Assembly: GCF_003003845.1 (NCBI RefSeq)
Contig: NZ_PVWO01000007.1
Span: forward strand, 1-37,001
Reading direction: 5' to 3'
Length of the DNA: 37,001 bases
Source: Chamaesiphon polymorphus CCALA 037
Lineage (GTDB): Bacteria > Cyanobacteriota > Cyanobacteriia > Cyanobacteriales > Chamaesiphonaceae
A program made the translations under genes and the position numbers. Below the pieces are notes generated by a model, which worked only from the letters and a program-made list of their open reading frames with translations, did not search any database and was not told the DNA's origin. Positions 1-37,001 of this stretch are shown here, one piece after another. Within the stretch, counting starts at the first letter, position 1, and each line of letters starts with the position of its first letter.

Positions 1-55
1 GCGCGGATTTTTAGCCAAACCTTTTACTGCTGCGGAGTTGTTAAAGTTGTTGTAG
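1..55 (+). CDS. C-terminal end of a response-regulator receiver domain (partial)
   Basis: The window opens inside a gene. Reading from base 2, the frame gives RGFLAKPFTAAELLKLL and then TAG at 53-55. A Lys-Pro followed by a hydrophobic residue and an E-L-L helix is the usual last part of a receiver domain (conserved Lys on beta5, then alpha5). The protein therefore ends in a receiver domain and is either a single-domain regulator or a hybrid kinase. Only 17 residues are visible, so the call rests on this short signature. The next gene may begin 7 bases after the stop, which would make the two co-transcribed. Confidence 0.5.
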   Translation, partial: RGFLAKPFTAAELLKLL

Positions 56-62
56 ATTTGGG

Positions 63-917
63 GTGCCTTCGATCGACGGCAATCGTCAATTGACAGACAG
101 TTTACGAATTAGTAAAGTTGAGATCTGTATCGATGCCTCTAATTACATGACAATCGCTACTTTTTCTAGAGAATTATTCGCTATTTCCGAACTGAGATTC
201 GTTCGCGAAGCATGGGCTTTGCCCAATCGTCCGAGCGCACTATTCGCTGATGAATCGAACCTTTCGGCGAATACTGATGCCCACAATCTCAAAGGTTCTG
301 CCAGAGCATTAGCTACTGCCAGAAAGATTTTTCGCGTAGCTAAATCTAGATATGGATGGAGCAATAGTAAAATTGAAGACTTGCTCTGTAAATTTCACCA
401 GAATGCGAGCTTCGATGGTCTAGATTCGATCGCCAGAACGCTGATATTTACTGAAGCTAGCTACAATCTTGCATGGTTAGCTGAAAAATCTGAAGACTTT
501 TCTTTTTGGCTCGACCTAAATTCCAGTCAGCGTGAAGTACTTTTCTCTTATGCCAGCCAATTGCGTGATGCTCTACTTAAATTTAGCCAGCTAAATTTAC
601 AAACTTGCATTGACTTATTTAAACGTTCTTTCCTTTTTAAGGTTAACTTTGCTAGGTTTTTTCTAGATTGTATAGATAATCATCAGAAAGTAATAGATAA
701 TGCCGATCGCATGGGGACAATTTTTGAAAAGTCTAATATTCAACAAACTAGAGTGTTGAACTTTTCAAACATGACTCAAGCCGAGAGAGATCTGGCGATC
801 GAACATTACAAAAATATCAGAAAAGCAAATCTCGATCGGCTTACTCCAGAAGAACTAGATAAGTCTAACCAACAATTCGATCGTGCCTTTCTGCTGCTCG
901 ACGAGTCTAGAAATTAA
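63..917 (+). CDS. Hypothetical protein upstream of a PIN nuclease
   Basis: I do not recognise this family. The 284-residue protein is mostly helical and polar, with no membrane segment or signal peptide. The C-terminal part (about 230-284) is rich in charged residues. The start is uncertain: the longest frame begins with GTG at 63, and the first ATG is at 147, which would give 256 residues; neither has a clear ribosome site. The gene ends 8 bases before the PIN-domain gene, so the two are probably one operon. This suggests, as inference, a toxin-antitoxin-like or RNA-processing pair in which this protein binds or controls the nuclease. It is much longer than a usual VapB antitoxin. Residues 47-55 come from a 24-nt inserted repeat at 202-225. 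Confidence 0.6.
   Translation: MPSIDGNRQLTDSLRISKVEICIDASNYMTIATFSRELFAISELRFVREAWALPNRPSALFADESNLSANTDAHNLKGSARALATARKIFRVAKSRYGWSNSKIEDLLCKFHQNASFDGLDSIARTLIFTEASYNLAWLAEKSEDFSFWLDLNSSQREVLFSYASQLRDALLKFSQLNLQTCIDLFKRSFLFKVNFARFFLDCIDNHQKVIDNADRMGTIFEKSNIQQTRVLNFSNMTQAERDLAIEHYKNIRKANLDRLTPEELDKSNQQFDRAFLLLDESRN
202..225 (+). repeat. 24-nt small dispersed repeat, in frame in a gene
   Basis: The element starts TTCGCGAAGC and ends TTTGCCCA. It is exactly 24 nt and sits between TTCG and ATCG, so removing it restores TTCGATCG and keeps the reading frame (a single Asp would replace VREAWALPN). It has the same start pattern (TTNGCGNAGC) and insertion context as the elements at 5999, 9211, 20443 and 21796. 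Confidence 0.6.
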
Positions 918-925
918 GAGCATCA

Positions 926-1417
926 ATGATTGTTTTTCTAGATACTAACGTGCTGGGCTTACTTGCTAAACCAACTAAATCTTTTGAGGAGTCATCAACT
1001 GAATCTTATCAAGTTCAACAGTGGTTCTATGGCTTGCAATCGCGTGGCGTTCGCGTCGTAACTTCGACACTTTGCGACTATGAATTTCGGAGAGGCTTAT
1101 TGGAACCGTTAGGTAAAGCTAAAGAGCTTGCGCCAGGAGTCATCGAGCTAGATATTTTGGCCGAAACAGGAATGTTGGAATTCATTCCTGTTTCTAGAAA
1201 AGATGCAATTTTAGCCGCTCAAATGTGGGTCGATGCACAAGCCGAGGGGCGGCCTACTAGCGACAAGAACAAGATCGATATTGACGTAATTATCTCCGCT
1301 CAATGTCTGATATTACAACAAGAAAATCTAGGGCAAACAGTTATTATGGCTACCAAGAATACCAAGCATATTTCGAGATATTGTGAAGCTGCTAACTGGC
1401 AAGAGATCGAGTTCTAG
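926..1417 (+). CDS. PIN-domain ribonuclease (VapC-like)
   Basis: The 163-residue protein has the PIN layout. It starts MIVFLDTNVLG with the first acidic residue at Asp6. Glu53 follows in CDYEFRRG, Asp118 and Asp120 lie in KIDIDVIISA, and a late T-x-N signature (TKNTKH, 143-148) closes the domain. PIN proteins are Mg2+/Mn2+-dependent single-strand RNases, often the toxin of VapBC pairs that cleave tRNA or rRNA. It follows the unknown upstream protein by 8 bases and is probably co-translated with it. A classical VapC is about 130 residues, so this one is slightly long. The substrate cannot be inferred. Whether this is a true toxin depends on the upstream protein, which does not look like a known antitoxin. 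Confidence 0.8.
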   Translation: MIVFLDTNVLGLLAKPTKSFEESSTESYQVQQWFYGLQSRGVRVVTSTLCDYEFRRGLLEPLGKAKELAPGVIELDILAETGMLEFIPVSRKDAILAAQMWVDAQAEGRPTSDKNKIDIDVIISAQCLILQQENLGQTVIMATKNTKHISRYCEAANWQEIEF

Positions 1418-1444
1418 CAATAGCGATCCATCAATCTAAGAGAT

Positions 1445-1834
1445 TCATGAATTTTGACGATCGACTCGTTCTTGTTCGCGAATAATGTTGTTGCAGATAT
1501 CGACACATTCGTTACAGATGTAGATGGGGACTTTTCTTAAGATCGGCCCTGCAATTAGAAACTTGATGCTTTCATGACTTTTTTGACAGAAAGAACAGTA
1601 CATCTCTAGTTTTGCTGGCTCGGAAGTGTTAGCATTCATCGGTTGAGACTCCTGAATTGAAGTAGATGGCAGCGGAAATTGTAGTGGGGACAATTTCGAT
1701 CTGAGTTGATGGCGAGATTTGTGCAACCGTCCTTTCACAGCCGCGATCGAAATATTTAATCGATCGGCGACTTCTTGAAGGCTGAGTCGATCGCGATAAA
1801 ATAGTAAAGTTGCCAGACGATTCTTTTCAGACAA
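1445..1834 (-). pseudogene. ECF sigma factor, C-terminal half: region 4 plus ClpX-type zinc finger
   Basis: This is the downstream part of the sigma gene that starts at 2238. The open frame continues upstream of the nominal TTG start (1834) to about 1915 and reads [20 protein letters not shown], the usual link between sigma regions 2 and 4. Residues 17-48 form the region-4 helix-turn-helix ([20 protein letters not shown]). After a linker, Cys80-x2-Cys83 and Cys107-x2-Cys110 form a C4 zinc finger of the ClpX N-terminal type (MYCSFC...YICNEC). Such a finger on an ECF factor may sense redox or metal state or bind a partner; this is inference. No start codon with a ribosome site is seen, so it is unlikely to be made alone. 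Confidence 0.7.
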
Positions 1835-1896
1835 GGCATTGACGGCTTCGAGTAATGCCGTATGGAGTTCTTCCTGCTCTGCTACTAGCTGCGGAT

Positions 1897-2238
1897 CTAG
1901 CGAACTGCTATCGATCGATTTTCGTCCACCAAATTCTCCACCATTGTCTCAAGGGAAAAATAAATCACCTTCCGCCGCCGAAGCTGGTTGCGACAAAGAT
2001 TGAGAACGATGCCATACAGCCAACTTTTAAAGCGCGTCGGATCGTTAAGTTTAGCCAATGACAGATAAGCTTGCAGCATGGCTTCTTGGACGAGTTCTTG
2101 TGCTAGATCCTCATTCCCAATTGCTTGTCTGGCGATCCGTTGCGCCATTGGCTGATAGCGCAATACCAGCCGACTGAATGCAGCTTTATCTCCCTGTCTC
2201 GCCAGCAAAACTAATTCCAACTCGTTACGATCGCACAC
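1897..2238 (-). pseudogene. ECF sigma factor, N-terminal half: region 2
   Basis: This gives the first 113 residues of an ECF (group 4) sigma factor. Residues 44-89 are region 2 (DLAQELVQEAMLQAYLSL then RFKSWLYGIVLNLCRNQLRR), which binds the -10 element and core RNA polymerase. The GTG start at 2236-2238 follows a GAGG motif. The frame hits TAG at 1897-1899 just after a run of CGAT units, while region 4 and the zinc finger lie in another frame immediately downstream. Adding 4 nt (one CGAT unit) near 1911-1921 joins both frames as [15 protein letters not shown]. The gene is therefore either a recent pseudogene or an on/off allele. No anti-sigma gene is adjacent. Confidence 0.7.
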
Positions 2239-2635
2239 GGTTCCCTCACCGAATAACTCTTCTACTTAAATAGTGGCAAGTTAAACCAAAAAAGTTACTT
2301 ATAGAATCCATCGCAAGTAATCGAGCCAGATCTCCAAGCCACTAATGGGGTAGTACATATCGTCGATCGGATCTTACTACCACCGAATACTAAATTATAG
2401 TTCTGAAAACTAATTTTTTAATCGATCGATTGAAATTGATGACTATAGTTAGATAGCGTAGCTAAACTTATGACTTTTATCCCGATCGCGAGGTGAATAA
2501 AGTTTATAAATCTATCGACATTTAGGAAGAGCTGTTTTGTCGAGCGATCGATTAAATTAGAAGCTGAATCGATCGAATAGTTGTGAGATTTAAACCTCGA
2601 TCGGCTATTTCAATCTTACTAAATATCTAAAACAC
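2239..2635. other. Divergent intergenic region, no gene seen
   Basis: This stretch of about 400 bases separates the minus-strand sigma gene from the plus-strand small secreted protein, so it should hold two divergent promoters. It is AT-rich and contains several CGATCGAT runs (2421, 2544, 2570). No convincing -35/-10 pair, hairpin or small gene could be assigned. Confidence 0.5.
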
Positions 2636-2935
2636 ATGAAAAAAACAATGTTATTCGCACTAGTTTGTGCGGGATTGGCAGTAAATCTTCCGGCTGTCGC
2701 GACGAGCGTGCCCCAGTCAGTCGAGCAAAATGTCAGCGGCTCGACCGATCTCATCGCTCAGTATCGTCGGAACGATCGCCGATTTAATGTTTACTATCGT
2801 TATCGTGGCAATCGACCTTGGATTTTAGAAAATTCCTATGTTAATCGGGGCAATGCTGAAGCGGCAGCACGAAGATTAGAACGACGTGGCTTCCGGACTT
2901 ACATACAACTCAGTCGCCGAGTCAATCGTGTTTAG
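2636..2935 (+). CDS. Small secreted basic protein (99 aa), paralogue of 34810-35109
   Basis: Residues 1-23 form a signal peptide (MKKTMLFALVCAGLAVNLPAVA). The mature part is short and rich in Arg and Tyr. From about residue 47 it reads RRFNVYYRYRGNRPW and later AEAAARRLERRGFRTYI, which is also the core of the protein at 34810-35109. Both are 99 residues. The pattern of A-x-x-A-A-x-x-L-x-x-x-G-x-x-x-Y recalls one half of a SPOR-like fold, but the domain is too short to be sure. It probably acts in the periplasm or is exported; its role is unknown. The nearest downstream feature is a strong hairpin at 3033-3065. Confidence 0.75.
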   Translation: MKKTMLFALVCAGLAVNLPAVATSVPQSVEQNVSGSTDLIAQYRRNDRRFNVYYRYRGNRPWILENSYVNRGNAEAAARRLERRGFRTYIQLSRRVNRV

Positions 2936-3032
2936 GGTCGATCGAACGGTAGTTATAAATTAGGGTCAATTATAGTTCTGTGGCTCTAACAATTTACTCT
3001 AATCCGATCGATCCAGCTCGAATGTAATAAGC

Positions 3033-3065
3033 ATAGATCGAGTCGCTCCAAGCGACTCGATCTAT
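3033..3065. terminator. Hairpin between convergent genes
   Basis: A perfect 15-bp stem with a 3-nt loop (ATAGATCGAGTCGCT, CCA, then the exact complement). It lies between the end of the plus-strand secreted protein gene and the end of the minus-strand VOC gene. It could stop transcription from both sides, although neither flank has a long T run. Confidence 0.55.
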
Positions 3066-3184
3066 TCGCATATAAAAACTCATTGGAGATCTTTTTAGAT
3101 AGCCAAACGTTCGATCGTGAGCCGAACGAATCAAAGCAGGCAAGAGTCACTTACCTGTGGATATCGACGTAATTTCACGGATGC

Positions 3185-3541
3185 TTACTCTTCTCGATGG
3201 CTCACAATATTTATCGTCATGCCGTTTGGTTCGCGGACGAAAAAGCGTCGAACGCCCCACGGTTCATCCGTGAGTGGATAGACAACCGTATAACCATGCC
3301 TTATGGCTGCCTCATAAACACGATCGACATCGGCCACTTCAACTGACAGGTTCGGGTGCATCCCTGATGGGTCGTTTGTCAGCACGCTAATTTGAGTCGT
3401 TGGGTCTGCTGGTGCAGCGTATGTTTGAATCCAGCCTAAATCCATCGCCTTAGTCAATCCCAAAACTTGGGTATAAAACAGTTCGCTCTGCTCGGTATTT
3501 GTAGTTTGGATGTTGGAGACAATTCGACGAATCGAGTTCAT
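3185..3541 (-). CDS. VOC (glyoxalase/bleomycin-resistance) family protein
   Basis: The 118-residue protein has the paired beta-alpha-beta-beta-beta layout of the vicinal-oxygen-chelate fold: an N-terminal module with FYTQVLGL (22-29), then VADVDRVYEAAIRHG and a closing REPNGMTINIV. VOC proteins bind a metal and act on or sequester small electrophiles, antibiotics or aromatic compounds. It is the last gene of a three-gene operon behind an ArsR regulator and an SRPBCC protein, 18 bases after the latter. That arrangement is common for small detoxification modules. The substrate is not evident. Confidence 0.85.
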   Translation of the reverse strand: MNSIRRIVSNIQTTNTEQSELFYTQVLGLTKAMDLGWIQTYAAPADPTTQISVLTNDPSGMHPNLSVEVADVDRVYEAAIRHGYTVVYPLTDEPWGVRRFFVREPNGMTINIVSHREE

Positions 3542-3559
3542 GGCTGGAGCCAGTTGTAA

Positions 3560-4039
3560 TTAGTTGCGTGATTCTAAAAGTTGACCCAGAACTTCAACAG
3601 ACTGCCGCCAGCCGCTTTCCATGCCGCTGGCAACCATGCCATCGCGGTCTGCTTGGCTCATGGCAGTGCTATGGGTATGAATCTCAGTCGTATGTTCGTC
3701 AATTGCTATAAACTCGGCTTTTTCGAGCATCACATGTCCGCGTTCCGGCATCCCCAAGAATTCAAACGTCTGCACGATCCGTCGATTGTGGGCGACTTCG
3801 TGAAAACAGCCAGTAAACTGATACTCGTTACCATCTTCTGCTTGCTCGGCAATATGCCAACTACCGCCGTCTTTACAATCAAAATGATACACTTTCATCG
3901 GATTACCGCGACACCACCATTTAGCAAACAGATCCGCTTGAGTATAAGCATTGAAGACCTTTGCTAGCGGAGCGTTAATGGTGACTGTACCCAGGATGTT
4001 TTGGGAATTTTCTGGGACTGTTACTTTTAGATCTGCCAT
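3560..4039 (-). CDS. SRPBCC / AHSA1-like protein
   Basis: The 159 residues match the START-like SRPBCC fold of the Aha1 C-terminal (AHSA1) type. The N-terminal strand pair gives GTVTINAPLAKVFNAYT, followed by the WW dipeptide of the first helix (LFAKWWCRG) and a late MESGWRQSVEVLGQLLE helix. These proteins form a deep hydrophobic pocket for lipids or polyketide-like ligands. Genes of this type very often follow ArsR regulators. Here it lies 20 bases after the ArsR gene and shares its promoter. The ligand is unknown. Confidence 0.85.
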   Translation of the reverse strand: MADLKVTVPENSQNILGTVTINAPLAKVFNAYTQADLFAKWWCRGNPMKVYHFDCKDGGSWHIAEQAEDGNEYQFTGCFHEVAHNRRIVQTFEFLGMPERGHVMLEKAEFIAIDEHTTEIHTHSTAMSQADRDGMVASGMESGWRQSVEVLGQLLESRN

Positions 4040-4059
4040 ACAGATATATTCCTCCCAAT

Positions 4060-4383
4060 TTACTTTTCTGCTAATAATTTTTCTAAAGTATCAAAGCGAT
4101 CGCCCCATACTTTTTCGTACTCGCTCAGATGTGCTGCGGCTACTTCGATCGCTTCTGGTGTGACGCGAACGAGTTTCTCCTTGCCATTTCGACGCTTAGT
4201 AACCAGCCCTGCCTTCTCAAGCACGCTGACATGCTTCGCAATCGCAGCTAAAGAGGTGGCATAAGGTTGGGCTAACTCGCTAATGGTCTGTTCTTCTCTC
4301 GATACGCGCTTGAGGATATCTCTCCGCGTCGCATCGGCGAGAGCACCAAAAATTAGATCGAGCGCAAGATTTGATTCAACCAT
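4060..4383 (-). CDS. ArsR-family HTH repressor
   Basis: A 107-residue winged-helix regulator with ALADATRRDILKRV, ISELAQPYATSLAAIAKHVSVLEKAGL (recognition region) and the wing KRRNGKEKLVRVTP. No cysteine pair for metal sensing is present, so it belongs to the non-metal ArsR branch that partners SRPBCC proteins. I chose ATG at 4383 over a longer frame from 4410, because the longer start would lie inside the promoter. It is first in the operon ArsR-SRPBCC-VOC. A 5-bp inverted repeat inside its own promoter suggests autoregulation. Confidence 0.88.
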   Translation of the reverse strand: MVESNLALDLIFGALADATRRDILKRVSREEQTISELAQPYATSLAAIAKHVSVLEKAGLVTKRRNGKEKLVRVTPEAIEVAAAHLSEYEKVWGDRFDTLEKLLAEK

Positions 4384-4391
4384 ATGGTTGA

Positions 4392-4420
4392 ATGATAGCC
4401 CGAGCGACACATCGTGTCAA
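4392..4420 (-). promoter_or_regulatory. Promoter of the ArsR operon with internal operator
   Basis: On the minus strand TTGACA (4415-4420), a 17-bp spacer and TATCAT (4392-4397) form a near-consensus sigma-70 promoter. The inverted repeat GACAC-ATC-GTGTC (4406-4418) overlaps the -35 box and spacer, which is right for autorepression by ArsR. The expected transcription start is only a few bases before the ATG at 4383, so the mRNA may be leaderless. Confidence 0.6.
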
Positions 4421-4447
4421 GTGCTACTGTTGGAGTTTGAGCTAAAC

Positions 4448-5491
4448 CTACTTGGGAGTTTGCATTGCCTGTACGACTGTAGTTGCAACTTGAGCTATTA
4501 TTTGTTCTCGTTTGGCGATCGGAGCTTTTGAACCCGCAACAAACACCGCGATCGCCACCTGTTTTCCATGGGAAGTGATGATGCCAACATCATTGGTCGC
4601 AGTGCCTACTCCCAAAACCTCTGGGCCTGTACCCGTTTTGTGAGCGATCGACCAGCCTTGAGGTAGTCCAGCTTTGAGTCGCTGTTGCCCTGTTGGTGAA
4701 TCCGTCATGATTTTGAGTAACAGAGCCGTTGAGTTTTCGGACAATAGCTGACGCGATTGCAGTTTTGCTAGCAGATCGATGGTTTCCTTCGGGGTGGCTG
4801 TATCGCGAGGATCGCTGAGATAGCGATCTAGAGCAGCTCGTTTCACGGCAACTGGGATTCGCTCTACAGCAGCGGCATATTTTTGCTCATCTGCCAGTTC
4901 GGGGCGAAAGTTAGTCAGCCCAACACAGTCTGGCTGCAACTGCCGCTCTAGTCGATCGACTCGAATGCCGCGAATGTTCATCTGTCGCAGCGTTGCGGTG
5001 ACTCGTTCGGGGCCACCTACTAAGCGAATTAAGACATCGACAGCAGTGTTATCGCTCACCCCTACCGCTCGTTCGAGCAATTCTCGCACGGTGTACTGTT
5101 TACTATCGCCTGTTATTTCTTGCCGAATCGGACTCCATAGTGGCGCAAAGTCTTGTCGAGAGACCGTCACTGGCCGATCGAGGGACAGTTTACCTGCATC
5201 AACTTGCTTGAGGACAACAATCCCCACTGGTAGCTTGTAGACACTCTGCATCGGCAACCGTCGCTCGCCATTGTAAAACCAGCTTTTCCCAGTATTGAGA
5301 TCCATTACGCCAACTCCAACCCGACCTTGAGCGGCGGAAAAATCCAGATGATTGAGACGATCGAACGATGAAACAATGGCAGGAGAAGATTTAGATCGAT
5401 CGGCAGATGAAAGGTGAGGATGGGAAAGAGTAATTATTGCAACGATCGCACTAAGCAGGAAACACCAACGAATTAACTTCAACGAAAACAT
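4448..5491 (-). CDS. Class A beta-lactamase family serine hydrolase
   Basis: The 347-residue protein has an N-terminal signal anchor or signal peptide (about 7-25) and the class A motifs in order: SVYK (83-86, nucleophile Ser83 and Lys86), SDN (146-148) and KTG (285-287). The omega-loop has DRLERQLQ at 179-186 where TEM-type enzymes have DRWEPELN, so the general base Glu (Glu182) is kept while the usual Asn170 is Gln. About 40 further residues then separate this from the RDTATP motif (229-234), a longer loop than in TEM. It is exported and likely hydrolyses beta-lactams or acts on cell-wall peptides. Resistance cannot be assumed from sequence. The stop lies 65 bases from the ArsR start. Confidence 0.88.
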   Translation of the reverse strand: MFSLKLIRWCFLLSAIVAIITLSHPHLSSADRSKSSPAIVSSFDRLNHLDFSAAQGRVGVGVMDLNTGKSWFYNGERRLPMQSVYKLPVGIVVLKQVDAGKLSLDRPVTVSRQDFAPLWSPIRQEITGDSKQYTVRELLERAVGVSDNTAVDVLIRLVGGPERVTATLRQMNIRGIRVDRLERQLQPDCVGLTNFRPELADEQKYAAAVERIPVAVKRAALDRYLSDPRDTATPKETIDLLAKLQSRQLLSENSTALLLKIMTDSPTGQQRLKAGLPQGWSIAHKTGTGPEVLGVGTATNDVGIITSHGKQVAIAVFVAGSKAPIAKREQIIAQVATTVVQAMQTPK

Positions 5492-5631
5492 ACTTTGTTT
5501 CCAAATTCACTACTGGTTAAACCACCTGGTTTCTATGGATTACGGACAAAGTGCAATTTATTTTTAGGCACCCATCAGTGCATCATAACCTCCTTCTAGT
5601 TTGCTACGCACAATATATTGCTCCTCACGAT

Positions 5632-5760
5632 CTAGGGTAAAAGATGTCCGATCGTCGATCGAATGACATCATCCGGATCGTATTTCCGGTTGAGGTCGAG
5701 TAAGCGATCGTCGTTCGGTTCAAAGGTGGGCAGAACACGAATAAAAGAATGTCAGACTAT
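5632..5760 (-). pseudogene. Remnant: C-terminus of a FAD-linked oxidoreductase
   Basis: The minus strand encodes RVLPTFEPNDDRLLDLNRKY followed by DPDDVI and a stop at 5632-5634. The N-D-x-R-L-x-x-L-x-x-K-Y-D-P-x-x signature is typical of the last residues of berberine-bridge-like FAD-linked oxidases. An in-frame stop lies just upstream and no further domain is visible, so only the tail is left. It sits downstream of an AraC-type operator copy and an AraC remnant, the same order as AraC-operator-pirin at 21 kb. Confidence 0.4.
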
Positions 5761-5854
5761 AGCTACGATTTTCCCCAATTGTTTATTTGATTCAAAGCGT
5801 AGCTCCAGCTCCTCCTGTTGCTACTTACTTGGAGTGTAACTAGTTAAAATGCTT

Positions 5855-5897
5855 GACTTCTTTCAACTTCTTACGATGATTTGTCAGATTCTTATGG
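5855..5897 (-). promoter_or_regulatory. AraC-type tandem operator, copy A
   Basis: On the minus strand two direct repeats close to AAGAATCTGACAAA lie 21 bp apart, about two helical turns, the second one degenerate. The plus strand shows TTGTCAGATTCTTAT at 5881-5895. The same 43-nt arrangement recurs at 20191-20233 and 21493-21535. A -10-like TTTAAC lies 9 nt after the proximal repeat, as at copy B. Confidence 0.55.
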
Positions 5898-5899
5898 CG

Positions 5900-6047
5900 T
5901 TAGCGAACCTGCTTTGGAGTCATTCCAGTGAGTCGTTTAAACTGTTGGGTCAGATGGCTTGGACTGGAGAAACCCACTTCTAAGGCGATATCGGCGATTA
6001 TCTCCGATAGGCTACGCCAACGCCAAATCAGTTTTCGCCAGCATCAC
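5900..6047 (-). pseudogene. Remnant: C-terminal HTH of an AraC regulator
   Basis: The minus strand encodes MLAKTDLA and then IADIALEVGFSSPSHLTQQF with KRLTGMTPKQVR and a TAA at 5900-5902. This is the last part of an AraC/XylS HTH domain, nearly identical to the end of the gene at 21538-21966. It is interrupted by a 22-nt small repeat (5999-6020) that shifts the frame and adds a stop. Sequence further upstream (about 6048-6110) reads like another protein (VAAPLLASNRFNKYFG) and does not belong to AraC. Confidence 0.7.
5999..6020 (-). repeat. 22-nt small dispersed repeat that breaks an AraC remnant
   Basis: Minus-strand start TTGGCGTAGCCTATCGG. It splits a HIP1 site: GCG and ATCGC flank it, and taking it out restores TTGGCGATCGCCGATATC, which is the intact AraC reading (LAIADI). 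It is 22 nt instead of 24, so the frame is lost here. Confidence 0.65.
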
Positions 6048-6161
6048 TCCAAAATATTTATTGAAACGGTTGCTGGCTAACAGCGGTGCCGCGACCTTTA
6101 CCGCCGCAGATTATTAGTAACGCTGTTAACCAACCCCTCTCTAGTGCGTAGATTTGCTAGT

Positions 6162-6851
6162 TTAAGGAGCAACTGGATATCGGACGACTTGAGATGCTCG
6201 TAAATTTGCGGGCGGATTGGCGGGTACCGTCCAAAAATAAATCGTGCTCCCACCAACTTGCTCGATGCGATCGGGCTTCCAGTCACCCATGTCGAAAGCG
6301 TGAGAGACAATGCGGGTACCAGGTTTGAGTTGGCTCAATAACTGCGGTCGAAGTTTGACATTCAGTTCGGGCAACAGATACAGTGTCACTACTGTGGCAT
6401 CGCTAAACTTGCTTTGAAATAGATCTTGATTGAGAAAGCGCACCCGATCGGTTACACCTGCTTTTTTGGCATTGATATTGGCTTCTCTAATCCGTTCGGG
6501 ATTGATATCGATACCTGTGGCGCGAATTCCAAATTTGCGAGCGGCGGTAATCGGAATCCGGCCATCGCCGCTACCTAAGTCATACAGTTTATCCTTGCTG
6601 TTGACTTTGGCGATCGCTAGCATTCGATCGACTACTGCTTGTGGAGTGGGGACATAGATAACATCCGGCGATCGTAATGCTGGAGCCTGTGCGACGGCTG
6701 GAGCCACTGCTGGATCGGCAGTTTCAGGTTGACCAGTCGTCGCGGTTGGGGTAGTGCTACAGCCAGCACTAATGAGACTCAGACCGATGACGGTTGCTAA
6801 GGCGAGACGATGGGATAAGCTTTGCAGGAGCGAGGTTTGAGGTGAAATCAC
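6162..6851 (-). CDS. Lipoprotein with class I SAM methyltransferase domain
   Basis: The N-terminus (1-31) is a lipoprotein signal with the lipobox LISAGC, so Cys31 should be lipidated. A Pro/Ala/Thr-rich linker follows. Residues from about 60 are a Rossmann methyltransferase: YVPTPQAVVDRMLAIA, motif I YDLGSGDGR (about 95-103), then GIDINPERI and TLYLLPELNVKLRPQLL. The acceptor substrate is unknown. A membrane-anchored exported methyltransferase is unusual, because SAM is a cytoplasmic cofactor. Start is GTG at 6851 with AGGAG about 10 nt upstream. The gene is followed in the same direction only by decayed remnants. Confidence 0.8.
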   Translation of the reverse strand: MISPQTSLLQSLSHRLALATVIGLSLISAGCSTTPTATTGQPETADPAVAPAVAQAPALRSPDVIYVPTPQAVVDRMLAIAKVNSKDKLYDLGSGDGRIPITAARKFGIRATGIDINPERIREANINAKKAGVTDRVRFLNQDLFQSKFSDATVVTLYLLPELNVKLRPQLLSQLKPGTRIVSHAFDMGDWKPDRIEQVGGSTIYFWTVPANPPANLRASQVVRYPVAP

Positions 6852-6907
6852 GATAATTTTCTCCTGATTTTACTAGTGGTTAAATTGAGATGAAATGTTC
6901 GCCAACA

Positions 6908-8263
6908 TCAGCGATTCTGGAGCTGGCGATACCGGAGAGTAAAGGGAATCCCCAGTGCCACGACGACTACGCCGACAATCGCGCCCGTCCCGGTGTAAAC
7001 CAAACTGGAGTAAAGCAGGTAGCCACAAGAAGCCATAAACAACAGCGGTAAAATCGGGTACAGCGGTACCCGAAACGGGCGCGGTCGATTGGGGTCGCGC
7101 ACTCGCAGCACGAACAGCGAGATGCTACTGAGGAGAAAGAAAAACCAAAAGATCGGTGCGGTATAATCGACCATCGTTTTGAAGCCGTCGCGCGTCACCG
7201 TACCCAGTCCGACTAGTGCCAAGGAGATCGCTCCTTGGAATAAGTAGGCAGCGGTTGGGGTATCATGACGGTCTTGCCAAACACCCAACCACCGAAATGC
7301 AGATACATCTCGACCGAGTGCAAAGTTGGTGCGCGCACCCGTGAAAATGGTGGCATTAATCGAATCTAGGGTACAAACTACCACCAGAATGCTGATGAAT
7401 ATGGCTCCTGGCTGGCCGAATGCCTGTCTCATCAGATTGGCGGCAACGGCTGGAGACTGTGCCATCGCTGTCAATCCCAAGCCTTTGAGATATGCCAAGT
7501 TAATCAGTAAATAGAGAGCCGTGATGATGCCCAGTCCCCACAGGAGCGATCGAATGATGTTGCGTTGGTAGTTCTCGATCTCAGCGGAGATCTGGGCGGC
7601 TTCGTTCCACCCACCGTATGACAGCAGCACGAATACCATTGCCGACCCCCAAGATCTCGTGGTGGAGGCAGCAGCCGGAGCGGGACTAGAACCAGTGGTC
7701 AAGGTTAAGCCGATGACAACGATCGCCAGTAGTCCCAGGACGGTGGTAATTGTCAGCCAGTTTTGGAGCCGCTTACTATGTTTTATGCCCAAAATATTGA
7801 GCGCAGTCAGCAGAGCGATCGCGATTGCGGCATAAATTCCTGCTGAAAATGTACCAATCGGCAATATTTGGGTAGCATAATCGCCAAATACAAATGCGAG
7901 TAACGCGATCGATCCGGTCTGAATCACACTCAATCGTGCCCATGCAAATAAAATCGCAATCGATCGACCGAATGCTCGTTTTAAGTAATCATAGCTTCCA
8001 CCGATACTTGGATATGTGGTAGCGAGTTCTGCATAACATAAGGCACCAATAATAGAGATTAATCCACCAAAGCTCCAAGCTAGTAAAACATCAGTCTCAC
8101 TATTAGCATTGGCCGCAACTAATGCTGGCGTTTCAAATATTCCTGCCCCGATAACTAGTCCGACAATCAATGCGATCGCATCGAATAGCCCAATCGAGGG
8201 TCTTGTTACCCTCACGCCATGTTCGGTTGTTTTTTGTAGCTTAGGTTGCTCGATCGTACTCAC
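6908..8263 (-). CDS. APC-superfamily amino-acid permease
   Basis: A 451-residue polytopic protein with about 12 hydrophobic segments. The first helix carries the APC signature IVGLVIGAGIF (unwound TM1 with G-x-G-x-I-F), followed by ALCYAELATTYPSIGGSYDYL (TM2 and loop) typical of the APC family. It should exchange or import amino acids or polyamines across the inner membrane; the substrate is not evident. Start GTG at 8263 with AGGTAGAG upstream. It lies alone, 56 bases before the methyltransferase gene in the same direction, so the two may be co-transcribed. Confidence 0.9.
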   Translation of the reverse strand: MSTIEQPKLQKTTEHGVRVTRPSIGLFDAIALIVGLVIGAGIFETPALVAANANSETDVLLAWSFGGLISIIGALCYAELATTYPSIGGSYDYLKRAFGRSIAILFAWARLSVIQTGSIALLAFVFGDYATQILPIGTFSAGIYAAIAIALLTALNILGIKHSKRLQNWLTITTVLGLLAIVVIGLTLTTGSSPAPAAASTTRSWGSAMVFVLLSYGGWNEAAQISAEIENYQRNIIRSLLWGLGIITALYLLINLAYLKGLGLTAMAQSPAVAANLMRQAFGQPGAIFISILVVVCTLDSINATIFTGARTNFALGRDVSAFRWLGVWQDRHDTPTAAYLFQGAISLALVGLGTVTRDGFKTMVDYTAPIFWFFFLLSSISLFVLRVRDPNRPRPFRVPLYPILPLLFMASCGYLLYSSLVYTGTGAIVGVVVVALGIPFTLRYRQLQNR

Positions 8264-8372
8264 AGCTTTAACTCTACCTGCTATGTGGGCAATTTGATTT
8301 CGATCGTTGGGGGAAACGCAGAATTCGGAGAATATTGCACGCTAAGGATTTCTGGTGTCAGGAAAGGCTCTA

Positions 8373-8468
8373 TCACTTGTCATAGAGGATGTCAGCAAAT
8401 GCTTGAAAGAACTCTAAATTGACATGCTTTAACATTGGCTTCTTTCGTGACAAAGGTATCGTAGTCAT
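8373..8468 (-). CDS. Possible small ORF (31 aa) after the azoreductase
   Basis: ATG at 8466-8468, 9 bases after the azoreductase stop, opens a 31-codon frame that ends FFQAFADILYDK. An AGG lies just before the ATG. It has no recognisable domain and could be a short protein, a gene remnant or chance. The rest of the 214-base gap to the permease shows nothing clear. Confidence 0.2.
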   Translation of the reverse strand: MTTIPLSRKKPMLKHVNLEFFQAFADILYDK

Positions 8469-8477
8469 CCTGGAACA

Positions 8478-9095
8478 TTACGACTGCGCAGCAGTCGTGA
8501 CGACTGGTTCAAACGTCTTGAGAAACTCAGCTCGCGATCTTTCTCCAAGGTCAACAACCTTGGTTCCTCCAGCCGCAACAAAAGTAACGTCCTCGATGCC
8601 GATTACCTTGAGAATTAGGCGCAAATACATAGTTGCGATGTCCCGATCCCGGATCGGCGAACCCTCTGTGTAGACACCACCCGAAGCCATTAGAACCGTG
8701 CATTTTTTGCCATGAATTAGACCTTCGCCCGTCAGTCCCAGTGTCAGCCCCTTGCGGACGATGTGGTCCACGTAAGACTTGAGGTTTGCGGGAATGTTGT
8801 AGTTGTAAACCGGGGTGCCGATCGCAATATAATCTGCGGCCAGAAGTTCGGCGACAAGCTCGTCGGACACCCGCAGGACATCCTTCATTTCAGGAGTGTG
8901 CTTCTCCGTAGGCGTTAGACTGGCTCCCAGCCAGGGCAGGTTCACGTAAGGCAGATCCATCTTTACGAGATCGCGTTCGACAACTTCACCGCCTGGGTGC
9001 GCGGTCTTCCATTGCTCTACAAACATTTTTGCAAGGTTGCGGGAGATCGAGTCTTCTCCCCGTGGGCTTGCCTCAATAACTAGAAGCTTTGGCAT
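8478..9095 (-). CDS. azoR: FMN-dependent NADH-azoreductase
   Basis: The 205 residues match AzoR. The flavodoxin-like N-terminus reads [19 protein letters not shown], then [23 protein letters not shown], the strongly conserved segment near the FMN and the dimer interface, and [11 protein letters not shown]. The enzyme reduces quinones and azo compounds by two electrons using NADH and protects against thiol-reactive quinones. It is the last of six genes that run from 13948 to here, 37 bases after the truncated SDR. Start ATG at 9095 with AGGA upstream. This supports an operon for quinone or electrophile stress. Confidence 0.92.
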
Positions 9096-9132
9096 GATTG
9101 TGTCCTTTTTTTTTAACTAAAGTGGATTGAAA

Positions 9133-9747
9133 TTAAATAGACTGACCACCAGAGACTTCAATTCTCTGGGCATTTACCCAGCGGTTATCTTCGGATAGCA
9201 AGGATGCGATTATCGTTCCGATAGGCTTCGCCAACGCCCCGCCAATATCATCGGGAAGACCGACTCGACCTAACGCGGTTTGTGAAGCGAGGAAATTATT
9301 AATCTCTGGGTTATCCCGCACTGCACCGCCCCCAAAATCTGTTTCGATCGCACCTGGAGCCACTACGTTCACTGCAATCTGTCGGTGTCCCAATTCCTTT
9401 GCCATATATCGAGTCAAGACCTCGATCGCGCCTTTCATGCTGGCATAAGCGGAGTAACCCGGTAGTGTAAAGCGAGCCAGACCGGACGAAAGATTCACAA
9501 TCCGTCCGCCGTCCTTGAGCAGTGGCAGCAGTTTTTGGGTGAGAAAGAAAACGCCCTGGAATTGGATGTTCATCAAGCGATCGAATTCTTCCTCAGTCGT
9601 CTCGGCAAACGGGGCATAAACGCCTATTCCGGCATTGTTAACGAGGAAATCAACCTGCTCGGTCTGCCATTTGTCCTGGAGCGATCGCTTGACTTGCCCT
9701 ACAAAACTATCAAAAGTTTTGGTGTCAGAAGTATCCAAAAACTTCAT
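9133..9747 (-). pseudogene. N-terminally truncated SDR with 8-residue insertion
   Basis: A short-chain dehydrogenase/reductase that begins at KFLDTSDTKTFD, about 60 residues late. The TGxxxGIG cofactor loop and first Rossmann strands are missing, and TAG immediately precedes the ATG. What remains is NNAG (37-40), the catalytic YxxxK (Tyr101, Lys105), APGAIETD and a C-terminal WVNAQRIEVSGG. Residues 171-178 (ALAKPIGT) are encoded by a 24-nt repeat at 9211-9234; without them the sequence is the normal DDIGGAIASLL. NAD(P) binding is doubtful, so I treat it as decaying. It lies within the six-gene operon between the Kelch and azoreductase genes. Confidence 0.75.
9211..9234 (-). repeat. 24-nt small dispersed repeat, in frame in SDR
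   Basis: Minus-strand start TTGGCGAAGCCTATCGG, exactly 24 nt, flanked by GCG and ATCGC. Removing it gives GCGATCGC (HIP1) and restores the SDR reading GAIAS. It is almost the same sequence as the element at 5999-6020, which lacks two bases. Confidence 0.7.
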
Positions 9748-9773
9748 CTATAGGCTTCCCAGTGCATAGCACT

Positions 9774-10814
9774 CTAGGTGGGCAATACCAGTACCTCGTG
9801 GGTCACTGTTGCGGCATTTCCGCCTGTTTGAGTTCCGCCACCAAACACAAAGATGCGGTTGCCAATTGCGGATGCTCCCAATCCATGTCGTGGCGTTGGC
9901 AAGGGCGGCATTGCCGCCCACACGTCGGTTTGCGGGTCGTATACCCAACTTTCGGCAAAAACCTTCCGCTCTGGAACCCACTGTTCGCCGCCAAACACGT
10001 AAAGCTTGCCGTTGAATGCGGTTGCAGCCAGACCTCCTTGGGCTTGAGGCATCGGCGATCGCGTTTCCCACCGATCGAGTTTGGGATCGTAGACCTCTAG
10101 ATTTGGCACATTGACTTGGCGAGCAGTGCCATCAGCATTCTTGGTAAAATTGCGTCCACCAACCACGTAGATCTTGCCATCAATGACAGCCGATGCTGCA
10201 CTGTTTCGCGCTGTGGGCGCATTGGCACGGGTTGACCAGCGTTTAGTCATCGGATCGAATACTTCATTTCGCACACTATCAATGTGGTCAGTGAACAGCC
10301 GAGTATCCTCAGTGGCTCGAACGCGTCCACCAACCAGATAGATCTTGTTATCCACCACTGCGGATACGCCCTCGGCACGAGCCGCTGGTAGGTCAATCCC
10401 TCCAGTCCAAGTATTAGAGGCAGGATTGTAAATAAACATCGTCGGCTGCGCCCGCCAGTCTGGAAACCCACCTGTGAAACCGCCAATACCATAGAGCAAG
10501 CCATTGACTGCCGACAGTGTAATGTGATGGCGGGCTTCAGGGATCGGTCTCAAGGCTGTCCATGTATTTTTGCCCGGATCGTAAGACTCGAAATGCGCTG
10601 AGAATCCGGTGTTTGGGCTGAGTAAACCGCCGACCACGTAAATTTTTCCGTTCGAGACTTCTGGATAAAGTTCTTGCCGAGCGACTGTTGGCGGTGCAGC
10701 TTCAGTCCAATAGGGCAACTGGCTTTGCGATCGACTGAGCACGAGCGAACCTAATGCGATGAGCGAAAAGACCAACAGCGACAGGAAAATCAAAGATCTA
10801 AATCTACGCAACAT
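9774..10814 (-). CDS. Membrane-anchored Kelch-repeat beta-propeller protein
   Basis: Residues 7-27 form a single N-terminal hydrophobic segment, a signal anchor or uncleaved signal. The rest of the 346 residues is a series of Kelch repeats, each with a double Gly after hydrophobic residues and a Tyr/Trp pair about 20 residues later: KIYVVGG...YDPGKNTW, LLYGIGG...YNPASNTW, KIYLVGG...FDPMTKRW, KIYVVGG...YDPKLDRW, KLYVFGG...YDPQTDVW, RIFVFGG. That gives about six blades, facing the periplasm or thylakoid lumen. Kelch propellers bind proteins or act as oxidases. Its place 15 bases after a Tat-exported reductase suggests they work together outside the cytoplasm (inference). Confidence 0.88.
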   Translation of the reverse strand: MLRRFRSLIFLSLLVFSLIALGSLVLSRSQSQLPYWTEAAPPTVARQELYPEVSNGKIYVVGGLLSPNTGFSAHFESYDPGKNTWTALRPIPEARHHITLSAVNGLLYGIGGFTGGFPDWRAQPTMFIYNPASNTWTGGIDLPAARAEGVSAVVDNKIYLVGGRVRATEDTRLFTDHIDSVRNEVFDPMTKRWSTRANAPTARNSAASAVIDGKIYVVGGRNFTKNADGTARQVNVPNLEVYDPKLDRWETRSPMPQAQGGLAATAFNGKLYVFGGEQWVPERKVFAESWVYDPQTDVWAAMPPLPTPRHGLGASAIGNRIFVFGGGTQTGGNAATVTHEVLVLPT

Positions 10815-10829
10815 AATATAAACTCCATC

Positions 10830-11924
10830 TCAACCGATCGGACGTGGATTTGGCAGGCGCACCAACCCGCTAAAATTCTTGCCAGGATACCAGGGCATTT
10901 GGAGCAGGTTGTCAAAGCCGGGAAGGCTTTCCATGTGTTTCACCATGCGGGTGCGCATTGAACGATCGGGTAGCGATCCTCTTAGTGCCCCCATATTCTC
11001 AACAACGTGCTCCGGGTTGGTGGTTGCGGGAATCGCACAGGTTAGAGCCGAGTGAGAAATCACATACTTGAGAAAAAACTGTGCCCAGTTCTCGCAGCCA
11101 AAATCGCGGGCAAAATCGGGTAGTGGTTGCCCCTTTACCAATTCAAAAAGACGGGCTTTCTCGAAGGTCATGTTAGCTAAGACGGCTGTTCCTCGCGCTG
11201 CCGCCGCAGGCAGAATTCTGTCTTCAACTCCACGCTCACGAATTGAATAGCGAAGTTGCACAAAGTCCAGATCGCCGTTCTCAATCCATCTCTCAAGCGC
11301 AGAATTATATAGCGGATCGTGGTGGGTAACGCCCACATAGCGAATTTTACCTTCTGCTTTCCATGCTTTTAGTAGGGGTAAAATTGCATCTACATTCACC
11401 AAGCTATGCACCTGCATGACATCAATGCGATTGGGTGACAATCGCTTCATCGATTGTTCTAGCTGACGCTGAGCCTGGCGGCGATCGCCCAGATACTCAC
11501 CAGTTGCCCAGGTTTTGTTAGCAATAAACAAATCATTGGTCAAGCCAAGTGTTCTGGCAAATTCGCCCACGTTCGCTTCCGACATCCCATAGAGCAGTGA
11601 GGTATCGACCACTCGCCCGCCTGCATCCCAAAAGCGGCGCATTACTTCCTGAAGCCGATCGCGGGGCTGATTAGATAAAGCATCAAAGGTCATAAACGTT
11701 CCCAGACCGATTGCAGGCAGTTTCTCCTTGGTGCGCGGGATTTCCTTCGTGACGATCTGCGATGGTTGGGTTGCAGCAGGTCGCGACGGTTGAGTTTGAT
11801 TCTGTGCCTGTGCAGTCTTCACAAAAGTGGGTGTTAAGGCAGTGGTGGCGGCACCAAATCCTAACAATCCAAGTATCGATCGACGGGAAACATTTCGACT
11901 AATTGCTGGACGGGTTGCTTTCAT
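10830..11924 (-). CDS. Tat-exported aldo/keto reductase
   Basis: The N-terminus has a twin-arginine signal (SRRSILGLLGFG at 13-24) and an A-x-A cleavage region near 38-41. From about residue 65 it is an AKR TIM barrel with the catalytic tetrad Asp107 and Tyr112 (VVDTSLLYG), Lys137 (IANKTW) and His173 (MQVHSL). AKRs reduce aldehydes and ketones with NADPH, which is scarce outside the cytoplasm, so the export is notable; folded export with bound cofactor is possible. It overlaps the MFS gene by 4 bases (ATGA) and precedes the Kelch gene. Confidence 0.9.
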   Translation of the reverse strand: MKATRPAISRNVSRRSILGLLGFGAATTALTPTFVKTAQAQNQTQPSRPAATQPSQIVTKEIPRTKEKLPAIGLGTFMTFDALSNQPRDRLQEVMRRFWDAGGRVVDTSLLYGMSEANVGEFARTLGLTNDLFIANKTWATGEYLGDRRQAQRQLEQSMKRLSPNRIDVMQVHSLVNVDAILPLLKAWKAEGKIRYVGVTHHDPLYNSALERWIENGDLDFVQLRYSIRERGVEDRILPAAAARGTAVLANMTFEKARLFELVKGQPLPDFARDFGCENWAQFFLKYVISHSALTCAIPATTNPEHVVENMGALRGSLPDRSMRTRMVKHMESLPGFDNLLQMPWYPGKNFSGLVRLPNPRPIG

Positions 11925-13159
11925 TGTGCATTTCCTTTGTGTTGAAGTTTAGATGCTGCAAACCAAGTCAAGATCGAAACTAAGATCATTTGCCCTGCAC
12001 CGATCCAGTAGGGCATTGCGGGGCTAATCTCTTGGTAGAGCCAACCAGCCCATAAAGGGCCGATGATTCGTCCTAGTGCAAACGTTGCCCTGTAGGTGCC
12101 CTGGATGCGTCCTTGAGCTTCGGGTGCGACTGCTTTTGACATCAATCCCTGAAGTGATACCTCCACCAATGCCGTGCCAATGTTTGCCACGATCGCCGCG
12201 ATGTACACCAGTGCTGGTAGCCCAGTCAGAGAAAACCAACCAAATAATCCAAACGCAATGCTCAGCATAATTGCACCCAGACTAGTAATTTGAATTTCTC
12301 TCAGAAAGTGGAGTAGGACAGGCACGATCGAGACCTGAGCAAGGACTTCAACCACACCCATCAAAATAAAAATCGGCGCAATTTGCTGTGGTTGCCAGCC
12401 AAACAAATCATTGGTCATCGCCGCCAGATTTGATGAGGTGATGATGGATGTCATCGTGGTCAGAAGAAAGCTGAGCATTAGCCAGCGCAGATGCGGATTG
12501 CGCCAGTCCACAAATAGCTGACTCAACGGATTCAATTGACGGAACGAGACTCGTGCAACACGAGGGTTGTCAGGGAACGTTTCCGGCATTGCCCAATAGG
12601 CCCATACCAAACCGACTACACTTGTGGCGGCCACGATATACAAGGGAATTGCCAGATCGATGGATGCAAACCGGGCGCTGATGATGGGGCCAATTGTAAA
12701 CCCCATGCCCGTTGCCGCACTCATAAATGCGAAGGCACGAGTCCGAGCCTTTAACGTGGCGGTATCGGCAATGTAGGCAAAAATCGAGCTTGCTGTACCA
12801 TCCGCGATCCCAAAGATGGCCCACCCAGCGAACATCATCCACAGCGCGCCGCCTATACCCATGAGCGTGTAAGCGATCGCTGCACCTAGTAAGCTGAACA
12901 TCAGAACGAGTCGTCGCCCATAGCGATCGCTCAGTAGCCCAATGACAGGACTACCAATAAATTGCGCGGTTGCCAATGTGGTATACATTAACCCGACGTG
13001 AAACGCGGTGCCGCCATATCGTCCCTCGATTAAGGCAGGCATAATCGGGTTGAGGACACCAACTCCCAGATAGGAGATCGAGCCGATGAAGAGGGTAAAA
13101 GGAGTTAGAGGGCGAGGGGTGCGCTTTGGTGTTTCTTCTTTTATCAGTTTGTTCAACAT
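11921..13159 (-). CDS. MFS drug-type exporter
   Basis: About 12 transmembrane segments. The loop between TM2 and TM3 has the MFS motif A as GLLSDRYGRRLVL, and motif C-like glycine-rich sequence (MGFTIGPIIS) follows, both typical of proton-driven efflux pumps such as the TetA/DHA1 group. I chose ATG at 13159, since a longer frame only adds a TTG start and 14 unusual residues. It overlaps the aldo/keto reductase gene by 4 bases, so their translation is probably coupled. Its position in the quinone/electrophile operon suggests export of a toxic compound or its reduced product (inference). Confidence 0.9.
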   Translation of the reverse strand: MLNKLIKEETPKRTPRPLTPFTLFIGSISYLGVGVLNPIMPALIEGRYGGTAFHVGLMYTTLATAQFIGSPVIGLLSDRYGRRLVLMFSLLGAAIAYTLMGIGGALWMMFAGWAIFGIADGTASSIFAYIADTATLKARTRAFAFMSAATGMGFTIGPIISARFASIDLAIPLYIVAATSVVGLVWAYWAMPETFPDNPRVARVSFRQLNPLSQLFVDWRNPHLRWLMLSFLLTTMTSIITSSNLAAMTNDLFGWQPQQIAPIFILMGVVEVLAQVSIVPVLLHFLREIQITSLGAIMLSIAFGLFGWFSLTGLPALVYIAAIVANIGTALVEVSLQGLMSKAVAPEAQGRIQGTYRATFALGRIIGPLWAGWLYQEISPAMPYWIGAGQMILVSILTWFAASKLQHKGNAQ

Positions 13160-13210
13160 GGGAATCAGCAAATAAGGTTTGTGGTTTACAGAACATAGCA
13201 AACACGATGC

Positions 13211-13948
13211 TTAGACAATCCCACCGTTCACTCTGAGCGTTTGACCGTTGACCCAACTGCCCTCTGGACTGACTAAAAATGCAACGGCACTGGCAATATC
13301 ATCGGGTTGCCCTAGTCGCTCTAAGGGGGCTTGATTGGCAAATTTCTCTACTAATTCCTCAGATTTACCCTGATAAAATAACTCGGTTGCGGTTGGCCCT
13401 GGAGCGATCGCATTCACCGTGATGTTGCGTCCTCGCAATTCCTTCGCCAAGATATTGGTGAAGATTTCAACCGCTAGTTTCGAGCCAGAATAGATGGCAT
13501 ATCCTGGCATGGCTAAACCCACTGCGCTGGTAGAAAAGTTGACAATCTGTCCACCCACTCGCAACCGTCGCGCCGCTTGGCGCAGCGTCAAGAACGTACC
13601 ACGAGTATTGACATTAAAAATTTTGTCGTATAGCTCGACATCCATGTCAGCAATGTGAGTTGCTTGTGGAGTTAGAATGCCTGCATTATTGACTAAGACA
13701 TCGACTCCGCCATAGATAGCTTCCGTTTTCTCGAATAACGACTCCACATCTTTAGCATTAGAAACATCGCCTTGCAGTGCGATCGCCTCACCCCCTTCTG
13801 CCTGAATATCGTGGATTACTTCTTCTGCCTTTTCACGATTGTTAGCATAATTTACTACAACTGCAAATTCATCAACTGCCAAACGTTTGGCGATCGCAGC
13901 TCCAATTCCTCGCGACGCTCCGGTAACAATAGCAACTTTACGATTCAT
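13211..13948 (-). CDS. SDR-family oxidoreductase (FabG-like)
   Basis: A full-length 245-residue classical SDR: cofactor loop TGASRGIG (10-17), NNAG (87-90), catalytic Tyr153 and Lys157 in YAIYSGSK, then APGPTATE and the C-terminal WVNGQTLRVNGG. The Asn34-Tyr-Ala pattern after beta2 fits NADP(H) rather than NAD(H). It should reduce a ketone or quinone-like substrate in the cytoplasm. It is the first gene of the operon that continues with the MFS exporter, 51 bases on. The divergent AraC gene starts 148 bases away. Confidence 0.92.
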   Translation of the reverse strand: MNRKVAIVTGASRGIGAAIAKRLAVDEFAVVVNYANNREKAEEVIHDIQAEGGEAIALQGDVSNAKDVESLFEKTEAIYGGVDVLVNNAGILTPQATHIADMDVELYDKIFNVNTRGTFLTLRQAARRLRVGGQIVNFSTSAVGLAMPGYAIYSGSKLAVEIFTNILAKELRGRNITVNAIAPGPTATELFYQGKSEELVEKFANQAPLERLGQPDDIASAVAFLVSPEGSWVNGQTLRVNGGIV

Positions 13949-14096
13949 GTCGATTAACCTCTAAAAACTCTGGTTATCGTTCTCGAACTCCGAACGCATT
14001 CTTTGCTCGATATGTCTATAATCAGGGAAACGAGAAAAGAAGTCTTTCAGAAATTTGCCAGCGTTTTAGAATTTTCATCCTCTTCGCGGAGTTCTT

Positions 14097-14981
14097 ATGC
14101 TGATCGATCCGAAAACTGCAACACCTATTTTCCCAGACCAAGCATCGCAGAGCAGCCACTATCATCTTCTGCTCGATCGACAAACGGGACTCCATCATGC
14201 CAACTTGGCACCAGAATTGTTTGGGACACACGAGCACTCTGCCCATCAGATTACAGTTCCATTTAGTCACGCCAAAGGAGTGACATCTTGGCACTCGGCT
14301 GCGGCAAAACATCAGCAGCAAGCTGTTCGGGTCGGACAGTGCTTTGTTGTGCCAACCGGGCAACCCCACGGCTTAATCTTGGATCGTGCTGGAGAATTGG
14401 TCAATTTTTATGTTGCGCCAGAGTATATTGCAACGATGATTCCTGAAACAATTGAAGGGCATCCCCTGGAAATCCTTGAGTTTCAAATCTCGGACGATCC
14501 ACTCATTCGTCAACTAGCGGCGGCGGTGCGAACCGATCGATTACTGCATGGTGTCTCCAACAAACTGTTTCTGGAATCCGTTCTCAACGTGCTGGTCGTC
14601 CATCTTGTGAATCGTTATGCAGTATCGACACCTCAGATACCCGAAGTAGGTAAGTTACCTGTCCATCTCCTTGTTAGAGTAAAGGAGTATGTCGAGGCAC
14701 ATGATACGTCTGATATTGCGATCTCTGAGTTAGCCAACCTGACGGGATATAGCAGCGTTCATTTCACCCGCATGTTCAAAAAAGCTACGGGGGAAACGCC
14801 GCGCGAATACCTGATTCATCATCGCATCAACAAGGCAAAGCAATTACTAACAGTGACGAGTTTATCAATGATTGAGGTGGCATTCCAAAGTGGATTTAAT
14901 AGCCATGCTTATTTTTCCACACAATTTCGTCGCATCGTAGGCACATCTCCGCAAGTTTATCGAAAACATAATGAGGGGTAG
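14097..14981 (+). CDS. AraC-family transcriptional regulator
   Basis: Full length at 294 residues. The N-terminal part is a cupin-like ligand domain with metal-like histidines (THEHSAHQITVPF, about 44-56, and VVPTGQPHGLIL). The C-terminal 100 residues hold both AraC HTH motifs: IAISELANLTGYSSVHFTRMF and MIEVAFQSGFNSHAYFSTQF, ending RRIVGTSPQVYRK. It stands divergent to the SDR-MFS-AKR-Kelch-SDR-AzoR operon and most likely controls it in response to a small aromatic or electrophile. The 148-base gap has a TATAAT at 14017-14022, but the matching -35 is unclear. Confidence 0.92.
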   Translation: MLIDPKTATPIFPDQASQSSHYHLLLDRQTGLHHANLAPELFGTHEHSAHQITVPFSHAKGVTSWHSAAAKHQQQAVRVGQCFVVPTGQPHGLILDRAGELVNFYVAPEYIATMIPETIEGHPLEILEFQISDDPLIRQLAAAVRTDRLLHGVSNKLFLESVLNVLVVHLVNRYAVSTPQIPEVGKLPVHLLVRVKEYVEAHDTSDIAISELANLTGYSSVHFTRMFKKATGETPREYLIHHRINKAKQLLTVTSLSMIEVAFQSGFNSHAYFSTQFRRIVGTSPQVYRKHNEG

Positions 14982-15087
14982 CTCCATCTATCCCAATAGG
15001 GCGGATTCCCAAATCACTGAATTAGGAGATCGATAAACACCCGATCGCGTCGCGAATGCGTACAATTCGGTAAATACAATCCATAAA

Positions 15088-15127
15088 AGCAGTTCGTCGA
15101 GATTAAATTTAATCTCGACGAACCGCT
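15088..15127 (-). terminator. 40-bp palindrome, copy 1
   Basis: Arms of 20 bp (19 paired) centred on GATTAAATTTAATC, lying just after the end of the minus-strand gene 15145-15543. Leaving the hairpin on the minus strand the sequence is CTGCTTTTAT, a short T run as in intrinsic terminators. It also separates the convergent AraC gene. Copies 2 and 3 have different stem sequences but keep the pairing. Confidence 0.65.
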
Positions 15128-15144
15128 CGATTTATAGTTGAACT

Positions 15145-15543
15145 TTATTTAGTCGCTAACACCACATTCAAATCAGCATGAGCTAACACCACATCGGGGT
15201 TGCGTTGAAGTGCCGCATCATACTTCATAGCAAAGTCATTTCCAGCTTCATCAGGTGTGAGTAGAATCCGAACATCAGCAATGAGAGTAGCGATCTCCTC
15301 GGAGGCGATCGCCTCATCAGAGGAGATTAACTCATCAATTTGCACGATCGATTCTGAGAGGCGATGCAACCAGGCAAATCGATCGCTATCGATCGCCAGT
15401 TGCAGCAATTCAACATTAGAGACCCGTCCGTGAATTTGTTCGTAATGAATCCGCTCTGTATCCAACAACAGTTGATGCAAATGCAATAACTTGATGCGGA
15501 TATCGGTCAGCAGTTGATGTTGGGTAATGCGGTATTTAAGCAT
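15145..15543 (-). CDS. Conserved hypothetical protein coupled to pirin
   Basis: A 132-residue helical protein (MLKYRITQHQLLTD...) without membrane or signal segments. The ATG at 15543 overlaps the end of the pirin gene by 8 bases, so translation is coupled; a longer frame from 15564 lies wholly in pirin and is less likely. Recognisable features are repeated Leu-rich helices, YEQIHGRVS, FAWLHRLSE and a C-terminal LQRNPDVVLAHADL. I know no named domain. Its tight linkage to pirin, and the fact that a remnant of the same two genes appears at 22974-23136, suggests the two proteins act as a pair. Confidence 0.8.
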   Translation of the reverse strand: MLKYRITQHQLLTDIRIKLLHLHQLLLDTERIHYEQIHGRVSNVELLQLAIDSDRFAWLHRLSESIVQIDELISSDEAIASEEIATLIADVRILLTPDEAGNDFAMKYDAALQRNPDVVLAHADLNVVLATK

Positions 15544-16429
15544 GAATCTGTCCCATTCTTCCATTTTGGTAATCGTCGATCGCTTGCCGTATTTCGGCTT
15601 CAGTGTTCATCACAAAGGGGCCATAGCGCACCACAGGTTCATTTAGCGGCACTCCAGCAATCAACAGTAGATCGAGGGGTTGGGTGGCATCCGCAGGATT
15701 GGCGATCGCCACTTCCTCCCCATCAGGGGCAAAAATCACCATTTGCCCATCCTCACCCCGTTCTTGCTCGGTACCAAACAAACCAGACCCATCGAGGACA
15801 TAGGCAAAGGCGTTGTACTCTTTCGGTACCGATTGAACGATGCTTGCTCCCGGTTGGAGCGTGAAGTGCAGGTAGATAATCGGGGTGCGGGTTTCGATCG
15901 CGGCTTTCGCCCCCAACGCTTCTCCGGCGATCGCGCGCACTGTCACAGACCCATCTTTGGTCTGAGCCACCGGAATCTGCGCTGATGGAATTTCCTGATA
16001 GCGAGGAGCAATCATCTTGTCTCGCTGCGGCAAGTTAATCCACAGTTGAATGCCGTGCAGTCGCCCACCCATGCGAGCAAACTCAGCTTCTGGCATTTCG
16101 GAATGCACTATGCCTGCCCCAGCGGTCATCCACTGCACATCACCGGGATTCAACAGTCCAGCATGACCCGCCGAGTCCTTGTGTTCCAGCCGTCCATCTA
16201 GGACGTAGCTGACGATTTCAAAGCCACGATGGGGATGATCTGGTGCGCCCTTTGCTTGACCGGGCTGCTGATTCACGGGACCCAATTCATCAAGGAGGAG
16301 AAAGGGGTCAAACTCGGAAAAGCTACTCTTGGGAAAGGGACGACGCACCAGAAAGCCTCCTCCTTCAAGCGTTTCTACACTATTAATGATTCCAGCAACG
16401 GTGCGGAGTGTCTGAGTTTGAGTTGTCAT
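15536..16429 (-). CDS. Pirin family protein
   Basis: The 297-residue bicupin carries the pirin metal ligands in the N-terminal cupin: His65 and His67 (DHPHRGFE), His109 and Glu111 (GIVHSE), with WMTAGAGIVHSE as signature. Some pirins have quercetin dioxygenase activity and others are redox or regulatory partners; which applies is not visible. I chose ATG at 16429, which follows GGAGG by 7 nt, over a longer frame. The gene is divergent to PadR at 16553 and overlaps its small partner at the 3' end. Confidence 0.93.
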   Translation of the reverse strand: MTTQTQTLRTVAGIINSVETLEGGGFLVRRPFPKSSFSEFDPFLLLDELGPVNQQPGQAKGAPDHPHRGFEIVSYVLDGRLEHKDSAGHAGLLNPGDVQWMTAGAGIVHSEMPEAEFARMGGRLHGIQLWINLPQRDKMIAPRYQEIPSAQIPVAQTKDGSVTVRAIAGEALGAKAAIETRTPIIYLHFTLQPGASIVQSVPKEYNAFAYVLDGSGLFGTEQERGEDGQMVIFAPDGEEVAIANPADATQPLDLLLIAGVPLNEPVVRYGPFVMNTEAEIRQAIDDYQNGRMGQIHA

Positions 16430-16552
16430 ACAGTTGCCTCCAGGCAGAAAGTTTACAAGACTTATCTTATATATGATTAATCTTATATTAACATATGAGT
16501 ATATAAATTCTATGGGTAGGGCTGTCCTCCCTATTCGTTCGGTAAACCGCCT
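16430..16552. promoter_or_regulatory. Divergent pirin/PadR control region
   Basis: The gap between the two divergent genes holds a very AT-rich stretch (16461-16510), with TTATATA and its complement TATATAA about 40 bases apart, plus ATATG/CATAT half-sites. PadR repressors bind such AT-rich inverted sites, so this is the likely operator for both genes. The exact box cannot be fixed. Confidence 0.4.
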
Positions 16553-17095
16553 ATGTCTCTTGCCCATGTGATTCTGGGTCTGCTCCAACAACAGGATCGG
16601 ACAGGCTACGACCTCAAAACCAAGTGCTTTGACGATTGCATTTCCCATCTGTGGCCAGCAGATCAAGCACAGATTTATCGGACTTTAGACAAACTGGAGT
16701 CACAGGCGTGGATTACCTGTACCGTCGAGATTCAGCACGATCGCCCCAATCGCAAGGTTTACCGGATTACCGCAGCAGGTGCAGCAGAGTTAACCCACTG
16801 GCTTCAGACACATCATCCGTTGCCCGTGTTGCGAGAGCCGTTGCTGGTGCAACTCTATTTTGCAGCTCAGTTGCCTGACGAGGCGATCGTGGATCTGCTA
16901 GAGCAGGAACTGGAAGCACGGCAAGAAAAGCTAGCCCAGTGTGAGGAAATCGAGGCTCTATCTGTGAGTAATCCGACTGCATCGCGCGAACAACAACTGC
17001 ATCGATTGGTTTTGGACTTAATGAAGCAACGGGAACAGACTTATTTAGATTGGTTGGAACAGGCGATCGCCACAATCCGTAGCCGATCGACGTAA
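16553..17095 (+). CDS. PadR-family transcriptional regulator
   Basis: The 180-residue protein begins MSLAHVILGLLQQQDRTGYDL, the typical PadR start (L-x-x-x-I-L-G-L-L with a later G-Y-D/E-L), followed by DQAQIYRTLDKLESQAWI and the wing RPNRKVYRITAAG. The C-terminal half (about 85-175) is helical, as in the subfamily with the Vir-like dimerisation domain. PadR repressors answer phenolic acids and other aromatics. It is divergent to the pirin operon and probably represses it. Confidence 0.92.
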   Translation: MSLAHVILGLLQQQDRTGYDLKTKCFDDCISHLWPADQAQIYRTLDKLESQAWITCTVEIQHDRPNRKVYRITAAGAAELTHWLQTHHPLPVLREPLLVQLYFAAQLPDEAIVDLLEQELEARQEKLAQCEEIEALSVSNPTASREQQLHRLVLDLMKQREQTYLDWLEQAIATIRSRST

Positions 17096-17461
17096 ATTCC
17101 TGCTTCTGGGTTAGATCGCAAGAACCCACTTGCTAGGGCGTTACGGACGTTCCGAGCGGGAATGCGGGGCGAGGAACCGATCGCCAAATCCGGTTTGGAC
17201 AACCGACTAACCTTGCCCTCACCCCTCAACGAGCAAAAACAACCGATCGATCGGATTAATTCACGCTCTGAAGAAAGTCCAGTAACACGGGATTCACTCG
17301 ATCGGCGTGAGTCCAGTTGATGCGGCAATTCACCGATCGATTTTCCTGCTGAAGAAAGTCCAGTAACACGGGATTCACTCGATCGGCGCGAGCAAAACCC
17401 TTCACAGTAAGGTGTTGTGGGCAGTGCCCACGATTTCAAAAGCCTCTCCCTGTAGGCTTCG
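17096..17461. other. Repeat-rich region with hydrolase tail remnants
   Basis: There is no intact gene between PadR and the lipocalin-like gene. At 17256-17397 lie two copies of a hydrolase C-terminus (entered separately). At 17448-17476 there is a small repeat with TAGGCTTCGTTATCGA that also forms the last codons of the lipocalin-like gene. Bases 17140-17195 contain GTTCC/GGAAC arms and may be another small element. Confidence 0.5.
17256..17397 (-). pseudogene. Remnant: duplicated C-terminus of an alpha/beta hydrolase
   Basis: The minus strand reads ARADRVNPVLLDFLQQE, a short spacer, then INWTHADRVNPVLLDFLQ and a TAA at 17256-17258, all in one frame. The segment is the end of the hydrolase family after the catalytic His (compare PHAINWTHADRVNPVLLDFL in the remnant at 20288-20496). 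The two copies are nearly identical over about 44 bases, 83 bases apart, so this is a recent tandem duplication of a gene tail. Confidence 0.7.
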
Positions 17462-17950
17462 TTATCGACAACGAACTCCCCTTGCTATAATGCGTTCCCA
17501 CAGCAGCTCAAAAACCGCTTCAACACCATCACTCAAGACTGGCGGCGTCACGAGCGTTAGTCGGCTCTGATTAAGAGTAAAGGTGCGAACTAACGTTGTA
17601 CCAACGCGATTAGGAATTGATGCAATTTCGATCTGGTGAGTTACTGTGTTGCCACTCAACGTATAAGTTCCAGCGTAAGCATTGAATGTTGTAAATGCTT
17701 GAGCAAGCTCTTCCACAGGTAAGGATTGCATCTGGGGAGTCAGCGGCGATCTGACCTCCTGACTCAGCAGTGTGCGGTCGCTCCTAGAAAACATCACCAT
17801 CATGTGACCATCTGATGTGTAAGTGATGTAGCCAACCGGATGAGTTCCATACACGTCTGGAGTCACCGTTCCATCAGCGTAAATGGCAGTTGCAGAAATT
17901 AACTTCCAAATGCCAATTAGCAGATTGTTCTGGATTGATGGTGTAGACAT
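17462..17950 (-). CDS. Lipocalin-like domain protein
   Basis: The 162 residues match the lipocalin-like family in which the chain begins LIGIWKLISATAIYADG and continues with GYITYTSDGHMMVMF, then a central AYAGTYTLSGNTVTHQIEIASIPNRVGT. The family forms a small barrel for hydrophobic ligands and is often found with dioxygenases and SDRs. I chose ATG at 17950; a longer frame adds only three residues from a TTG. The last residues (IIARGVRCR) come from a small repeat and may replace the original end. It follows the dioxygenase gene by 30 bases in the same direction. Confidence 0.8.
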   Translation of the reverse strand: MSTPSIQNNLLIGIWKLISATAIYADGTVTPDVYGTHPVGYITYTSDGHMMVMFSRSDRTLLSQEVRSPLTPQMQSLPVEELAQAFTTFNAYAGTYTLSGNTVTHQIEIASIPNRVGTTLVRTFTLNQSRLTLVTPPVLSDGVEAVFELLWERIIARGVRCR

Positions 17951-17980
17951 AATGTGCAACCATTGCTTGATGATTCTCCG

Positions 17981-18844
17981 CTAGAGAGTAGCGGGTTTCA
18001 ACACAAAATCAAACTCAGTCGTGTAAAACGGTTTACTTTGATTGTGTGCCTTGAGTTCGTCTATTGCTTCGTGCTTTTGCAATTGAACGATCGCCGATCG
18101 CACTGCAAAGGTTGTATCTGAATCCAGGTGAGGATCGCCAGCAATAAAAATTTGTGTTGTCAGTGGAGTGTACTCCGGAGCACTGAGTTTGAAATGGATG
18201 TGAGCCGCCCGCCAGGGATGCCGTCCCAAGAGTCCCAGCAACTCGCCACATGGACCACTGGTTGGCACTTTGTAACCTAGTGGCACGACGGTTTCAAACA
18301 TATACTTTCCATTCTTGTTCGTTTTGAAACTTCCCCGAAAGTTCCCCAACGGCTGAGATGGATCTTGGATGTCATATAATCCTTGGGAATTGGGTTGCCA
18401 AACATCGATCGCGGCATTGGCAATCGGTTGACCGTTCACATCTAAAACACTGCCTGACAGGAAAAGCGTGTCGCCTTCTGGATCGATGCCTAAGCGATCG
18501 CCCATCTGCCGTCCTGGGGCATTCGGCACATACAAGGGGCCTTCTAAATTGCTTTCTGTACTGCGATGGGCATCGTGCAGCAATTCTACCAACTCTGAGA
18601 TCCCTAGTAGATCCGTCAACATATGGATCTCTCCAGTGGGAATCTCTTGAGTGTGATGACTTGCCTGGTTGAGAAAATTACGTCCCTGCTGCAATTCTGA
18701 TTCTGTCAGATTCACCTCACGCACAAAGTCATGCAAATGTCGAACCAAGCTCGTGTAAGTTTCATAGAGTCGCGGGTGAGATTTGCCGCGATCGCCATGA
18801 TTAATGACGGTTTCAGTGATAGTGTCAAGTGTGATGTTCTGCAC
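17981..18844 (-). CDS. Intradiol ring-cleavage dioxygenase
   Basis: The 287-residue enzyme has an N-terminal helical dimerisation domain (about 1-100) and a beta-sandwich with the four Fe(III) ligands: Tyr157 (QGLYDI), Tyr191 (LGYKVPT), His215 and His217 (RAAHIHFKL). The layout fits the catechol/hydroxyquinol 1,2-dioxygenase group, which opens catechols to muconates. Ortho-cleavage enzymes are uncommon in cyanobacteria. Start GTG at 18844 follows AGGAG. It lies in a same-strand series with a truncated SDR, an NTF2-like protein and a lipocalin-like protein, which suggests a partial aromatic-degradation cluster. Confidence 0.92.
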   Translation of the reverse strand: MQNITLDTITETVINHGDRGKSHPRLYETYTSLVRHLHDFVREVNLTESELQQGRNFLNQASHHTQEIPTGEIHMLTDLLGISELVELLHDAHRSTESNLEGPLYVPNAPGRQMGDRLGIDPEGDTLFLSGSVLDVNGQPIANAAIDVWQPNSQGLYDIQDPSQPLGNFRGSFKTNKNGKYMFETVVPLGYKVPTSGPCGELLGLLGRHPWRAAHIHFKLSAPEYTPLTTQIFIAGDPHLDSDTTFAVRSAIVQLQKHEAIDELKAHNQSKPFYTTEFDFVLKPATL

Positions 18845-18990
18845 GATCGAACTCCTTTTTAGTTACGTGATTAATGATGGTTGTTTTACGGCGACCATCT
18901 TGACTTATAGTCTGTGTCCTAATCTAATTGGCTACAGCTATACCAGTGCAACTTTGCCTGCAAGTGTTGTCATCTCGCACTGTCGTTCGA

Positions 18991-19509
18991 CTACTGCGCT
19001 ACAAACCCACCATCGACCATCAACGTTTCACCTGTTATGAACGATGCCATGTCAGATGATAAAAACAGAACTGCATTGGCAACTTCAAGAGGTGTTCCAA
19101 CTCGTCCGATCGGGTGAAGTCCTGCCATGTAAGCTTTGACTTCATCCTGTCCACCCGTAGCGGCTTCAATCATATCTGTTTCGATTACCGCTGGTGCAAC
19201 AACATTGATGCGAATACCCGCTTTGGCATATTGAAGCGCAGCAGCTTTTGTTAAGCCTATTACCGCACTTTTACTCGCAGTGTAGAGGGGGAAGGTAGGA
19301 AATGCAACGACTCCATTCGCAGATGCCGTATTGACGATGGCACCACTTCCCTGTTTCAACATCTGAGCGATTTCATATTTCATCGACAACCAAATGCCTT
19401 TGACATTGACATTCATCGTGCGCTCGTATTCCGCTTCTGTTTGCTCGATTAATGAGGGATTTTCGCCGATAGTTCCGGCATTATTAAAGGCAATATCTTT
19501 AAGCATCAT
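18991..19509 (-). pseudogene. N-terminally truncated SDR
   Basis: A classical SDR that begins MMLKDIAFNNAGTIGE, so about 80 residues including the cofactor loop TGxxxGIG are missing. It keeps YTASKSAV (catalytic Tyr and Lys), APAVIETD and the C-terminal ITGETLMVDGGFVAQ. A good ribosome site (AGAGGT) precedes the ATG, as if an in-frame deletion had joined the original start to the middle of the gene. Without the nucleotide loop it is unlikely to work. It is the second truncated SDR of the window, and a further copy of its tail lies at 33899-33952. Confidence 0.8.
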
Positions 19510-19560
19510 GATAGTTACCTCTTATTGTGAATGGGTATTGATGTTTGCTGGCTCCGACAC

Positions 19561-20142
19561 TTAGTTGCGATCGATTAGTGCGTTTGAAGGCAAGTTCGGA
19601 TCGAGTGCTTTTCGCGCGCTGTCAACGCCCATAACGGGTAACGTACCAGGATCGAGCAAACCGAGTTGAATCAAAACACTCGCCTGATCCCAGTAGATGT
19701 GTTCGTGGGATAGCTTATCGTCACGGAACTGAACGATCGTTACCACTGCTACTTCAACCCGTTTCCCGGTCGGAGCAATGCCAGGTAGCATCCAGTCCAT
19801 TCGGATGGTATGAGTGAACTTAGCCATCATTTCATCGACAAGCCGATCGGTTCCGATCGTGCGTGAGATTGGTATCAGTTCCAGGTCTGGCGGCATCTGT
19901 GGAATGAAGTATTTGGAATAAAACTCGCGCAGTGCTGGTTTCCCTACTCCCCCAGTCATGACCGGAATGTGGTTAACATAAGCATCCTCAACCATCGTGG
20001 CGAGGGTATCGTCAGTATTGTGAGTTTCAAACTCGTGCCGCAAATGCTCTCCCCAAAGTGCTTGCAAAAACTCCTGGGCTGGTGTCAAGTTTGCGCTCGC
20101 CTTTCTATTTGCTTGTTCGTCTACAGTTTGTTTGTCGACCAT
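19561..20142 (-). CDS. NTF2/SnoaL-like protein
   Basis: The 193 residues have the NTF2-like cone fold of the SnoaL type: a helical start, DAYVNHIPVMTGGVGKPALREFY, ISRTIGTDRLVDEMMAKFTHT and VVTIVQFRDDKLSHEHIYWDQ. Members with this signature are often next to dienelactone hydrolase-like genes and may act on small lactones or cyclic intermediates, but activity is not proven. ATG at 20142 follows AGGAG. An AraC-type operator with a TATAAC box lies 50-90 bases upstream, so it is probably the first gene of the unit leading into the SDR, dioxygenase and lipocalin genes. Confidence 0.85.
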   Translation of the reverse strand: MVDKQTVDEQANRKASANLTPAQEFLQALWGEHLRHEFETHNTDDTLATMVEDAYVNHIPVMTGGVGKPALREFYSKYFIPQMPPDLELIPISRTIGTDRLVDEMMAKFTHTIRMDWMLPGIAPTGKRVEVAVVTIVQFRDDKLSHEHIYWDQASVLIQLGLLDPGTLPVMGVDSARKALDPNLPSNALIDRN

Positions 20143-20190
20143 GTTATATTCTCCTGGTTCTATCTATTTAGAATGTGTTCAGTTATAATG

Positions 20191-20233
20191 CTTAACTTCT
20201 TTCAGATTCTGACAATTATTTGTCAGATTCTTA
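20191..20233 (-). promoter_or_regulatory. AraC-type tandem operator, copy B
   Basis: On the minus strand AAGAATCTGACAAA and AGAATCTGAAAGAA lie 21 bp apart. A TATAAC box follows 9 nt after the second repeat, so the proximal site would cover the -35 region, as for class II activation. It sits upstream of the NTF2-like gene. Copies A and C have the same spacing. Confidence 0.65.
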
Positions 20234-20287
20234 TCTAAATATTTCCGCTTTATACTGTTTCCGATTTGAGCGATCGCATGTCACTCC

Positions 20288-20496
20288 TTATTCCTGCTGA
20301 AGAAAGTCAAGTAATACGGGATTGACTCGATCGGCATGAGTCCAGTTGATGGCGTGCGGCTCGCCAGGAATGACCACAAGTTGACTATTTTCGATCGGTT
20401 TCGGGAGTCTTCCTGCGGTGGATTCAAGCGGCAAAATGCGATTTCCCTACAGGAACGCTCCGCGAACGGCATCGCCATGAACGACTAGGGTTGATA
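20288..20496 (-). pseudogene. Remnant: C-terminal third of an alpha/beta hydrolase
   Basis: The minus strand encodes DISTLVVHGDA, then after a 24-nt insertion RILPLESTAGRLPKPIENSQ, LVVIPGEPHAINW and THADRVNPVLLDFLQQE before TAA at 20288-20290. HGD-x-D is the acid strand and PHAINW carries the catalytic His of the family. The insertion (20443-20466) introduces TAG. The upstream two-thirds are gone and the remnant begins right at the pirin stop, so the two genes were fused by deletion. Confidence 0.75.
20443..20466 (-). repeat. 24-nt small dispersed repeat with stop codon, in hydrolase remnant
   Basis: Minus-strand start TTCGCGGAGCGTTCCTGTAG, exactly 24 nt, between GCCG and ATCGC. Removing it gives HGDADRILPL, the expected hydrolase sequence. 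In this orientation it brings a TAG. Confidence 0.65.
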
Positions 20497-20498
20497 TA

Positions 20499-21365
20499 TC
20501 AATTATCGGGAAGCGGAATGAATTCAGTTTCACCAGGAACCGCCGGGAAGCGGCGGTCTTGCCAATCTTGTTTTGCCTGCTCGATCCGCTCTGAGCGGCT
20601 CGACACAAAGTTCCAGTACTTTGTGCGATCGCCCAATGGTGCCCCGCCAATAATCATTGCTTTTGCCTCAGCCTCTGCACGGATATCTACTGACTCATCC
20701 GGTGCTAAAACGGCTAGACGATATGGCTCTAAAGGCTTTCCATTTAAGAATAGGCCGGATGTAACGCTATAAACTGCCCTTTCTAAACCTTCTATTGGGG
20801 CTAGCTGAAATTGACTACCCTCCGTGAAAACGAGTGCTAGGTAAAGAGTATCAGAGTAGGTTATAACTGGCGATCGGTGAGACTGGTAGCTACCAGCGAT
20901 TAAGGTCGCGCTGGTACCTGTTTGAATCCACCTCGGTAAATCGGTCGCCGGATAATGTGAAAAGCTGGGTTCGACTTCTTCAGCGGTTTCGGGGAGGGCA
21001 ATCCAGGTCTGGATGCCGTGAAGAGTAGATTCTTTCTCTCTAGAGCTATCGGTCGATCGCTCAGAATGAACGATACCTTTGCCCGCTGTCATCCAGTTCA
21101 CCTCGCCCGGAAAAATCTCTTGTACCGTACCTAGACTATCTCGATGCAGAAGGCTTCCTTCAAACAAATAGGTAACAGTCGCCAAATTGATGTGTGGATG
21201 GGGTCTAACATCGACACCTTTTCCAGCCGGGAAAATAGCTGGGCCTAAGTGGTCGAAGAAGATGAAAGGCCCAACCATTTTTAGGGTTTCACTCGGTAAG
21301 CTGCGCTGGATGCTAAACCCACCTAAGTCGTGCTTTTCGGGCACGATTAATTGCTGAATACTCAT
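20499..21365 (-). CDS. Pirin family protein (second copy)
   Basis: A bicupin of about 288 residues with the pirin metal site in the first cupin: RPHPHINLATV and WMTAGKGIVHSERS. It belongs to a different subgroup from the pirin at 15536-16429 (FSIQRSLPSETLKMVGPFIFFDHLGP start). ATG at 21365 is used; an ATG at 21380 is possible. It follows an AraC-type operator at 21493-21535 and the shortened AraC gene, with all three in the same direction. A TATACT box near 21470 is compatible with activation from that operator. Confidence 0.92.
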   Translation of the reverse strand: MSIQQLIVPEKHDLGGFSIQRSLPSETLKMVGPFIFFDHLGPAIFPAGKGVDVRPHPHINLATVTYLFEGSLLHRDSLGTVQEIFPGEVNWMTAGKGIVHSERSTDSSREKESTLHGIQTWIALPETAEEVEPSFSHYPATDLPRWIQTGTSATLIAGSYQSHRSPVITYSDTLYLALVFTEGSQFQLAPIEGLERAVYSVTSGLFLNGKPLEPYRLAVLAPDESVDIRAEAEAKAMIIGGAPLGDRTKYWNFVSSRSERIEQAKQDWQDRRFPAVPGETEFIPLPDN

Positions 21366-21492
21366 TTTTGTACGATCCATTCTTAGTTGACGTTGTGGAC
21401 GAAGATACAATCTTAGTTCTGCTTCATACTCCTATGAATAACGCCTTAGTTTCTCATCCGATCTAACTTAAGTATAATCAATTCCAATCCTC

Positions 21493-21535
21493 GATTTCTT
21501 TCAGATTCTTATCCTGTTTTGTCAGATTCTTATGG
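21493..21535 (-). promoter_or_regulatory. AraC-type tandem operator, copy C
   Basis: On the minus strand ATAAGAATCTGACAAA and ATAAGAATCTGAAAGAA lie 21 bp apart, the clearest of the copies. The operator begins 3 bases after the stop of the AraC gene and ends about 130 bases before the pirin ATG. Order AraC-operator-target is the same as for copy A. Confidence 0.7.
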
Positions 21536-21537
21536 AG

Positions 21538-21966
21538 TTAGCGAATCTGCTTTGGTGTGATGCCAGTAAGTCGCTTAAACTGTTGGGTCAGATGGCTTTG
21601 ACTGGAAAAGCCCACTTGTAAGGCGATATCGGCGATTGTCAAATCCGTTTTTGACAGCATCGATTTGGCTCGTTCTACTCGCTGTTGAATCACATACTGA
21701 TGCGGCGAAATTCCGGTTGCTTGTTTGAACGTACTAGCAAAGTAAGTCGGGCTAAGATTGATAACTTTTGCAAGTTCAGTCAGGGATAATTCTCGTTCGC
21801 GTAGCGTCGGCTCTGCTTGGTGGAACGCACGCTGAGGGAGCCTCAGCGCGATTCCATCCGCTGCCGAATCGAGATGGGCATAAATATAGTCGAGTACTTG
21901 TTGCAATTGGGTATGCGTTAAGCTTCTGTTCTTAGATTCAATGTTTGGCTTTGCAATTGTTAGCAT
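21538..21966 (-). CDS. Shortened AraC regulator (DNA-binding domain) with inserted repeat
   Basis: Only the AraC DNA-binding region is present (142 residues, usual length about 290). The ligand domain is missing and the chain starts MLTIAKPNIESKN. Both HTH motifs are intact: LSLTELAKVINLSPTYFAS and IADIALQVGFSSQSHLTQQF, ending KRLTGITPKQIR. Between HLD and REL about 24 residues (SAADGIALRLP to TLRERE) are encoded by a 72-nt insertion at 21796-21867 that keeps the frame. The protein could still bind DNA, without ligand control. The adjacent operator C and pirin gene are the likely targets. Confidence 0.8.
   Translation of the reverse strand: MLTIAKPNIESKNRSLTHTQLQQVLDYIYAHLDSAADGIALRLPQRAFHQAEPTLRERELSLTELAKVINLSPTYFASTFKQATGISPHQYVIQQRVERAKSMLSKTDLTIADIALQVGFSSQSHLTQQFKRLTGITPKQIR
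21796..21867 (-). repeat. 72-nt nested small repeat, in frame in AraC
   Basis: The insert is 3 x 24 nt and lies between CTCG and ATCG on the plus strand, so removal restores CTCGATCGAG and the normal AraC reading HLDREL. Its outer ends (TTCGCGTAGCGTCGGCTCTG and CCGA) match the 24-nt element at 30289-30312, with 48 nt of a different palindromic sequence inside, including the hairpin CGCTGAGG-GAG-CCTCAGCG. It seems to be one element inserted in another. Confidence 0.65.
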
Positions 21967-22079
21967 CTTTTAAAAATTAGCAATTTATTTCGATAAAATA
22001 GGCGAAGGCTAGCAATCAAATTAGATAGCTTCACGCACTAACAAATAAGTCAGATATCGGGAGTAGGGATCGGGGGAAG

Positions 22080-22637
22080 TTAAGGACTTGCAGTAATAAT
22101 GGCTGCTGTTAACTCCGTCGCGTTCCAGTATCTGGTATACCGATTTCCATTGATAAATAAAGCTGGAGCAGTCGTCACTCCACTCTGGATGCCACCTTCA
22201 ATATCTTTGTCGATTCGATCGACATGAACTTGTTTACACAAGTCTTTGAGAAACTGAGGAATGTCAAGTCCTAAATCATTGGCGTACTCAATCAGATAAC
22301 CATTCTCCAACCTTTGTTGATGGGCAAATAAAGTGTCGTGCATCGACCAAAACTGTCCTTGGGCAGCGGCGGCAACGGCTGCTTGGGCTGCCCGTCGAGC
22401 GTGAGGATGAATTTGTGCTTGCGGAAAATGACGGAAGATAAAGCATAAATAATCCTCTCCAAAAGAAGCACTAAGCTCTCGTTCGATCGCTTTAATCGGC
22501 TTGTAAACGTCCGCACTTCTGGAGTCTTGATAATCTCCATACATCACCAGCACGACCTTGGCACTCAGCACACCTTGCATCCAATCTTGGGTTGAAGGTG
22601 GGATAAATAAGGAACTCTGGCTACGATCGTCGTTCAT
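22080..22637 (-). CDS. DsbA/thioredoxin-like protein lacking catalytic cysteines
   Basis: The 185 residues have the DsbA-type fold seen in the C-terminus of some NhaA proteins: VVLVMYGDYQ, a helical insert (FRHFPQAQIHPHARRAAQAA, FWSMHDTLFAHQ) and the cis-Pro loop GVTTAPALFINGNRY. The family normally has CPYC or CPRS after GDYQ. Here it is DSRS (38-41), so both redox cysteines are absent. It may therefore bind substrate without oxidising it or serve another role such as conjugation. The upstream region is the first copy of a long repeat. Confidence 0.82.
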   Translation of the reverse strand: MNDDRSQSSLFIPPSTQDWMQGVLSAKVVLVMYGDYQDSRSADVYKPIKAIERELSASFGEDYLCFIFRHFPQAQIHPHARRAAQAAVAAAAQGQFWSMHDTLFAHQQRLENGYLIEYANDLGLDIPQFLKDLCKQVHVDRIDKDIEGGIQSGVTTAPALFINGNRYTRYWNATELTAAIITASP

Positions 22638-22742
22638 TTTTCACGGGTACGATCGATCGTGGAACCTGGCAATTTACTTGCACGGGTTCATCGATCGCAT
22701 AACTGGTTGCTATAAATTAAATATAGGCGATCGCCTTCGAGT

Positions 22743-22956
22743 CGTCGTCTATAGCGAGTTAACTCTTTTACAGTACAAATTGATAGAGTAACCCTGCCAT
22801 CGCAAAGTAGAATACTAGCTATAACTTAAGTTAGAATCGGGCGCATCGATTCGTATTTAATTCCCCTTAAAAGGAGAGGCTTCATACCTCTTTTCTTAGT
22901 AAATACAATGCATAAAAGCAGTTCGTCTAGATTAAATTTAATCTAGACGAACTGCT
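22743..22956 (-). repeat. Long upstream repeat, copy 1
   Basis: From GTCGTCTATAGCGAGTTAAC to the 40-bp palindrome this matches 23746-23958 almost throughout. It contains a 10-bp palindrome GAGTTAACTC and the 12-bp palindrome TAACTTAAGTTA. It lies about 105 bases upstream of the DsbA-like gene and could be its control region. Together with the pseudogene at 22974 it fills the 520-base gap. Confidence 0.7.
22917..22956 (-). terminator. 40-bp palindrome, copy 2
   Basis: Perfect 20-bp arms centred on ATTAAATTTAAT, followed on the minus strand by TTTTAT. It lies just after the end of the pirin/partner remnant, as copy 1 lies after the intact pair. Confidence 0.65.
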
Positions 22957-22973
22957 CAATTTAACCGTTCAAT

Positions 22974-23136
22974 TTATAGTTGAACTTTAATCGCTAGCAG
23001 TGCGACCAGATCGGCATGAGCTAACACCACATTGGGGTTGCGTTGAAACGCCGCATCATACTTCACGGGAAGCCTGCTCCTTCAAGCATTTCTACACTAT
23101 TAATGATTCCAGTAACGGTTCGGAATTTGAGACTCA
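22974..23136 (-). pseudogene. Remnant: pirin start fused to end of its partner gene
   Basis: The minus strand begins ATG SLKFRTVTGIINSVEMLEG, which is the pirin N-terminus (compare LRTVAGIINSVETLEGGGF at 16429). It hits a stop and passes at once into VKYDAAFQRNPNVVLAHAD, the C-terminus of the pirin-coupled protein at 15145-15543, ending with TAA at 22974. Roughly 1.1 kb between the two points has been lost by one deletion. Its 3' flank is also the same as for the intact pair. Confidence 0.85.
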
Positions 23137-23159
23137 TTTGGCAATCTCTTTTTGCGACC

Positions 23160-23690
23160 TCAGAACTTTGCGCCGCTCATGGCAGCCATGAATGCCATCG
23201 GGTTCCAGTATTCGCGGTAGGTGACGATTAGCCCGTTCTCGAACGTGACAAACGTGGCGTAGCTCATTTCATAGGGGTTGCCGTTAGCGATTACCCGACC
23301 TGAGACGCTCCATTCGGCAATGGCCATGCTGGGGTCATCGGTAGCGACGATCTTCAGCGTGGGAGTCCGCTGCACGTCGATGACGCTGGGATAGTTCTTC
23401 AAATACTCGTAGATAGCCGCGCGGCCAACCATCTTTCTGGACGCTGCGTCGGGCGCGAAGGGGAATTCGACGACGACGTTTTCGTCGCAGAGTTCAGCCC
23501 AGCCCTTAATATCTTTGGCTAGGAAAGTGTCCAGACTGCGCTTGAGCAATTGCGCTGCGGTCAGACCCTTGCCAGCCTCTTGGGTGTGTGCGGGTGCGGC
23601 GGTGGCGAGCGTGACATCGCTTGTGAGACGATCGCTCGGCAGCAGCACGGCATCGTTGGGATCGATCGTTGTGTCGATGGTATTGCTCAT
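23160..23690 (-). CDS. NTF2/SnoaL-like protein
   Basis: The 176-residue protein has an NTF2-like domain from about residue 45: LLKRSLDTFLAKDIKGWAEL, VVVEFPFAPDAASRKMVGRAAIYEYL, MAIAEWSVSGRVIANGNPYEMSYATFVTFENGLIVTYREYWNP. This pattern fits the PhzA/PhzB-like or ketosteroid-isomerase-like group. The N-terminal 40 residues are Thr/Ala-rich with no clear signal peptide. ATG at 23690 follows GGAG. The upstream region is copy 2 of the long repeat, so it may share control with the genes at 22637 and 24971. Confidence 0.85.
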   Translation of the reverse strand: MSNTIDTTIDPNDAVLLPSDRLTSDVTLATAAPAHTQEAGKGLTAAQLLKRSLDTFLAKDIKGWAELCDENVVVEFPFAPDAASRKMVGRAAIYEYLKNYPSVIDVQRTPTLKIVATDDPSMAIAEWSVSGRVIANGNPYEMSYATFVTFENGLIVTYREYWNPMAFMAAMSGAKF

Positions 23691-23745
23691 GGGTTTGTCT
23701 CCATATCTATCTGTATGAATTCAATATAAGCAATTGCTCTCCAGC

Positions 23746-23975
23746 CGTCGTCTATAGCGAGTTAACTCTTTTACAGTACAAATCGATCGAGTAACCATTC
23801 CATCGCAAAGTAGAAGACTAGCTATAACTTAAGTTAGAATCGGGCGCATCGATTCGTTTTTAATTTCCCTAAAAGTGGAGGCTACACACCTCTTTTCTTA
23901 GTAAATACAAGATATAAAAGCAGTTAGTCCAGATTAAATTTAATCTGGACTAACTGCTCGATGTTTATGCAAATA
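23746..23975 (-). repeat. Long upstream repeat, copy 2
   Basis: Same content as copy 1: GAGTTAACTC, TTACAGTACAAATCGAT, TAACTTAAGTTAGAATC and then the palindrome. After the palindrome AAGTTAGAATC occurs again (about 23976-23987), followed by sequence that in copy 3 directly follows the first AAGTTAGAATC. The palindrome-bearing block of about 140 bases is thus bounded by an 11-bp direct repeat. It lies 56 bases upstream of the NTF2-like start. Confidence 0.7.
23919..23958 (-). terminator. 40-bp palindrome, copy 3
   Basis: Perfect 20-bp arms centred on ATTAAATTTAAT. Its stem differs from copies 1 and 2 (TTAGTCCAG instead of TTCGTCTAG) with matched changes in the other arm. On the minus strand TTTTAT follows. 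It lies 66 bases after the end of the DUF5996 gene. Confidence 0.65.
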
Positions 23976-24023
23976 AGTTAGAATCCGAACTCGATCGCAA
24001 GTCAACAGAAATTCAAGCATTGG

Positions 24024-24971
24024 CTACCCCTGTAGAAGTGGGGTATGCTCCAGTGCATCCCGATCCCAACGTCCTAAATTTGCCGCTGCTTCATAGGTGC
24101 TTTGAAAAAAAGCAAGCATCATCGCATCTGGATCGCTAGCCTGTCTAACGGCTTCATAAGGCAGGACAAACTCTTGCATCTGGGAGCTGTAAAACGCTTC
24201 CTTGGGTGCGATCGAGTAATCCTGAAACCCCTCCGGCGCAGGGTAGGCATACGCATAAAAAACAGGGTCTACAACCGACCCGCCCCCCGGCCAGAAGCCA
24301 CAACTACTGACTTCGTGCGAGTAAGCTTCCCGTGTGACCCAATCGGCCATATTTGGGACTCCCCCTGGATGCTCTGGCGCACGACGACCAGAAAAACGAG
24401 TCACCGCGAGATCGAAACTCCCCCAGAAGAAATGCACGGGACTGGATTTACCAATAAACCGGGAACGGAACAGGTTCATGACCCGATCGACTTGCACGAG
24501 AATTCGCCAGAATCGTTGTGCATAGTCCGGATCGTAAGCGGCGTGGCGATCGTCTTGGGCGAACGGGAGCGGTTCTGCTATTTCCTGCGGCATCGTCCAG
24601 ATTCGGACTTCGATGCCCATTTCACTCAGTGCGGCCATGACAGTCTGATAAAAATCTGCAACGGAGCGAGGAACCAGTGCAATTTGTTTAGTCATGCCAT
24701 CACTGGTATCAATTTGTAATTGATGTTCGATAAAATCAAAACTGATTTGAAAGGTGCGAGTTGCGTAAGGGATTGAAGCGGTTGTTAGTCCACGCGGTGT
24801 TACATAAAAGGTAGACTGCCACCAGTGATTGAGTTTAGGTGCTAGTGCCAATCAAATTTTGCCAATGATTTGTGTCCACAGATGGAGAGTTGTGTAGGTA
24901 TCCTGCCACGCGGCAAGCGGCAAACTGGGCCAAATCATGTCAACGGAAGTACCTTGAGCAGAAACTACCAT
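24024..24971 (-). pseudogene. DUF5996 family gene interrupted by an in-frame TGA
   Basis: The gene starts with ATG at 24971, 6 nt after GGAGG, and reads IWPSLPLAAWQDTYTTLHLW then TQIIGKI, stop, LALAPKLNHWWQ. The two sides are in the same frame and the stop (24852-24854) stands where this family has Arg, so CGA to TGA is the simplest change. The rest (DRHAAYDPDYAQRFWRIL, FFWGSFDLAVTRFSGRRAP, HEVSSCGFWPGG, FYAYAYPAPEGF) is intact over 275 codons. The protein function is unknown. The nonsense mutation appears recent, because no other damage is seen. Confidence 0.8.
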
Positions 24972-25075
24972 AAGAAGCCTCCATATGAGGAAAATATTGT
25001 GAAAAATGGGAAGAGAGTCTAGGCTTTGTTCTAAGTTGACTACCGATCGATACATCTCTACTTGCATAAACTCAA

Positions 25076-25250
25076 TATAGGCGATCGCCTTCAAGCTGTC
25101 TTCTACAGCAAGTTAAATTTTTTACAGTACAAATCGATAGAGCAGCCATTCGATCGCAGAGTAGAAGGCTAGTTATAACTTAAGTTAGAATCCCAAGTCG
25201 ATCGAAAGTCAACAGAAATTCAAGTATTGGCTACCCCTGTAGAAGTGGGT
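25076..25250 (-). repeat. Long upstream repeat, copy 3, with DUF5996 tail
   Basis: Contains TTTTACAGTACAAATCGATAG and TAACTTAAGTTAGAATC as in copies 1 and 2 but no 40-bp palindrome. After this, bases 25205-25250 repeat the end of the DUF5996 gene and its downstream bases (compare 23992-24044), including codons for PLLQG and TAG. It lies about 105 bases upstream of the DUF5996 start. The remaining part of the gap (25251-25388) has a short reading of unclear origin and no gene. Confidence 0.65.
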
Positions 25251-25388
25251 CGCTACAGGTAATCCATGCCCTCCAAGATCTTGATGCGGCGTTTACGAAG
25301 AGATTCTGGCAGATTTCGACGATCGCTCAAACATCCTTTGGGACTGGGTAGACAAGCGGCGATGGTTGGCTTATTGGTGGGTGTTATT

Positions 25389-26021
25389 TTAATGAGAAGA
25401 CAGCCGATCGAGGTCTAGTCGATCGCTTTGTGTATATTCCTTGGCTGTCATATCATCCAGCGTTACCACTGAGCCATCTACAGCACTAAATCTTCCCGAT
25501 GCGGGGAGTAGTTTCAGCCAACTATCCAGCCATTTATGCCATTCTCGATCTTGGAAGCGATCGTCTGTCTCGGCGCAGACAAACCAGAATATTAGTTCTA
25601 CTGCTTCTGCATCCCAAGCGGGTGTGGCACTTACTCTGATTTCGCGTAAGGCGCGTAGAGCCTCGCCTTCATCAGTAGATTTCTCGTGCTTGTCCTGCAT
25701 TCGCTTTTGCAGCTTGTGAGCGAGCCGATTAAAATCATCAGGAAAGGCAACTCGACTGCGTTTGCGCGATAATGCCTCTGCTAGATCGCGAGTATCTGCA
25801 TCACTTTGGCATCCGGGTATTCTCTCCCATGCTGCTACCACAGCCTTTTCTACGGTCATTACTCGATCGAGATCTGCTACCAGAAAGAGATCGGCAACTC
25901 CCGCAATGTAGGCGTAGTTAGGTCGTTTTAGTTTTTTAATCTCTATCAAGTCTCCTTGAGACCATTTGCTCAAGGCTGAGTCTATTGCTAGAATCCCCGC
26001 ATCAGGTTCATTGCTCGTCAC
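25389..26021 (-). CDS. Hypothetical protein, third gene of TIGR04255 cassette
   Basis: The 210-residue protein has no recognisable motif. It is soluble and mixed alpha/beta by appearance, with an N-terminal part that reads DLIEIKKLKRPNYAYIAGVADLFLVADLDRV and a Trp-rich segment FWFVCAETDDRFQDREWHKWLDSWL. The GTG start shares one base with the stop of the preceding HTH gene (TAGTG), so the translation of the two is almost certainly coupled. I assign no function. Its constant linkage should be checked in other genomes. Confidence 0.75.
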   Translation of the reverse strand: MTSNEPDAGILAIDSALSKWSQGDLIEIKKLKRPNYAYIAGVADLFLVADLDRVMTVEKAVVAAWERIPGCQSDADTRDLAEALSRKRSRVAFPDDFNRLAHKLQKRMQDKHEKSTDEGEALRALREIRVSATPAWDAEAVELIFWFVCAETDDRFQDREWHKWLDSWLKLLPASGRFSAVDGSVVTLDDMTAKEYTQSDRLDLDRLSSH

Positions 26022-27004
26022 TATTTATTTCGACTCCTCACGCTTTTTGCCGCTCTTGACTTACCTACCTCCCGATGGATGGAATCTTGGATAGCATCTA
26101 CCAGATCCGCTGGATTGGGTGGTACTCGCGACATCTCTGCTGCGGTCGATAATTTACCTAATTTGGGTTTGGCGGGCGCATTACCAGCACCGAGCAGATA
26201 TTTGACTCGCTCGAATTCACCTGCTGCAAGTAGTTCTAGATAGGATTTCCCGTCATCAGCAATGCCCATTAATAGACTGCGATTGCTACTGGCACTACCG
26301 CGAGAAATGTACTTCACCGAGTCCAAAGTTCGATTTAACTTTTCCTCATTAGCTGAAGACAGCGGCTCCCCACTAGCCCAGAAATGAACGCTCCGGCGCG
26401 AAACACCGAACAGAGTCGCAAGTTGCTCCCAAGTTAAACCACTCAACTTTCTAAGTTCGTTAATAGCTTGCTGTGTAGATTTTACGGGAAGTGCGGCTGT
26501 TTCGACTGCATGGACACCTCGATCGAATTCGGTCGAGTTGACATGAAATGCTGAGGCTTGGAATTTTTTCCAAATTTTCCCCATCAACGAAGTGACAGAA
26601 AGCTCTAATCCTTGATGAATTGAAGCGCGATTTTGCCAGAGGAAGACATTTTTAGCTGTTTGCTGCCCGATTGCACAAACATCTTCCGTCGTATTTACAA
26701 ACGGATAGCATCTGCGTTGATACACTTGCTCGTGCTTGGAATAATCATGTATGGCAATGATGGATAACAAGACACTTTTTGGAATGGTTACTTCAATCTC
26801 TACACCGCTAGTTGTCATATTTAGAGCCGCTAAAAAATGACGTTTGTGTATTTCCGCCACCATTGCTGTGCTGCGATCGCTCGTAAAGATTGCCGAATCG
26901 ATCCAATGACTCGTGCTTGAATTTAATCTACCCTCTACGGTAGACATTACTTGGGCTTGGTTCGTCAAGGTGCGATTAGTTGTTGTTTCTAGAAGAGTAT
27001 TCAT
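26021..27004 (-). CDS. Large HTH-domain protein of TIGR04255 cassette
   Basis: A 327-residue protein with an XRE-like helix-turn-helix at about 177-228 (INELRKLSGLTWEQLATLFG then VSRRSVHFWASGEPLSSANE). The N-terminal 170 residues have no known domain but include TSGVEIEVTIPKSVLLSIIA. A C-terminal extension (about 235-327) ends in a basic tail. It overlaps the TIGR04255 gene by 4 bases (ATGA) and the next gene by 1. It probably regulates the cassette or acts as DNA-bound sensor. Its unusual length argues for more than a plain repressor. Confidence 0.8.
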   Translation of the reverse strand: MNTLLETTTNRTLTNQAQVMSTVEGRLNSSTSHWIDSAIFTSDRSTAMVAEIHKRHFLAALNMTTSGVEIEVTIPKSVLLSIIAIHDYSKHEQVYQRRCYPFVNTTEDVCAIGQQTAKNVFLWQNRASIHQGLELSVTSLMGKIWKKFQASAFHVNSTEFDRGVHAVETAALPVKSTQQAINELRKLSGLTWEQLATLFGVSRRSVHFWASGEPLSSANEEKLNRTLDSVKYISRGSASSNRSLLMGIADDGKSYLELLAAGEFERVKYLLGAGNAPAKPKLGKLSTAAEMSRVPPNPADLVDAIQDSIHREVGKSRAAKSVRSRNK

Positions 27005-27828
27005 AATTCACCACCATAGCGTCGTAAAAATTCATCAGTTACCGCCCAGCGAAAGAATGTATAAATTCTCTCGGTAAAGCGCAGAGCCTGAGCCATGAGA
27101 GCTTCAAGGTTAAATACTTGAGGGTTTGTCGCAGATATGTCTAGATCGAGTATCCAGCTACGTTCGGAGACGGCTTCGATCGTGTAAGGATCGAAAGTGG
27201 CATTAGCAGGCATCACACCCCATCTAGCGGAGATTTGAGCTTCTGGCAATAAAAATAATGACTCGTGCAGCACTTGATGAACGTACTCCTGAAGATCGCT
27301 ACAGCTAATCCCAGCCATTTCGGGTCGAATCAACTGCGATATGTCTTCCAGATTTTGACCAACAACCCGATCGATATAGCGCAAGCCCACTCGATCGATC
27401 TGTGACAAGTGAAAGTTGCTGTGAAGTTTGACCAGCAAATCTTCTAAACGTGCCAAGAAGTCGGTGCGACTGGTGTATTTAGTCGTCTCGATCGACACTG
27501 AACTGCTCGATAGCGAGATCCGCCACGTCCGATCTGTATTCCAAAAGCACCAAGTTGTCTGAATTGTCGGCGTTACAGAGGCCCCGTCAGTATTCAATAT
27601 GAGGCTTTGCGTTTTCACAGGTTCGAGGGTCGGGTATTCTGCCCGAATTGACTCTTGAAAGGCACCAACAAACGCCTGTTGCTCGATCGACAGAATCGGC
27701 GGAAACCGTACCTGCGCGATCGCTCTCACCAAGGGCGCGTTTGTTAATGGCACCTCTGACGGTGGTGTGGCGATGAGTGGATTAGCATCAATCACTTTCG
27801 GCGTGCCTTTTGCGACTTTCGCAAACAT
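27001..27828 (-). CDS. TIGR04255 family protein
   Basis: The 275 residues match the TIGR04255 family: an early LTNAPLVRAIAQVRFPPILS, a central QTTWCFWNTDRTWRISLSSS and IDRVGLRYIDRV, and the C-terminal half with SWILDLDISAT. The family is sporadically distributed in bacteria and has no assigned function. It is the first gene of a tightly overlapping cassette. Upstream, two direct GTGTGAA repeats (27892-27898 and 27904-27910) 12 bp apart may be the binding site for the HTH protein. Mobile, compact and of unknown function, the cassette could be a defence or toxin-antitoxin-type module (inference). Confidence 0.85.
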   Translation of the reverse strand: MFAKVAKGTPKVIDANPLIATPPSEVPLTNAPLVRAIAQVRFPPILSIEQQAFVGAFQESIRAEYPTLEPVKTQSLILNTDGASVTPTIQTTWCFWNTDRTWRISLSSSSVSIETTKYTSRTDFLARLEDLLVKLHSNFHLSQIDRVGLRYIDRVVGQNLEDISQLIRPEMAGISCSDLQEYVHQVLHESLFLLPEAQISARWGVMPANATFDPYTIEAVSERSWILDLDISATNPQVFNLEALMAQALRFTERIYTFFRWAVTDEFLRRYGGEL

Positions 27829-28495
27829 GGTGTGGGACTGGAGCAGATGAGTATTTTTATCATGCCCTAATATACATATCTTATAACAGCAGTGTGAAAT
27901 AAAGTGTGAAGTTATTCAGCACAAGCCATCTCACTGAAACTGTAGCACGATCGAGAACAGCTAGTGCCGATTGAATAGTATCGACTTCTTAAGTTTCAAA
28001 TAATGACTCCCCACATCGATCGGCTACCCATTACCCTACATTCAGCATGTTCCTTTTTGAAATAAAGAGTTACACTCTAAATCCTATCTGTATAAGGACT
28101 CCAGCTTATGCAGTACTTTTGAACTGAAAATGATTGTTGACAAAGACACCCCCTTTATTGACAATATTCTTTACTTAGAGACTGTAATATCCTTAATGCT
28201 TGGTAATAATTATTTAAACGTGAATTTAACCTGCTGAATGTGGGATTAATACTAGCTTCGCCAACAGTAAGTTCAATTTTTTACAGTACAAATCGATAGA
28301 GTCGCCATGCGATCGCAAAGTAGAAGACTAGCTATAACTTAAGTTAGAATCCCAAGTCGATCGAAAGTACACTCTATAGAACCCAGTTGAGATCTTTGTA
28401 GGCGATTGTCTACCTAATGAGAGTTAGGCTGCTTGAGTTATTGGTAGAATCTTAATCAGCTTTGCTCACAATTCAGCATCAGAGACTATGCCATA
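27829..28495. other. Long intergenic region without clear gene
   Basis: Contains the direct GTGTGAA repeats (27892-27910), two TTGACA motifs on the plus strand (28137 and 28157) without a gene in range, a 35-codon frame from ATG 28130 (MIVDKDTPFIDN...) of doubtful meaning, a TTGGCGAAGC small-repeat start on the minus strand near 28264, and copy 4 of the long repeat. The rest shows nothing. Confidence 0.5.
28264..28368 (-). repeat. Long upstream repeat, copy 4 (shortest)
   Basis: Keeps TTTTACAGTACAAATCGATAG, GCGATCGCAAAGTAGAAGAC and TAACTTAAGTTAGAATCCC, then matches copy 3 up to GTCGATCGAAAGT. Unlike copies 1-3 it has no start codon closely downstream; the TIGR04255 gene is about 430 bases further in the same direction. 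Confidence 0.6.
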
Positions 28496-29167
28496 TCAAG
28501 CTTTGATGCCAGCCCAAATGAGATCGATCGCTGCTTGAATCTGTTGCTCGATCGCCTCTGCACTTAAAAGCTGCCGCGCCGGATCGAGATACTTCAGATT
28601 TTCATGAGCATTGAAGTAAAACGTACAAACACCCAAGATATTAATTGCTGTCAGAAATGGATCTAGCGATCGCACCACCCCTTCAGCCATGCCACGTTCT
28701 AAGATCGTTGTTATGCCCCAAAAACTTTTTTGCCAACCACTAGATTGCCCATATTGTCCCTGATTCTGAATTGCTTCATAAAACCACAGCATTCCTCGAT
28801 GCGGGTACATTGCACCATATGTAATACCCGATCGAATAGATGCTTCGATCGCTTCTTGTATTGATAAAGAGTCTGAAACAAGTTGCTCGGATACGATATC
28901 TAATTCGCTACCAATGCGTTGCATTACCGCTTGATAGAGTCCTTCCTTACTCTTGAAGTAGTAGTAAATCATTGCTTTAACCACACCCGTCCGCGCCGCG
29001 ATCTCATCAATTTTAGTGCCAGCTAACCCATAGCGGGCAAACTCTTCTTCTGCTGCATCCAAAATCTGTGCCTGAGTTGCCTCCGCATCGCGGGCTTGGC
29101 GGGGTTTTTTCGATTTTTGCCTTGAAGAATCTGAAGAACTCACTGAATAACCTTTTTCCTGCACCAT
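28496..29167 (-). CDS. TetR-family repressor
   Basis: The 223-residue protein has the TetR N-terminal HTH: QILDAAEEEFARYGLAGTKI, DEIAARTGVVKAMIYYYFKSKEGLYQAV. The rest is a helical ligand domain with an aromatic stretch MLWFYEAIQNQGQYG. A Ser/Lys-rich segment precedes the HTH. I chose ATG at 29167; a longer frame begins with TTG at 29215 and would run into the promoter. It is divergent to the Rieske oxygenase gene and a clear inverted repeat lies between them, so it most likely represses that gene. Confidence 0.92.
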   Translation of the reverse strand: MVQEKGYSVSSSDSSRQKSKKPRQARDAEATQAQILDAAEEEFARYGLAGTKIDEIAARTGVVKAMIYYYFKSKEGLYQAVMQRIGSELDIVSEQLVSDSLSIQEAIEASIRSGITYGAMYPHRGMLWFYEAIQNQGQYGQSSGWQKSFWGITTILERGMAEGVVRSLDPFLTAINILGVCTFYFNAHENLKYLDPARQLLSAEAIEQQIQAAIDLIWAGIKA

Positions 29168-29194
29168 AATTTTAACTGAAAGTTTGGTCAGTAG

Positions 29195-29242
29195 TTGACA
29201 AACTAGATGCGGCAAGAGATACTGACTATATATTCAGTCAGT
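29195..29242 (+). promoter_or_regulatory. Promoter and TetR operator of the Rieske gene
   Basis: TTGACA (29195-29200), 17 bp, then GATACT (29218-29223) form a plus-strand promoter. The perfect inverted repeat ACTGACT-N8-AGTCAGT (29221-29242) overlaps the -10 box and the start site, the standard place for TetR repression. A weaker inverted motif (TTGGTCA and TGACAA) lies at 29184-29201. Confidence 0.7.
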
Positions 29243-29243
29243 T

Positions 29244-30212
29244 ATGGAAATATCAGCTATGAATACCATTTTGCCCGGTGCGCCTTGGCTAATCGCCCAT
29301 CGATCGATGCTAGGAATTAATAAACCTTACAAAGTGACACTCAACGGGCAAGATTACGTTCTGTGGCAGAACGATCGCGGCGAGGTATTTGGCTTAGATA
29401 ATGTTTGTCCGCACATGCAGGCTCCGCTATCCAATGGTTGGATTTGCCAAGAGCGGGACACCATTACCTGCCCATTCCATGCCTTGGAATTTGACGGCGA
29501 AGGCAGGTTGCATCGAGAAGGTAAGCGAGATACACAGCCACTCTCGCGATCGCTCAAACTGACGGTAATTGGCGATTTTATTTGGACATACGATAATTGT
29601 GAGCCGCGAGTGCCTATTCCCGACATCGTTCAAAATATCGCTGCGGAATACGATTTTATCGGAATTGCGGGAGAAAAGACTATTCGATCGGATTTTTTGA
29701 GTACTTGGCTGATTAATTCCGATTTCAACCATCAAAATGGCACCCATCGAGAGTTATTTCAAATCGTCCAAAATCAAATGACTGAATTCGATAAAGATGG
29801 CTATTGGTATCAAGTGAAACAGGAGAGTACCAGAGCCAATAATTCACTTGGGGAAATTTTCAGTAATCCGGTGTTATTAACATTACCGAAAATTCTCAAA
29901 AGTACAGTGGAGTATTTTTTCCCTTCAGTTCTAGTACTCTACGCTGAATCAGGAATTGGGCCATTTGCTCAAGTCGTCGTGCAATATCCTCAGCAAAACG
30001 ATCGAACCAAAATTTACGAGTTAATCTTTGGTAAGTTCAAGTTTGCAGGGATGAAGCCTCTATTTCGTCAATCCATGTTAAAAGCTATCGATGTGGTTGT
30101 CGAGCAAGATTCGATGGCGATCGAAACTCGTTATCCTTCCCAACTTGCTAAAATCAAACTTCCAAATGAAGAGGTGATGGCATATGCTGAGAAGCTCTAC
30201 AAGGAATGGTAG
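29244..30212 (+). CDS. Rieske 2Fe-2S aromatic-ring-type oxygenase
   Basis: The 322-residue protein has a Rieske domain with Cys55-x-His57 and Cys76-x2-His79 (CPHMQAP and CPFHALEF). The catalytic domain has Asn158/Asp160, His163 and His168 (INSDFNHQNGTHRE), matching the mononuclear iron ligands of the phthalate/pheophorbide-type oxygenases. No transmembrane segment is clear at the C-terminus, unlike plant-type PaO proteins. Start may be ATG at 29244 or 29259; the second is further from the operator. The expected role is oxygenation of an aromatic or related compound with electrons from a separate reductase, under TetR control. Confidence 0.9.
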   Translation: MEISAMNTILPGAPWLIAHRSMLGINKPYKVTLNGQDYVLWQNDRGEVFGLDNVCPHMQAPLSNGWICQERDTITCPFHALEFDGEGRLHREGKRDTQPLSRSLKLTVIGDFIWTYDNCEPRVPIPDIVQNIAAEYDFIGIAGEKTIRSDFLSTWLINSDFNHQNGTHRELFQIVQNQMTEFDKDGYWYQVKQESTRANNSLGEIFSNPVLLTLPKILKSTVEYFFPSVLVLYAESGIGPFAQVVVQYPQQNDRTKIYELIFGKFKFAGMKPLFRQSMLKAIDVVVEQDSMAIETRYPSQLAKIKLPNEEVMAYAEKLYKEW

Positions 30213-30288
30213 TAGCGATGACCGCAACCTAAGCAATCGCTGCACCAGAACGATCGAAATGGTTAGTTATTGACAACAGCGATCTGCG

Positions 30289-30312
30289 TCCGTGTAGCGT
30301 CGGCTCTGCCGA
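30289..30312 (+). repeat. 24-nt small dispersed repeat, intergenic
   Basis: Contains GTAGCGTCGGCTCTGCCGA, exactly 24 nt between CTGCG and ATCA. Its end matches the outer parts of the 72-nt element at 21796-21867. It lies between the Rieske and response-regulator genes. Confidence 0.6.
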
Positions 30313-30339
30313 ATCATCAGCAAAGATCTCAAATGGGTT

Positions 30340-30969
30340 CTATAAACTGACAATGCCACGTTTAACGGCAACAATCACCGCTTGGGTGCGATCGCTCACA
30401 TCTAACTTATTCAAAATCCGATTGACATGGGATTTAACCGTGCCTTCCCCGATACTCAAAGCCGCCGCAATCTCGGCATTGCTCATCCCCTGCGCCAGCG
30501 AGCGGAGTACTGCTAGTTCTCGTTCGCTCAATTCTGGATTGCTCATTCGCTGTACCAACTTTGCTCCCACATCGGGCGGAATATACTTCTGACCCCGATG
30601 AATGGTGCGAATGGCATTCAGCAGCTCGTCCGGTTCGGTTTCTTTCAACAGATATCCTTTTGCGCCTGCCTGCAATCCCCGATAAATATCTTCGTCACTA
30701 TCATACGTGGTCAGGACAATAATCCGCGCAGATTTAGTAGTAGTACAAATTGCACCGATCGCAGTAACTCCCTCCACTTCTGGCATTCGCAGATCCATCA
30801 GCGTCACATCCGGTTGATGTTCCTCAAATAGCGCGATCGCCTGTTCTCCATTTTCGGCTTGGGCAATTACCTGCATATCTGGATCGCGATCGATAATCGT
30901 CGCTAATCCTTGCCGAAAAATGGCATGGTCGTCTGCAATCAGAACTCGAATGGTTGTGGCTTGGCTCAT
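30340..30969 (-). CDS. NarL/LuxR-type response regulator
   Basis: The 209 residues have an N-terminal receiver domain with acidic pocket (IADDH, 11-15), phosphoacceptor Asp59 (TLMDLRMP) and Lys in YLLKE, and a C-terminal LuxR-type HTH (about 145-205: LSERELAVLRSLAQGMSNAE, GTVKSHVNRILNKLDV). It binds DNA on phosphorylation. The gene lies 6 bases after the histidine kinase gene and has a GGAG site inside the kinase end, so the two form one operon and one signalling pair. Confidence 0.95.
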   Translation of the reverse strand: MSQATTIRVLIADDHAIFRQGLATIIDRDPDMQVIAQAENGEQAIALFEEHQPDVTLMDLRMPEVEGVTAIGAICTTTKSARIIVLTTYDSDEDIYRGLQAGAKGYLLKETEPDELLNAIRTIHRGQKYIPPDVGAKLVQRMSNPELSERELAVLRSLAQGMSNAEIAAALSIGEGTVKSHVNRILNKLDVSDRTQAVIVAVKRGIVSL

Positions 30970-30975
30970 CGCGAT

Positions 30976-33693
30976 CTACTCCCGATTGACGGTGACAATA
31001 ATCTCTGTTCCTTGTCCGGGTTGACTTCTAATTGCCAGTTGTGCGCCGATGCGCTCTGCCCGTTCGCTCATGCCGAGTAAGCCGAAACCCTCAGAAGATG
31101 GAATACTCCCAACTCCAAAACCCCGTCCATTGTCTTTGACGCGCAAGCAAAATCGATCGCGATCGTATTTTAGCTCCACTCGAATTTCGTCAGCATTGGC
31201 GTGTCTGGTCGCATTGGTTAATGCTTCCTGCCCCATCCGCAGTAGGTTACTCTCGACTTCAGGAGGTAGAGCATACACCGCACCCTCGATCTCGTAATAC
31301 AAAGTGGTATCCATTGCCGCAGCTCTAATCTGCGCGATGAGACGATGGAGAGCGTTCTGTAAACTGCCCTCCTCCAAAAGCTGAGGACGGAGCGCGACAA
31401 CCGATCGCCGCGCTTCAACCAGTCCAGTTCGTGCCAATTCTGCGATTAGGTCTAGGTGTGCCTGAGTTGCTTCTACATCGTCCGTTAGCACCTGCTTGGC
31501 CGCTCCCACCTGAGCCAGAATGCCTGTAAACGCCTGAGCGAGCGTGTCGTGAATCTCGCGGGCCATGCGGTTGCGCTCTTCCAAAATTGAAGCTGCTTCA
31601 GCCCGTTTGCGATCGTCGATATCCGTCACAACTCCCAACGCTCGGATGGGTTCGCCGAATTCATTCCAGGCAACAACGTTGCCAACAGCGAGAATCCATT
31701 TCCACTGACCATCCTGGGTACGATGGCGATACTCTGCTCGATAGCTGGGGATTTCTCCAGTAATACAAGCATAGTAAACTGCAAGCACCGATTCCCTGTC
31801 GTCAGGATGCAAACTCTCAATCCACTTAGATTTGGTCACTTGATATGTTGCTGGATCGTAGCCCAGCATTAAAGCGTATTCTGGGTTAATCGCGACTTCT
31901 TCAGTTTTGATATTGAGATCGTAGAGTCCTTGATTTGCAGCGGTTAATGCTAAGCGTAGTCGTTCTTCACTCATTTGTAGAGCAGCTTCTGCTTGCTTGC
32001 GATCGCTAATATCTGCGATCGTTCCTTCAATGTAGTCATCGGTGGCATTCAGATAAGAAGAGAAAAGTACCCAAAACACTGTCCCATCTCGTTTTCGCAT
32101 CTGTACTTCAAAGCTTCGCAGTTCTCGATCGCGCTTCATCAACTCAATGGCGTGTTGGCGAACGTTGGGATTTACATAATAGCCTGTGGTGTGTTCCAGC
32201 CCAACGATCTCTTCTGGCGAATCAAAGCCAAGCAGCTCGGCAAAGCATTGATTGGCTTTGAGAATTAATCCATCACAGGTACGAGTTCGGTAGATGCCAA
32301 CCTGCGAGTTTTCAAAGATGGTTCGGAACGTAGTTTCGCTGCGTTGTAGTGCCTCTTCTGCTTGTTTCCGCTGGGTGGTGTCATTGCCCACCGATAAGAT
32401 TTCAACGACCTCTCCCCGCTCATTAAAGATGGCTTGATTCGACCACTCCATCCAAACTCGCCGACCGTCTCGACACAGGTTTTCACCCTCGGCTTGCGGA
32501 TACGCTTGAGGATTACGAAGTAAATCGTGGACAAAGGGTCTCATATCGCGTCCAGAGAGTTCGGCTTCTGGAATGATGGTTTCAAATACGGTTCGCCCTA
32601 AAATCTCATGTTCCTCATAACCTAGGAGTTTGACCCCATAATCGTTGATGTATCGAATCCGTCCTTGCGGATCGTAGCGAAGGATGACGGAATTCGCGGT
32701 TTGGAGCAGGTTGCGATAATTCGCTTCACTTTGCCGGAATGCTGCTTCTGCCTGTTTGTGATCGCTAATATCCGCAAGTACGCCTTCGATGTAGTCATCA
32801 CCTGCATTCAGGTAAGAAGAGAAAAGTCCCCAAAACACTGTCCCATCTCGTTTTCGCATCTGTACTTCATAGCTTCGCACTTCTCGATCGCGCATCAGCG
32901 ACTCAAGGAATTGTTTGCGCTCGCTGGGATTGACATAATAGTCTGCGGTGCGTTCGAGTCCAATCATCTCCTCTGGTGAGTCAAAGCCATACAGATTGGC
33001 AAAGCGTTGATTGGCATCAAGAATTAATCCATCACAAATGCGGACTCGGAAGATGCCGACCTGCGAGTTTTCAAAGATATTGCGGAACTTGGTTTCACTG
33101 CGTTGTAATGCCGCTTCGGTTTGTTGCCGTTCGGCGATCTCCTGCTGTAAAGCTTGAGTTTGCTCTTCTACTTTCCTTTCTAGTGTTTCGGTGTAGTTTG
33201 TTAACTGCTCGTATAACCGAGCGTTCTCTAGTGAAATCGCTGCCTGAGCGATCGATAGTTTGAGAGCTTGTAAGCGATCGTGGGTAAACACTCCAGTACT
33301 GAGATCGTGCTCCAGATAAAGGATGCCGATCGTCTGACTTTGCATGAGAATTGGCAGACAAAGGAGCGATCGCGTTTGCTGGTGTTGAATATAAGGATCG
33401 GTCGAAAAAGGCGATTTGCTGACTGCATCATCAAACACCAGCGTTTCAGATGTGCGTGCTACCGAGTGAATGACGGAGACAGGAATCGTTGCACAGTCAA
33501 CAAGAGCGATCTTTTCCAGGTCGCACTGTCTACTCCCACTGCATTGAGCCACCACAATGAGTCGATCGTCTTCCAGGAGAATCAGAGTGCCAGTTTCGGC
33601 TCCGGCAGTTTCGATCGCTACCTGCATCAACATGGCAATTAATCGATCGAAATGGATCATCGAACGCTCTCCCAACGAAAGACTCTCAGCCAT
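30976..33693 (-). CDS. NarL-type sensor histidine kinase with GAF and four PAS domains
   Basis: Domain order over 905 residues: GAF (14-160), coiled coil (160-198), PAS1 (199-311), PAS2 (321-443), PAS3 (451-565), PAS4 (573-697), HisKA_3 (705-775, phospho-His715 in REIHDTLAQ), and HATPase_c (810-903; NATRHAN, DNGRGFG, GFGLLGM). No membrane segment, so it is cytoplasmic. PAS1 and PAS3 are nearly the same, including FENSQVGI, CDGLIL, EVQMRKRDGTVFW and LFSSYLNA, so one arose by recent internal duplication. In cyanobacteria the GAF start seen here is often the middle of larger kinases with a Ser/Thr-kinase and AAA domain, so this may be a shortened descendant (inference). It phosphorylates the regulator at 30340. 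Confidence 0.93.
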   Translation of the reverse strand: MAESLSLGERSMIHFDRLIAMLMQVAIETAGAETGTLILLEDDRLIVVAQCSGSRQCDLEKIALVDCATIPVSVIHSVARTSETLVFDDAVSKSPFSTDPYIQHQQTRSLLCLPILMQSQTIGILYLEHDLSTGVFTHDRLQALKLSIAQAAISLENARLYEQLTNYTETLERKVEEQTQALQQEIAERQQTEAALQRSETKFRNIFENSQVGIFRVRICDGLILDANQRFANLYGFDSPEEMIGLERTADYYVNPSERKQFLESLMRDREVRSYEVQMRKRDGTVFWGLFSSYLNAGDDYIEGVLADISDHKQAEAAFRQSEANYRNLLQTANSVILRYDPQGRIRYINDYGVKLLGYEEHEILGRTVFETIIPEAELSGRDMRPFVHDLLRNPQAYPQAEGENLCRDGRRVWMEWSNQAIFNERGEVVEILSVGNDTTQRKQAEEALQRSETTFRTIFENSQVGIYRTRTCDGLILKANQCFAELLGFDSPEEIVGLEHTTGYYVNPNVRQHAIELMKRDRELRSFEVQMRKRDGTVFWVLFSSYLNATDDYIEGTIADISDRKQAEAALQMSEERLRLALTAANQGLYDLNIKTEEVAINPEYALMLGYDPATYQVTKSKWIESLHPDDRESVLAVYYACITGEIPSYRAEYRHRTQDGQWKWILAVGNVVAWNEFGEPIRALGVVTDIDDRKRAEAASILEERNRMAREIHDTLAQAFTGILAQVGAAKQVLTDDVEATQAHLDLIAELARTGLVEARRSVVALRPQLLEEGSLQNALHRLIAQIRAAAMDTTLYYEIEGAVYALPPEVESNLLRMGQEALTNATRHANADEIRVELKYDRDRFCLRVKDNGRGFGVGSIPSSEGFGLLGMSERAERIGAQLAIRSQPGQGTEIIVTVNRE

Positions 33694-33898
33694 CTCCCAA
33701 ATTATATCGCTTGCTAAACTCCAGAGACTTGTGACATCTTTTCCTGTGACATGTGTATTTCTCCTTCGACTTGGTTCGATGTGTTTTCCCGATCGAGTTT
33801 GGGGATTAAAAATTCGATCGCAGATCGTTCGAGCGGTAAAACCGATTCATATCGCGGTCGATCGCTACTCGATCGCAACGTGTCGCACTGTCGATCGA

Positions 33899-33952
33899 CT
33901 ACTGCGCTACATACCCACCATCTACCATCAATGTTTCACCTGTTACGAACGA
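33899..33952 (-). pseudogene. Remnant: last 17 codons of an SDR
   Basis: The minus strand encodes SFVTGETLMVDGGYVAQ followed by TAG. This is the end of the truncated SDR at 18991-19509 (SFITGETLMVDGGFVAQ), and the bases after the stop also match for about 12 nt. No upstream part is left. Confidence 0.75.
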
Positions 33953-33975
33953 GTGAAATTGCTTTAGAAAAAAGC

Positions 33976-34767
33976 TCAGACAAATCTTGCCAGCAAAAGG
34001 TTAAGAGCAAAGGAAAAAGCATGAACGCTGACATGGGATAACATCGCCGCCTCAAGCGAGTATTGCCAAAAGAGCCAACCAAAAGCAATGCCAGCAATGC
34101 CATTGAGTAATATCGCTCGGATAACCACAAGTGGAGTGAGTGGAACGATCGCGGCAGTCGCGGGCAGGTGTAAAAGTCCAAATACCAGTGCTGCTAGCAC
34201 GATCGCACCTTGGTATATTCCTTTGCTTGGCAACGTAATGCCTTGTTTTAAGACCTTCCATCCGATCCAAACAAGCAGCGACATTAAGCCCCAGCGCAAC
34301 AGAATTTCCTCAGTAATGCCGCCATAAAGCATTGCTGTCAGCGAACTCAGCCAATTCGGTTCTGTGCGATTGGATGCTTGTAGTGCTTCAGGGAGAGCAG
34401 GTTTCATCAACCGATCGATCGACAGAATAACGATCGTCGTCGCTGCACCTAAACCCAAGCTCCATTTCATCTCGATGACAGAAAATGGAATCTTGGGGGT
34501 ATGAAGCACCCAGTAGTCAATTAAATGGGAGTGTAATCCAACGCGATATGCACAGCCAATTCCAATCGAAATGCCGATCGCTAGTAGAACTGTAAGCTGT
34601 AGTCCTTGCAGCAGCATTAAAACCCACAGTGGCGGAACTTTTGCCAGCATTTCTGGAGACAGTTTCGCCAACTGTCGATCGACTAATGGAGCCGACGTAA
34701 TTGTAAGCATCGCAATTCCCGCAATACCCAACCCAAATAGAATCCCAAATTGTTTCAAAACTGCCAT
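33976..34767 (-). CDS. CPBP-family intramembrane metalloprotease
   Basis: The 263-residue protein has about seven hydrophobic segments and the three CPBP/Abi motifs: EE-x3-R (GGITEEILLRWGLM), a mid F-x3-H (FGLLHLP) and a late His (MLSHVSVHAF). These residues hold a metal for proteolysis in the membrane. Family members process CAAX-like proteins, give bacteriocin immunity, or act as scaffolds. ATG at 34767 follows GGAG by 8 nt; the longer frame uses TTG. It follows the small secreted protein gene by 42 bases in the same direction, which may hint that the two work together. Confidence 0.88.
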   Translation of the reverse strand: MAVLKQFGILFGLGIAGIAMLTITSAPLVDRQLAKLSPEMLAKVPPLWVLMLLQGLQLTVLLAIGISIGIGCAYRVGLHSHLIDYWVLHTPKIPFSVIEMKWSLGLGAATTIVILSIDRLMKPALPEALQASNRTEPNWLSSLTAMLYGGITEEILLRWGLMSLLVWIGWKVLKQGITLPSKGIYQGAIVLAALVFGLLHLPATAAIVPLTPLVVIRAILLNGIAGIAFGWLFWQYSLEAAMLSHVSVHAFSFALNLLLARFV

Positions 34768-34809
34768 CGATCGATCTCCAGGTGTTGGCAACTCATCGTT
34801 GAAACGGCT

Positions 34810-35109
34810 CTATCCTAGAACTAGGGTTCGATAACCCTGCCGCTCCAGTCGGTTGGCAGCACGTCGAGCCTCGCGACGATTGTAGTGGACACTTTGATAA
34901 ATCCATCGGCGATTGTCACTACTGCGGTAATAAACCACAAATGGCCGACTGCGCCGATCGTCACCATACTCGTAGTCACGATCCTGGTCATCGCGATATC
35001 GATCTCGATCGTACTGGGCGATTTTGTCTGAATCTAGTGCCTGTGCTGTAAAGGGCATAGTTACTAAGAGTCCCGTACCCACCAGTGTTAGCAAAATTAT
35101 CTTTTTCAT
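34810..35109 (-). CDS. Small secreted basic protein (99 aa), paralogue of 2636-2935
   Basis: I use ATG at 35109, which gives a clean signal peptide (MKKIILLTLVGTGLLVTMPF, cleavage near AQA) and 99 residues, the same length as the paralogue. A longer frame adds 15 residues before the signal. The mature part starts with an Asp/Arg/Tyr-rich stretch (DRDRYRDDQDRDYEYGDDRR), which the other copy lacks, then RPFVVYYRSSDNRRW and ARRAANRLERQGYRTLVL. It probably acts outside the cytoplasm. Function unknown. Confidence 0.78.
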   Translation of the reverse strand: MKKIILLTLVGTGLLVTMPFTAQALDSDKIAQYDRDRYRDDQDRDYEYGDDRRSRPFVVYYRSSDNRRWIYQSVHYNRREARRAANRLERQGYRTLVLG

Positions 35110-35239
35110 GAGATTAGTTTGAAGGTGTAAAACTTGGATTCGAGCGATCGTCATGTCTGTGATTCTCCTTAATTGGTTTAATCTGCTGATTCAGGCGCAC
35201 ATTGTTTGAGTTGTCATGTATTTTCATCTAAAAAAGTTG

Positions 35240-35965
35240 CTAGTCCCGTCCTGCCACAATAATCTTTTCAGCTAAACCAACAGGGTTAGAAAACATCACC
35301 TCATGGCTACCGGGCATTTGCACGAACCGAAATTGCCCCAAGCGGCTAGACATGTGGGGATGCCATCCCCACTCGCCTTGAGGCAAAACGTTGTCTTCTG
35401 TGCAGTAGAGGTAACTTTTAGGAATCGATAGCGAGTAAAACCGCTTCAAGTCCAACTTGTCAATCCACGGTTGATACGGTTCGGGCGATAATTGTGCGTA
35501 ACTGGATTTAGCCAAGTCGAGGTCAGCATCGTTGATAAACGCTTCTTGCCAAATCTCAAAAGGTAGCATCACCGTCCGATCGTTTGATTCTCTAATTAGC
35601 TCGTCGAGTAATGCTTGAAGATGCGGTGGAAAGTTATCTCTAATGCTCTCTCCATCATTGAGAACAAAGGCATCGAAGAAGATGAGCCGTCGAATGCGAT
35701 CGCCAATTGCTTCAGCAACTTTTGCGATAATTGTGCCACCGAAACTATGCCCTAACAAAACGATATCTGTTAAGTCTTTGCTAACAATGTAATCGACGAT
35801 CGATTGCGTACATCGATGGTGGTTGACGTTTTTATCCACACCTTTCCCATGACCCGCGATCGTGGGAGCAAAAGCCTGATGCCCTTTTGCTTCTAAATGG
35901 TTGATGACTGCAATCCATGCAGAACCATCATGCCACGAGCCATGAATTAAGACAAAAGTTGACAT
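35240..35965 (-). CDS. Alpha/beta hydrolase
   Basis: The 241 residues form an alpha/beta hydrolase: oxyanion start LIHGSWHDGSAW (7-18), nucleophile elbow GHSFGG with Ser74, an acid near TED (189-191) and catalytic His221 in PGSHEVMF. The set fits the salicylate-esterase/EstC-like group that cleaves small esters or lactones. ATG at 35965 follows GAGGGAA. A half-copy of the AraC-type operator lies about 105 bases upstream. It is not closely related to the hydrolase remnants at 17 and 20 kb, whose end is PHAINWTHAD. Confidence 0.9.
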   Translation of the reverse strand: MSTFVLIHGSWHDGSAWIAVINHLEAKGHQAFAPTIAGHGKGVDKNVNHHRCTQSIVDYIVSKDLTDIVLLGHSFGGTIIAKVAEAIGDRIRRLIFFDAFVLNDGESIRDNFPPHLQALLDELIRESNDRTVMLPFEIWQEAFINDADLDLAKSSYAQLSPEPYQPWIDKLDLKRFYSLSIPKSYLYCTEDNVLPQGEWGWHPHMSSRLGQFRFVQMPGSHEVMFSNPVGLAEKIIVAGRD

Positions 35966-36067
35966 ATAATTCCCTCAAATATGACCTGAAAATTCAGCAC
36001 GGTTGTGTTCTCTTGAACCGGATCTATTCACTGTGAGTCCACGCTCGCCGATCGAAATTTAATTCGC

Positions 36068-36083
36068 TTTGTCAGATTCTGAT
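36068..36083 (-). promoter_or_regulatory. AraC-type operator half-site, copy D
   Basis: TTTGTCAGATTCTGAT matches the distal half of operators A-C; the second half is degenerate. Bases 36091-36113 (GCGAGTCCGGTTTGGG...) look like a decayed AraC 3' end. It lies upstream of the alpha/beta hydrolase, so the order AraC tail-operator-target may once have been the same. Confidence 0.4.
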
Positions 36084-36124
36084 GATGAAGAGCGAGTCCG
36101 GTTTGGGATCGTCCGATTCAGACA

Positions 36125-36502
36125 TTAATGTTCGGAATTAACTTGCCATGTAATCGCAATGACTTCTGCAAATATTAAGACAACTAATAGCCGCGAAAAC
36201 GCTCCTAAAATGGCTGCCATCGTCCAGTTCTGACTCTGAACCTCCCAGATCGACACCACAATATTCACTCCGATTACCAACCAAGGTAGAATTACCGCTG
36301 AATTCTGTCGGCGATAGATGCGCAGCGTCGCCTCACGCCAGAATGGGAAGGTACTCAGGAAACAAACGAAGTAGGATGCTCCGGCAGTGACGAGTAAGCT
36401 GGTTTGCAGACTCGAAGGCAGGTTCGGGTATCCCAGACCGATCGCCATCAGACAAACTCCCAGCGCGAGATACAGGAAAGTAAACAAGGTAAATCGTTTC
36501 AT
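36125..36502 (-). CDS. Small membrane protein, four helices
   Basis: The 125-residue protein has about four hydrophobic segments (approximately 5-25, 35-52, 68-86 and 96-118). A basic loop (FWREATLRIYRRQN) lies between the second and third and should face the cytoplasm. No conserved catalytic residue or known domain is evident. ATG at 36502 follows AAGGAG. It is between the CPBP gene and the hydrolase on the same strand, 73 bases after the CPBP stop. Function unknown. Confidence 0.75.
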   Translation of the reverse strand: MKRFTLFTFLYLALGVCLMAIGLGYPNLPSSLQTSLLVTAGASYFVCFLSTFPFWREATLRIYRRQNSAVILPWLVIGVNIVVSIWEVQSQNWTMAAILGAFSRLLVVLIFAEVIAITWQVNSEH

Positions 36503-36575
36503 TCTTGCTCCTTGAAATGGAAAACCTTCTAGATTGAAAGACCCTCAGCATCAAATCGAACTCCGAACCTTCACA

Positions 36576-37001
36576 TCAGCCCATGCCAGCGGCTACCATC
36601 ACCGGAATTGTGGGCAGGTTAAACACGACGTGAACGACAACGGCAGGCCAGATCGAGCCGCTGCGACGGAAGACCTCGGCAGTAGCCAAACCAGCTACTA
36701 CGGCTGCGGGAAAGATGATGTTGATGCCGTGGGCGAGGGCGAAGATGAGGGTGCTGCCCACGACCCCAACGAAGGAGCCGTAGCGCAGGAGCGCGTTGGT
36801 GACGACACCCCGAAAGAGCAGCTCCTCACCGAGGGGCGTGAGGATGCCGATGAAAAACGTGGCTAAAACTAGAGACAGTAACCCGCCGCCCCCGCCCTGG
36901 GCGTAAACACCCTGGACGTTGTTGGCATTTCCGGTAATCTGAATCCAGGCCAGAATCGCCACTCCCTTAATTACGAAGGCGACCAGTCCGACTCCGACCC
37001 C
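36576..37001 (-). CDS. CPBP-family intramembrane metalloprotease (partial, 5' end beyond window)
   Basis: The frame is open to the window edge (GVGVGLVAFVIKGV before the first possible GTG), so the start is outside. What is visible is the catalytic C-terminal part: TPLGEELLFRGVVTNALL (EE-x3-R), FALAHGIN and HVVFNLP, the three CPBP motifs. The base composition here is higher in G+C than that of the neighbours (many GCC/GGC codons), which may point to a different origin. It is more like the typical type II CAAX protease than the protein at 33976. Confidence 0.88.
   Translation of the reverse strand, partial: GVGVGLVAFVIKGVAILAWIQITGNANNVQGVYAQGGGGGLLSLVLATFFIGILTPLGEELLFRGVVTNALLRYGSFVGVVGSTLIFALAHGINIIFPAAVVAGLATAEVFRRSGSIWPAVVVHVVFNLPTIPVMVAAGMG

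Follow-up and report, generated by a model that had tools for sequence, protein, structure and literature searches.

The closest described system is SDR5, a small dispersed repeat (SDR) reportedly found in Nostoc punctiforme and its relatives by Elhai et al. in 2008 (Genome Res 18:1484). The SDRs of that study are said to be 21–27 nt long and to form conserved hairpins with compensatory changes, and SDR5 is reported there to be confined to the octamer GCGATCGC. To our knowledge, the way in which a noncoding 24-nt sequence is copied has been an open question ever since SDRs were described.

In the available part of PMC4390886, SDR5 of Nostoc is placed between nucleotides 3 and 4 of HIP1 (GCG^ATCGC), and CGATCG is given as the sequence that DmtC, a methyltransferase of cyanobacteria, recognizes. 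Chamaesiphon minutus is named there as an exception, in which TCGATCGA is commoner than HIP1, and the question is raised whether the site-specific events seen at HIP1 should be regarded as CGATCG events. Here, we describe an SDR5-type element in a 37,001-nt stretch of the Chamaesiphon polymorphus CCALA 037 genome (contig NZ_PVWO01000007.1, positions 1–37,001; hereafter the window) and in related genomes. The new aspects are the CGATCG target, the clean insertion, a two-hairpin rule, and a 3n length that stems from selection in genes.

Results

The original prediction held that the window contains six small elements of 24, 22, 24, 24, 72 and 24 nt, and all six were recovered exactly (Table 1). 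As predicted, five of the six begin with TTNGCGNAGC in one reading orientation; the copy at 30289 starts with TCCGTGTAGC. This opening string occurs eight times in the window, and three of the eight occurrences (331+, 13577+ and 28264−) are not elements of SDR5 type. Removal yields CGATCG at five of the six sites, again as predicted, and CGATCA at 30289. The octamer, proposed as the usual product, is restored at just two of the five (5999 and 9211).

Table 1. Element copies in the window and their component features
Feature	Position	Strand	Remarks
24-nt SDR5-type element, TTCGCGAAGCATGGGCTTTGCCCA	202..225	+	between CG and ATCG; in frame within ORF 63-917(+)
Hairpin 1 of the 202 copy	204..212	+	stem of 3 bp around a GAA loop; here the outer pair is a C.A mismatch
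Hairpin 2 of the 202 copy	213..225	+	5-bp stem TGGGC/GCCCA, TTT loop
22-nt element within a disrupted AraC-like gene fragment	5999..6020	-	empty site GCGATCGC
24-nt element, in frame within short-chain dehydrogenase ORF 9133-9747(-)	9211..9234	-	empty site GCGATCGC
24-nt element closing an alpha/beta-hydrolase-like frame	20443..20466	-	empty site CGATCG; weak Pfam score
72-nt insertion: 24-nt SDR5-type element plus nested 48-nt hairpin repeat	21796..21867	+	in frame (24 aa) within AraC-family regulator ORF 21538-21966(-)
Nested 48-nt hairpin repeat	21816..21863	+	one of five equivalent placements
Degenerate 24-nt copy between two converging frames	30289..30312	+	joined flanks CGATCA

Removal had also been expected to restore the host proteins, which it did to differing degrees. 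At 9211, the adh_short_C2 score rose from 144.5 bits (filled) to 157.7 bits (removed), and at 5999 the frame of the AraC fragment was restored, according to a Pfam scan of the removed version only. At 21796, removal closed the 24-aa insertion, which lies just before the AraC helix-turn-helix domain, and left the Pfam scores almost unchanged (HTH_18, 91.6 to 92.0; HTH_AraC, 87.6 to 91.3). At 20443, removal opened the hydrolase-like frame; the removed version, the only one scanned, had a weak score that fell short of the Pfam threshold (20.5 versus 25.8 bits). No Pfam model matched the gene at 202, which had been thought to have no homologue. Genome G006 holds an 87%-identical homologous stretch, in which the same site bears a related, altered and longer sequence that is probably a decayed copy. 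The 48-nt stretch nested in the 21796 copy has further matches in relatives, at 84–100% identity, and belongs to a different family of small repeats in the genus.

A search of the whole genome (6.09 Mb) for TTSGCGNAGC-N14-ATCG bore out the prediction of a dispersed family, with 113 exact copies and none for the reversed-pattern control. Exact copies were present in all eight same-genus genomes, at 20–183 each. A synteny comparison with L042 gave mostly repeat matches.

Length was read in a length-free scan by counting from TT up to the first ATCG after it, in the genome's own loci (36 starts) and in G006 (126 starts). The predicted peak at 24 nt was present in both (29/36 and 61/126, respectively). 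In G006, the distance was 22–25 nt for 74 of the 126 starts; 52 of the CGTTSGCGNAGC starts had no ATCG at 22–25 nt, and in 24 none lay within the stretch read. Restricting the scan to 22–25 nt (n = 140) gave 116 elements of 24 nt, 15 of 22 nt, six of 25 nt and three of 23 nt, and longer relatives of 39 and 42 nt exist. The 3n length noted in the original prediction is not intrinsic: some members measure 22, 23 or 25 nt, and those of 22 nt disrupt reading frames. It reflects selection within genes.

The junction was characterized in an unselected set, comprising 344 kb of Chamaesiphon loci not picked for the element, using a scan blind to the flanks and to loop 1. Among the 36 elements in this set, CG preceded 33, ATCG followed 30 and the joined flanks read CGATCG in 28, of which two were octamers. 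Loci from the window's own genome and 800 kb of G006 were picked by searching for the element pattern, in which GNA and ATCG are set and CG is free. In these stretches, CG preceded 27 of 29 elements (own) and 82 of 88 (G006); by comparison, CG comes next after CGAT just 38% of the time. The GNA counts from the same stretches (31/31 and 63/71) and their ATCG counts are inflated because the loci were picked with the element pattern, and the 344-kb figures are trusted instead.

Octamers made up 9/43 joined CGATCG sites in G000 and 4/83 in G006, with backgrounds of 162/1647 and 396/3954, respectively. The share in G000 is modestly above background (p = 0.034) and a T before CG is enriched in G006 (51/83), which suggests that the context around CGATCG may matter a little. 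The target is the six-base CGATCG core and the HIP1 octamer is not required; the palindromic core of the predicted HIP1-type target stands and the octamer does not. These counts accompany the predominance of TCGATCGA over HIP1 in the genus, published for C. minutus and also seen when the two were counted here.

Empty homologous sites had been predicted to read CGATCG. An ungapped empty site is available for 19 of the 173 elements: for 11 of the 19, at least one such site is exactly CGATCG, and for eight none is. Seven more elements have gapped homologous sites only. Identity at the junction hexamer was 104/114, versus 529/657 in the flanks. The element is inserted between CG and ATCG without target duplication or loss, in an orientation fixed to its own sequence. 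These data support the site-specific small mobile element, with a constant junction and a palindromic target, that had been proposed.

Template switching between CGATCG sites, or ectopic gene conversion between them, might also yield such copies, through CG + ATCG microhomology and with no dedicated enzyme. The 2 + 4-nt flanks common to most copies in the unselected loci, and a target that is a very common palindrome, are consistent with this. Against it, identical copies at unrelated sites showed no clear excess of matches beyond the hexamer (4 and 7 pairs, low power), and passive copying does not need hairpin pairing, which is kept far above the shuffled control (below). We consider this route improbable.

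Copies typically open with TT, after which two mini-hairpins lie end to end. The first, hairpin 1, has 3 bp and mostly a GNA loop (30/36 in the unselected 344 kb). Hairpin 2 has 5 bp and a 3-nt loop in 24-mers, and 4 bp and mostly a GNA loop in 22-mers; in the latter, loops 1 and 2 are GNA in 23/27 and 24/27 copies, respectively. Watson-Crick pairs in hairpin 2 numbered 904/1000 in the discovery set, versus 595 when shuffled, and 644/690 in held-out genomes, versus 461. The loop of hairpin 2 in 24-mers follows the closing pair. With a pair other than C-G, it is GNA in 48/53 (discovery) and 30/35 (held-out) copies. With C-G, GNA occurs in 6/89 and 1/67, and NNT in 64/89 and 46/67, respectively. 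The rule was therefore replicated in the held-out genomes.

Strong compensatory pairing would also fit hairpins selected for a regulatory or protein-binding role rather than mobile DNA. This is hardly credible given the clean empty homologous sites, the many copies that lie within reading frames in either orientation, some of which break the frames, and an Rfam scan of the window that returned no match.

The element might instead move through an RNA intermediate, reportedly the view of the 2008 SDR abstract. A folded transcript would be copied in by target-primed reverse transcription at a nicked CGAT^CG, with the resident AUCG flank paired to the primer. The CG and ATCG flanks of a copy could provide homology for priming and rejoining, and an even orientation relative to genes (25 same, 30 opposite) is in keeping with this route. 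G.T mismatches outnumbered A.C in the held-out set (18 versus 8), which favors RNA, but not in the discovery set (14 versus 21); combined, the two are balanced (32 versus 29), so that wobble tolerance neither supports nor excludes RNA. Nearest-neighbour energies from RNA tables are lower for the complement of the GNA strand in 123/138 copies, a further point for RNA, and for the GNA strand itself in 13/138; the corresponding figures from DNA tables are 98/138 and 40/138. Neither set of tables separates GNA from other triloops. As the computed energies do not favor the GNA strand, the case for that strand depends on melting data from the literature. In the available part of PMC4686876, GNA loops on at least two G-C pairs are described as 'extraordinarily stable' DNA mini-hairpins (GCGAAGC has a Tm of 78 °C), and one form of hairpin 1 is the 9-mer CGCGAAGCG of that study. 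That these stable loops are DNA-specific argues against the RNA route, which we regard as rather unlikely.

The source locus or recombinase anticipated by the original prediction did not emerge: no mobilising enzyme was found, the candidate class tested being the RAYT transposases. If SDR5 were a REP-like substrate of a RAYT (HUH, Y1) transposase, elements might cluster near RAYT genes, and within 500 bp of 40 RAYT-model genes there were indeed 12 elements in 54.5 kb, versus 7 in the 174 kb beyond (p = 0.0003). However, the model matches, present in 50 of the 60 relatives, do not vary with the number of SDR5 copies. Five of the ten relatives without a match carry copies (G008, G018, G027, G048 and G056), and G011, G016, G042, G044 and G053 have matches and no copies. 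Three Chamaesiphon RAYT genes, at G000:C571, G006:3366929 and G006:6142846, bear classical GTAG-GGTGGGCACTGCCCACC REPs of their own, and the GTAG/CGTC strings in some SDR5 copies sit in loop 1 or in the paired stem rather than unpaired at the hairpin foot. We therefore rejected RAYTs as the mobiliser on co-occurrence and on their own GTAG REPs, despite the local enrichment near Y1 genes, and consider this explanation very unlikely. The flanks (up to 1.5 kb per side) of L380 and L382, two IS200-size genes of the window's genome, contained no such hairpin. Phage carriage was likewise rejected: two of 80 loci (L240–L319, among at least 120 viral-contig stretches) had at least 4/5 hairpin-2 pairs, which may be about the chance level.

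Discussion

Together, these data make it likely that Chamaesiphon carries a non-autonomous element of SDR5 type that inserts cleanly at CG^ATCG, and we infer that what moves is one strand of the element in folded form. Two features favor single-stranded DNA over duplex cut-and-paste: a junction that lies off the centre of its palindrome and leaves no duplication, and the GNA loops. A nick or gap made at CGATCG, the putative DmtC site in Chamaesiphon, would receive the folded strand. In-frame copies in genes persist as 8-aa insertions, and 22-mers disrupt genes. A bolder version, possible but doubtful, is that SDR5 is the smallest known single-strand transposon: 22–24 nt forming two mini-hairpins with exceptionally stable GNA loops, joined into nicks made by a cellular activity at the methyltransferase hexamer. 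Chamaesiphon, with more TCGATCGA than HIP1, would then be a natural experiment indicating that the machinery reads the hexamer, not the octamer.

The element helps to clarify the target of SDR5 and suggests a mode of movement. The question raised about HIP1 has an answer for the SDR5-type element in Chamaesiphon: its site-specific events are CGATCG events. The proposal is testable: the structural rule (hairpin 1, GNA; loop of hairpin 2 set by its closing pair) is tight enough for substrate design, the target is narrowed to the DmtC hexamer, and the genus has 20–183 exact copies per genome, with one member that has a complete chromosome. In-frame insertions give 8-residue segments in proteins and are a minor source of protein change.

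Among known systems, HIP1 and its derivatives, with DmtC (CGATCG), provide the target sequence; HIP1 is a site, not an element. REP/REPIN sequences mobilised by RAYTs are likewise short, non-autonomous, dispersed hairpins, and recognition of a single-stranded DNA hairpin is a plausible analogy. Unlike them, the Chamaesiphon element has no unpaired GTAG/CGTC tag and no cognate RAYT that we could find, and it often lies within genes, at a fixed palindromic target.

The absence of target duplication, the hairpins at both ends and the off-centre junction are shared with the IS200/IS605 family (described in part in PMC6006769) and its non-autonomous derivatives. In contrast to these, the Chamaesiphon element is only 24 nt long, without a spacer, and has a two-sided target, CG^ATCG. 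Also in contrast, no replication-strand bias was detected (permutation p = 0.45, for 100 of 120 copies listed, with origin and terminus not known); this may count against single-strand movement, because a lagging-strand ssDNA transposon might show bias.

With SDR5, the element shares the CG^ATCG junction, dispersal, mobility as seen in filled and empty sites, the reported 21–27-nt range and the reported compensatory hairpins. It is a variant of SDR5, an assignment set by the described anatomy and junction rather than by a published consensus. It is new neither in kind nor as a family, because SDR5 has the same junction in print (available part of PMC4390886). The variant differs from SDR5 in its host lineage, Chamaesiphon, and in its target, which is CGATCG whatever the surrounding bases and mostly outside the octamer. 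It differs further in its explicit two-mini-hairpin rule, in its 22-, 23-, 25-, 39- and 42-nt relatives, and in the 48-nt hairpin nested within some copies.

SDR5-type elements in the window and in related genomes

Six SDR5-type elements were found in the window at exactly the predicted positions. In all six, the start abuts CG and the end abuts ATC. Read in one orientation, five begin with the predicted TT(C/G)GCGNAGC; the copy at 30289 is a degenerate form. Excision restores CGATCG at five of the six, as originally predicted, but yields CGATCA at the sixth. The restored sites had been described as usually GCGATCGC; the octamer occurs at just two of the five. In addition, the window contains matches to TTNGCGNAGC that are not elements, as well as a Pirin-family gene with 93% identity to a plasmid of Oscillatoria nigro-viridis PCC 7112, which, judging from the sequence, was likely acquired by recent transfer.

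Features in the window and at named loci
Feature	Window position	Other loci
SDR5-type element	202-225	
SDR5-type element	5999-6020	
SDR5-type element	9211-9234	
SDR5-type element	20443-20466	
SDR5-type element	21796-21867	
SDR5-type element, degenerate	30289-30312	
TTNGCGNAGC matches, non-elements	331, 13577, 28264	
Second small, mobile-looking repeat, ~48 nt (CTGCTTGGTGGAACGCACGCTGAGG...CCTCAGCGCGATTCCATCCG)	21816-21863	L369, L135, L145, L146, others
Pirin-family gene	20501-21300	
RAYT genes between inverted GTAG-GGTGGGCACTGCCCACC REPs		L440 (G000:C571), L442 (G006:3366929), L443 (G006:6142846)
Same SDR5-type element directly ahead of a RAYT-like match, two species		L426 (G003:C155), L432 (G005:C31)

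A search for TTSGCGNAGC-N14-ATCG in the window's genome, an assembly of 6.09 Mb in 756 contigs, returned 113 exact copies; the backwards pattern, used as a control, returned none. Exact copies numbered 20-183 in all eight same-genus genomes and 12 and 7 in two further genomes of the same family. At least one occurred in 44 of 60 relatives, and because the reversed-pattern control gave 10 matches in total across this set, a count of one or two in a genome is close to the control level. A stricter pattern was present in 32 of the 50 genomes behind the named loci, with counts of 52, 84, 56, 66, 55 and 16 in six Chamaesiphon records, 24 in an uncultured relative and at most 14 in all other genomes. 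The six records and the uncultured cyanobacterium were the best matches (70-76%) of the putative lipoprotein N-acyltransferase (lnt) of G006, a complete same-genus genome. The 60-relative and 50-genome counts are not independent because some assemblies are common to both. One of the six records, L163 (Chamaesiphon sp. GL140_3), is in G063, whose element coordinates are those of the same-genus genome G002 (e.g. C284:3512).

The G006 chromosome comprises 6,284,095 bp and, in the 900 kb counted, carries 429 GCGATCGC and 736 TCGATCGA per Mb. These densities fit the Chamaesiphon minutus PCC 6605 row (448 and 750, taken as per Mb) of a table excerpted from PMC4390886, so that G006 is probably that strain. 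Elements were unevenly spread along this chromosome (G006:C1): among the 100 of 120 copies listed, the stretch 1.0-2.4 Mb holds 45, and 25 fall between 3.0 and 6.0 Mb.

Target site

The target was characterized with a scan blind to the flanks and to loop 1, run on Chamaesiphon loci (344 kb) that had not been picked for element content. CG preceded 33 of the 36 elements found and ATCG followed 30; the joined flanks read CGATCG at 28 and included the octamer at 2. In stretches picked by the element pattern with the left flank free, CG preceded 27/29 elements in the window's genome and 82/88 in G006; ATCG counts there are inflated by that choice. As only 38% of CGAT in these genomes continues with CG, both halves of CGATCG matter. 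In a larger flank-blind set, the joined hexamer was CGATCG in 43/53 elements of the window's genome and 83/122 of G006. The octamer was in excess at these sites in the window's genome (9/43 vs a background of 162/1647, p = 0.034) and below background in G006 (4/83 vs 396/3954, p = 0.14). PMC4390886 places the junction of SDR5 in Nostoc between nucleotides 3 and 4 of HIP1 and names Chamaesiphon minutus as an exception in which TCGATCGA outnumbers HIP1. Overall, the Chamaesiphon data favour the hexamer CGATCG, rather than the octamer, as the target. T preceding CG was enriched in G006 (51/83 vs 40%), so wider context may matter slightly.

Empty sites, paralogous as well as orthologous, were surveyed for the 173 elements of a set of Chamaesiphon loci totalling 1.87 Mb. 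An ungapped element-free homologue spanned the junction for 19 elements; at least one such site was exactly CGATCG, as predicted, for 11 of these but not for the remaining 8. At the best empty site of each of the 19, identity was 104/114 in the junction hexamer vs 529/657 in the flanks. Seven further elements had only gapped homologues, and for 33 of the 173 a second locus carries the element too, in some cases because one place was sampled twice. Loci L009 and L038 are 93% identical over 296 bp, with the element in one and CG^ATCG in the other. Insertion at CG^ATCG is precise and without duplication. At L056 (G006) and L375 (G000, the window's genome), the joined flanks of an element and its empty homologous site both read CGATCT, a possible use of a near-cognate target. 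In the lnt gene, G006 and the window's genome have different elements at neighbouring sites. The site of the 202 element is occupied in G006 by a related sequence, probably a decayed one; some copies are therefore probably old.

Length and reading frames

When no length was imposed, the span from TT up to the following ATCG was 24 in 29/36 starts of the window's genome and 61/126 of G006 (22-25 in 74/126), bearing out the predicted peak. The 24-mers lay inside open frames of at least 150 aa in 74/125 cases. For 22-mers, the count was 3/27 as is and 11/27 after removal, indicating that a 22-mer had broken eight frames, one of them in G046, which does not belong to the genus. In a different locus set, 72% of random positions fell in frames of this kind. 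According to the 24-mer and 22-mer counts, a length of 3n, originally proposed as a property of the element, is instead a filter on copies within genes. Orientation relative to genes was even (25 same, 30 opposite).

Hairpin structure

Each copy comprises TT, hairpin 1 (positions 3-11: 3 bp and a triloop) and hairpin 2. In the unselected loci, loop 1 was GNA in 30/36 elements; the higher values of 31/31 and 63/71 came from loci picked by a pattern that fixes GNA. In a discovery set of 200 copies (the 100 listed of 113 from the window's genome and the 100 listed of 183 from G006), the outer pair of hairpin 1 was G-C in 134 and C-G in 54. Hairpin 2, fixed by none of the search patterns, had 904/1000 Watson-Crick pairs in this set vs 595 with shuffled 3' arms (maximum 631), and 644/690 vs 461 in 138 held-out elements from three other genomes (the full sets of G064, 55, and G063, 66, plus 17/56 of G062). 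The paired hairpins are strongly constrained.

In perfect stems, the loop of hairpin 2 depended on its closing pair (Fisher p about 3e-25 in the discovery and 2e-19 in the held-out set). A-T, G-C or T-A closed a GNA loop in 48/53 discovery and 30/35 held-out elements. C-G closed an NNT loop in 64/89 and 46/67, and a GNA loop in only 6/89 and 1/67, respectively. In 22-mers, hairpin 2 has 4 bp closed by C-G, with a GNA loop in 24/27; loop 1 was GNA in 23/27, although part of this set stems from loci retrieved by a pattern that prescribes loop 1. G.T vs A.C mismatches numbered 14 vs 21 (discovery), 18 vs 8 (held-out) and 32 vs 29 (combined), with no consistent wobble signature in the two sets. 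Relatives of 39 and 42 nt with a third hairpin share the CG/ATCG junction (L015, L038, L065, L069). In other cyanobacteria (L467-L496), a CG-TTSGCGNAGC-hairpin module has CG before it in 27/31 cases and ATCG after it in 9/31, otherwise often TAC or GAAG; by sequence, these are possibly sister families with a common 5' end. The stem of the ~48-nt repeat shows compensating changes (TGG/CCA, TGC/GCA, TGA/TCA), and two copies are nested in SDR5-type elements, at window 21796 and, apparently, L369.

Mobilization

As excerpted, PMC4686876 describes DNA mini-hairpins with GNA loops and at least two G-C pairs as extraordinarily stable, GCGAAGC melting at 78 C; CGCGAAGCG, used in that study, is a form of hairpin 1. 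We infer that the moving form would be a folded single strand, CGATCG providing the nick or cut, because a clean, off-centre insertion of fixed polarity in a palindrome is expected from joining to one strand, and because the loops that prevail have their greatest stability as DNA. Two results speak against this: no strand bias was detected on the complete chromosome (p = 0.45, 100 of 120 copies listed), and no enzyme was found. Alternatively, the element may move by an RNA route; RNA intermediates have reportedly been suggested for SDRs. Nearest-neighbour folding favoured the strand opposite to the GNA strand in 98/138 elements with DNA and 123/138 with RNA tables, standard tables that omit the GNA mini-hairpin effect.

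Four Y1/HUH genes were found in the window's genome and five in G006, and SDR5-type elements lie close to some RAYT-like ones. In 40 regions around genes matching the RAYT model, elements were denser within 500 bp (12 in 54.5 kb) than further out (7 in 174 kb; p = 0.0003). We read this density as shared insertion tolerance, a candidate reading only. RAYT was tested and rejected as the mobilizing enzyme in the Chamaesiphon loci and the 60 relatives: model matches, present in 50 of the 60, fail to track SDR5 number, and three Chamaesiphon RAYTs have their own flanking GTAG-tagged REPs. The layout of L440, L442 and L443 is the classical REP/RAYT arrangement.

Relation to known repeats

In the 2008 SDR paper, SDR5 was reportedly found only within the octamer, with a reported size range of 21-27 nt. 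As the reported octamer-only feature does not hold here, we classify the element as a variant of the SDR5 kind, not plain SDR5. In a literature search short of most subscription papers, we found no report of SDR5-type elements in Chamaesiphon and nothing tying them to GNA mini-hairpins. In the excerpts consulted, PMC3733652 cites the 2008 SDR paper for cyanobacterial REP-like repeats without conserved terminal motifs, and SDRs are among the repeats whose origins the approach of PMC3116915 might help explain. The Chamaesiphon element is of a kind already described, to which our data add another host lineage, a more narrowly defined target and a rule for its structure.
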